Below, piece after piece: positions 1 through 41,548 of a stretch of 41,548 nt of DNA. The DNA is from Desulfobacterales bacterium. Lineage in GTDB: Bacteria; Desulfobacterota; Desulfobacteria; Desulfobacterales; JANQIE01. Numbering within the stretch: the first letter of the stretch is position 1; every line of letters starts with the position of its first letter. The stretch is taken from assembly GCA_028282295.1 (NCBI GenBank), contig JANQIE010000143.1:1-41548 (forward strand), written 5' to 3'. A program made the position numbers and the translations under genes. The notes beneath the pieces were generated by a model, which searched no databases, was not told where the DNA came from, and was given only the letters and a program-made list of their open reading frames with translations.

Positions 1-441
1 GTAACCGGTGAAAAACATGGCGATCCACCATGCGTTGAGACGGGTGAGCTCTTCCCGCCTTTTTACTACCTTGATAGGCGCTTCAAGCCACCTATCAGTA
101 TTAATATATGGAAAATTTTCCTTGTATCACTCCTATAGCCTGGAAAAATTTCCACCGAAATAAATATTAATTGACAAAAATGGAAAAGTGTTTGTAGATT
201 TTTACATATATTGCCTATACAAAACTTTGAGATGGAAAACAATACCAAATTCAGGCTCAACCCGAAGCTTTACGTTATCATCACTACGCTTACCGTATAG
301 AGCAAGTGTATTGCGATTGGATTGTCCGCTATATCCGTTTTCATAAAGCGAAGAAACACCCTATAGATATGGGTAAAACGGACAGCGAGAATTTTCTTTC
401 TCACTTGACGGTTATTAACCCGGCAATTAAATATACAAATA
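1..441. other. AT-rich stretch with no recognised gene
   Basis: This stretch is distinctly AT-richer than most of the window. Short open frames exist on the minus strand, but none has a convincing ribosome-binding site or a recognisable motif. It lies immediately 3' of an IS630-type transposase remnant and is probably decayed mobile-element or intergenic DNA. Confidence 0.4.
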
Positions 442-770
442 TTAAGCAGCATTAAAAATTTTAGGGTGCTTGAAGTATCTCCTAACACGTCCAGGCAATT
501 TTTGAAGTGTTCTCAAATGTGAGATTGCTTTACGTTTAAGTTCCTGCTTTGTTCTGGCTGGAACACCGGCGTGGACGCCATCTTTTAAATCGCAGTTGAA
601 TTATTCATCCGGATTCAATTCTGGTGAATACGATGGAAGAAAGAAAAGCTCGATTTCATTTCCATGTTCTTTGAGCCAGTCTTTGACGATGTACTATGAT
701 GAACTTCCAAATTGTCCACAATCAGAAATGTTTTCCTGTCAGCGTCCTTGATCAGATAATCTCAGCGAGC
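442..770 (-). pseudogene. IS630-family transposase, C-terminal remnant
   Basis: Reading the minus strand from about 770 down to the stop at 442-444 gives a DDE transposase C-terminus in pieces. A segment with the catalytic Asp in LIVDN is followed by a frame change near 695. Next comes the IS630 hallmark SYSPELNPDE with the catalytic Glu, and then a basic helical tail ending KHPKIFNAA. An in-frame stop sits directly after the NPDE motif, where a Tyr or Trp codon would be expected. The N-terminal two thirds are absent. The gene is therefore dead through truncation, a frameshift and a nonsense codon. The assignment to IS630 rests on the PELNPxE motif and its spacing from the upstream Asp. Confidence 0.8.
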
Positions 771-787
771 CCTTAGCCGAATAGCTT

Positions 788-929
788 GTGTCCATCCGGA
801 AATATTAGATTTTGGTTCCTGGCAAGGCCCGAGCATTTTTAAAACCGTAGGCATAGCGAGCTATTCCGAGGATTTTAAAAATGCGAGAACGTCGCCAGGG
901 GCCAAAAGATGCTATTTCCGGATGAGCAC
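788..929. repeat. MITE-like inverted-repeat element, copy 1
   Basis: This 142-bp element starts GTGTCCATCCGGAAATA and ends CTATTTCCGGATGAGCAC, so its termini are imperfect inverted repeats. Inside, GAGCATTTTTAAAA on the left pairs with TTTTAAAAATGCGAG on the right. No coding capacity is seen. Related copies lie at 1816-1979 and 3226-3334 in the opposite orientation, and at about 29480-29587 in this orientation. Its right end overlaps the stop codon of the frameshifted CHAP gene. Confidence 0.8.
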
Positions 930-1614
930 TAAGTAGAAACAAACCCCTTTATTCGATTGTCGTCGAGTGCAAAAGATCGTCTTACAACCTTGTCACCAAC
1001 ATTCCCCTCAATTGTATGGACTCTGCCATTTTCAACTTTTTCCACAATACCGCTATGATAGTAATCCGGTTTTTTTCCGGACTCAGTGTTAAAATGATCA
1101 GATCACCAGGCTTGATTTGGGCACTCGGATTTTGAACGCTGCCAACGGCCAGCCATTTATCATTTTTCTCCGCCCATTTTTTTATTTTTGCGGAATCACC
1201 GTCATAGGAATCCTGCCAGGGGGCTTTGCCCATGACTTTGTTGCATATGTGGGTCGCAAATTCCGAGCACCATGCCCGCTGTGTTTTGGTGTACATCCCC
1301 GATGAGTTATCATTGCCGACGTGTTTTAAGGCTTCGGCCACGATGACCTGGCCGGGACCGGTATTGGATTGTCCGGAGGTTATTGGCTCGGGTTGATGGG
1401 CAACCTTGGTCGTGCCGGTTTCAAAATTCGACGCGGGGAAATTGTCGGGTAAAAAAGACCGCGTCTTGGGTTGGTATTGGATCATCGCCAGCAAGCCGCC
1501 CAAACCGGCTTGTTTGAAAAGGTTGCGCATTGAGCTTGAATTAAAATGGCGGGAAAACCGGTGGTGGTTTGCCATATGCAGATGTCTTGAAGAGAAATCG
1601 GAGAATAATTTCAT
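929..1614 (-). pseudogene. CHAP-type amidase-like protein, frameshifted
   Basis: The start at 1614 follows AAGGATCCCACC. The product has a basic N-terminus, a low-complexity linker and then a CHAP/NlpC-type domain: VAEALKHVG, the nucleophile region RAWCSEFATHIC, and PGDLIIL. The frame then runs to a stop at 982, but the conserved end of the domain (YYHSGIVEKVENG, then HTIEGNVGD and NRIKGF) continues in another frame to a TAG at 929-931. The frame change falls in the run of seven A residues on the coding strand (1070-1076); eight would restore the protein. The His of HSGIV is the expected catalytic base. It could be a true pseudogene, a phase-variable homopolymer or a sequencing error. The likely role would be peptidoglycan amide cleavage. 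Confidence 0.75.
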
Positions 1615-1815
1615 GGTGGGATCCTTTCCGGCTAAGTTGGCGATCTGCTTGCGCGAATGATCTTTGAAGACCGAAGCATATTCACAATATTTATATTTAA
1701 TATCGCGTAAACAACTCCGGGGAGTCAATCGGGGATTCCCTGACTTTAGCCTGTGAAAAACCTGAATTGGGCAGTGGATTTGGATAATTGGATGTATTTT
1801 GTCGAAGGAGGGCTA

Positions 1816-1979
1816 GTGCCCATCCGGAAATAGCACCTTTTGGCCCCCGGCGGCGTTCTCGCATTTTTAAAATAATGGCGGAGCCATTCACGTTCTTACG
1901 ACATAGCCCGCTATGCCTGCGGTTTTAAAAATGCTCGGGCCTTGCCGGGAACCAAAATCTACTATTTCCGGATGGGCAC
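1816..1979. repeat. MITE-like inverted-repeat element, copy 2
   Basis: This 164-bp copy is in inverted orientation relative to 788-929. Its ends are GTGCCCATCCGGAAATAG and CTATTTCCGGATGGGCAC, a perfect 18-bp terminal inverted repeat. It carries an internal segment (AATGGCGGAGCCATTCACGTTCTTACG) that reappears in the 29.5-kb copy. It sits directly after the stop codon of the DAC-like gene (1983). Confidence 0.85.
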
Positions 1980-1982
1980 GAG

Positions 1983-3194
1983 CTAATTGATTCTTGCATC
2001 CATTGAAACGCTGCAATCCGGCCAGCAGAGGATGGTTTTGGGATTTTTGCGTGTTAAACCGCGAATGGGGCCGTCCTGCGAAATAACAAATCCGACCGTC
2101 CCCGGACAGGCGCCGACAAAGTTGATGGTGGAGCTGTGGCGCGTGCCGAATTCGGTTGTTTTCACCGGCTGACCGCCGCCGCCGTAGCCGTCCGGACCGA
2201 TGACGACATCGCCTTTCCACGGGCGGGCCTTCAGGGTCGAACCGAAGGAGACCACTTCAAATTGATCGGTCAACAGGACCGCGCCGTCGATGGACGCCAG
2301 TTGGGCGATGACTTTGAGCCGGTCGGATATAAAATTGTTCAGGGCGATCTCCACCAGGAACCGGGCCGGAATACTCGGGTTCAAGGCGAGTTGCTCCGTC
2401 ATCAATTCGTCGATGCGCAGGCTGTTTTCAAACGACAGCCGCCGGATATATTCACCGGCGTACCTGGCACGTAAATGCTCGGGAATGATCAGCAGGGTCC
2501 CCCCATGGCCCCGCATGGACGCCTCGGCAATCAGGTAGCCGAGCGAGTCGCGGAAAATCTGCCAATAGGTTTGGCCGTATTTCTGATAACCGGCGTTGTG
2601 TTTGAGGCAGGCCGCAAGATGATTGCCCATGGCGCGTGAGTTGAACGGCGAGGGCACAGCCGGAATGAACTTGCCGTCCACGAAACGGCCGATTTGCATC
2701 AGGCCGCGGCTCAACGCCAGGGAACCGGCGGTGCCGGCGGTGACGATAAAGATATCGGGCCGGCCTTTGTTGAAATCGCCGATCTCGACCGGGATATCTT
2801 CAAAGTTGCGTTCCTGGGGGCCGTAGTAATAGGCGCCCCAGATGGTGTAGTCGTTTGACTGCGGACGTGCCGGGCCGACGATCAGGGCGGTCGCCTCCGG
2901 GTCGAACGCGGTGGCCAGTTTGGCGATGGAGGCGACGGTAAAAGGGATATTCTGGTGGAACCGCAGGGTTTGCTTCAGCACATCATCGGTGGTTTCCCAT
3001 TTGGGCAACAACCCGACGGCAAAGGTGATGGCGCGTTCTTCCTCTCGTTTGAGACTGGCAAGAAACGCCGTTTCGACGAGGGTCTTGATCGCATCGATGG
3101 CGGGCACCGGTTTCTGCTCGCGTCCGCGATGGGGATGTTTCTGATCCAGAATCCAGGCACGCTGGATATCCTGAAAGATACCGGTCTCAAACAT
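1983..3194 (-). CDS. Diadenylate cyclase-like (DisA_N/DAC-type) protein with N-terminal extra domain
   Basis: This is a 403-aa protein. The C-terminal third carries both signature blocks of the DAC cyclase fold: DGA at residues 303-305 within ASIDGAVLLTD, and GTRHS at 350-354 followed by a hydrophobic strand (TVGFVIS). In canonical enzymes these are DGA and GTRHR, and they build the ATP site for c-di-AMP synthesis. Here the last Arg is Ser, so activity is uncertain. The N-terminal ~280 residues, soluble and without membrane segments, probably form a sensor domain; several such domains precede DACs in bacteria and I cannot say which this is. A stop codon 21 nt upstream limits the start, and no good ribosome-binding site is seen. 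MITE copies lie just before and just after the gene. Confidence 0.7.
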   Translation of the reverse strand: MFETGIFQDIQRAWILDQKHPHRGREQKPVPAIDAIKTLVETAFLASLKREEERAITFAVGLLPKWETTDDVLKQTLRFHQNIPFTVASIAKLATAFDPEATALIVGPARPQSNDYTIWGAYYYGPQERNFEDIPVEIGDFNKGRPDIFIVTAGTAGSLALSRGLMQIGRFVDGKFIPAVPSPFNSRAMGNHLAACLKHNAGYQKYGQTYWQIFRDSLGYLIAEASMRGHGGTLLIIPEHLRARYAGEYIRRLSFENSLRIDELMTEQLALNPSIPARFLVEIALNNFISDRLKVIAQLASIDGAVLLTDQFEVVSFGSTLKARPWKGDVVIGPDGYGGGGQPVKTTEFGTRHSSTINFVGACPGTVGFVISQDGPIRGLTRKNPKTILCWPDCSVSMDARIN

Positions 3195-3225
3195 CGGCTT
3201 GGGGGTGCATCGTTAAGGTTAGGTG

Positions 3226-3334
3226 GTGTCCATCCGGAAATAGCATCTTTTGGCCCCTGGCGGCGTTTTTGTGTTTTAAAAAAAATACCCGGGCCTTTGC
3301 CGGGAACCAAAACCTGCTGTTTTCGGATGGGCGC
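3226..3334. repeat. MITE-like inverted-repeat element, copy 3 (shortened)
   Basis: This copy is about 109 bp and has the orientation of copy 2. It starts GTGTCCATCCGGAAATAGC and ends TTTCGGATGGGCGCC. The centre is deleted and replaced by an A-rich run. It lies about 30 bp upstream of the DAC-like gene, so it may occupy that gene's promoter region. Confidence 0.75.
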
Positions 3335-3437
3335 CGGGTGGCAAACAGCCGTCGGTTATTAAATCGGATGAAGGGTCGTATTTCCTTAGGGACCCAGATG
3401 TAAATGTACTTTGGGACATTTTATTTTTTCCGCGGCC

Positions 3438-4130
3438 CTAATATCGCCACGCAGCCACGATAAAATAAATCCCGACGCCGATCATGACCAGCGCACCGAG
3501 TTGATAGATTTTAGCCCGTGCTTTGAGCCAGCCCAGGTCGACGAGTTTCGCCACCAGGAAAAGCGCCGGTATGGTGCCCAGGCCGAATGCGGCCATCAGC
3601 GCCATGCCGGCAACAATACCCGCGCCGATATGCGGTGCCTCCATTCCGGCCCGTGCGGCGCCCAGCAGGGCGGTGTACACCGGCCCACACGGCAGCAGGC
3701 CCAGCAGCAGGCCGATGGGAAAATACGCGGCCGTGGTCGCCGATTGCGACAAATGGGCGATCTTTTTGGCGATCAAGCCGCCGGGGCTGTAATTCAGACC
3801 GAATATCTTGCCCAGGGGCACCCAACCGGTCATGGCCAGTCCCATGCAGACGATCATACCGCCGGTCAGAAACAGCGCCCCTTTTTGCAGGACGGTGATA
3901 TGGGCGGCCACCATGGTAAAGGAACCGGTGGCGGCCATGAGGCCGCCGAGCACCATGTAGGTCAGCGTGCGCCCGCCGTGGTACAAAAGCTGGGGCACCA
4001 GCAGCGGACGACCGTTCAGACTCAAGGTCAGGGAGACCACCAACGGACCGCACATGCCGATGCAATGGCCGAAGCCGATGGCAAAGCCGGTGGACAGATA
4101 GGCGATCAGCAGGCCGCTAGTAGACGACAT
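3438..4130 (-). CDS. TauE/SafE-family (DsbD_2-like) integral membrane protein
   Basis: This is a 230-aa protein with about six hydrophobic segments. It begins with the family signature GFGHCIGMCGPLV and has a second motif, LLGLLPCGPVYTALLGA. This two-Cys, two-Pro arrangement is typical of the short DsbD-like or 'sulfite exporter TauE/SafE' proteins found beside cbb3 oxidase and copper-handling genes, where they are thought to move metal or reductant across the membrane. Its start overlaps the end of the upstream FixH-like gene by 14 bp, so the two are likely translated together. The actual substrate cannot be told from sequence. Confidence 0.85.
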   Translation of the reverse strand: MSSTSGLLIAYLSTGFAIGFGHCIGMCGPLVVSLTLSLNGRPLLVPQLLYHGGRTLTYMVLGGLMAATGSFTMVAAHITVLQKGALFLTGGMIVCMGLAMTGWVPLGKIFGLNYSPGGLIAKKIAHLSQSATTAAYFPIGLLLGLLPCGPVYTALLGAARAGMEAPHIGAGIVAGMALMAAFGLGTIPALFLVAKLVDLGWLKARAKIYQLGALVMIGVGIYFIVAAWRY

Positions 4131-4581
4131 CGAAGATAAAGTCGGTGGTGCCGATCCCCGGACACGTTACCGAAGCACGCCAGGTACGCCGTCCGCTTTT
4201 GCACCGCACGATGACTCCCCGGCCCTGATAAACGCCGTTGCCTATGGATTTGAGCTGAACCTGATTTTTGCCCATGTTCATGCCGGGCATGCCCAGATCG
4301 ATGTACGGTGGTTTATCCATGGCCGGCGCCCCTTCAAAGGTGACCCGGAACGTCAGATCGGTCATCGCCGTTACCGGCCGCGGGGTCACCATCAAGATTA
4401 CTTTGTGACCGCCCAGGGTCTGTTGGCAATCACCCTGGTGCAGATCGCAGTTGATCAAAACCCGGTATTTATCGGCTGCAAAAGCCCGGTCGGCCGGAAT
4501 CCAGCCGGTCCCGAACAGCAGCATGAGCAGACCAAACAAAACCACTTTCAATAGATCGACGGCAAGTAATTTACCATGCAT
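4117..4581 (-). CDS. FixH/YtkA-like exported protein
   Basis: The start at 4581 was chosen because AGAGGAATCGCA precedes it; longer frames upstream lack such a site. The 154-aa product has an N-terminal hydrophobic segment ending PADRAFAA, so it is exported or anchored by its N-terminus. It then has a single beta-sandwich-like domain with a methionine-rich loop (GMPGMNMGK) and the pattern GNGVYQGRGVI, both typical of FixH/YtkA-type domains. Such proteins assist copper or cytochrome oxidase assembly. The TauE/SafE-like gene overlaps its 3' end, which strengthens the idea of a metal or cofactor assembly pair. No oxidase genes are visible here. Confidence 0.7.
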   Translation of the reverse strand: MHGKLLAVDLLKVVLFGLLMLLFGTGWIPADRAFAADKYRVLINCDLHQGDCQQTLGGHKVILMVTPRPVTAMTDLTFRVTFEGAPAMDKPPYIDLGMPGMNMGKNQVQLKSIGNGVYQGRGVIVRCKSGRRTWRASVTCPGIGTTDFIFDVVY

Positions 4582-4616
4582 TGCGATTCCTCTTAGGTAA
4601 GCAGTACATTTACTTT

Positions 4617-4967
4617 TTACTTTTGACGCATGAGCATCGGGCCGAGCGGGCGCCCCCCGAACAGGTGCATGTGCAGGTGAAAAACCTCCTGGCCGCCGTC
4701 CTTGTTGCAATTGATCAACAACCGGTAACCGTTTTCAGCCACCCCTTGCTCGGCGGCGATCTTTTGCGCCACCAGGACCATATGGCCGATCAGCAACTTG
4801 TCTTCTTCCTTGATGTCGTTGACGGTGGGAATTTCCTTGTTCGGCACGATCAGGATGTGAACCGGCGCCTGGGGCTGAATATCGCGAAAAGCGGTCACCT
4901 GATCATCCTGATAAACCATATCCGACGGGATTTCCTTGTTGATGATTTTACTGAAGATCGTAGCCAT
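4617..4967 (-). CDS. HIT (histidine triad) family nucleotide hydrolase/transferase
   Basis: This is a 116-aa protein of normal HinT length. It has the catalytic triad HLHMH at residues 97-101, the N-terminal [11 protein letters not shown] and the strand APVHILIVP. HinT enzymes hydrolyse purine nucleoside phosphoramidates in the cytoplasm. The start at 4967 follows a strong AAAGGAGGAACGG ribosome-binding site. It is 35 bp upstream of the FixH-like gene on the same strand and may share its transcript, though no functional link is obvious. Confidence 0.93.
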
Positions 4968-5159
4968 CCGTTCCTCCTTTGAGTTCGAATTTGCAATGTT
5001 GCTTGATTGCAGGCGCCGCGTACAGCGGGCGATGAAGCGATAACCGGCATTTCCGAATGGACCTTTCTTAAAGGAATCGGCCGCGATTTTCAAGGCTTAC
5101 GGTAAAGACGGCAGGGAAAGCGTCGTTGGAAATCAAAAGAGCCAAAAAGGTTCATATCG

Positions 5160-5289
5160 TTTTGATTCCGGACCCCGGCCTTCGCCGGGGTGACGGGAAT
5201 AGGGGGGCACTTTGCTTGAGAACTGTTTGATTCGGACACCGACTTTCGCTGCGGTGACGCGACTAGGGGACTACTTTACCCGACAACTG
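5160..5289. repeat. Two degenerate ~65-bp tandem copies within a gene-free gap
   Basis: Between the HIT gene and the hybrid kinase (4968-5369) there is no gene. Two diverged copies of about 65 bp follow each other, at 5160-5224 and 5225-5289. Each starts TTTGATTC, contains a palindrome of the CCCCGGC-TTCGCCGGGGTGACG type and ends GACAACTG or GAGAACTG. The palindrome is the same short element found at 34678 and in the 40.6-41.4 kb array. Confidence 0.6.
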
Positions 5290-5323
5290 TAAAGCGCTAA
5301 ATTAGTATCGAGACGGGCAACCT

Positions 5324-5369
5324 AATTTCAAGTTTCAAGTTTCAAGTTTCAAACCTCAAACCTCAAACC

Positions 5370-5373
<4 letters not shown>
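5324..5373. repeat. 7-bp microsatellite
   Basis: TTTCAAG units switch into CCTCAAA units. The array runs into the stop codon of the hybrid kinase (TGA at 5370-5372 on the minus strand). A similar heptanucleotide array on the other strand is at 18207-18253. Confidence 0.8.
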
Positions 5374-7676
<2,303 letters not shown>

Positions 7677-7879
7677 AAAAATCGTTTACTTTGTGTCCAC
7701 CACGGACACGACCTCGCAGACATTTCCGTGACCGCATTCGGCCCCCGTGAGTCGATCTTTTCGAGGGAAGGTAATTATTTGGAGTATCGGCAAAATCGGG
7801 CGTGAGCTTGAGCAGCCGGGCCGCGCCATCAACCATCCCGTGTCCATTCAAAATCTTTTGTTTTTGGATGGGTACCATA

Positions 7880-8176
7880 CTAATATTTGTGTTTGAGGCC
7901 GTGCGCCTCCTTGAATTTATGCCATTCATCGTGGTCCACGACGCCGTCTTGGTTCAGATCAAGCGCCGTAAAAACCGTTGGCTGGGCCTGGGGAAAGAAC
8001 TGTTTAAACTCATCCCGGCGCACCATGCCGTCATCATCGCTGTCGATATCACCGAAATGGGCGTTGAACTGTTGCGGATCGGGTAAATTCGGGCCATGCG
8101 GCATTTTGGACGTTGTTTCGCAACCAGCAACTACCAAGAGGGCGCCTGCCAGTGCACACCATAAAAAATGTTTCAT
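7880..8176 (-). CDS. EF-hand lipoprotein
   Basis: This is a 98-aa protein with a lipoprotein signal peptide (lipobox LVVAGC), so it is membrane-anchored outside the cytoplasm. Two EF-hand loops follow: DIDSDDDGMVRRDEF and DLNQDGVVDHDEW. Both have acidic residues at loop positions 1, 3, 5 and 12, so calcium binding is plausible. The start follows AGGAGGAAAAACGC. It lies 107 bp downstream of the exported nickel SOD gene on the same strand, so the two may be co-transcribed. The partner and role are unknown. Confidence 0.88.
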   Translation of the reverse strand: MKHFLWCALAGALLVVAGCETTSKMPHGPNLPDPQQFNAHFGDIDSDDDGMVRRDEFKQFFPQAQPTVFTALDLNQDGVVDHDEWHKFKEAHGLKHKY

Positions 8177-8283
8177 GCGTTTTTCCTCCTATGTGTAACC
8201 TGTTGATGTAACCGGTTTTCAGATACGTTGCCCGCCTTGGCGGTGCCTGCAGGCCTCGCCTTATGTGCGGACACCGTCTGGCT

Positions 8284-8736
8284 TCAGTATTTGTGAGCGT
8301 GGCCAAAATACAGCTTTTCAAATTTCTGCTGTAAAGCCCTTATGTTTTTGACGTGGGCCGTGTCGGTGGTCTGCTTGCATTTCATGGCGGCGATCAGGAT
8401 CTGATGCAACAGGGTCAGCTTCTCGGTATACTTTTTGGTCTGGGGCTTGATCCGTTGCGTCATAAAGTACTGGGTCACAATGTGCTGAATCTCAGTGGCG
8501 TGTTTTTCCTTGTTTGCCACCCAGCGCGCGATCTGGTTATGGTTGATGACGCCGGCCCGGCTCAAGTCGGTGATCTGTTGCATGGCCTTTTCGATGGTCA
8601 GGGTGTGTTCGTGCATCAGTTTGGCTCGCAATGCGTCGTCATAGATGCCGCACGGCACTTCACAGTGGGCCGCGGCACTGACCGCGAAACCGGCAAGCAG
8701 CACGGCAGCCAGAATTCCTGTTCGTAAGCTCTTCAT
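8284..8736 (-). CDS. sodN: Nickel superoxide dismutase (SodN-like) with Sec signal peptide
   Basis: This is a 150-aa precursor. Residues 1-23 form a classic signal peptide ending in Ala-Ala-Ala. The mature chain would start H24-C25-E-V-P-C29-G-I-Y-D, which matches the nickel hook HCxxPCGxYD of NiSOD. In that enzyme the free N-terminal amine and His1, plus Cys2 and Cys6, bind nickel and disproportionate superoxide. The remaining ~120 residues are helical and fit the four-helix-bundle subunit (about 117 residues in known enzymes). Known NiSODs are mostly exposed by a dedicated SodX protease or after a short propeptide; here signal peptidase alone would create the hook. A strong ACAAGGAGG precedes the start at 8736. 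No sodX-like gene is adjacent. Confidence 0.9.
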   Translation of the reverse strand: MKSLRTGILAAVLLAGFAVSAAAHCEVPCGIYDDALRAKLMHEHTLTIEKAMQQITDLSRAGVINHNQIARWVANKEKHATEIQHIVTQYFMTQRIKPQTKKYTEKLTLLHQILIAAMKCKQTTDTAHVKNIRALQQKFEKLYFGHAHKY

Positions 8737-8898
8737 GTGAACCTCCTTGTGGGGTTGGCGTTCCAAATGACCGGTATTTAAACTTGCAAAGTAAAATGAA
8801 TGATTAATTTATAGTAAACAGTAATTATTGAATTGCCACCATTGAGGGGCGAAAAGTGGCAACCGCCGCACGGCGGCAACCAATGCAGGCCAAGGCCC

Positions 8899-9720
8899 AT
8901 GTCTGAGTTTGAATCCCACCATCTGGAATTTGACGGTCGGTTTTTATACGCCGAGTCGGGCGGTGACGGGCTGCCGCTGCTCTTTTGTCACGGCATGTGG
9001 TGCCACAGCGGCCAACTGCGCCCGATCATGCGGACACTCACCGGCGAATTTCAAACGATTGCGTTTGATTTCAGGGGCCATGGCCGCAGTTGCGATTCAA
9101 ACCGCCCCTGGACCATTGAAACCGCCGGGCGCGATATTGTGCGGGTGATGGATGCCCTTGGCATCGAGCGGGCCGCCATCGCCGGTTACAGCATGGGCGG
9201 CATGGCCGCCTTGCATACCGCCTTGAGCGCGCCGGACCGTGTCGCGTCCTTGATCCTGATCAGCACCTCGGCCGCGGCCGAACATTTCCAGCGGCGCCTG
9301 GAAATCAAGACCTTGTTGATGACATTGGGGTTTACCGGGCCGACAAGCTTCATTGTCCGCCAGGCCGCCCGGGCCCTGTACACCCGCCGGTTCCAGAAAG
9401 CCCGTCCCGAGGCGGTTTCCGAGTGGTGCGAGCATGTGTTGTCCATGTCCAGACCGGCGCTTGTGAACGCGCTCGAAGCGGTCGGGACGCGGCCGTCGGT
9501 AATGGACCGCCTGCCCGGCATCGCTTGCCCGGCGTTGATTCTCATTGGTGAGCAGGACATTATCGCCACCCCCGGACATTCCCGCCAGATGGCCGCCCTT
9601 TTACCGGCCGCCCGGCTAACGCCGGTGCCGCAGGTCGGCCACGCCCTGCCTTTTGAAAAACCGCGACTCGTTGCCGATCAAACCCGTTTGTTTTTGACCT
9701 CCCATCGCATGGCGGCCTGA
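8899..9720 (+). CDS. Alpha/beta hydrolase
   Basis: This is a 273-aa protein with the full alpha/beta-hydrolase signature. It has the oxyanion HG motif (CHGMW, ~30-34), FDFRGHGRS (57-64), nucleophile Ser98 in GYSMGG, Asp220 in LIGEQD and His248 in VGHALP. It is cytoplasmic, with no signal peptide. The start at 8899 begins the conserved region; an upstream in-frame start at 8833 exists but adds a low-complexity stretch, and neither has a strong ribosome-binding site. Family members include lactonases, esterases and C-C bond hydrolases, and the substrate cannot be told. It stands alone between the nickel SOD and the large phospholipase cluster. Confidence 0.9.
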   Translation: MSEFESHHLEFDGRFLYAESGGDGLPLLFCHGMWCHSGQLRPIMRTLTGEFQTIAFDFRGHGRSCDSNRPWTIETAGRDIVRVMDALGIERAAIAGYSMGGMAALHTALSAPDRVASLILISTSAAAEHFQRRLEIKTLLMTLGFTGPTSFIVRQAARALYTRRFQKARPEAVSEWCEHVLSMSRPALVNALEAVGTRPSVMDRLPGIACPALILIGEQDIIATPGHSRQMAALLPAARLTPVPQVGHALPFEKPRLVADQTRLFLTSHRMAA

Positions 9721-9792
9721 CCGGCGGCGTCCAACACTACATCTTAAACGGGCGTGTTGACACCAGGTTCAGCTATTGTTATGGTTTCGCCG

Positions 9793-9832
9793 CAAAAAGC
9801 GAAATCCGGCCGTTCTTTGTTCGCGCTTTTTG
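9793..9832 (+). terminator. Possible stem-loop terminator after the hydrolase gene
   Basis: An imperfect inverted repeat, CAAAAAGCGAA with TTCGCGCTTTTTG, lies about 75 bp past the hydrolase stop and ends in a T-rich strand. Two extra bases interrupt the stem, so this is tentative. The rest of the 9721-9986 gap shows no gene. Confidence 0.3.
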
Positions 9833-9986
9833 TAACAGGCTCCACCTTTGCTCCAAACCGAGCTCCAAGTTCCACCGTAACAAAATGTGTATTAAAGCCC
9901 GGTCTCGATTTTTGTTGATCCGCGTGAGACCGAAGCCGGGTTTAACGCGGGCTGCGCGGCCGCCCCAACATGCATACGGGTGATCG

Positions 9987-12900
9987 ATGGCGTTGTTCAG
10001 ACGTAAGCCGCAATTCGACCGGCACGATTACGTACCCCCTGTCGCCGACAGTACGGACCTGCCCGAAGAAGTCTTTGCCGCCGAACTGGAAGCGATCAAC
10101 GCGCGCCGCAAGCATTACAAGCAATCGGCGGTGGCGTCAACACCGGCGGCACCGGCGGTCAAGCACGGCCTGGTGGGCGTCGGGTTGTCCGGCGGCGGGA
10201 TTCGTTCGAGCACCTTCAACCTCGGCCTGCTGCAGGCCCTTGATCGCGAAGAATTACTCCCCCGGATCGACTACCTGTCCACGGTGTCGGGCGGCGGGTA
10301 TATCGGCAGTTGCCTGAGCGCTGTTTTTGCCGGTAAAACCGGCACCCAATCCATCCGGGAATTTCCCTTCAAACATGCTTCCGGTACACCGGAGCCCAAA
10401 GCATTCAAGCACCTGCGCGAATACGCGAGCTATCTCAAACCCCCCAGGCCCCTGGCCGGTTTGCGGCTGCCGGGGTTGATCCTGCGCGGTCTGCTGATCA
10501 ATTTTCTTATCCTGCTGCCCTGGGTGCTTTTTGGTGTGGTGGGCACCGTCCTGGTCGCCAAAAGCAGTATCCGCGACGCCCTCGACACCCATCGGGCGGC
10601 CTACACCATCTTCAAGGAAAATCACGATCCGCGGGCCGTTGGAATGCCCGACGACTACCGGGCCGTCACCATTGACCTGCGGTCCGATATCGAGTGGTCC
10701 CGGTCCGGCATCGCCTATGACCTTTTGTTGGCGGGACTGCCCGCCAAGATAACGGTCAAAGGGGCCCGGAAGCTCAAAAACGGCCGCTGGCTGCTGCCCG
10801 GTCAAACCCTGGCAAAACCGGTCTGCACGCTTGAAGGCCAAGGTGTCGCCGACCCTGTGCGCTTGAACGTTGTCGCCTGGCCCGGCAGGAGCCGGACGTT
10901 CATGTTGACCCTGCTGCCGGTCGTAAACGCCCTTGACCGCGACATTGTTGACTGGTTGCTGGCGCGGTTTGATGCCTATCAGGCCGACGTCGACATGGGT
11001 CGTGACCACCAGGGCAAGGCCGTCGCCCGGACACGGCAACTCGATCTGAGCCCCTATCTCAGTCCCCAGAAATATATCCTGCTGACCGGCATGCCGAAAA
11101 ACGCCTATGCCGGCACCGGACAGTTTTTATCGGACGGCCGCTGGCTGTTTAGTGGCTGCGCCGCCGAAACCTTGAAGCTGAAAATGTTGATTCCCGATCT
11201 GCACCGGGACATCGATATCCAGGTAAGCGCCTGGCAGACCCACGACAGCCAGTACCAGCTCCTTCAAGCACCAAAGCGGTATGTGGAACTGCTGCCGTTG
11301 CCGGACGCCGCGGGCGGGCGGCGTTATCGTTTAAAAACCTGGTCGGGTTGCACCGCCAACCAGACCACCGCCACCGAACAGGACGTGCGGCTGCCGGCGG
11401 CCGTGCCCCCCAATCGGGTGCTGGCCTTGAGCGGTTTTGACTGGCAGAACACCGGCGAGAACCGTTACCTGCGCGTTCTCAACCCGGCCGGCGACGCCGG
11501 ATTCGAGAACGGTCGCCGCCTGACCCGGAACCAATGGGTCTTTGTCAACGAGGCCATCGACACCTTGCAGGTGCCCCTGCCGCAGACCGGCCGTGATGCC
11601 GAACCCTTGCGGCTCATCGCCTGGCAGAGCGGCCGGGACGCCGGCGTGACGGATCCGGTCGGGTTGCTCTACCGCGAAACATTCACGCTTACAAAATGGT
11701 TGCTGCTCGGTTTTATCCTGGCCATGGCCTTTTACCCGTTGGTGCAACTGGCGATGCGGGTGTTTGAGAAAAAACACTGGCGCCGGCGTGATCTGTTGAC
11801 CCGCTATTTATGCGGCGGCGGCATCGCCCTGATTGCCGTATGCGCCCTGGTGGAAATCCAGCCGGCGGCCATCTACCTGTTTTATCGCCTCAAGGGCGCA
11901 TTGGGGGTTGTGAATCTTTTCGGCGGGGCGGACAAGCTCATGGCGGTGCTCGGCAGCCTTGTGGCGTCGCTGGGCAGTGTGGCCTCGGCCGTGGCCATCA
12001 GCAAGGGACGCACCTGGGCGCTGAAGATCGGTCCTTATGTGTTGGGGATGATCGGGCCGCTGGTGCTGTGGCTGTTTTATCTTAATTTTTGCGGATGGGC
12101 CCTGCATCCGGCCAACATTCCGGCCATGTTCGCTTCCATCGAAGGCGCCGTGCTGCTGGTTTTCTTCGGCGCCGGGGTCGTGCTGCTGTTGGTCAGCCGC
12201 TGGTTTTACAATATCAACCAGACCTCGTTTCATCCGTTTTACCGCGACCGGCTGAGCCGGGCCTTTATCTTCCGGCTCAATCCCCGGGGACAGATCGACC
12301 CCAACGACACCCTCAAGCTGCATGAACTCGACACCGGCCGGGCGCCGTACCACCTGCTCAACACCACGTTGAATATCCTGGGCAAAAGCAACGCCGGGCT
12401 GAAAGGGCGCAACGCCGAGTTTTACTTTTTCAGCCGCAACTATGTCGGCAGCCGGATCACCGGGTACTATCGAACCGAAGCCTATGAACGGCACGACCCG
12501 CATATCGATCTGGCCGGCGCCATGGCCATATCAGCCGCTGCCGTTGCGCCCAACATGGGACGCATCACCATCCGCAGCCTCACCTTTTTGATGGCCCTTT
12601 TGAACATCCGGCTCGGCTATTGGGCGCTCAACCCCCATAAACTCAGCCAGGGACGCATCGGCCGGCGGGTCGGGCCGTGGTATCTTTTCAAGGAACTGCT
12701 CGGACTGGTAAACGAACGCAGTGACTATCTGAATGTCAGCGACGGCGGCCACCTGGAGAACATGGGTCTGTATGAACTGGTGCGGCGACGTTGCAGGTAT
12801 ATCATCATCGGGGATGCCGAAGCGGATAAGGACATGAACTTCAAGGGACTGGCCGACGCCGTCCGGATGATCCGCATCGACATGGGGATCAAGGTTGAGA

Positions 12901-13223
12901 TCGACCTGGACGACATCTACCGCAAAGACCGACCCCGGGGCCGTCATTTTGCCCTGGGAACCATCCACTACCGCGACGGCAAAGGGTACCTGCTTTACGT
13001 CAAATCGTCGGTCAGTAAAAAGCACAATCCCTACATCGAAAACTACATGGTCGAGCACGCCGCTTTTCCCCACGAGACCACGGCCGACCAGTTTTTCAAC
13101 GAAGCCCAGTTCGAGGCTTACCGGGCCCTGGGCGCCGATGTGGGTGAGAAAGTACTGCAAGATGAGGCGGGCCGGCGATTTATTGCGGCCCTTTTGAATA
13201 ACAGGGAAATAATGGACGGATAA
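9987..13223 (+). CDS. Large membrane-embedded patatin-like phospholipase
   Basis: This is a 1078-aa protein. The patatin domain is split. The N-terminal part has the glycine-rich oxyanion loop GLSGGGIRSS (67-75) and nucleophile Ser101 in LSTVSGGGYIGS; the C-terminal part has the catalytic Asp919 in SDGGHLEN. One hydrophobic segment lies near 165-192 and a set of about four to five lies between about 570 and 750, so the protein is anchored in the inner membrane with a ~380-residue insertion between segments. Members hydrolyse acyl chains from phospholipids. It opens a run of eleven same-strand genes and is 64 bp upstream of the next. It is far longer than a normal bacterial patatin (~300 aa). 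Catalytic residues look intact. Confidence 0.88.
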   Translation: MALFRRKPQFDRHDYVPPVADSTDLPEEVFAAELEAINARRKHYKQSAVASTPAAPAVKHGLVGVGLSGGGIRSSTFNLGLLQALDREELLPRIDYLSTVSGGGYIGSCLSAVFAGKTGTQSIREFPFKHASGTPEPKAFKHLREYASYLKPPRPLAGLRLPGLILRGLLINFLILLPWVLFGVVGTVLVAKSSIRDALDTHRAAYTIFKENHDPRAVGMPDDYRAVTIDLRSDIEWSRSGIAYDLLLAGLPAKITVKGARKLKNGRWLLPGQTLAKPVCTLEGQGVADPVRLNVVAWPGRSRTFMLTLLPVVNALDRDIVDWLLARFDAYQADVDMGRDHQGKAVARTRQLDLSPYLSPQKYILLTGMPKNAYAGTGQFLSDGRWLFSGCAAETLKLKMLIPDLHRDIDIQVSAWQTHDSQYQLLQAPKRYVELLPLPDAAGGRRYRLKTWSGCTANQTTATEQDVRLPAAVPPNRVLALSGFDWQNTGENRYLRVLNPAGDAGFENGRRLTRNQWVFVNEAIDTLQVPLPQTGRDAEPLRLIAWQSGRDAGVTDPVGLLYRETFTLTKWLLLGFILAMAFYPLVQLAMRVFEKKHWRRRDLLTRYLCGGGIALIAVCALVEIQPAAIYLFYRLKGALGVVNLFGGADKLMAVLGSLVASLGSVASAVAISKGRTWALKIGPYVLGMIGPLVLWLFYLNFCGWALHPANIPAMFASIEGAVLLVFFGAGVVLLLVSRWFYNINQTSFHPFYRDRLSRAFIFRLNPRGQIDPNDTLKLHELDTGRAPYHLLNTTLNILGKSNAGLKGRNAEFYFFSRNYVGSRITGYYRTEAYERHDPHIDLAGAMAISAAAVAPNMGRITIRSLTFLMALLNIRLGYWALNPHKLSQGRIGRRVGPWYLFKELLGLVNERSDYLNVSDGGHLENMGLYELVRRRCRYIIIGDAEADKDMNFKGLADAVRMIRIDMGIKVEIDLDDIYRKDRPRGRHFALGTIHYRDGKGYLLYVKSSVSKKHNPYIENYMVEHAAFPHETTADQFFNEAQFEAYRALGADVGEKVLQDEAGRRFIAALLNNREIMDG

Positions 13224-13287
13224 AAAACCGGCAGGACCCGCACACGTGTCCCACCGGCAACAGACAACCACACAGGAGGAATAGAAA

Positions 13288-13830
13288 ATGCCCAATGAAA
13301 CAGCCGGAACCAGTGAAGCGAAAACCGAGTTAAGCGTGACACCCAAAGCCAGTGCGCCCGTGGCCGCGTCCACATCGATGGTGCTTTCCGGCGCCGAAAG
13401 ACAACTGGACGGCAAAACACACGCCGGCATCTCCGTCATGGTTGCCGCCGACGGCCAGCCATCCACCCTGATGATTCCCGACGTGGCCGGTGTCGCCACC
13501 GGCGAACCGGTCTACATCACCAAGCCGATCCGGATCAAGGGCGAGAATCTGAAGAAGTTTCTGGCCAACAAAGGCGTAACACTGCCCGACGCCATCACCA
13601 ACCTGATCGAAGACACCCAGATCTCCTGTGAGGCGTTTTACTACTCGAACAACGGACCGATGCTGCTGATGTTTGCCCTGAAATTTGAAGAAGGCCTGAT
13701 CGCCTCGTTGACCGGTGACGCCGACCTGGGCGCCCTGTTCGATATCAAGGGCGCATCGGTGCGCCTGCTGCGTTGCGCGGAAAGCTCTTTTGACGTGCTC
13801 AAACAATACGCCGCCGGACTGGAAAGCTAA
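13288..13830 (+). CDS. Conserved-looking protein of unknown function (180 aa)
   Basis: A perfect-looking CAGGAGGAATAGAAA precedes the start. There is no signal peptide or membrane segment. The first ~40 residues are rich in Ala, Ser and Thr. The rest looks like a compact alpha/beta domain: strand VYITKPIRI, helix NLKKFLANKG, a stretch ISCEAFYYS and strand LMFALKFEEG. The order 'short helix - ITNL/TNLL - FYY/FGYR - long strand' resembles the N-terminus of the DUF6603-like protein encoded next (DKSLTDILDKL, ATNLLKQI, IAFGYR, VIVTMT-like strand). The two may share a module, which is my inference from eye comparison. It is likely cytoplasmic and likely a partner of that protein. Confidence 0.75.
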   Translation: MPNETAGTSEAKTELSVTPKASAPVAASTSMVLSGAERQLDGKTHAGISVMVAADGQPSTLMIPDVAGVATGEPVYITKPIRIKGENLKKFLANKGVTLPDAITNLIEDTQISCEAFYYSNNGPMLLMFALKFEEGLIASLTGDADLGALFDIKGASVRLLRCAESSFDVLKQYAAGLES

Positions 13831-13840
13831 ATACGATCCG

Positions 13841-13920
13841 GGCTGCAGGAGCGGCGTTGCGCCGCGATTAAAACAAAGTGAAAGCCGGTCCAATCGCGGT
13901 GCGACGCCGCTCCTGCAGCC
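13841..13920. repeat. REP-like palindrome
   Basis: The 80-bp inverted repeat has arms GGCTGCAGGAGCGGCGTTGC and its near reverse complement, ending GCTCCTGCAGCC, around a 25-bp loop. It sits between two genes of the cluster and can form a long hairpin in the transcript. A second copy with the same core is at 37202-37277. Confidence 0.85.
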
Positions 13921-13951
13921 TTTAAATCTCTTCAGGGAAAACAAAACCCTT

Positions 13952-16840
13952 ATGCCGGAAAAACAAATCAACAGAGCCGACCTGATGGTGCAGGGCCGGG
14001 TGGCGGGAGTCGATCTCGATCTTCTGGGAACCTTGGAAGACGGCAGGCTGGGCGAAATTACCGGTTGTGCCCGGATCGACAAATCGTTGACCGACATTCT
14101 CGACAAGCTGGACGGCAATTTCAAGGACGCCACTAATCTGCTCAAACAGATCGCCGGCGACAAGGACGCCGTGTTTCGCCTGGACAGCATCGCCTTTGGC
14201 TATCGCAACACCGATCCCGGCTTTGTCCAGTTGATCGTGACCATGACCGTGGTCGGCAATGTGTTTCGTTTTGCCATCCTCAAAATGAAAGGCCGGGATT
14301 TTGTCGTCGGCCTCGACCTGAAGTGGGAGCCGTCCATGTTCGGCGGCAATATCCTCTCCGGGCTGGTGGGGGCCATCGCGCTGAAAGACCTGGGGGTGTA
14401 CTGGTCCAGCAACCGTTTTGAAAATCTCAAGTTCGACCCGGCCCGGGATTTCCGGGACATCGATGCCCTGAACCTGTCGGTGCCCGCCGTCAAGGGGCGC
14501 AGCTTCAACAAGGGGCTCAACCTGTCGGCCAAGATCTCGGTGGGCAGCCTGAACCTGCTCGATTTTCTGGGCGGTTCGGACGATGCCCCCGCCGGGCCGC
14601 CCAAACCGGCCGAAACCACACCGGCCGCCAAGCCGGACGAAGCCCAGCTCAAGACCATGCCGACCCGCTGGGTCAAGGTCGACAAAGCCATCGGGCCGTT
14701 TTTCGTCAAGCGCATCGGCTTTGAATATGACGCGCCCGAGGTGATGATCAAGATGGACGGCGGCGTCAACCTGAGCTGCGTGGTGTTGACCCTGCTCGGT
14801 TTCGGCATCAGCTACCCCCTGAACAAGATCACCACCGATATCAAGGAGATACTCAAGGCGCTCCGGTTCCATCTGGACGGCGCCTCCCTGGCCCTGGATG
14901 TGGGGCCGGTTGGAATCGCCGGCGGCCTGCTCAAGGTCAGCGACGACCCCTTGCAGCTCGACGGCACCCTGATGCTGCGGGTGGGCAGCTTCACCCTGGG
15001 GGCCATCGGGTCGTATGCCGATCTGCACGGCACCCCATCGCTGTTCATCTTTGCCGCGTTTCAACAGATCCTGGGCGGACCGCCGTATTTTGTGGTGGCC
15101 GGGCTGGCTTTTGGCTTCGGCATCAACCGGGCGCTGGAAATCCCGCCCATGGATCAGGTGGGCAGCTTCCCCCTGGTCAAGGCGGCCACCGATCCGTTTT
15201 ACCTCGGGACCAAGCTCGATTTGCGGGATGTCAGCGACAAGCTCGGCAAATATGTCTACCCGAGTCCGGGTAACTTCTGGATGGCGGCGGGTCTCAAGTT
15301 TATCTCCTTTGGCCTGATCAACGGTTTTGTGATGGCCACGGTTTCCGTCGGCATCCAGTTCCAGGTGGCCCTGTTGGGTCTGGCCAAGGTCCAGGTGCCG
15401 CCGCAGGCCCCCGGCGCGCCGGAGGTCGAGCCGATCGCCAGCGTGGAACTGGCCATCAAGGTGTGCCTGTCCCTGTCTTCGGGTGTGCTGGCCGTGGAAG
15501 GACAGCTTACTGAAAACTCCTTCATCCTCTCGCGCCAGTGCCGCCTGACCGGCGGGTTCGCGTTTAACTGCTGGTTCTGCCCGGCGCACCTGGGCGACTT
15601 TGTGGTCTCTCTGGGCGGCTACCATCCGCGTTTCGTGCCGCCGGCCCATTATCCGGTGGTGCCCCGGCTGGGGCTGCAATGGTCGGTGTCCAAATATCTT
15701 TCCATCACCGGCGGTATTTACTTTGCCCTGACCCCCTCCTGCTGCATGGCCGGGGGTAAACTGGACGCCGTCTTTCAGATGGGCGGCCTGCGGGCCTGGT
15801 TTTACGCGTATGCCGATTTTCTGATCAGCTGGAAACCGTTTTACTACGACGTGGCCATCGGTATCGGCATCGGTGTGTCCTACACCCTGCGTCTTCTGGG
15901 CATCAGCAAAACCTTCGGCATCGAACTGAGCGCCACCCTGCATTTGTGGGGCCCGCCCTTTGGCGGCACCGCCCACGTGACCTGGTGGGTGATTTCCTTT
16001 GATATCGATTTCGGCGACCAGAAGAAGACGGCCCCCGGCCCCATCGACTGGCAGGAATTTCACCAGTCGTTTTTGCCGCAACCGGACAATGCCGCCAACG
16101 CCGCCACACCCCCGGACCCGGTAATCAACAAAGTGCGCATTGCCAGCGGGTTGATCCGGGAACAGGAAAAGGAGGGGGGCGACCCGTTCAAGGTGGTCAA
16201 CGCCCACACGTTTTCATTTGTCACCGAAGCCGCAGTGCCCTGCACCGGTTTGCAGTTCAACCAGCGACCCGTGACCCCCGTGCATGCCCCGGATGCATCG
16301 CAACTGGGCATCAAGCCGATGGGGGTCGGGCACTTGAATTCGCAGCACAAGGTGACCGTCGAAAAACAGGGCAAACATGGCGACGGCTGGGACGATCACC
16401 TCGAACCGGCCGCCACGGCCCAGGGCATGCCCCATGCCTTGTGGAGCAGCGAACTCGGGCAGCCCAAGCAGCCCAGCGCCAAGCGGATAGCAAACGTTCC
16501 CAACGGCATGACCGTGACCCTGCGCCACCGGCAGCCGAACCATGCCCTGACCTTTATCGATCTGAAGAAATTCAGATATGAAATCATTGCCAAAACCATC
16601 GACTGGGCCGCCGTCGCCATACCGGGCCAGATACCGGCCCCCGGCGATACCAAGTTGAACGTGTTCAGCAAAACCGTTTGGGACAATCCCGACGTAAACG
16701 CCAAGCGCGATGCGATCCTGGCGACCCTGGAGCAGCAAGACATGCAGCTTCACCAGGTGGCCCTGCCCGAACTGGCCGCCCATGCCGCCGAGACGTTTCA
16801 GACGATGCCGGCCATGGCGGTGCCGGGTGAAAGTCTCTAA
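13952..16840 (+). CDS. DUF6603-like large protein
   Basis: This is a 962-aa protein. I chose the ATG at 13952 because the longer frame runs through the REP palindrome. The central region carries motifs I associate with the DUF6603 family, e.g. PSLFIFAAF, LGGPPYFVVAGLAFGFGIN (residues ~365-395) and an IPPM-FPLV stretch. Its many alternating hydrophobic strands with Gly and aromatic residues suggest a long beta-rich or beta-solenoid fold, not transmembrane helices. There is no signal peptide. A proline/alanine linker lies at ~210-230. A Cys-rich patch (NCWFCPAHLG, PSCCMAGG) lies at ~545-600. The last ~200 residues are hydrophilic. Family function is unknown. It follows the 180-aa gene and precedes the 440-aa gene by 33 bp. 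Confidence 0.65.
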   Translation: MPEKQINRADLMVQGRVAGVDLDLLGTLEDGRLGEITGCARIDKSLTDILDKLDGNFKDATNLLKQIAGDKDAVFRLDSIAFGYRNTDPGFVQLIVTMTVVGNVFRFAILKMKGRDFVVGLDLKWEPSMFGGNILSGLVGAIALKDLGVYWSSNRFENLKFDPARDFRDIDALNLSVPAVKGRSFNKGLNLSAKISVGSLNLLDFLGGSDDAPAGPPKPAETTPAAKPDEAQLKTMPTRWVKVDKAIGPFFVKRIGFEYDAPEVMIKMDGGVNLSCVVLTLLGFGISYPLNKITTDIKEILKALRFHLDGASLALDVGPVGIAGGLLKVSDDPLQLDGTLMLRVGSFTLGAIGSYADLHGTPSLFIFAAFQQILGGPPYFVVAGLAFGFGINRALEIPPMDQVGSFPLVKAATDPFYLGTKLDLRDVSDKLGKYVYPSPGNFWMAAGLKFISFGLINGFVMATVSVGIQFQVALLGLAKVQVPPQAPGAPEVEPIASVELAIKVCLSLSSGVLAVEGQLTENSFILSRQCRLTGGFAFNCWFCPAHLGDFVVSLGGYHPRFVPPAHYPVVPRLGLQWSVSKYLSITGGIYFALTPSCCMAGGKLDAVFQMGGLRAWFYAYADFLISWKPFYYDVAIGIGIGVSYTLRLLGISKTFGIELSATLHLWGPPFGGTAHVTWWVISFDIDFGDQKKTAPGPIDWQEFHQSFLPQPDNAANAATPPDPVINKVRIASGLIREQEKEGGDPFKVVNAHTFSFVTEAAVPCTGLQFNQRPVTPVHAPDASQLGIKPMGVGHLNSQHKVTVEKQGKHGDGWDDHLEPAATAQGMPHALWSSELGQPKQPSAKRIANVPNGMTVTLRHRQPNHALTFIDLKKFRYEIIAKTIDWAAVAIPGQIPAPGDTKLNVFSKTVWDNPDVNAKRDAILATLEQQDMQLHQVALPELAAHAAETFQTMPAMAVPGESL

Positions 16841-16873
16841 CCCATCGATAACGAACAAAAGGAAGTACAGTTT

Positions 16874-18196
16874 ATGTCCGATTTTCCGCGCGGTCTGATC
16901 CAATTCTCGCAGGCCTGCCTGCCGCCCCTGTTGCCGGGGGATTATAAAATCCGGGTGGACCAGACCATCCAGGAAGTCCGGCCGGAAAAACCGTTTGCCA
17001 CCGAACTCGATTTTTCCGTGGCCGGTCCGCGTTTCGATCTGAACCCGGCCGATATCTATTCGGTCTACCCGCCCACCAATCAAAGCGGCGAATTCGGCAA
17101 CACCCTGCCACAGATCGTCTTCACCCGGCGAACCATTCCGTGGGAACGGACCCTGGACGGCAGCGATCCGGACAATCAGAATCCCTGCCCCTGGCTGGCG
17201 CTTCTGGTGTTAAGCGGGTCGGATTTCGCTGAGGGGACCTTGCCGAAAATTACGACCCGCAAAGTCGGTGACCTCCTGACGCCGGCGGCTACCGACAACT
17301 GCATGGGGCCTGCCCTGGGGGCGGCTGATCTGGCGAAGTATGAATCGGTGAACGACCAGTGCAACACCGTCGACCTGCCGGCGGCGCTGTTCGTCAACGT
17401 TGCGCCGCAGGTAGCGGATCTTCCCTACCTGGCGCATGTCCGCACCGTGAGCACCGACAACAAGGAGACCCTGTCCTATCAGACCGAAGGCAGTTTTGCC
17501 GTGGTGCTGGCCAATCGCCTGCCGGAGTCATCCGTGGACGATGCCGTGAAAAACGCGGTTTATCTGGTGTCGCTGGAAGGCTTCAAGGATCACCTGCCCG
17601 GCGGCGGGCAAAAGATCGGCACCGCCAATGTGCGGTTGGCCGTGCTGGCCCATTGGGAATTCGCCTGCTTCGGCAAGGACAACTTCAAGGTGCTGATGAA
17701 CAATCTTGAAGTCGACCGGCTCCAGCGGCCGGTGGGGCCGGACTTGAACGCGAAAGCCGACGCCGGTGACGAGGGGGCCGGGCAAGTGCGCAGCGCGTTT
17801 GAAATGGGCTACACGGCGCTGAATCATCACATCCGCAACGGCGAGAAAACCGTTTCCTGGTACCGGGGGCCGCTGGTGCCCATGTTCTACCCCACCGAGG
17901 AGACCTATTCGTTTATTCCCTCGGCCGATGCCGCCTTGCGGTACAACTACACCACCGGCCTGCTCGATGCGTCCTATGCCGCCGCGTGGCAGTTGGGGCG
18001 CATGCTGGCCCTGCAGAACCAGCAGTTCGCCCAGGCGCTGTACCGTTATCGCAATCAGGCCCGCGTGGCGACCAAAACCGCCCTCGACGATGCCGACACG
18101 GCCCGCGCATTTCAGCTTTCGGCGGCCAGTCTGGAAGATGAGGCAATCGAGATGCTGAAAACGGATGGGGTGCAGAGGGTGTTGGGGGAAGAGTGA
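16874..18196 (+). CDS. Conserved protein of unknown function (440 aa)
   Basis: The start follows AAAGGAAGTACAGTTT. The protein has no signal peptide or membrane span. The first ~70 residues (LLPGDYKIRVDQTIQ, FSVAGPRFDLNPADIYSVYPP) look like a beta-sandwich repeat that also suits a structural protein. There follow WALLVLSG-type (PWLALLVLSG) and ELPYLAHVR-type strands, a conserved-looking YQTEGSFAVVLANRLP and a helical C-terminus (ALQNQQFAQALYRYRNQARVA). I do not recognise a named domain. My recollection is that similar proteins occur beside proteins like the 1359-aa one in other bacteria. It is the fourth gene of the cluster, and a ~300-bp dispersed repeat follows it. Confidence 0.75.
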   Translation: MSDFPRGLIQFSQACLPPLLPGDYKIRVDQTIQEVRPEKPFATELDFSVAGPRFDLNPADIYSVYPPTNQSGEFGNTLPQIVFTRRTIPWERTLDGSDPDNQNPCPWLALLVLSGSDFAEGTLPKITTRKVGDLLTPAATDNCMGPALGAADLAKYESVNDQCNTVDLPAALFVNVAPQVADLPYLAHVRTVSTDNKETLSYQTEGSFAVVLANRLPESSVDDAVKNAVYLVSLEGFKDHLPGGGQKIGTANVRLAVLAHWEFACFGKDNFKVLMNNLEVDRLQRPVGPDLNAKADAGDEGAGQVRSAFEMGYTALNHHIRNGEKTVSWYRGPLVPMFYPTEETYSFIPSADAALRYNYTTGLLDASYAAAWQLGRMLALQNQQFAQALYRYRNQARVATKTALDDADTARAFQLSAASLEDEAIEMLKTDGVQRVLGEE

Positions 18197-18206
18197 GGTT
18201 TGGGGT

Positions 18207-18253
18207 TGGAAACTGGAAACTGGAAATTTGAAATTTGAAATTTGAAATTTGAA
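18207..18253. repeat. 7-bp microsatellite (GAAATTT units)
   Basis: TGGAAAC units pass into four or more GAAATTT units just after the 440-aa gene. The unit size and composition match the array at 5324-5373 read on the other strand. Confidence 0.85.
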
Positions 18254-18550
18254 AAATACACTTGCGTTGCGGCGAACCGCCGGAACAAACAATTTGCGCG
18301 TTTTGTAACATTTCCTGGATTCCCGCCTGCGCGGGAATGACGAAGTAGGTTTTGCTCTGTCGTGTGTAGGCGTCATTCCCGCGCAGGCGGGAATCCAGGA
18401 GATATCGCAAAGATGCCTAAGTGTTGTTATCAGGCTTCGACATGTGGTTTTGCTTACATTGTTTTTTATTTTTTTTTAACTTGAGGCGATGGGCGAAAAT
18501 CCCGCGCTAGATCTCTTTCGGCTCATCGGGTAGGTTAAGTTAATGACATT
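18254..18550 (+). repeat. ~300-bp dispersed repeat, copy A
   Basis: This stretch is closely similar to 29656-29974 along its whole length, beginning CACTTGCGTTGCGGCGA and ending TAAGTTAATGAC. The core is a large inverted repeat: TTTCCTGGATTCCCGCCTGC and its complement ending AATCCAGGAGATATCGCAA. Homology then continues through CAGGCTTCGA and a T-rich tract. It is gene-free and separates genes 4 and 5 of the cluster. Confidence 0.85.
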
Positions 18551-18636
18551 GTATTTAAATATCGAATTACGCCACGGGAAGACACATTCCCCACGGATTA
18601 ACGCTGACTTTTTACTGCCAAAGTGTGTGTAGAAAA

Positions 18637-19500
18637 ATGACAAACCCGGAAGAAGATCACAAAAGACTGCTTCAGGAATTCGACGTGCTGCTGTCCGGCG
18701 ATACGTTGCGGATTCCGGAAGATATTGGCACCTGGCTGGGGCGCGCCATGCTGCTCTACGGGGTGCCGTTTAACTACCTGGTGCCGGACGAAGCCATGCT
18801 GCCGACCGAGGCGATCCGCTTTTTCAGCCTCGACCCCGGCTGGCTCAAATGCCTGCTGGAAGGGGCGTGCAGCGTGGGGCGCCGCGGCTCGACGGACGAG
18901 GTGTTGGACGAGCATTTGCGCAACAATTTCCTGGATCTGGCCGGCGACAACGCCAAGCAGGTGCGGGCCGGGCAAAAGGGCGAGCTGCATTGGCCCCTGA
19001 CCGGTTTTCTGCTGCGCTCGGCCATTGTCGAGGGCTGGCAGGGGCTGGAAATGAAGGCCGCCGGGGTCGATGCCAACGGCAATGAGATCGATCCGCTGGA
19101 ACCGTTGCGTCTCGATCGTCTGGGGCCGGATATCATGCTGTGCATTTTTAACGGCAAGGTGACGTCCATCGAAATCAAACAGCCGCCGGAAGGGTTGCAT
19201 TTCGGTGCGTCGGCGGTGGGCCCGGTCAACCAGTACCAAAAAATCAGCCTGCGCCGGCTGCACCCGCCCGAGCAGGCGGGCGATCAGGTCCCGGCCGAAG
19301 CGATCGGCGCCACCGATGTGCCCATGCGCGACGGCGTGCAGCGCGTCATCGATGTGCACCAACTGGCCTTGCAGATGCAAACTGAACTGAACCGGGTCGC
19401 CGCCATTGACGGAACCCCCAACGGCCGCTTTACTTCCGCGGAATTCGGCGTCCAGATGGTCGAAAGTCCGGGCAAGGCGGTGTTTAAAAGCAAATCATGA
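18637..19500 (+). CDS. Conserved protein of unknown function (287 aa)
   Basis: ATG at 18637 is preferred; a GTG at 18625 is in frame. The protein is soluble, with no signal peptide. Distinctive blocks are LVPDEAMLPTEAIRFFSLD, LKCLLEGACSVGRRGSTD, LTGFLLRSAIVEGWQGLEM and LDRLGPDIMLCIFNGKV followed by PPEGLHFGAS. They look highly constrained and suggest a family of its own; I know no function for it. The stop overlaps the start of the 1359-aa gene (ATGA), so the two products are probably made in a fixed ratio and act together. Confidence 0.8.
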   Translation: MTNPEEDHKRLLQEFDVLLSGDTLRIPEDIGTWLGRAMLLYGVPFNYLVPDEAMLPTEAIRFFSLDPGWLKCLLEGACSVGRRGSTDEVLDEHLRNNFLDLAGDNAKQVRAGQKGELHWPLTGFLLRSAIVEGWQGLEMKAAGVDANGNEIDPLEPLRLDRLGPDIMLCIFNGKVTSIEIKQPPEGLHFGASAVGPVNQYQKISLRRLHPPEQAGDQVPAEAIGATDVPMRDGVQRVIDVHQLALQMQTELNRVAAIDGTPNGRFTSAEFGVQMVESPGKAVFKSKS

Positions 19501-22500
19501 GTGAAGCGATAGAAAGCACAAAACACGTACTGGTGCCGATGAATGTCGAGGCATTGGCGGTGGGTCGGCAGGTGGTTACCCCGCAGCAGGGCTGGAGCGA
19601 TTTGCGCCCTGATTTTGCCCGTTTGTACAAGGGCAAAATCCTGGGCGGGCAATTGACCCCGTCCCTTGACACGCAAAAAAAAATGGATCTGCCGGCAGGC
19701 ATCCATCTGCACTGGGCCCTGCCGGATGCCCTGACCCATGGGCGCCAGGTCCGTTCGCAAAACGGGGACGCGCCTTCAACCCCGCCAAAGTTTCCGCACA
19801 TTCCCAACCGCTGGATGGTGCAACGGATCAGTCGTCAACCGGATACCGGCAAAATCGCCGTGCGGGCCTGGATCATCGAGAGCGACTATCTGTTCGGTGC
19901 AAAAGAGGATGCACCGGCGCACTGCGTGACCATTCCGAAACTCGATGCGCTGCCGTTGTTCGCGCGGGCCGGCAAATGTGTCGATTACAGTGGCTGGCGC
20001 GAGGGGGCCGACCCGGCCTACAAATTCAAACTCACGGCCCTGGGGTACGGTGATCCGGCCTTTGCCGCCTTCTACCCGGCCTGTAAAAGCCTGTTGGGGT
20101 TTCATGATGCCCTGGATGATGTGCCGGACAACACCACTTTGACCTACATGGTGGCCGGCTGGTATTCGGACGCGACCCAGGACCCGCTGTTTCATGGCGA
20201 TCAGCCCTACGCGCCGGCCGAATGGATCGCGCGGCTCGGTGAATTGAAATGGTCGGTCGATCCGCCGTATCCGATTTTCAGGGCTGATCCGCAGACCCAT
20301 CGTTTTGTTATCTCCGGCTACGGCGATTTAAGCGCGCAATTTCCCGTGGGCGCGGCGTTCGAAGTGCTGGGGGATACCGCCAACCGCGGCAGTTACTCCG
20401 TTACCGGCACGTCCTACGAGGCGCCGGAATTCAGCCTTGCGGTGGCCAACGTTCCCGACGATCAGACCGGCGGCCGGATTGCGCCGCCGCAAATGGCCTG
20501 CCCGGACCGCACGGTTTGCCACGGTCAGGTCTACAACATTGCGTGGCGCGATAAAAATACGGTGTATGCTTCCCAGGTGCCTGATCTGGATGCGGACAAC
20601 TGCCGGGTGGCCGTGGGCAATTCTTCCGGCGAGGCCTTGGCCGCGCTGTTTGCCGAAACGCTGGATCATCCCCGGGCCGAAGATCTGCTGACCGCTTTGC
20701 AGGGCGATATTTTGTCGCACAACACCGATAACCGGGAACTGGAAGCATTGCTGCATCAAAACCGGTTCAGTTCTTTTGACGGCGGCCGCATCCTCGGCGT
20801 GCGCAGGGAAACCGGCCGGGAACCCGACGCCACGACGGGCCAGGAGGCGGCCTTGTCGGATGAAACCATGCACCGGCTGGATGCGGTGAATCAGGCTCAG
20901 ACCCAACGGGCGCGCCTGCGCCGCGAACTGACCGACTACCGCTGGGAGCTTTATGCGGCGTGGTACAAGCAGGTGTTGGCGCAGGGCGCGGTTCGCCTGG
21001 ACGATCAGATCGAGGCCCTGAAGCGGAAGATCGCCGATCTGCAAGCGGCGCTCACGGCCGACGACTCCCGGCTTCGTGCGGGGCGTGACGATTTTAAAGC
21101 CGCCTTGCAGGCCAAGTTCAAGGACCTGACCCCTGTCACCACCCCCGCACCGCCGTTCTGGCAGGCCAATGAGCCGGTGGTGCTGGTGGCGTCGGAAGCC
21201 ACCCGTGCCTCCAAACGTCACGGGCACGACGGCCGCTTTGCGGATACCGGTGAACTGCACTGCCGGATCAGTGGTCAGGAGACCACGGCGATTGTTGTCG
21301 ATATTCCCAACAACCGGCGTGATGTCACTGTTCCGGCCGCGCAGACATTCGATGTTATGCGGGACACCTTTACCGGCGGCGGGGCTGTGCCGCCGGGAAT
21401 TACCGCGGCGCTGCTGCACGAATGCCTGCTGCTCGATCCGTCCCGGGCCGGGCAGATCGCCGATCAGGCGTATCGTGAGGCGGGACTGACCACGCAACCC
21501 GGCCGGGCGGCCCTGCTCGCCGACATCGACGCCTGGCAACGGCCGGAAACCGCCGCCACCCCAACCACCGCCCGCAGTATCGGTGTCCCGCCGTCACCGA
21601 TCGGCCGGTGCGACTGGCACAGCAATCCCTGGCTGCCGGTGTTTTTGAAATGGCGTCTGGTGTGGCACAGCTCCTATGGGCAGATACCGGACGCCCTGGC
21701 AAAGTGGTCGTTCACGGGTGATGGCGAGGATTATCGCTTTACGGGTGACGCGTCCGACGACCAAAACGGTGCGTTTTACGAAGGCTACACCATCCTGACG
21801 CCACATGCCCTGCGCAAGTTCAAGGAGGCCGTGGAGACATATAACCGGACGGCCAAAGATCCGGCCCTGGAAAAGATCATCACCCAATTGGGCGACCTGA
21901 ACATCCTGTCCCAGTTTCTGGGCGGGCTGCAAAAAGCCTTTACCATGCGCGACACGGTATTGCAGCTTCCGCCGATCAAACTGCCGCCGGACGAAGAGAT
22001 CATCGATCCGATTGCCGCCTTTGTCAGCGATGCCGCTGATGCGTCCCCTGATCCGGATAAACCGTTTCTGCCGATCCGGGCCGGGCACGCCAGATTGCTT
22101 GAGGTGGCCGTGGTGGATGCCTTTGGTCAAACCATGGCGCTGCCGGATGAATGCCTTGCCAGACCGGCGCGGGCCGTCAACCTGCGCATCGACGGCGCCA
22201 AGTACGCCCCCCTGATCGAACTGCCGCCCCGGGTGGCCCAGCCGATGCGGCTGCGTTTTGACTGGCCGGCGGCGGCCAACCCGGCGAGCGTGCCGGTGAA
22301 CAGCCCCATCTGCGGGTGGGTCATGCCCAACTATCTGGATAAGAATCTGCTTTTTTTCGATGCCGACGGCAACGGGTTGGGCGCCGTGCAAAAAATTCTG
22401 CGTGAATCCGCGGCCGGCGGCACCGGCGGGGCCGCCCAAAAAGATCTGAAAGCCTTTTTCTGGGTTCCGCAGCCGGGCACGGAACTGCAACCCACGGATA

Positions 22501-23576
22501 TTTTCAACCCTGAACTGAAACAGTTTGTCCACTTTCTCACGGCCATGGACGCGGACACCGGTGACGCTTTTTGGCGCGTGCTCGACACGGCCGTCAGTAA
22601 AATGGATTCCGGGGTGCCCGAGGACGATCCGCTGCTGAGCATCCTTGTGGGCCGCCCCCTGGTGCTGGTGAGCGCTTCCTTGAATCTGGAGTTGGCCGGG
22701 TTGCCGGCCTATGACCAGGCCCTGGACAAGGTTGGCCGGGCCGATACCGGCGGTTTCGATCAGATCCAATTCCCGTTGCTGCTTGGTGATGCCGGGAAGG
22801 ACACCGACGGTCTGGTGGGGTATTTTCGCATGTCCGAGCCCGCGGTTGCGGATTTAGGGCCGTTCCTGCCGGCGGCGGGCGCGCCGGGGCCCGGTGTGCC
22901 CGGCACCATCGAACCGGCGACGCCGCTGACGTTGACGTGTTCCCGTCCGCAGCCGCTGACCCTGTTGATGGACCCGCTGGCCCGCGTGCACGCCCGCACC
23001 GGTGTGCTGCCCAAAACCTACGGTGAATTGCCCCACCGGTGGCGGTCGGCGGCCAAGGCGGTCCGGACCGCCTTTTTCCAGGCGGCCCCGGTTATCAGTC
23101 CGGGCGGTGATTTGCGCCTGCCGAAACCGTCCGACGATTTCGGTAAATGGTCCTGGGCCTGCCGCCCGCAGGTGACCGTGTGGAAGCAGTACGACACCAT
23201 CGATCCGCTCGGCGACCGGGCCGGTTTTCCGCCGGTGCGCCAGCAACTGCAGGAGGGGTGGCTCAAACTGAAACTCAATCCCGTGGCCGTTTTGAAATTC
23301 AGCGTGCGGGAAGGGACGCTGCACGTCCGCCCCCAAACCAACGTCACACTGCAGTGGCTGTTGAAGGGCGGCACGCGGCTGCGTCTGTCCGCGGGACCCG
23401 CGGCACAAAAACCGGAAGTAAAACCGGAAACCATCTGGGAGCGGACCGCCCCTTTTGAAGAGCAGTGTCGGGTGCGGGTCGTCGTCGACACCACGTACAC
23501 GTTGCGCTTGAGCGATGACGACGGCAACTACAGCGAAAAACAAATAACCATAACCGTTGACAAGGAGCAGACTTAA
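19497..23576 (+). CDS. Giant conserved protein of unknown function (1359 aa)
   Basis: This is the longest product in the window. It has no signal peptide or membrane segments. The N-terminal ~170 residues contain GIHLHWALPDALTHG and IPNRWMVQRISR, which look like a domain signature. A long coiled coil lies at about 455-545 (helices with LRRELTDYRWEL and IEALKRKIADLQAAL). The middle carries a GRCDWHSNPWLPVFLKW block and a PLLSILVGRPLVLVSASL block. The last ~90 residues are an Ig-like beta domain (strands VTLQWLLKGG, TTYTLRLSDDDG). The layout suggests a large scaffold or fibre subunit. It is coupled to the 287-aa gene by ATGA and to the next gene by TAATG. Confidence 0.8.
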   Translation: MSEAIESTKHVLVPMNVEALAVGRQVVTPQQGWSDLRPDFARLYKGKILGGQLTPSLDTQKKMDLPAGIHLHWALPDALTHGRQVRSQNGDAPSTPPKFPHIPNRWMVQRISRQPDTGKIAVRAWIIESDYLFGAKEDAPAHCVTIPKLDALPLFARAGKCVDYSGWREGADPAYKFKLTALGYGDPAFAAFYPACKSLLGFHDALDDVPDNTTLTYMVAGWYSDATQDPLFHGDQPYAPAEWIARLGELKWSVDPPYPIFRADPQTHRFVISGYGDLSAQFPVGAAFEVLGDTANRGSYSVTGTSYEAPEFSLAVANVPDDQTGGRIAPPQMACPDRTVCHGQVYNIAWRDKNTVYASQVPDLDADNCRVAVGNSSGEALAALFAETLDHPRAEDLLTALQGDILSHNTDNRELEALLHQNRFSSFDGGRILGVRRETGREPDATTGQEAALSDETMHRLDAVNQAQTQRARLRRELTDYRWELYAAWYKQVLAQGAVRLDDQIEALKRKIADLQAALTADDSRLRAGRDDFKAALQAKFKDLTPVTTPAPPFWQANEPVVLVASEATRASKRHGHDGRFADTGELHCRISGQETTAIVVDIPNNRRDVTVPAAQTFDVMRDTFTGGGAVPPGITAALLHECLLLDPSRAGQIADQAYREAGLTTQPGRAALLADIDAWQRPETAATPTTARSIGVPPSPIGRCDWHSNPWLPVFLKWRLVWHSSYGQIPDALAKWSFTGDGEDYRFTGDASDDQNGAFYEGYTILTPHALRKFKEAVETYNRTAKDPALEKIITQLGDLNILSQFLGGLQKAFTMRDTVLQLPPIKLPPDEEIIDPIAAFVSDAADASPDPDKPFLPIRAGHARLLEVAVVDAFGQTMALPDECLARPARAVNLRIDGAKYAPLIELPPRVAQPMRLRFDWPAAANPASVPVNSPICGWVMPNYLDKNLLFFDADGNGLGAVQKILRESAAGGTGGAAQKDLKAFFWVPQPGTELQPTDIFNPELKQFVHFLTAMDADTGDAFWRVLDTAVSKMDSGVPEDDPLLSILVGRPLVLVSASLNLELAGLPAYDQALDKVGRADTGGFDQIQFPLLLGDAGKDTDGLVGYFRMSEPAVADLGPFLPAAGAPGPGVPGTIEPATPLTLTCSRPQPLTLLMDPLARVHARTGVLPKTYGELPHRWRSAAKAVRTAFFQAAPVISPGGDLRLPKPSDDFGKWSWACRPQVTVWKQYDTIDPLGDRAGFPPVRQQLQEGWLKLKLNPVAVLKFSVREGTLHVRPQTNVTLQWLLKGGTRLRLSAGPAAQKPEVKPETIWERTAPFEEQCRVRVVVDTTYTLRLSDDDGNYSEKQITITVDKEQT

Positions 23577-25237
23577 TGGCCGCCAAACCGTTGCATCTGA
23601 CCGCCGAAATTGTCGCTGACCAAACCAGCGTTACGTTGGGCCAAGGCAATCGGGATAAAAATAGAATCACCATCGCCCTCGCCAATACTTCCGATGAACC
23701 GGTGACGTTCGGCGGTTTTGGTCAAAACGGGACCTTCACCCTGAGCTTTACCATCGGTTCGGGGGCGCAGGATCTTGTCCGCACATTGGCCGAGAGTGTC
23801 AAGCTTGAAATCGATGCCCCGCAGGGTTGGCAGGCCGAGAAGTATAAAAAGATCGACAACCGGGCGGTCTATGCCTTTGACCTGCCGGAAACGGTTTTCG
23901 GTCCCAAGGAACGTAAAACCGTCACCGTGAAAGCGTTTGAGTGTTGCACCGATCCGGGACAGGCCCATCTGCAACTCGCTTTGGCGATATCCGGCTACGA
24001 AGCGTTTGCTGCGGCCGTGGACGTGGCGAAAAAGGCGGCGGCCTTTGAATTGCTGTTCTTCGAGGCGGATCCGTCCTACATCACCACTGAAGACGAGAAG
24101 CAGGCCTTCACGCTCGCCTGGAGCACGATCAAGGCCGGCCGGGTGGTTCTGACCAAAAACGGGCGTGATCCGATCACCTTCACTGCCGGCGGGGATGAAG
24201 GTTTTGAAAACGGTAAAAAGTTTACGTATACCAAAGACCATCCGGACCTTGCCGCCACCGACTACGAATTGACGGCCTATGACGAAACCGGCACGCAGCC
24301 GCCCAAGTCCGTCAAACAGACGGTGTATGTGCTGCAACCCGGATGGCATGAAGTCGAATTTCGTCGCCAATACGGCTACCCGGCGGTGTTGTGCAACCTG
24401 GACGACGTCAACCTGTACGGTATTTTCATTAAAAACGGACAGGCCTGTCTGTGTTCGTCCAAGCACCCCTATGCGGTCTGGAACCTGGAAACCGACGCTG
24501 TTCCGCAAGACATGGGCACCAGCCCCGGTGTCGGTTTCAAGAGCCGTCTTTGGCTGGTCGGCGGCAGTAGTGTGGCGCCCGAAACCTGTTCCAACCGGAT
24601 GTATGCCTACGATGCGCAGACAGCCCAGTGGCAGGCGCAGACCGCCGGCTGGACGGCCCGCATGGGGCATGCCTGCGTGGTCTTCAATCAGCGCCTGTGG
24701 GTCATGGGCGGACTCGACGGCAACGGGAATCCCCTGCAGGACGTTCACAGCATGGATGCCCAGGGCTCCTGGCAGCGTCACGCCGATGCCCCCTGGGCCC
24801 CGCGCTGCATGGCGGCCGTGGCGGTCTACCGGAACAGGCTTTGGATTTACGGCGGTTGCGCGGAACCCTTCGGTGATGCCCGGACGGATATGTGGACCTC
24901 GGCGGACGGCGAGCACTGGGACCAATATGAAATTTTGCCGCATCCGAAGGACGGGGCCCTGGGCGAACCGATCAGCAATGACTTGCAGGTCATCGACAAC
25001 GAACTCTACTTGCTGGGCTCGTTTCGATCGGGGTATTTGTTGAAAGCCAGGAATTTCAGGTTGAACCGGGCGCAACGCATCTGGATTGAAATCGACGGCG
25101 ACAATCCCTGGGATCAGCAGGGCGACAATACCTTCAGCCTGAGCGGGGTGACCTTCAACGATTTACTTTTTTTACGGTCGCTCAATTACCAGACCGAAGA
25201 TAATCCGACCAAGTTGTACTTGTATAAAAAATTCTAA
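23576..25237 (+). CDS. Ig-like/Kelch beta-propeller protein
   Basis: This is a 553-aa protein without a signal peptide. The N-terminal ~145 residues are beta-rich. Residues ~160-255 look like an Ig-fold of the kind with F-TLAWSTIKAGRVVLTKNG and DYELTAYDETG. The C-terminal ~280 residues hold at least three Kelch repeats: SRLWLVGGSS with MYAYD and W, QRLWVMGGLDG with VHSMD and W, and NRLWIYGGCAE with MWTSADG and W, plus a final NELYLLGSF. Kelch propellers bind proteins or glycans. Its start overlaps the stop of the 1359-aa gene by one base. It is likely a binding component of the same assembly. Confidence 0.85.
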   Translation: MAAKPLHLTAEIVADQTSVTLGQGNRDKNRITIALANTSDEPVTFGGFGQNGTFTLSFTIGSGAQDLVRTLAESVKLEIDAPQGWQAEKYKKIDNRAVYAFDLPETVFGPKERKTVTVKAFECCTDPGQAHLQLALAISGYEAFAAAVDVAKKAAAFELLFFEADPSYITTEDEKQAFTLAWSTIKAGRVVLTKNGRDPITFTAGGDEGFENGKKFTYTKDHPDLAATDYELTAYDETGTQPPKSVKQTVYVLQPGWHEVEFRRQYGYPAVLCNLDDVNLYGIFIKNGQACLCSSKHPYAVWNLETDAVPQDMGTSPGVGFKSRLWLVGGSSVAPETCSNRMYAYDAQTAQWQAQTAGWTARMGHACVVFNQRLWVMGGLDGNGNPLQDVHSMDAQGSWQRHADAPWAPRCMAAVAVYRNRLWIYGGCAEPFGDARTDMWTSADGEHWDQYEILPHPKDGALGEPISNDLQVIDNELYLLGSFRSGYLLKARNFRLNRAQRIWIEIDGDNPWDQQGDNTFSLSGVTFNDLLFLRSLNYQTEDNPTKLYLYKKF

Positions 25238-25251
25238 TAAGGAGCCAGATC

Positions 25252-27090
25252 ATGGGTTATTTCAAGGCAATCCGAATTCTTCTGATTCTCTGCGCCGGCC
25301 TGTTCCTGTGGGTGTCGCCGGCAGCGGCCCTGCTCAAGGCGACCACGGTTTTGCTGCCCAGCGAAGATGTTAGTGAACCGGCCCGCCCGGATAACATGTT
25401 GCGGGTGGCGGCCGACGGCTCGGCGCCCATTAAACTGGTCAGCACGGCCAGGCTGCGGTTCGACCTGCAATCGATTCCCGCCGCCGCCGACATTACCGGT
25501 GTGACCTTGCGGGTGGAAGGGCAGGCGGTTCAGGAAAATCAGGCGGATGTCAATCCGCAGATGGTCCGTATTTTCACCAACAAAGAAGGGCAGGGCGGTT
25601 CCATCGGCAGTTGGTTCGCCAAGGGCGGTGACACGGTTTTCACCGCGACGTCGGACGCCATGCGCCGGTCCGTGGTTGCCGCCCGCAAGGCCGGCCAAAC
25701 GTTGACGTTGTGGTTGCGCTCAAAGAGCCGCTTGAGCGACTGGCATTACTTCTCGACGCAGTTCTACGGGACTGATACCGCCAGCCAGCCCCGGTTGATT
25801 ATCGAATTCAGCCTTGATCTGCCGACCGTGGCGCCGCCGGAAAGAACCGGGTGGCGGTTTTGCAAGGCGACAAGCCATTTCAAGGCCAAGCCGTTCGCCG
25901 GCGGGTACGGCATGCTCTCCAATCCGGTTTTTTACAATGGCAATGTTTTCTTCTTTGCCAAACCGGATGCCGATCACACCGCGTTGTTTGCCCTGCATTT
26001 TAATGGCAACGAACGCTGGCGCCGGGACATCGAAGACCCTCCGGCGCAATATGCGCGGGTCGGCTACGAGGGGACACTTTATTCCATCGGCCGGCAGCGG
26101 GTGGCGCGCTACAACCTGAATCAAAACGGCCTGCCGGGCGAAAGAACCACGATTGCAGGGCTGAAACTGGCGTTGCCGCCCGCCCTGGGGACCGACGGGA
26201 GTCTTTACTTCACGCATGAAGGATATGCCTACGGGCTCAATGCGTTGATGCAGGAGCTGTGGCGCTATCCGCAAAAAGGGACCGGATCGGCCTTCAGCCC
26301 CATCGTTCTTGCGCCGCCGGCACAACAACGGGCGTATATCGTTGCCCGGGTGAATAACCAAAACTATCTGACACCGCTCAACTGCGCCTTTGGCCGGCTG
26401 ACCGATCTGCCGTTCGCCAATAAATATACGGATTTTCATACGCCCGTGGTCATTGCCGGCGACGGGGCCACATCGGATTATGTTTACCTGGCCGCCAACT
26501 CGCAATCGGACGGGGTGCTGGCGTGCTATTCCGGCGAGGAGCAGATCTGGTCCGCCCCGGGACCGGTTTCCCAACCGGTCGCCACCGCCGACGGCAGACG
26601 ATTGGTTGCGGTGCAAAACGGCAAGCTGAAAGTATTTGACCGGCTTAATGGGCGGACAATGGCTGTTTCAACCCGTGACAATCTGGCGGCCACCTCCAAT
26701 CCGGTGCTGGATGGTGACGATAATGTCTACTTCTGGAACAATGGCATCTTTTACGGCTTTGACAAAACCTGCAAACTTTTGACAGCCCAGCAACTGCCCG
26801 GTCTGGCCGAACGGCTTGCACTTGAGTTCGCGCCCGACGGCACGCTGTATGCCCGCAATTTGAAAACCCGGCAACTGACCCTGATTCTGCCGACCCTGAA
26901 CAAACTGACGGTGAAGCCGGACAATCTGCAGACCGACACCATCTATTCGGCGGATACGGTGCGGATTGCGCCGAACCTGACATTGAGCCGGAATATCAAC
27001 ATTGCGTTGAAAGCCCGCGACCGCATTTCCATCGGGCGCGGATTCACGGTTAAAAAAGGGGCTCGTCTAACCTGCAAAACCGGATATTGA
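25252..27090 (+). CDS. Exported repeat-propeller protein with coathanger-like C-terminus
   Basis: A clear AAGGAG precedes the start. Residues 1-25 are a signal peptide (ending SPAAA), the first in the cluster. A domain of the DNRLRE/CBM96-like type follows (RLRFDLQSIPAAADITGVTLRVEG), then about seven propeller-like strands sets (NGNVFFFAKP, DGSLYFTHEG, DNVYFWNNG). The end carries NINIALKARDRISIGRGFTVKKGA, which resembles the C-terminal '3-coathanger stack' motif of secreted adhesin-like proteins. It is 14 bp after the Kelch gene. It probably sits in the periplasm or on the surface. Confidence 0.75.
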   Translation: MGYFKAIRILLILCAGLFLWVSPAAALLKATTVLLPSEDVSEPARPDNMLRVAADGSAPIKLVSTARLRFDLQSIPAAADITGVTLRVEGQAVQENQADVNPQMVRIFTNKEGQGGSIGSWFAKGGDTVFTATSDAMRRSVVAARKAGQTLTLWLRSKSRLSDWHYFSTQFYGTDTASQPRLIIEFSLDLPTVAPPERTGWRFCKATSHFKAKPFAGGYGMLSNPVFYNGNVFFFAKPDADHTALFALHFNGNERWRRDIEDPPAQYARVGYEGTLYSIGRQRVARYNLNQNGLPGERTTIAGLKLALPPALGTDGSLYFTHEGYAYGLNALMQELWRYPQKGTGSAFSPIVLAPPAQQRAYIVARVNNQNYLTPLNCAFGRLTDLPFANKYTDFHTPVVIAGDGATSDYVYLAANSQSDGVLACYSGEEQIWSAPGPVSQPVATADGRRLVAVQNGKLKVFDRLNGRTMAVSTRDNLAATSNPVLDGDDNVYFWNNGIFYGFDKTCKLLTAQQLPGLAERLALEFAPDGTLYARNLKTRQLTLILPTLNKLTVKPDNLQTDTIYSADTVRIAPNLTLSRNINIALKARDRISIGRGFTVKKGARLTCKTGY

Positions 27091-27116
27091 CCGGATATTG
27101 ACCGGATATTGATTGG
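27079..27116. repeat. 11-bp tandem repeat spanning a stop codon
   Basis: CCGGATATTGA is repeated three times, with a fourth degenerate unit. The first copy contains the TGA stop of the exported propeller gene, so the repeats extend into the 3' untranslated side. Confidence 0.8.
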
Positions 27117-27136
27117 ATGACCAGAGGGAGGTCGAT

Positions 27137-27811
27137 ATGATGTTGAATGTACCAAGCGGGATCATGCGCTGGGGTGTTCTTCTGCTCACACTCACGAGTG
27201 TTTTGCTTCTGTCGGCAGGGCACCTGCCGGTTCAGGCGCAAGACAGCGACGACGCCCTGTTCATCGATGACCAGGGCCGGGTCGGCATCGGCAATCAAAC
27301 CCCCGGAGCGCCGCTGGATGTAACCGGCGTGATTCGCGGGGTTGGCATGGTGCCGCCGGGCGGCATCGTGATGTTCAGCGGCCAGGTGGCCACCTCGTTT
27401 GACGCCAAGGGACGGGGATTGACGGGAACGCCTTACGAAGGCTGGCAGCTTTGCAACGGCAACAACGGGGCGCCGAATCTGGCCCACCGGTTTATTCTGC
27501 CCTCTGCCGCGGCCAAGGGCGAAGATATCGGCCACACCGGTGGTCAGGACAAGGTGACTTTAAAAATAAAGCATCTGCCGTCGCACAATCATAACGGCAG
27601 CACAGGCAACGCGACCACTCAACTGCCGAAGATATTAAGCGGCACCGCGGCCCGCAAGGCCGGTTTGGTTATCAAGACCACTTCGGTCAGCGGCCCGCAC
27701 AGGGAAGACAAAAGCCACCACCATGCCATCGCCGCCCAGGGCGGCGGGCAACCCCATGAGAACATGCCGCCTTACTATGTTTTGGCTTTCATCATGCGAT
27801 TGCCGCAGTGA
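27137..27811 (+). CDS. Exported phage-tail-collar protein 1
   Basis: This is a 224-aa protein; the start at 27137 follows GAGGGAGGTCGAT. A signal peptide (hydrophobic to ~VQA) is followed by the module DDALFIDDQGRVGIGNQTP-LDVTG, the kind of beta-helix entry repeat seen in tail fibres. The rest is a collar domain: PPGGIVMFSG, YEGWQLCNGNNGAPNL, the His motif HLPSHNHNG and the C-terminal NMPPYYVLAFIMRL. Such domains form the tip of phage tail fibres and bacterial surface fibres. It is closely related to the next gene, so a duplication is likely. Confidence 0.88.
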   Translation: MMLNVPSGIMRWGVLLLTLTSVLLLSAGHLPVQAQDSDDALFIDDQGRVGIGNQTPGAPLDVTGVIRGVGMVPPGGIVMFSGQVATSFDAKGRGLTGTPYEGWQLCNGNNGAPNLAHRFILPSAAAKGEDIGHTGGQDKVTLKIKHLPSHNHNGSTGNATTQLPKILSGTAARKAGLVIKTTSVSGPHREDKSHHHAIAAQGGGQPHENMPPYYVLAFIMRLPQ

Positions 27812-27865
27812 GATCGCTTCCATCGACTGAAGACTGAATAGGAACAAATTAAGAAAGGAATCGGA

Positions 27866-28648
27866 ATGACGCACGCAAGTATGCAAGGGGGAAGAAGTTT
27901 ACGATCGATTCGAGCCGGCCGGCGCGGCCTTTGGAATATCTGGATTATCCGGGTCCTGCTGGCGGCGGCGGTGCTGATGCCGTCAAGCGGATTCAGCGAA
28001 CCGGCGGCCAGCGATGACGCCCTGCATATCGACACCGCCGGCCGTGTCGGCATCGGCAACCAGACACCCCGGACCACCCTGGATGTGTCCGGCACGATTT
28101 CGGGTATCGGCATGGTGCCGCCGGGCGGTATTGTCATGTTCAGCGGTGATGTGAGCCAAACCTTCGATGCCGACGGCAAAGGCTTGGCCGGCACCCGGTA
28201 TGAAGGCTGGCAGCTTTGCAACGGCAACAACAATGCGCCGGATCTTCGCAATCGCTTCGTGGTCGCAGCCGGCGGAAAATACAAGCGGGGCGATAACGGC
28301 GGCAAGGATATGATCGCGTTGAGTGTCGATCACATGCCGGCACACAAGCATTCCGGCAGGACCGGCGGCACGGGAAAACATGAGCACTGGATCGAAGGCA
28401 CCGACGCCAACGGCCTGGCATGGCGCCAGCGGCGCATTCCGGGCACGACCACGGTTGACATGGGTTGGGGCGGCGGTAAAAACAGCGACCCGAATAAAAT
28501 GCACTGGCGCGGCATGGTCAATACGAACACCACCGGCAATCACAGTCACCCGTTCACCACCGGTGCGACCGGTAAAAGCCAACCGCATGAAAACCGGCCC
28601 CCGTTTTATGCGCTGGCCTTTATCATGCGGTTGCCGATAGCGGAATAA
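27866..28648 (+). CDS. Exported phage-tail-collar protein 2
   Basis: This is a 260-aa paralogue of the preceding gene. AAGAAAGGAATCGGA precedes the start. The N-terminus is long and Arg-rich (RAGRRG) before a hydrophobic segment ending in GFS. Then come SDDALHIDTAGRVGIGNQTP, PPGGIVMFSGDVSQTF, YEGWQLCNGNNNAPDLRNRF, HMPAHKHSGRTGG and NRPPFYALAFIMRL. The collar loop is longer than in protein 1 and adds a GTGKHEHWIEG-type His-rich stretch, which could bind metal as tail-tip His clusters do. The differing loops suggest different ligands. Confidence 0.88.
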   Translation: MTHASMQGGRSLRSIRAGRRGLWNIWIIRVLLAAAVLMPSSGFSEPAASDDALHIDTAGRVGIGNQTPRTTLDVSGTISGIGMVPPGGIVMFSGDVSQTFDADGKGLAGTRYEGWQLCNGNNNAPDLRNRFVVAAGGKYKRGDNGGKDMIALSVDHMPAHKHSGRTGGTGKHEHWIEGTDANGLAWRQRRIPGTTTVDMGWGGGKNSDPNKMHWRGMVNTNTTGNHSHPFTTGATGKSQPHENRPPFYALAFIMRLPIAE

Positions 28649-28666
28649 AAAAAAGGAGAAGCGATC

Positions 28667-29266
28667 ATGGCGGATGAAGTCGTTGCCGATATGGCGATCT
28701 ACTACGAAGACGAGTACGATATCGTCTGGAAGAACAGTGAGCACAGCGGCTACCGGGGGGTGGCGCTGCAAACCGCAACCGATTTTACCTTTGCGACCAG
28801 CGGGGTGTGCTGTTTCGACTTTATTTTGTATTCGGCCTTCAATGCCGGCAGGATCGACAAGGCCCGGCTCAAAACCATCTACCAGGGGATTGTGGCCGGT
28901 CGCTATGCATCGGCCGCGCCGTTGCATGGTGACAACAAACTGTGGCTGCTGCAACGTGAAGAGCTTGGCGGCGCGGGCTATGGCTCGAATGTGACCCGGG
29001 ACTGGCCGGATGAGGGCGTTCTGGTATTTTTCAGCCGCCCCAGGATCGGCACCGAGCTGGACCACGTGGCCCTTTCCATCGGCGGGGGCGAAGTTCTCAG
29101 CTTTGGGGAGTCGGTACCCGCGATCGCAGAAAAAGAAAAGCTCTCCCAGGACGACCTCAATAGAAACGGCCTGCCGCAAAAAGTAAAACGAATGGAGATC
29201 GCCGCGATAAAAGACCTCATCGGCGGATTAGTCCGAGTGGCGGCGCCGGTTTGGTCGGCGGTGTAA
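28667..29266 (+). CDS. Papain-like (NlpC/P60- or CHAP-type) hydrolase
   Basis: This is a 199-aa protein; AAAAGGAGAAGCGATC precedes the start. There is no signal peptide. The likely catalytic core is Cys48/Cys49 in SGVCCFDFILYSAF and His133 in LDHVALSIGGGEVLSFGE, an order and spacing matching NlpC/P60-like amidases, though similarity is weak. It is the last gene of the cluster and directly follows the two collar genes, a position where phage tails often carry a cell-wall hydrolase. It might instead process another cluster protein. Confidence 0.65.
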   Translation: MADEVVADMAIYYEDEYDIVWKNSEHSGYRGVALQTATDFTFATSGVCCFDFILYSAFNAGRIDKARLKTIYQGIVAGRYASAAPLHGDNKLWLLQREELGGAGYGSNVTRDWPDEGVLVFFSRPRIGTELDHVALSIGGGEVLSFGESVPAIAEKEKLSQDDLNRNGLPQKVKRMEIAAIKDLIGGLVRVAAPVWSAV

Positions 29267-29479
29267 GGCTTGACGTTAATAATCTTTATGTAGACGACTT
29301 CTCTTCAGATGATCCTGCAAACTGTACAACATCTGATGTTGATCTGACCCATTCACAATCATTGCAATTTTTTAAAAAGGCAAGAGTGGTTGAATATAGA
29401 ACCTTTTTAGAAATAAAGTAATAAAATAGCCATAGGCTAATCTCAAGATAAGCTTGCCAAGGCCGCAGCCAATTTGCAA

Positions 29480-29587
29480 CCGCAGGCATAGCAAGGCTAC
29501 GTCGCAAGAACGTGAATGGCTGCGCCATTATTGCAGATTGGCGAGAACATCGGTCTGGGCCAAAAGATGCTATTTCCGAATGGGCAC
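29480..29587. repeat. MITE-like element, copy 4 (partial)
   Basis: AACCGCAGGCATAGC, AAGAACGTGAATGGCTGCGCC and CCAAAAGATGCTATTTCCGA followed by ATGGGCAC match copies 1 and 2. The left terminus is missing or strongly diverged. The orientation is that of copy 1. With the 300-bp repeat copy B it fills the gene-free gap 29267-30078. Confidence 0.75.
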
Positions 29588-29655
29588 TAGATAAAAAGTG
29601 CTACGGACCGCGAGGCAGGGCTAAAGCCCATAGCCATCAGGCCAAGGAAATCTGT

Positions 29656-29974
29656 AAAACGCACTTGCGTTGCGGCGAGCCGCCGGAACAAACAATTTGC
29701 GCGTTTTGTGACATTTCCTGGATTCCCGCCTGCGCGGGAATGACGACGTAGGTTTTGCTCCGTCGTGTTTAAACGTCATTTCCGCGCAGGCGGAAATCCA
29801 GGAGATATCGCAAAAATGCCTGAGTGTTATTATCAGGCTTCGATATGCAGTTTTGCTCACATTGTTATTCATTTATTCATTATTTTTGCGCGAGTCTTTG
29901 GCTTGACGGCTATGGGCTAAGGCCTTGCGCTACATCTCTTTCGACTCATCGGATAGTCTAAGTTAATGACGTTG
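29656..29974 (+). repeat. ~300-bp dispersed repeat, copy B
   Basis: This copy is similar to 18254-18550 over its full length, including the nested inverted repeat GATTCCCGCCTGCGCGGGAA / TTTCCGCGCAGGCGGAAATC and the TAAGTTAATGACG end. One arm carries substitutions (TTTCCGCG instead of TTCCCGCG), so the hairpin here is slightly degraded. The two copies lie before gene 5 of the cluster and after its last gene. Confidence 0.85.
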
Positions 29975-30078
29975 GCTGTTAACCTTGGTATGCGCATCCG
30001 ACTTGCAGGGTATACGCCCTGCTCTCAGGTGATGCATGGGGTTGGGCTTCTGATTCTGATATCCGAATAGGTGGACAT

Positions 30079-30456
30079 ATGGCAAATGCAAAAAGCAAGG
30101 ATAGAGAGCGTGAAAAACGCATAGCGATGGAGGCCATCGTTGATGCATACGGAGCTGAAGAACAAGCAATGGGTTGGTATTATTACCTGGAAGAGACGCT
30201 TCAGTTTCCGTTTACAGCGATTTGCAATAAGAAACGCGCTATTTCACCTTTGCATGTTAATGATGAAGTTGATGTCATTGGTATGGCTCCGGAAGAGGAG
30301 TGTGAGAATGAGATGTTTGTGACCATGCGCTGGGAAAAAGATGGACTCGCGGTTCCTTTGTCCCAACTTACGCCCATAAGTCACACCGCAGTACAAACGA
30401 AACAGGCGATTGAGGACTGGCACTATTGGGTTCAGAGGGGCTACCAGTTTGGCTGA
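30079..30456 (+). CDS. CcbP-type calcium-binding protein
   Basis: This is a 125-aa soluble acidic protein. The blocks MGWYYYLEETLQFPF, LHVNDEVDVIGMAPEEECENEMFV, LAVPLSQL and the terminal AIEDWHYWVQRGYQF match the CcbP family (first described as a calcium-binding protein in Anabaena). It likely buffers or senses calcium in the cytoplasm. AGGTGGACAT precedes the start. It lies 105 bp past the 300-bp repeat, is AT-richer than the big cluster and stands alone. Confidence 0.88.
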   Translation: MANAKSKDREREKRIAMEAIVDAYGAEEQAMGWYYYLEETLQFPFTAICNKKRAISPLHVNDEVDVIGMAPEEECENEMFVTMRWEKDGLAVPLSQLTPISHTAVQTKQAIEDWHYWVQRGYQFG

Positions 30457-30647
30457 TATTGTCTGATCCAACTTATCTCAGGAGAGGGAACGGAAAAGCC
30501 ATTCCATTTTTGAAAGGCTTTAACCAATTGAATCGCATAGCTTTTTTATAGGGCTTCGGGTATCGTTTCCCGGCCCCTCACTTATGTATGGAGAGGGAGT
30601 AGCCTTAATTTTGTGATAGCTTCATATTTGATGGGAAGGAAAGTAGG

Positions 30648-31649
30648 ATGAGTATTGCAGAAGATCTAAAATTAAAGCTGAGAAATAATCAACGCGTCAT
30701 ATTTATTACTGATGCCGACGACCTGTTGGCCGCATGGAGACATAGAAGGGAGAAAACTTCCCGCAGTTGTCGTTGCTTTGATTTTTCCAGAGTGCCCAAG
30801 GAGTATCGCCTTTCAGCACCGCCCAATGAAAGGGCTGAACTGATGCCCTGCCACGTTACTGTTCGCCGCCACCGGTCCCATATTACCAAAGCAATAAAAC
30901 CGGCGCCTGAATACGCCACCAGGGCCTGCCACGGCCATGGCCGGACGGATCACCTGTCAACTCAGGACCTGGACGTCCTGGACACCGTTTCCTTTGCTAA
31001 GAGAAACGTTGCGCCCTATATCTCGCCCATCTTGGACACCACCACACTATCTCTGGTATGCAAAGATTTAGGCATCACCGGCAGGGCCATCCCCAAAGTG
31101 ATCAAAGGCCGTCAGTACATCGCTTTTTCCGGGTATCCGGGCTTACGAACCAGGTTTCCGGGCACCATCTATTCGGTCAAAAATCGTAAAATCATCACCA
31201 TGGCTATCGGTGCGCTGGGTATCCGGAATATGGTTAAATCAGGAGGGATTCTGACTATCTGCATCACCGTACCGCTTACCATACTTGAAGCCTTCCTTAA
31301 AGATCGTCACACCATGTATCAATTAGCCGGTAATCTTTCTATGGAGTTATTCAAAATCGGAATGGCTTCTGTAATGGGGGCTGTTTTTGGTATCGCCGCA
31401 GGTGGGATCATCACATATGCATTCGCACCAATTGCGGTTGCGATTGTAGTAAGTGTCGGCGTAGGGTTCGGTTTGAATATTTTAGACGATAAATATCAAT
31501 TGACCCAAAAGCTGTCATCAATCATGGAAGATATGGGCAGTCAAATTACCAAAGCTACAAAAAATGGAATCGATGAGGCCCAAAGGTCGATATATCGCGG
31601 ACTTGAGGGGTTTGTCAGAGGGCAAACCGGTTATAGAGGGCCACTTTAA
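30648..31649 (+). CDS. Candidate pore-forming toxin or effector with central hydrophobic hairpin
   Basis: This is a 333-aa protein with no signal peptide. AAGGAAAGTAGG precedes the start. The N-terminus (NNQRVIFITDADDLLAAW) is followed by residues ~30-105 very rich in Arg, His and Cys, unlike the rest. After ~108 comes LDTVSFAKRNVAPYISPILD and then a basic region. Two or three long Gly/Ala-rich hydrophobic segments (ILTICITVPLTIL, MASVMGAVFGIAAGGIITYAFA, VAIVVSVGVGFGLNIL) are followed by an amphipathic C-terminus. This layout, and the two small membrane paralogues directly behind it, resemble pore-forming effectors delivered between bacteria. I recall similar proteins near T6SS/PAAR loci, but no such motif is visible. 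Codon and base use (AT-rich) suggests transfer. Confidence 0.55.
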   Translation: MSIAEDLKLKLRNNQRVIFITDADDLLAAWRHRREKTSRSCRCFDFSRVPKEYRLSAPPNERAELMPCHVTVRRHRSHITKAIKPAPEYATRACHGHGRTDHLSTQDLDVLDTVSFAKRNVAPYISPILDTTTLSLVCKDLGITGRAIPKVIKGRQYIAFSGYPGLRTRFPGTIYSVKNRKIITMAIGALGIRNMVKSGGILTICITVPLTILEAFLKDRHTMYQLAGNLSMELFKIGMASVMGAVFGIAAGGIITYAFAPIAVAIVVSVGVGFGLNILDDKYQLTQKLSSIMEDMGSQITKATKNGIDEAQRSIYRGLEGFVRGQTGYRGPL

Positions 31650-31705
31650 TATTTCTGTGATTTATTTTGTTTTGTGTTATCGATAAAATGATTGAAAACG
31701 GATAA

Positions 31706-32152
31706 ATGAATAAAAAACTTGCTCATACAATATTTCTTATTGGTGATTTCCTTTTTATTTGGATCCTTTGGATAGGCTTTAATGATTTTAAACATGTATT
31801 GTCGGAAATTGCTAATCGGGCAGATACCATTGAATTCAATAGCAGATCGGGGTTTTTTATCGTTTGTATCGGCCTTCCTTTGATTCACCTCCTGTCTGTC
31901 ATCGACTACGTTTTTCCAGGTTTTCCAAAGAAATTTCATCGTCTAGTCAATATAGGTCTAATTTTTTTTGTAATAGCATTGTTATCTACAGGTTTTGTAA
32001 GTTCTTCCTGGCTTAGATTTCAGGTTGAAAACGCCAGTTACTTCTACTGCCGCAATGCAAGCGGGGTTAGCGCACTGGCAAGAACACTTGTCTACACAAA
32101 AAATATGGGTGTTTGTGAAACGTTGGTTAATGATAAAAGAAAACAACGATAA
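31706..32152 (+). CDS. Small four-helix membrane protein, candidate immunity protein 1
   Basis: This is a 148-aa protein with about three to four hydrophobic segments: LIGDFLFIWILWIGF, FFIVCIGLPLIHLLSVIDYVF and IGLIFFVIALLSTGF. It ends in a periplasmic-type tail YFYCRNASGVSALARTLVYTKNMGVCE with two cysteines. The organisation resembles DUF1240-type inner-membrane proteins associated with toxin immunity. It follows the candidate toxin by 56 bp. Its ribosome-binding site is weak. Confidence 0.75.
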   Translation: MNKKLAHTIFLIGDFLFIWILWIGFNDFKHVLSEIANRADTIEFNSRSGFFIVCIGLPLIHLLSVIDYVFPGFPKKFHRLVNIGLIFFVIALLSTGFVSSSWLRFQVENASYFYCRNASGVSALARTLVYTKNMGVCETLVNDKRKQR

Positions 32153-32201
32153 TTATGATTTGATGGAGAAATTGAGCGCGGCCTTATAAAATGATGAGTA
32201 A

Positions 32202-32651
32202 ATGACTAGGAAAAATGCGATTACACTTCTTTTCTTTTTTGATCTGTTGTGTTTTGGCGGACTTTGGATAGGCTACCATGAGTTCCAGCGTATACTTGTG
32301 GAAATAGCCAATCAGGCTGATATGATCAAATTTGGAAACAGACTGGGTTTCTTTGTACTAGGTCTATTCCTCCCTTTAATTCATATTTTTATCATTGTGG
32401 AATATTTTCGTCCCGCTTTGATTCATAAACATGAACGTTTGATGAATTTGGGCGCAATCTTCCTTTTAATTGCGTTACTGTCGGCAGGCATTATAAGTTC
32501 TTATTGGATCAAATCCCGAGTTGAAAACGCCGGTTATCTCTATTGCCGTAATGCCAGCGGAATCAGTGCGTTGGCACGGACACTGGTATACACAAAAAAT
32601 ATGGATATCTGCGAAGAGGTGCTTGAATCCAAAATAAAGACGCAGAAATAG
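32202..32651 (+). CDS. Small four-helix membrane protein, candidate immunity protein 2
   Basis: This is a 149-aa paralogue of the preceding protein, alignable from end to end: same hydrophobic segments, same LIGNRxGFF-type loop (FGNRLGFFVLG versus NSRSGFFIVC) and nearly identical tail YCRNASGISALARTLVYTKNM. Divergence is concentrated in the first two membrane segments and the loop before the third. Tandem immunity paralogues often protect against toxin variants. No strong ribosome-binding site is seen before 32202. Confidence 0.75.
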   Translation: MTRKNAITLLFFFDLLCFGGLWIGYHEFQRILVEIANQADMIKFGNRLGFFVLGLFLPLIHIFIIVEYFRPALIHKHERLMNLGAIFLLIALLSAGIISSYWIKSRVENAGYLYCRNASGISALARTLVYTKNMDICEEVLESKIKTQK

Positions 32652-32679
32652 ATGACATAAACTAACAGGAAGGTGGAGG

Positions 32680-33690
32680 ATGTTTACTCTGAAGACAAGG
32701 AAAGTCCATCAGTGGGGCGCATTGGGATTGATTTTACTGTTGGTGATCTTGACGCCGCTTAGTGTTTATGGCGAATCCGCCGAAAGCGACGATGCCATTC
32801 ATGTGGATGCCGACGGGCGCGTCGGTGTCGGCACGCCGTCGCCGGAGGCTGAACTCGATGTGGCCGGTCAAACGAAGCTCGATGGGGCGGTCGGTATCGG
32901 CACGACGCCCGACGCCGGACAGCAACTGACTATCCAGCCGGCCGGGAATCAGGCGCCGTTGAGAGTGACTGGTCCCGGCGGCAAGGCCAACTGGATGACG
33001 ATCTCACCCCAGGGCGACGTAACCATGCAGGGCGGCAAGGTGGGCATCGGTACCGGCGAGCCGGAAGCGCAACTCGATGTGAATGGTGATGTCAGGATCA
33101 GCAAAGACGTCAAGGTAGGTGGGGACACGACATTTGGGCGGGATGTCGAAGTCAAAGGGGGGCTGCAGGTCGATAAGAATTTGCAGGTCGGCGGTGATGC
33201 CCGTGTTAATGGCAACTTGACGCAAAGCGCGCGCTACCAGCGGGATGACCAACCCGAATCGCGCTACGAGATCTCGCCCCGGTATCACCTGTCATTGACC
33301 GCCAAAAATTACGGCGGCAAAACCAAAACGATTCCCCAAAGTGTCGTGCAGGAATTATGTGCCGATCCGGACGGATGTCAGGTGCGGCTGGCCATGACCG
33401 GCTGGGGGCCGGGGGAGGAAACCCGGCATGCATCTGTTTTTTTTACATTCTACTACTCGTCCCAAACTGGCCTGTGGCGCGCCAGTTCGACCGACGCGGG
33501 CGATGCCAGTGGTAAGGACAATGACGGCGCAACTCAACATGTGCGCAACATCTGGAGTACCTGCTATCTAACCGACGGCAACTATAATCAGTATCGTGAC
33601 CAGGGCGACCGGACGATCGGGATGCAACTGCTGGTGTGGAACGGCTACAATCACCCGGCCCGCACGTGCGAGTGCACGCTCATCGACTGA
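32680..33690 (+). CDS. Exported tail-fibre-like protein with beta-helix repeats
   Basis: This is a 336-aa protein with a signal peptide ending near VYG. It is followed by SDDAIHVDADGRVGVGTPSPEAELDVAG, the same module as in the two collar proteins. The module recurs (GKVGIGTGEPEAQLDVNGDV), and then come VKVGGDTTFGRDVEVKGG-type repeats expected to form a trimeric beta-helix shaft. The C-terminal ~140 residues form a different, Cys-containing domain (CADPDGCQVR, ARTCECTLID) in place of the collar. AGGAAGGTGGAGG precedes the start. It is likely a surface or tail-fibre-like binding protein. Confidence 0.8.
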   Translation: MFTLKTRKVHQWGALGLILLLVILTPLSVYGESAESDDAIHVDADGRVGVGTPSPEAELDVAGQTKLDGAVGIGTTPDAGQQLTIQPAGNQAPLRVTGPGGKANWMTISPQGDVTMQGGKVGIGTGEPEAQLDVNGDVRISKDVKVGGDTTFGRDVEVKGGLQVDKNLQVGGDARVNGNLTQSARYQRDDQPESRYEISPRYHLSLTAKNYGGKTKTIPQSVVQELCADPDGCQVRLAMTGWGPGEETRHASVFFTFYYSSQTGLWRASSTDAGDASGKDNDGATQHVRNIWSTCYLTDGNYNQYRDQGDRTIGMQLLVWNGYNHPARTCECTLID

Positions 33691-33720
33691 AAACGGAATG
33701 CTGGAAACAGGAGGGCGGAG

Positions 33721-34058
33721 ATGGCGTATTTAATTGTACGGTTGGCCGCAATACCCGCCACCGCCGCATGCATACGCCGTTGACCGGCTCAACGTGCCGC
33801 CCAACGTCGACGAAACGTTCGTGGTGCCGGCTTTTTCCGGCGGCGGCACCCGCGCGGCAAGCTGTCCTGCGGGGTGTTGCGGGCCTTGCGGGAGTTCAGC
33901 CTGCCCGGCACCGGCCGTACTGTGCTCGACGAAGTCGACATTATCGCCACCGTGTCGGGCGGCGCGTTTACCGGGCCTACTGCGCTTTGTTCGGCAACCG
34001 CATTTTTGCCGACTTCGAAGACAAGTTTCTTGAGACAGGTGTTCGCCATCAAATGCGT
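33721..34058 (+). pseudogene. Patatin-like phospholipase, frameshifted and truncated remnant
   Basis: A good ribosome-binding site (AGGAGGGCGGAG) and ATG at 33721 start what looks like a lipoprotein-type leader, but a stop follows after 20 codons. In other frames come VDETFVVPAFSGGGTRAA (oxyanion loop), KLSCGVLRALREF, LDEVDIIATVSGGAFTG (nucleophile Ser) and RAYCALFGNRIFADFEDKFL. At least three frame changes are needed to read through. The C-terminal catalytic half with DGG is absent. It is a different subfamily from the 1078-aa patatin, being shorter and exported. Confidence 0.85.
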
Positions 34059-34110
34059 TGCCTTTTTTTGGTGCGACGCTGCAACCCAAAACCCTAAACT
34101 GGAGGTGTCG

Positions 34111-34503
34111 ATGCAAGAAGTTACTTACACATTGACGATGTTCGATCTGGCAGGAGAAAAAGTGACCGGCAAACTCACTTACGGTATTGTCGACGACAAA
34201 AAGGTGTCGAACGCCGGCGAGCTGACGGCACTGGCTGATTCAACTGATACACAGGTCAGTGTGTTCACCGTCAAAGGTAAGTTTACGAGTGCGGACATTC
34301 TTGGCGATGAAGTGTGCGAAGTAAGCGGCGGCATGTATGTCAGCCTCTTGGGGCCGCCGCTTACAACCATACTGATCGGCCGGTGCGGTAAAATGGTCAC
34401 CATGCAGTTCAATCTGGTCGATTCGCAGGGCAGAAATATTGGTGGGGCCATGTTGGTCGATAACAGTCATCCGCGGTGTTTTTTGGGGACTCGTTTGGAG
34501 TGA
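34111..34503 (+). CDS. Small protein of unknown function (130 aa)
   Basis: The ATG at 34111 follows CTGGAGGTGTCG. The product is beta-rich, has no signal peptide and contains strands such as VTYTLTMFDLAG, KLTYGIVDD and TTILIGRCGKMVTMQFNLVD. It resembles small immunity- or adaptor-type beta proteins in shape only; I recognise no family. A strong terminator follows 20 bp after its stop, so it is the last gene of this transcript. Confidence 0.65.
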   Translation: MQEVTYTLTMFDLAGEKVTGKLTYGIVDDKKVSNAGELTALADSTDTQVSVFTVKGKFTSADILGDEVCEVSGGMYVSLLGPPLTTILIGRCGKMVTMQFNLVDSQGRNIGGAMLVDNSHPRCFLGTRLE

Positions 34504-34521
34504 TCGGATACATGGGATGCA

Positions 34522-34554
34522 AACAGCCGTCCGGAACCGGACGGCTGTTTTTTT
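34522..34554 (+). terminator. Rho-independent terminator
   Basis: A 10-bp perfect stem, CAGCCGTCCG / CGGACGGCTG, with a GAAC loop is followed by eight T. It closes the plus-strand accessory block. Confidence 0.95.
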
Positions 34555-34560
34555 AAGGTA

Positions 34561-34716
34561 TGCGGTTGTCCATAAAGCCCAAGTGAGTTCGGTAAAAAAT
34601 AAAAGCCCCCCACCAGAAATCGCCCTTTGAGCCCTAAGGCGATAAATAAAAAAAGGTATCCTGTCGTTTAGATTCTGGACCCCGGCTTTCGCCGGGGTGA
34701 CAGATGTTTTTTTTAT
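34561..34716 (+). repeat. Solitary diverged copy of the 305-bp tandem unit (partial)
   Basis: GCGGTTGTCCATAAAGCC, GTTCGGTAA, GGCGATAAATAAA and GGTATCCTGTCGTTTAGATT followed by CCGGCTTTCGCCGGGGTGAC match the second half of the unit tandemly arrayed at 40604-41450. The rest of the gap up to 34872 contains another palindrome (CCCCGGATCGAGTCCGGGG, 34804-34822) and no gene. Confidence 0.75.
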
Positions 34717-34872
34717 TTTTACTACCAGCTCCTGGACCGGCAGTGGACGTGGTCAGTGGTTCGCCGGGTAACAGGGTTCCTCATCTTCGTCATGCCGGTG
34801 AACCCCGGATCGAGTCCGGGGCAGGCCCGGTATCCGGTTATAAATGATCTTCATCCGCTGGTTGGTTCCAGT

Positions 34873-35538
34873 TCAGGTGTCGCAGTATTTCCGTTCGTGG
34901 GCTTTTTCCCATTCTTCCACCGGCGTGCCTTCGGCCACTTCTTCCCAGCCGGTGATCATGGCGCGGGTGTGCGCGGTGATGGTGTGTCCCGTGGTGATCA
35001 TGTATACATGCACGATGAGAAAACTCAGCAGGGCAAAGGCGCCGGCCAGGTGGATGGTGGCGATCAGGCTGAGTGACCACCCGTCAAGGCCCCAGGCCGG
35101 CCAGGAATTATATCCCCAGTAGAGAAAACCGGTGATCATCTGCACGGGCAGCAACACCGCGGCCAGGGTGAGGTATACGAGCCGTTGCAGGGGGTTGTGC
35201 TTGGCGTCCCTGCGTTTGGGGACCGGATGCGGCTCGCCGCGAAAGATCCCATAGGCGTAATAGCGCACCACGGTCACGATTTTTTTGGAGGTGGGGATGT
35301 ATTGCTTCCATTCACCGGTGGTGAACACCCAGAAGACAAAGAAGGCAAAGGCGATCAACCAGGCCAGGCCGACAAAGTTGTGGATTTCGACTGCGGTTTC
35401 AAAACCGAACAGGGTGAACAGGCCGGTGATTTCGAAACCGGTGACCAGCAGCAGAAGGATAAAAGCGGTTTGCAACCAGTGCCAGAAACGCTCGTAGCGG
35501 GTGTAAAGATAGATATTCACCATTTTGGACGGGGTCAT
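34873..35538 (-). CDS. Cytochrome b561/b-type membrane subunit
   Basis: This is a 221-aa protein; its ATG overlaps the stop of the octaheme cytochrome gene (ATGA). It has four to five hydrophobic segments with histidines placed for bis-His heme b: RFWHWLQ, VEIHNFVGL, IATIHLAGA and FLIVHVYMI. The short tail carries VEEWEKAHERKYC. Such subunits exchange electrons between the quinone pool and a periplasmic multiheme cytochrome. Coupling to the octaheme gene makes it the likely membrane partner of that cytochrome. Confidence 0.88.
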   Translation of the reverse strand: MTPSKMVNIYLYTRYERFWHWLQTAFILLLLVTGFEITGLFTLFGFETAVEIHNFVGLAWLIAFAFFVFWVFTTGEWKQYIPTSKKIVTVVRYYAYGIFRGEPHPVPKRRDAKHNPLQRLVYLTLAAVLLPVQMITGFLYWGYNSWPAWGLDGWSLSLIATIHLAGAFALLSFLIVHVYMITTGHTITAHTRAMITGWEEVAEGTPVEEWEKAHERKYCDT

Positions 35539-37175
35539 GATGCGCGCTCCTTTTTGCCGTTGCCGTTGGTGATCAGGCGACCAAGGCCGTGGAAGCAAAC
35601 ACCGGCCAGTGAGCCGAGCACCGCGATCCAGCCGAGGAACGTCACTGTTTTGTTGGTATCGCGGCCCGGCAGGTAGACGCCCTCGATGGCCGCCAGACGG
35701 CCGTTTGCGGATACATGGCACTCAATGCAGGCCACCGTGTTGTCTTTGGGGGTCACCATGTGCGTGGTGGGAAAGACATAGCTGGTCGCCACAAAGTCGA
35801 ATTCACCGGAGTAGGGGACCTGCATGGCTTGCTGGCCCTTGGTCAGGGCCCGCTGCCAGTCGCGGGTCGACCAGTAGCCGTCCTTGCCCGACAGCAGCGG
35901 CGCCAGCAGGGTTTTGTGGACTTTGTCATAGGGCTGCTTGCCGCGATGGACCTTGAACGGATAGATCCGCGCATTGGGATCGGTGGCGTTGCCCACCGGC
36001 GCGGTCACCGGCACCACGGTGGTCGGATCGATGGGATCCTTGACGGTCAGGGTGGTCATCGACCCGTTGAACCAGGCGTACTCGGGTTTGACGTTTTTGG
36101 CCCAGGTCATTTGTCCCTTGATGGTCATGTAGTCGATAGTGCCCAGCGGCCCTTTTACCTTGTATGGTTTGCCGTTTTTAAGCTTGCCGGCCCGGGACCA
36201 GTCCCAGGACATCTTGGTGGGCACCACCCTTGCAAAATCGGGAATGTGGCAGCTTTGGCAGGCCACTTTGTCGGTATGGTCGTTGGCCTTGTGCCCGGCG
36301 GCGTGGGGCGTGCTGCTGTGGCACGAGACACAGGTGATCTTGGGGGTCAGGTCGTCTTCGATGAGACTCTTGCGATCGGTGGCTGCCGGTTTGGAGTAAA
36401 TCCGCCCGGCCACGTGATGGCGCACCGTGGTGTGACAGCGGGTGCAATCGAAATTCTGACCATCCACTCCCATGTGGACGTCCAGCTTTTTGTTCGGTTT
36501 GGCCAGTGAGGTGTCCAGGTCGCCGTGTTTGACCCCGTCGCCGCCGCCGCCCTTGAAATGGCACTCACCGCAGTTTGCGCGGGTGGGACGGCCGATACTG
36601 CGGGCCGCGGTCTGGATCTCGGCCTGGATTTCGGTCGCGATTTCTTTTTCGCTCGGATCGTCCGAGGCGGCAAATGCCTGGTAGTCTTCAAATGCTTCGG
36701 ACCAGTTGATCGGTTTGCGGCTGTGACAGGTCAGACAGTTGATTCCCTCGGCCTTGCCGTCCCAGCCCGGATGACAGGCGTTGCAACTTTTGTCGGCGCC
36801 CTTGTTGGTGGAGATGCAAAAGTTGTTCAGGGAGTCGCCGGCCTTGCCGAGTTGCTTGCCATTGGCGTCGGTGCTGCCGATCCAGGACCAGTGGATGGTT
36901 TGCTTGAATTGATCCGCGGCTTCCGAATGACAGGAAATACAGGCGGCGGTGATCGCCTGACCGTCGGCAAATTCTTTTTGCAGGGCGGTGTGCTTGCCGT
37001 GGTCGATGGTGGCGCCGGTCTCCAGGGCTTTGACCGCCTGCCGGGCCAGCTTGCGGCCGGGGGCCATGGGATCTTCGTCGGCAACGGCGGCCCATCCCGG
37101 TGATGCTGCAATGGCGGCGAGAAGCAAGCCGAAAATCAAGATCCTCGTGCACGAGGGCCAATTGGTTTTTTTCAT
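35535..37175 (-). CDS. Octaheme c-type cytochrome, tetrathionate reductase (Otr) family
   Basis: This is a 546-aa protein. The ATG at 37175 starts the signal peptide (ending GWAA); a TTG nine bases upstream is in frame. It contains eight CxxCH heme motifs: CISCH, CNACH, CLTCH, CGECH, CTRCH, CVSCH, CQSCH and CIECH. A C-terminal hydrophobic segment (FLGWIAVLGSLAGVCF) anchors it to the membrane. Length and heme number match Otr of Shewanella, which reduces tetrathionate, nitrite and hydroxylamine in vitro. Gene order (rhodanese upstream, cytochrome b coupled downstream) points to periplasmic sulfur-compound redox chemistry. The direction of electron flow cannot be told. Confidence 0.9.
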   Translation of the reverse strand: MKKTNWPSCTRILIFGLLLAAIAASPGWAAVADEDPMAPGRKLARQAVKALETGATIDHGKHTALQKEFADGQAITAACISCHSEAADQFKQTIHWSWIGSTDANGKQLGKAGDSLNNFCISTNKGADKSCNACHPGWDGKAEGINCLTCHSRKPINWSEAFEDYQAFAASDDPSEKEIATEIQAEIQTAARSIGRPTRANCGECHFKGGGGDGVKHGDLDTSLAKPNKKLDVHMGVDGQNFDCTRCHTTVRHHVAGRIYSKPAATDRKSLIEDDLTPKITCVSCHSSTPHAAGHKANDHTDKVACQSCHIPDFARVVPTKMSWDWSRAGKLKNGKPYKVKGPLGTIDYMTIKGQMTWAKNVKPEYAWFNGSMTTLTVKDPIDPTTVVPVTAPVGNATDPNARIYPFKVHRGKQPYDKVHKTLLAPLLSGKDGYWSTRDWQRALTKGQQAMQVPYSGEFDFVATSYVFPTTHMVTPKDNTVACIECHVSANGRLAAIEGVYLPGRDTNKTVTFLGWIAVLGSLAGVCFHGLGRLITNGNGKKERAS

Positions 37176-37201
37176 GGGGTGCAACCTGATGTGCTTTGGT
37201 A

Positions 37202-37277
37202 CTGTAGGAGCGGCGTCCCGCCGCGATTGAAAATGGTTAAAGGGTATTTGATTCGCGGCGAGACGCCGCTCCTACAG
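37202..37277. repeat. REP-like palindrome between rhodanese and cytochrome genes
   Basis: CTGTAGGAGCGGCGTC pairs with GACGCCGCTCCTACAG, with inner arms CGCCGCGA / TCGCGGCG around a ~25-bp loop. It has the same core (GGAGCGGCGT) as 13841-13920. In the minus-strand transcript it would form a strong hairpin and may tune expression between the two genes. Confidence 0.85.
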
Positions 37278-37292
37278 TTGGTTATTGCTGTT

Positions 37293-38426
37293 TTACAACG
37301 GTTTCTTGACCGAAAAACTACCGTCTTTGCGCACGGTCAGTTCCGCGTCCAGGTAGTAAACATTCTTCAGGCCCGGGCGAATATCCTGCACCATGTAGAA
37401 GGATTCACCGCTGCGCGCGCCGGTGCCGCAGATGAACACGATCGGCTTGTCGCCGGGCAGTGATTTGATTTTGTCTTCCAGATCGTCCACCGGTATGTTG
37501 ACGGCGGTTTTCAAGGTGCCGGTGGCCACTTCATCTTTGTCGCGCACGTCGATGAGATAAATGCTTTTGGGGTTGGTCGCCATGATTTTTTTAAAATAGG
37601 CGATGTCGATGCTCCCTTCTTCGGCGCCGGCCTTGATTTGTTTAGAGGCCGGTGTCTGGGCGGCGATGCCGGCGACTTTTTTCCAGGCCGGGTATCCTTT
37701 GGCAAAGACTTTGACATTGGTGTAACCCAGGGCCAGCGCCTTGCGGGCCGATTTGTGGCTTAATTTGCATTTCAGGCCGCCGCAGTAGAACACCAGCGGT
37801 TTATTTTTATCCGCCGGCAGTCTGGCGACGTGTTTGTTGAACTGAGAGTCGGGGATTGAAATGGCGGTGGGAATATGGCCTTTGTCGTATTTTTTACGCT
37901 TGGGACGCGCATCCACGATCACCATGTCGGCGTTCCGGTCGATCTGTTTTTTCACCCAGTCGGCCGAGACCGCCGCGTAGTTGCCTTGCTTTTTCATCCA
38001 GGCCGGAAAGCCTTTGGCAAACACTTTGATGTTGGTATAACCGAGTGCCTCGGCTTTGTAGGCTGATTTATGGCTCAGTTTGCACTTCAGGCCGCCACAG
38101 TAGAAAATCAACAGGGTGTCTTTGTTGGCGGGCAGTAATCCGGCCAGTTTGTCGAATTGACTGGTCGGCATGCTCACGGCCATGGGGATGTGGCCTTTGT
38201 CGTATTTGGCCCGTTTGGGGCGGGCGTCGATGATCATGACATCTGCGGCCATGGGGACTTTGACGTGCTGCCCCACGAAATCGACATCCACGATGGCATG
38301 GTATTGCCAGCCGGTATCGGTGGCGGCCTCGGGAGCCGGTTGCAAAGTGGTGGCGGTGCAGGCCGCAATTAAAAAGGCGACGGCAAGAATGGTTGCCGGC
38401 AAGGTCAATTTGCGTGTGATCGACAT
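37293..38426 (-). CDS. Lipoprotein with three rhodanese domains
   Basis: This is a 377-aa protein with a lipobox (LIAAC, Cys23). Three rhodanese domains follow, with candidate persulfide cysteines at C110 (FYCGGLKCKLSHKSA), C215 (same loop) and C333 (FICGTGARSG). Domains 1 and 2 are near-identical in the active loop and carry a second Cys five residues on; domain 3 is divergent and more typical. They would carry sulfane sulfur in the periplasm. A strong GAGGAGGACCCT precedes the start. It is 63 bp downstream of the cytochrome-like gene and upstream of the octaheme cytochrome, so it likely delivers or accepts sulfur for that enzyme. Confidence 0.93.
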   Translation of the reverse strand: MSITRKLTLPATILAVAFLIAACTATTLQPAPEAATDTGWQYHAIVDVDFVGQHVKVPMAADVMIIDARPKRAKYDKGHIPMAVSMPTSQFDKLAGLLPANKDTLLIFYCGGLKCKLSHKSAYKAEALGYTNIKVFAKGFPAWMKKQGNYAAVSADWVKKQIDRNADMVIVDARPKRKKYDKGHIPTAISIPDSQFNKHVARLPADKNKPLVFYCGGLKCKLSHKSARKALALGYTNVKVFAKGYPAWKKVAGIAAQTPASKQIKAGAEEGSIDIAYFKKIMATNPKSIYLIDVRDKDEVATGTLKTAVNIPVDDLEDKIKSLPGDKPIVFICGTGARSGESFYMVQDIRPGLKNVYYLDAELTVRKDGSFSVKKPL

Positions 38427-38489
38427 AGGGTCCTCCTCGTTTTTACGGTGTTGCGAACGCTTGGGGGGTGTCGGAAAAGACAGCCCCGT

Positions 38490-38834
38490 TTATTTGCACT
38501 TGGCCGGCGTGGGCGAGTCGGACGCGTGGTCGTGCAGATAGGTGTAGATGTCGCTGATGTCTTTGTCGCTCAGCTTTTCCCATTCTTCCGGGCAGCCGAA
38601 CTGGCCGAAATCCCGGTTGTCGAACAAGGTGGTCCATTCGGCCTGGGTTTTGGTGTCGGGACTGACCGGCGGGGTCTTCGATGCCACCGCGCCGCGTTCG
38701 AAGCAGGCTTTGTAAACTTTGCGGTAAACATATTTGCCCTTGCGGTTGTTGCCTCGTTCAATCGCCATGGCGGCATCGACGAAAACGACGGCCAGCGCCA
38801 GTGTGAAAAGGCCGAGCATGGTTTTTCCAAGCAT
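38490..38834 (-). CDS. Cytochrome c-like exported protein lacking a CxxCH motif
   Basis: This is a 114-aa protein with a signal peptide (to AAMA). The pattern KGKYVYRKVYKAC-ERG, then TQAEWTTLFDN, CPEEWEKLSDKDISDIYTYLHDHASDSPTPAKCK is that of small single-heme c cytochromes, but where CxxCH is expected the chain reads YKACFERG, so no covalent heme site is visible. Two further Cys (CPEEW, AKCK) are kept. It may be a heme-free derivative, or bind a ligand by its Cys. AAGGAGAGACACC precedes the start. First gene of the minus-strand redox operon; a sigma-54 promoter lies 70 bp upstream. Confidence 0.85.
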   Translation of the reverse strand: MLGKTMLGLFTLALAVVFVDAAMAIERGNNRKGKYVYRKVYKACFERGAVASKTPPVSPDTKTQAEWTTLFDNRDFGQFGCPEEWEKLSDKDISDIYTYLHDHASDSPTPAKCK

Positions 38835-38903
38835 GGTGTCTCTCCTTGATGTTATAATTTTAATCGAAATCCGATTTGACGGTCTTGGTCATTCCCATAT
38901 AGA

Positions 38904-38918
38904 GCAACCGGTATGCCA
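38904..38918 (-). promoter_or_regulatory. Sigma-54 (-24/-12) promoter for the redox operon
   Basis: On the minus strand the sequence reads TTGGCATACCGGTTGCTC. The elements TGGC and TTGC are seven bases apart, so GG and GC have the exact 10-bp spacing of RpoN promoters. Transcription would start near 38892 and read the cytochrome-like, rhodanese, octaheme and cytochrome b genes. Confidence 0.8.
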
Positions 38919-39014
38919 ACGCCGCGGTGTGGCGCCCTTATGTGTAACTATTGGAAATTATGTTTAAAAAAAATTAGTGGATGGTTTGTGTATGGTAAAG
39001 GGCAGCCCCAGCGG

Positions 39015-39030
39015 GTTAACACCCGTAAAC
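39015..39030. promoter_or_regulatory. 16-bp palindrome, candidate upstream activator site
   Basis: GTTAAC-ACCC-GTAAAC lies between the two divergent sigma-54 promoters, about 100 bp upstream of the minus-strand one. It has the same layout as the palindrome at 39114-39129. It is a likely binding site for the Fis-type HTH of the adjacent activator. Confidence 0.65.
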
Positions 39031-39076
39031 GGTTGGGCTTAACAGGTGCGGTGGGAAGACGGTGAACCCCCGGATT

Positions 39077-39091
39077 TGGCGGTAAACTTGC
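39077..39091 (+). promoter_or_regulatory. Sigma-54 (-24/-12) promoter for the activator gene
   Basis: TGGC-GGTAAAC-TTGC has the exact 10-bp GG-GC spacing. It is 72 bp before the activator start codon and would make the activator autoregulated. The remaining parts of 38835-39162 show no gene. Confidence 0.7.
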
Positions 39092-39113
39092 CTTTGGCCG
39101 TTTTCGGGCCTAT

Positions 39114-39129
39114 GTTAACAGGTGTTAAT
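39114..39129. promoter_or_regulatory. 16-bp palindrome, candidate operator just past the plus-strand promoter
   Basis: GTTAAC-AGGT-GTTAAT matches 39015-39030 in half-site, spacer length and symmetry. Being just downstream of the sigma-54 promoter of the activator gene, it may limit its own synthesis. A lone half-site, TTAACAGGTG, is at 39039-39048. Confidence 0.6.
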
Positions 39130-39162
39130 CAACCGATGTTGCGATAAAGGAGTGTAAGATTC

Positions 39163-40533
39163 ATGGATTTGGCCAACCACTGGAAAACCATCGTCGAAAC
39201 CCTTCAGGACGGCGTGATCGTGGTCGATCCGATGGGACAGATTGTGGCGTTGAATCCGGCGGCTGAGCAGATTACCGGTTATGCGGCCGATGAGTTGATC
39301 GGCCAATCCTGCCGGATTCTCGACTGCTCCGGTTGTAAGATCATCGGCCGGGGGCCCGGCAGCGAATGGTGCGGCTTGTACGCCGAGGGCGGGGTCAAGG
39401 CCAAACGCTGCACCATCACCAACAAGGCCCACCGGACGGTGACGGTGGTAAAAAACGCCGCGGTGCTGCACGATGCCGACGGCAATATGATCGGCGCGGT
39501 GGAAACCCTCAAGGATATGTCCGATGTGGTGCGCCGGCAGGAAGAGATCATGGCGTTGCGTAAATCGTTGCATCTGGAAGAGGGCTTTCACGGTATTTTG
39601 GGGGCTTCGCCGGTGATGCAGCGGCTTTACGAGCTGATCGACAATGTGGCCCTGACCCAGGCGCCGGTGCTGATCACCGGCGAGAGCGGCACCGGCAAGG
39701 AACTGGTGGCCCGCGCCATTCACGATGCCGGGCCGCGCCGGGATAAACCGTTTATTAAAGTCAACTGTGCCGCGTTGAATGAAAATCTGCTGGAAAGCGA
39801 GTTGTTCGGACATGCCAGGGGGGCCTTTACCGGCGCTGATCGCTCGCGGATCGGGCGCTTCGAAGCGGCGCACGGGGGCACGATTTTCCTGGACGAGATC
39901 GGCGACATTCCTTTGGCCACCCAGGTCAAACTGCTGCGAGTGCTGGCTGAGAAGGAGATCGAGCGGGTTGGCGAGCACACCCCCATTCAAGTCGATGTGC
40001 GCATCGTCTCGGCCACCAACCGGAATCTGGAGCATCTCATCGCCACCGAACGGTTTCGGCAGGACCTGTTTTTCCGCATCAACGTGTTTCCCCTGGAGTG
40101 CCCGGCTCTCAGGGACAGGGCCGAGGATATTCCTTTGATCGTGCAAAATTTTATCCGCCACAATGCCGTCAAAACCGGAAAAAGAATCGGCGGGTTGACC
40201 CCCCGGGCGCTGCAGGCCCTGGCCCGGTACGCCTGGCCCGGCAATGTGCGTGAATTGCGCAATGCCGTGGAATATGCCTTTGTGTTATGCCCGCGGGGCA
40301 GTATCGATGTGCCCCACCTGCCGCCCAAGGTGCTCGATACCGGCGGACAGGCGCCATCATGTCCATCGAGCACGCCCTCAACCGACAGCGAACGGGAAAA
40401 GCTGATCAACCTGTTGCGTCAGACCGGCGGCAATCAGTCCGAAGTCGCCCGTTTGCTGGGCGTCAGCCGGGTCACGGTTTGGAAGCGGATAAAAAAATAT
40501 GGTATTGATCTGCGGCGGGAAGTGCAAGGATAA
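39163..40533 (+). CDS. Sigma-54-dependent transcriptional activator with PAS domain
   Basis: This is a 456-aa protein. An N-terminal PAS-like sensor (1-120) contains five Cys (50, 55, 58, 70, 83), with CRILDCSGC arranged like an iron-sulfur or redox site. A central AAA+ domain has Walker A GESGTGKE (173-180), the sigma-54 contact loop GAFTGA (220-225), Walker B (IFLDEIGD) and the Arg finger region. A C-terminal Fis-type HTH (GGNQSEVARLLGVSRVTVWKRI) ends the protein. AAAGGAGTGTAAGATTC precedes the start. It is divergent from the redox operon, whose sigma-54 promoter it presumably activates in response to sulfur or redox state. Confidence 0.95.
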   Translation: MDLANHWKTIVETLQDGVIVVDPMGQIVALNPAAEQITGYAADELIGQSCRILDCSGCKIIGRGPGSEWCGLYAEGGVKAKRCTITNKAHRTVTVVKNAAVLHDADGNMIGAVETLKDMSDVVRRQEEIMALRKSLHLEEGFHGILGASPVMQRLYELIDNVALTQAPVLITGESGTGKELVARAIHDAGPRRDKPFIKVNCAALNENLLESELFGHARGAFTGADRSRIGRFEAAHGGTIFLDEIGDIPLATQVKLLRVLAEKEIERVGEHTPIQVDVRIVSATNRNLEHLIATERFRQDLFFRINVFPLECPALRDRAEDIPLIVQNFIRHNAVKTGKRIGGLTPRALQALARYAWPGNVRELRNAVEYAFVLCPRGSIDVPHLPPKVLDTGGQAPSCPSSTPSTDSEREKLINLLRQTGGNQSEVARLLGVSRVTVWKRIKKYGIDLRREVQG

Positions 40534-40603
40534 CAATTAAGAATGGGGAATTAAGAAATAAGGTAGGTTGTCATTTTATAAGGGGATGTTACTACCAGAT
40601 ATT

Positions 40604-41450
40604 ATTAAACCGGCGACTAAATATGTAAGCCTTCGTCATGCCGGATTTGATCCGGCATCCAGAATTGACGCTTGATTCCGGCGCTCGCCGGAATCACAAT
40701 TTTCAAGGTATTTTATTGCCGGGTTAATATGAAGCGGTTGCCTATAAAACCTATATGCGTTCGGTGAAGGTGAAAATTTTTTTCCAGGGGCTCCCCTCTT
40801 GAGGCATGGCCGTCAGGCTGAGGCGATCGATAAATAAAGAAGGTATTCTGTCGTTTAGATTCTGGACCCCGGCGTTCGCCGGGGTGACGAGGGGGGGACT
40901 TGAAAATAATATTAAACCGGCGACTAAATATACAAACCTTTGTCATGCCGGACTTGATCCGGCATCCAGAATTGACGCTTGACTCCGGCGCTCGCCGGAA
41001 TCACAATTTTCAAGGTATTTTATTGCCGGGTTAATATGAAGCGGTTGCCTATAAAACCTATATGCGTTCGGTGACGGTGAAAATTTCTTTCCAGGGGCTC
41101 CCCTCTTGAGGCATGGCCGTCAGGTTGAGGCGATCAATAAATAAAGGTATTCTGTCGTTTAGATTCTGGACCCCGGCGTTCGCCGGGGTGACGAGAGGGG
41201 GACTTGAAAATAATATTAAACCGGCGACTAAATATGCAAACCTTTGTCATGCCGGACTTGATCCGGCATCCAGAATTGACGCTTGATTCCGGCGCTCGCC
41301 GGAATCACAATTTTAAGGGTATTTTATTGCCGGGTTAATATGAAGCGGTTGCTTATAAAACCTATATGCGTTCGGTGACGGTGAAAATTGCTTCTCAGGG
41401 GGTTCCCCTCTTGAGGCATGGCCGTCAGGCTGAGGCGATCAATAAATAAA
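40604..41450 (+). repeat. Tandem array of a ~305-bp unit (2.8 copies)
   Basis: Units start with ATTAAACCGGCGACTAAATAT at 40604, 40911 and 41215, giving lengths of 307 and 304 bp and a last partial copy of about 236. Each unit contains three palindromes: GCCGGA-TTGATCCGGC, TCCGGCGCTCGCCGGA and CCCCGGCGTTCGCCGGGG. No open frame is kept. The gap 40534-41523 holds nothing else apart from the short leader of the gene that begins at 41524. Confidence 0.92.
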
Positions 41451-41523
41451 ATGATTACCACTATTCGTCAGCCATGCTTATCTTAAGGTTAGTCAAAATC
41501 TATAACCGCAAGGAGATAATGGC

Positions 41524-41548
41524 ATGGCTAAAAATAAAATTCAGTTTC
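41524..41548 (+). CDS. Start of an IS1595-type transposase-like gene (truncated by window end)
   Basis: A strong AAGGAG lies 8 bases before the ATG, and the eight codons in view read MAKNKIQF. This matches my memory of the N-terminus common in IS1595-family transposases (M-x-K-IQFQKG-type). Only 25 bases are visible, so the call is tentative. Confidence 0.4.

What the first reader, a model, noticed from the sequence alone, without database searches (positions are those of the whole stretch)
9987..29266. Eleven-gene cluster: membrane patatin, DUF6603-like protein, giant scaffold-like proteins and displayed collar proteins
All eleven genes are on one strand. Couplings are tight (ATGA at 19497, TAATG at 23574, gaps of 14-65 bp elsewhere except one repeat-filled gap). 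Only the patatin is membrane-embedded. The next six proteins lack signal peptides, then three exported proteins follow and a papain-like hydrolase closes the set. Seen directly: gene order, signal peptides, patatin catalytic residues, Kelch and collar motifs. Inference: a multi-protein assembly with a lipid-acting enzyme at one end and tail-fibre-like display proteins at the other, for instance an extracellular or envelope-associated particle. I know no described system with this set.
Basis: partly seen in the sequence, partly recalled or inferred. Interest (0 to 1): 0.85.

Follow-up and report, generated by a model that had tools for sequence, protein, structure and literature searches.

The report
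Widespread operon carrying swappable toxin-like enzymes
The window holds one member of an apparently undescribed set of four large proteins, kept together in the same order in bacteria of at least nine phyla, that carries a different enzyme (often toxin-like) at one end and different surface-binding proteins at the other, most likely a particle that delivers enzymes to other cells.

Summary
In detail: eleven same-strand genes, tight couplings, a DUF6603 protein (Pfam E 4e-144), a membrane patatin, and signal peptides where stated. The right edge is too short: a fibre-like gene at 32680-33690 belongs. Homologues show a four-part core, DUF6603 (C), D/E, F and an Ig-anchored binder (G), contiguous wherever contigs reach, in at least nine phyla. 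D and E are one protein elsewhere.

The patatin is not conserved. It fills a variable slot: the gene directly upstream of DUF6603 is a metallo-beta-lactamase-fold enzyme, EEP enzyme, deaminase, trypsin, ADP-ribosyltransferase, LanM-like, lipase-like or HNH-like protein. In six genomes the slot domain is fused to the N-terminus of DUF6603. G keeps its N-terminal domain while its C-terminus varies (Kelch, collar, S74, lectin, PLAT, discoidin). C, DE and F have no PDB sequence match; DE has no fold match and the DUF6603 model only loosely resembles beta-barrels and ApoB.

Best reading (0.5): a polymorphic-effector delivery particle unrelated to phage tails. Main rival (0.25): an intracellular immune complex, because slot MBLs resemble Lamassu effectors and no immunity genes are seen. 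No paper was found under DUF6603 or PF20248.

The parts
9757..9785 (+). Best sigma-70-like promoter match ahead of the cluster (TTGACA-17-TATGGT, extended -10)
   Evidence: 10/12 match, but the number of such sites in the region (8) is near chance (6.1), so only a candidate
9987..13223 (+). A: membrane patatin-like phospholipase, 1078 aa; the occupant of the variable enzyme slot in this genome
   Evidence: PF01734 E 3.6e-6, at cut-off; several hydrophobic segments; another patatin at the same place in L046/L157
13288..13830 (+). B: 180 aa, small protein kept in the window's subclade
   Evidence: relative in L031 (E 2e-49); similar-sized gene at the same place in L046; no family match
13952..16840 (+). 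C: DUF6603 protein (core), 962 aa; predicted long antiparallel beta meander of amphipathic strands, about 14% charged residues
   Evidence: PF20248 E 3.9e-144; AF2 model pLDDT 77, pTM 0.54; strand analysis
16874..18196 (+). D: N-terminal half of the DE core protein, 440 aa
   Evidence: fused to E in most homologues; AF2 of the fused homologue pLDDT 82.5
18197..18636 (.). Repeat-filled gap between D and E: GAAATTT tandem repeats and a palindromic element (two copies of ATTCCCGCGCAGGCGGGAATCC in opposite orientation)
   Evidence: second copy of the element at 29720-29799
18637..19500 (+). E: C-terminal half of the DE core protein, 287 aa
19497..23576 (+). F: giant core protein, 1359 aa
   Evidence: 153 relatives in genome contigs; no significant Pfam, PHROG or PDB match
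23576..25237 (+). G: binder/fibre protein, conserved Ig-like N-terminal domain plus Kelch propeller, 553 aa
   Evidence: G-family HMM E 3e-26 on residues 22-252; Kelch E 5e-16
25252..27090 (+). H: exported 612-aa protein (subclade accessory; propeller-like middle read by eye)
   Evidence: signal-like N-terminus; relatives only in L031 and L046
27137..27811 (+). I: exported phage-collar-type fibre protein
   Evidence: PHROG tail fibre E 1.8e-18
27866..28648 (+). J: exported phage-collar-type fibre protein
   Evidence: PHROG tail fibre E 1.9e-23
28667..29266 (+). K: papain-like/NlpC-P60-like protein without signal peptide; not conserved with the cluster
   Evidence: PF00877 E 0.015, below cut-off; no relative among the fetched loci
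32680..33690 (+).
   Evidence: relatives downstream of the same core in L031 (E 9e-91) and L046 (E 4e-62)

Best explanation
A conserved assembly made of a DUF6603 protein (C), a DE protein (split into D and E here), a giant protein F and one to four Ig-anchored binder proteins (G) carries one interchangeable enzyme, encoded directly upstream of DUF6603 or fused to its N-terminus. Most likely it works as a delivery particle. C is the hub that holds the cargo enzyme and, through its very large low-charge amphipathic beta sheet, contacts or crosses the target membrane. DE and F build the body. G attaches by its constant N-terminal domain and recognises the target surface with its variable tip. 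With no signal peptides on the core, release would be by lysis, as for tailocins and eCIS. In the window the slot enzyme is a membrane patatin, and extra exported collar fibres are added at the 3' end. SHOWN: conserved gene set and order, slot variability, slot-DUF6603 fusions, constant/variable layout of G, absence of known apparatus genes. INFERRED: assembly of the proteins into one particle, export, translocation through C, toxicity to a target.
For: Core: of 80 F loci from at least nine phyla, 72 show C, 71 D, 74 E and 75 G. All absences lie at contig or locus edges except G in L044; 67 of 69 complete loci are in C-D-E-F order on one strand. Reciprocal test: 42 loci drawn with the DUF6603 profile have D next in 38; in the other four the stretch ends too soon, and extension of some of these shows D/E and F. 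Six further Bacteroidota loci found by the DUF6603 profile (L165-L170) carry D/E and F. Slot: all 44 classified genes are on the core's strand, nearly all ending within about 150 bp of the DUF6603 ORF: MBL 14, EEP 5, lipase-3-like 4, HNH-like 4, hemopexin 3, deaminase (E 9e-13), trypsin (2e-7), ART (PF02917, 3e-8), DUF4135 (9e-19), patatin; HxDxDH, GDFN/SDH and HxE motifs are kept. Fusions: HNH-like domain N-terminal to DUF6603 at five independent places (L066, L112, L120, L109=L145, L111=L147) and MBL in a gammaproteobacterium, L054. Slot class changes at least 15 times on the F tree for the labelled rows, 11 classes. G tips: S74, Kelch, laminin-G/ConA, F5/8C, PLAT, collar, propellers. G is fused to F in L032 and to DE in L054. 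C is modelled as a meander of about 26 strands; loose fold hits are ApoB100, LptD and ushers.
Against: No adjacent immunity gene is conserved, though antibacterial polymorphic toxins normally need one. The window's patatin and the L046 patatin have transmembrane segments, odd for a released cargo. In the giant-C subclade the lipase-like slot protein keeps its catalytic serine only in L138 (GHSLG); L153, L154 and L155 read GHGFG, AHGLG and GHDIG, so these are probably not enzymes, and that subclade adds a PKS module and an Asp-hydroxylase, which the toxin model does not explain. About half of the 88 observable loci have no classifiable slot gene, partly because ORF calling in GC-rich DNA is unreliable. 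Slot MBLs resemble LmuA, an intracellular defence effector. TM-scores of the C fold hits are low (0.12-0.20), so pore or lipid binding is a guess.
Confidence: 0.5

Rival explanations
1. An intracellular immune (anti-phage or stress) complex: C, DE and F form a cytoplasmic sensor and G's variable domains recognise an invader's structure; the slot enzyme is an abortive effector such as a membrane-attacking patatin, an MBL or EEP nuclease, or a deaminase.
For: The core has no signal peptides. The slot repertoire overlaps that of known defence effectors: slot MBLs match PADLOC LmuA (E 3e-12) and a DRT-associated MBL. No dedicated immunity genes. A membrane-embedded patatin fits an attack on the cell's own membrane. 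Patchy distribution (44 of 298 in a Streptomycetaceae sample, 2 of 194 in the window's order). One plasmid copy lies near CATRA/caspase and CHAT conflict genes.
Against: No core protein matches any PADLOC model. No NTPase or sensor domain recognised. G tips are surface-binding or phage-fibre maturation domains (S74, collar, lectin, discoidin), and the window's subclade adds exported collar fibres. An ART of the pertussis S1 family is typical of exported toxins. No defence core family recurred among the most frequent Pfam families of 93 flanking proteins.
Confidence: 0.25
2. A cell-surface or extracellular enzyme-display scaffold, not a toxin: the complex anchors hydrolases for scavenging or matrix remodelling and the G proteins bind substrate or matrix.
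For: Slot enzymes are mostly hydrolases; G tips include carbohydrate- and lipid-binding folds; membrane-anchored collar proteins in L046; propeller repeats.
Against: Slot proteins such as the deaminase, ART, LanM-like and HNH-like proteins are not scavenging enzymes; core and most slot proteins have no signal peptides; several cargo types would act on nucleic acids or intracellular targets.
Confidence: 0.1
3. A lipid-carrying protein particle (apolipoprotein-like) in which DUF6603 wraps or transports a lipid or polyketide made or processed by neighbouring enzymes.
For: C model: long amphipathic low-charge beta meander with ApoB100, LptD and SlpA as loose neighbours. Patatin and lipase-like slot genes. 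A subclade carries an AMP-ligase/KS/AT/KR/ACP/TE module and an Asp-hydroxylase beside the core. A PLAT domain in one G.
Against: TM-scores are far too low for a fold claim; most slot enzymes do not act on lipids; the lipase-like proteins have mostly lost the catalytic serine.
Confidence: 0.1

Closest known systems
Extracellular contractile injection systems (eCIS; PMC8213781)
   Same: Operon in environmental bacteria; fibres with variable tips, S74 domains among them; toxin cargo; release by lysis in eCIS
   Different: No sheath, tube or baseplate homologue among the window's genes; C, D and F match no PHROG family; no phage or viral-contig homologues of F
Streptomyces umbrella toxin particles (PMC11062931)
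   Same: Multi-protein particle with interchangeable toxin domain and interchangeable lectin/propeller tips, known from Streptomyces
   Different: No ALF repeats or trypsin-lectin/UmbB architecture found in the core; core proteins lack signal peptides; wider phylum range
Polymorphic toxin systems (PMC3482391)
   Same: Constant carrier with swappable enzyme domains, stand-alone or fused; overlapping enzyme repertoire (deaminase, HNH-like, ART)
   Different: Enzyme sits N-terminal of, or upstream of, the carrier rather than at its C-terminus; no conserved immunity gene; unknown carrier families
Tc (ABC) toxins
   Same: Several giant proteins acting with a separate enzyme (from general knowledge)
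   Different: No TcA, SpvB or RHS domain in the core
Lamassu/Avs-type defence effector modules
   Same: Interchangeable effectors; slot MBL matches LmuA E 3e-12
   Different: No SMC, NTPase or other defence core protein; variable surface-binding tips

Membership tests
DUF6603 (PF20248) | Match above the curated cut-off | tested here: met
   481 bits against cut-off 27
Contractile injection systems (eCIS, T6SS, R-pyocin) | Sheath, tube and baseplate proteins encoded in the cluster | tested here: not met
   No Pfam match of that kind for the core genes, only collar/Gp10_C-type fibre ends in I; C, D, F no PHROG match; none in the 25 most frequent Pfam families of 93 flanking proteins
Phage or prophage remnant | Core proteins shared with phages | tested here: not met
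   F and C: no match in 50,697 phage records; F none in viral contigs; only I and J have tail-fibre domains
Umbrella toxins | ALF repeats and trypsin-like UmbA with lectin | tested here: not met
   No such Pfam match in the window's genes
Tc toxins | TcA plus SpvB/RHS cocoon | tested here: not met
Polymorphic toxin systems | Variable enzyme domain on a constant carrier | tested here: met
Polymorphic toxin systems | Cognate immunity gene adjacent to the toxin | tested here: not met
   No conserved small gene beside the slot in neighbourhood clustering; divergent single immunity genes could be missed
Polymorphic toxin systems | Toxicity of the variable domain | not testable with these tools
   Only catalytic motifs read: kept in MBL, EEP and deaminase, mostly lost in the lipase-like proteins
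Known anti-phage defence system | Core protein matching a PADLOC model | tested here: not met
   0 families for eight window proteins at E up to 1
Patatin-like phospholipase (gene A) | Curated Pfam cut-off and catalytic dyad | tested here: met
   27.7 bits, exactly at cut-off; Ser and Asp motifs read by eye only
Tme/Tmi T6SS effector-immunity pair (window 30648-32651) | Tme-type C-terminal domain followed by DUF1240-like immunity protein | tested here: met
   the motif reads ExxK rather than DxxK, and the DUF1240 match is below the Pfam cut-off

The most novel reading that the evidence does not exclude
A so far undescribed class of enzyme- or toxin-delivery particle, unrelated in sequence to phage tails, Tc toxins or umbrella toxins, spread over at least nine bacterial phyla. 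It would have a DUF6603 hub carrying one swappable enzyme, a DE-F body and swappable target-binding fibres.
Probability: 0.45. Interest if true: 0.93.

Novelty: categorically new. Interest (0 to 1): 0.8.

Why it matters
If right, a Pfam domain of unknown function and three unnamed giant families become the body of a widespread machine that was invisible because none of its parts resembles a known apparatus. It would point to a catalogue of enzymes likely to act on other cells and to an independent solution to combining interchangeable cargo with interchangeable targeting. Even if the delivery reading is wrong, the conserved operon with its swappable enzyme slot and the slot-DUF6603 fusions give a direct experimental handle on DUF6603.

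Tried and rejected
Phage or prophage origin: no F or C homologue in phage records and no F relative in viral contigs. Fold search of DE against PDB and viral models: no match at E<0.001. PDB sequence-profile searches for C and DE: nothing up to E 5; F: only chance-level hits. A ribosome-inactivating-protein resemblance that I saw by eye in L052 was not supported by Pfam or PDB and is dropped. The labels 'GT-like' (L032, L061, L063, L088) and 'HNH-like' (L072, L141) rest on reading motifs; no library assigns them. GIY-YIG in L166: only a weak UvrC hit, E 0.13. The Tme toxin at 30648 as cargo of this system: not claimed, because the host genome encodes two TssB homologues and so probably has T6SS. 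Literature: no hit for DUF6603 or PF20248, no convincing match for the combination; subscription journals and preprints are not covered.
Full report
CHECK OF THE OBSERVATION. The eleven genes A to K lie on the + strand between 9987 and 29266 as described, with ATGA at 19497, TAATG at 23574, and gaps of 14-64 bp except B-C (121 bp; C begins at ATG 13952) and D-E (440 bp). A is a membrane patatin at the Pfam cut-off, C is DUF6603 (E 3.9e-144), and B, D, E and F match no family. G has a Kelch propeller. I and J end in phage-collar-type domains (PHROG E 1.8e-18 and 1.9e-23). H, I and J begin with signal-like segments while B to G and K do not. The D-E gap holds GAAATTT repeats and a palindromic element seen again at 29.7 kb.

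THE CORE IS REAL AND WIDESPREAD. F finds 26-30% identical relatives on Streptomyces, Embleya and Paenibacillus plasmids; there it follows DUF6603 and, in most, one protein that is D plus E. A scan of GTDB genomes gave 153 F relatives, the best 80 kept, in Actinomycetota, Bacteroidota, Pseudomonadota, Cyanobacteriota, Bacillota, Acidobacteriota, Planctomycetota, Chlorobiota, Thermodesulfobacteriota and an SAR324 bin. With HMMs, C is present in 72, D in 71, E in 74 and G in 75 of the 80; the missing ones lie at contig or locus ends, except G in L044. In 67 of 69 complete loci the order is C-D-E-F on one strand. Some cyanobacteria and Saprospiraceae have F, fibre, C, DE instead. The reverse test, starting from a DUF6603 profile, gives D next in 38 of 42 loci, the rest being cut. 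Six further Bacteroidota loci found the same way agree (L165-L170). One exception: the P. sonchi plasmid copy (L007) has a broken F and no DUF6603 within the fetched stretch. The window's own subclade (L031 Syntrophobacteraceae, L046 Pyrinomonadaceae; support 100 in a FastTree tree) also keeps H, the collar fibres and a further fibre at 32680-33690, so the cluster reaches past 29266. K has no relative in any fetched locus. Occurrence is patchy: counting matches at E below 1e-100, 44 of 298 genomes of one Streptomycetaceae-family sample, 7 of 296 in a Bacteroidota sample, 2 of 194 in the window's order.

A VARIABLE ENZYME SLOT. The gene immediately upstream of DUF6603, same strand and usually within about 150 bp, differs from locus to locus. 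Types supported by Pfam: metallo-beta-lactamase fold, Exo_endo_phos, Bd3614-like deaminase, trypsin, DUF4135 (LanM-type), class-3 lipase, hemopexin, pertussis-S1/Scabin-type ADP-ribosyltransferase, patatin. Read from motifs only: an HNH-like family, a glycosyltransferase-like family and one GIY-YIG-like protein. HxDxDH, GDFN/SDH and HxE motifs are kept, but the lipase-like proteins of the giant-C subclade have mostly lost their serine. References for this classification came from the same loci, so the counts describe and do not measure enrichment; about half of the 88 observable loci remain unclassified. Slot class changes at least 15 times on the F tree among the labelled rows. The strongest link is fusion: an HNH-like domain sits N-terminal to DUF6603 in one reading frame in L066, L112, L120, L109 (= L145) and L111 (= L147), five independent places, and an MBL domain in L054.

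VARIABLE BINDERS. G proteins follow F in one to four copies. Their N-terminal Ig-like region forms one family that includes the window's G (E 3e-26) and was found in 92 loci, some of them duplicates. The C-terminus varies: Kelch, other propellers, S74 chaperone, laminin-G/ConA, F5/8C, PLAT, fn3, collar. G is fused to F in L032 and to DE in L054. A constant anchor with a variable tip is how receptor-binding fibres are built.

STRUCTURE. The fused DE homologue is predicted well (pLDDT 82.5) and matches nothing in PDB or the viral library at E below 0.001. DUF6603 is predicted as an antiparallel meander of about 26 strands, many with alternating polarity, and 14% charged residues. Its loose neighbours are ApoB100, LptD, SlpA and ushers at TM 0.12-0.20. 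Without a signal peptide, and present in Gram-positives, it is not an ordinary outer-membrane barrel; a lipid-binding or membrane-inserting sheet is a reasonable guess and no more.

HOW IT PROBABLY WORKS. A constant hub holding one interchangeable enzyme, a body of two giant proteins, and interchangeable surface-binding fibres is the logic of a delivery particle (eCIS, PMC8213781; umbrella toxins, PMC11062931; polymorphic toxins, PMC3482391), built here from unrelated parts. Assembly, release, translocation and toxicity are inferred. The chief rival is an intracellular immune complex: slot MBLs match LmuA of Lamassu at E 3e-12, the window's patatin is membrane-embedded, and no immunity genes are seen. 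Against it stand the G tips and the absence of any known defence core. A lipid-carrier reading is kept alive by the sheet in C and by a PKS module plus Asp-hydroxylase next to the core in one subclade.

NEIGHBOURING CASSETTE. Window 30648-32651, low in GC, is a Tme-type membrane-disrupting toxin gene with two DUF1240-type immunity genes (55% identical to each other), between the cluster and its last fibre gene. The host has two TssB genes, so this may be T6SS cargo parked here and is not used as evidence for the main claim.

LIMITS. Gene calling in GC-rich loci is by longest ORF; the F tree is a FastTree tree with long branches; the genome sample is dominated by Actinomycetota; organism identity of the window is unknown (nearest F relatives lie in Acidobacteriota and Thermodesulfobacteriota MAGs); the literature search covers open-access papers only.

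Noticed in passing
window 30648-32651: Tme-type T6SS toxin gene (333 aa; C-terminal domain like PAAR effectors of Pantoea and Lelliottia) with two paralogous DUF1240-type immunity genes in a low-GC stretch inside the cluster's 3' region.
   Followed up: yes
L014 15422-23366, L015, L017, L026, L090 (L018 remnant): A single-module PKS (AMP-ligase, KS, AT, KR, ACP, TE) and an Asp/Asn beta-hydroxylase lie directly after core and G in a subclade with giant DUF6603 proteins (about 3200 aa).
   Followed up: partly
L153, L154, L155, L138 upstream of DUF6603: Two-domain class-3-lipase-like proteins in which the catalytic serine is kept only in L138.
   Followed up: partly
L171, L172 and other weak DUF6603 matches in Bacteroidota and Streptomycetaceae genomes: A more distant DUF6603 variant (E about 1e-12 to 1e-22) in a different gene context; L171 also has a D-like 1074-aa protein, so a second version of the system may exist.
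   Followed up: no
window 18317-18396 and 29720-29799: Two copies of a palindromic repeat element (ATTCCCGCGCAGGCGGGAATCC in both orientations), one in the D-E gap and one just after K.
   Followed up: partly
window 30079-30456: CcbP-type calcium-binding protein (PF11535 E 6e-40) between the cluster and the Tme cassette.
   Followed up: no
flanking genes of the related loci (census): One flanking protein carries a SpvB domain (PF03534 E 1e-62) and two carry RHS repeats; member not identified, not part of the conserved set.
   Followed up: no
L012 13626-16485: Three about 190-aa phage-collar proteins interleaved with G in an Acidobacteria MAG.
   Followed up: no
L168 3687-6917, L170 4492-6291: Unassigned large slot proteins (1076 and 599 aa) directly before DUF6603; candidates for new enzyme families.
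   Followed up: no
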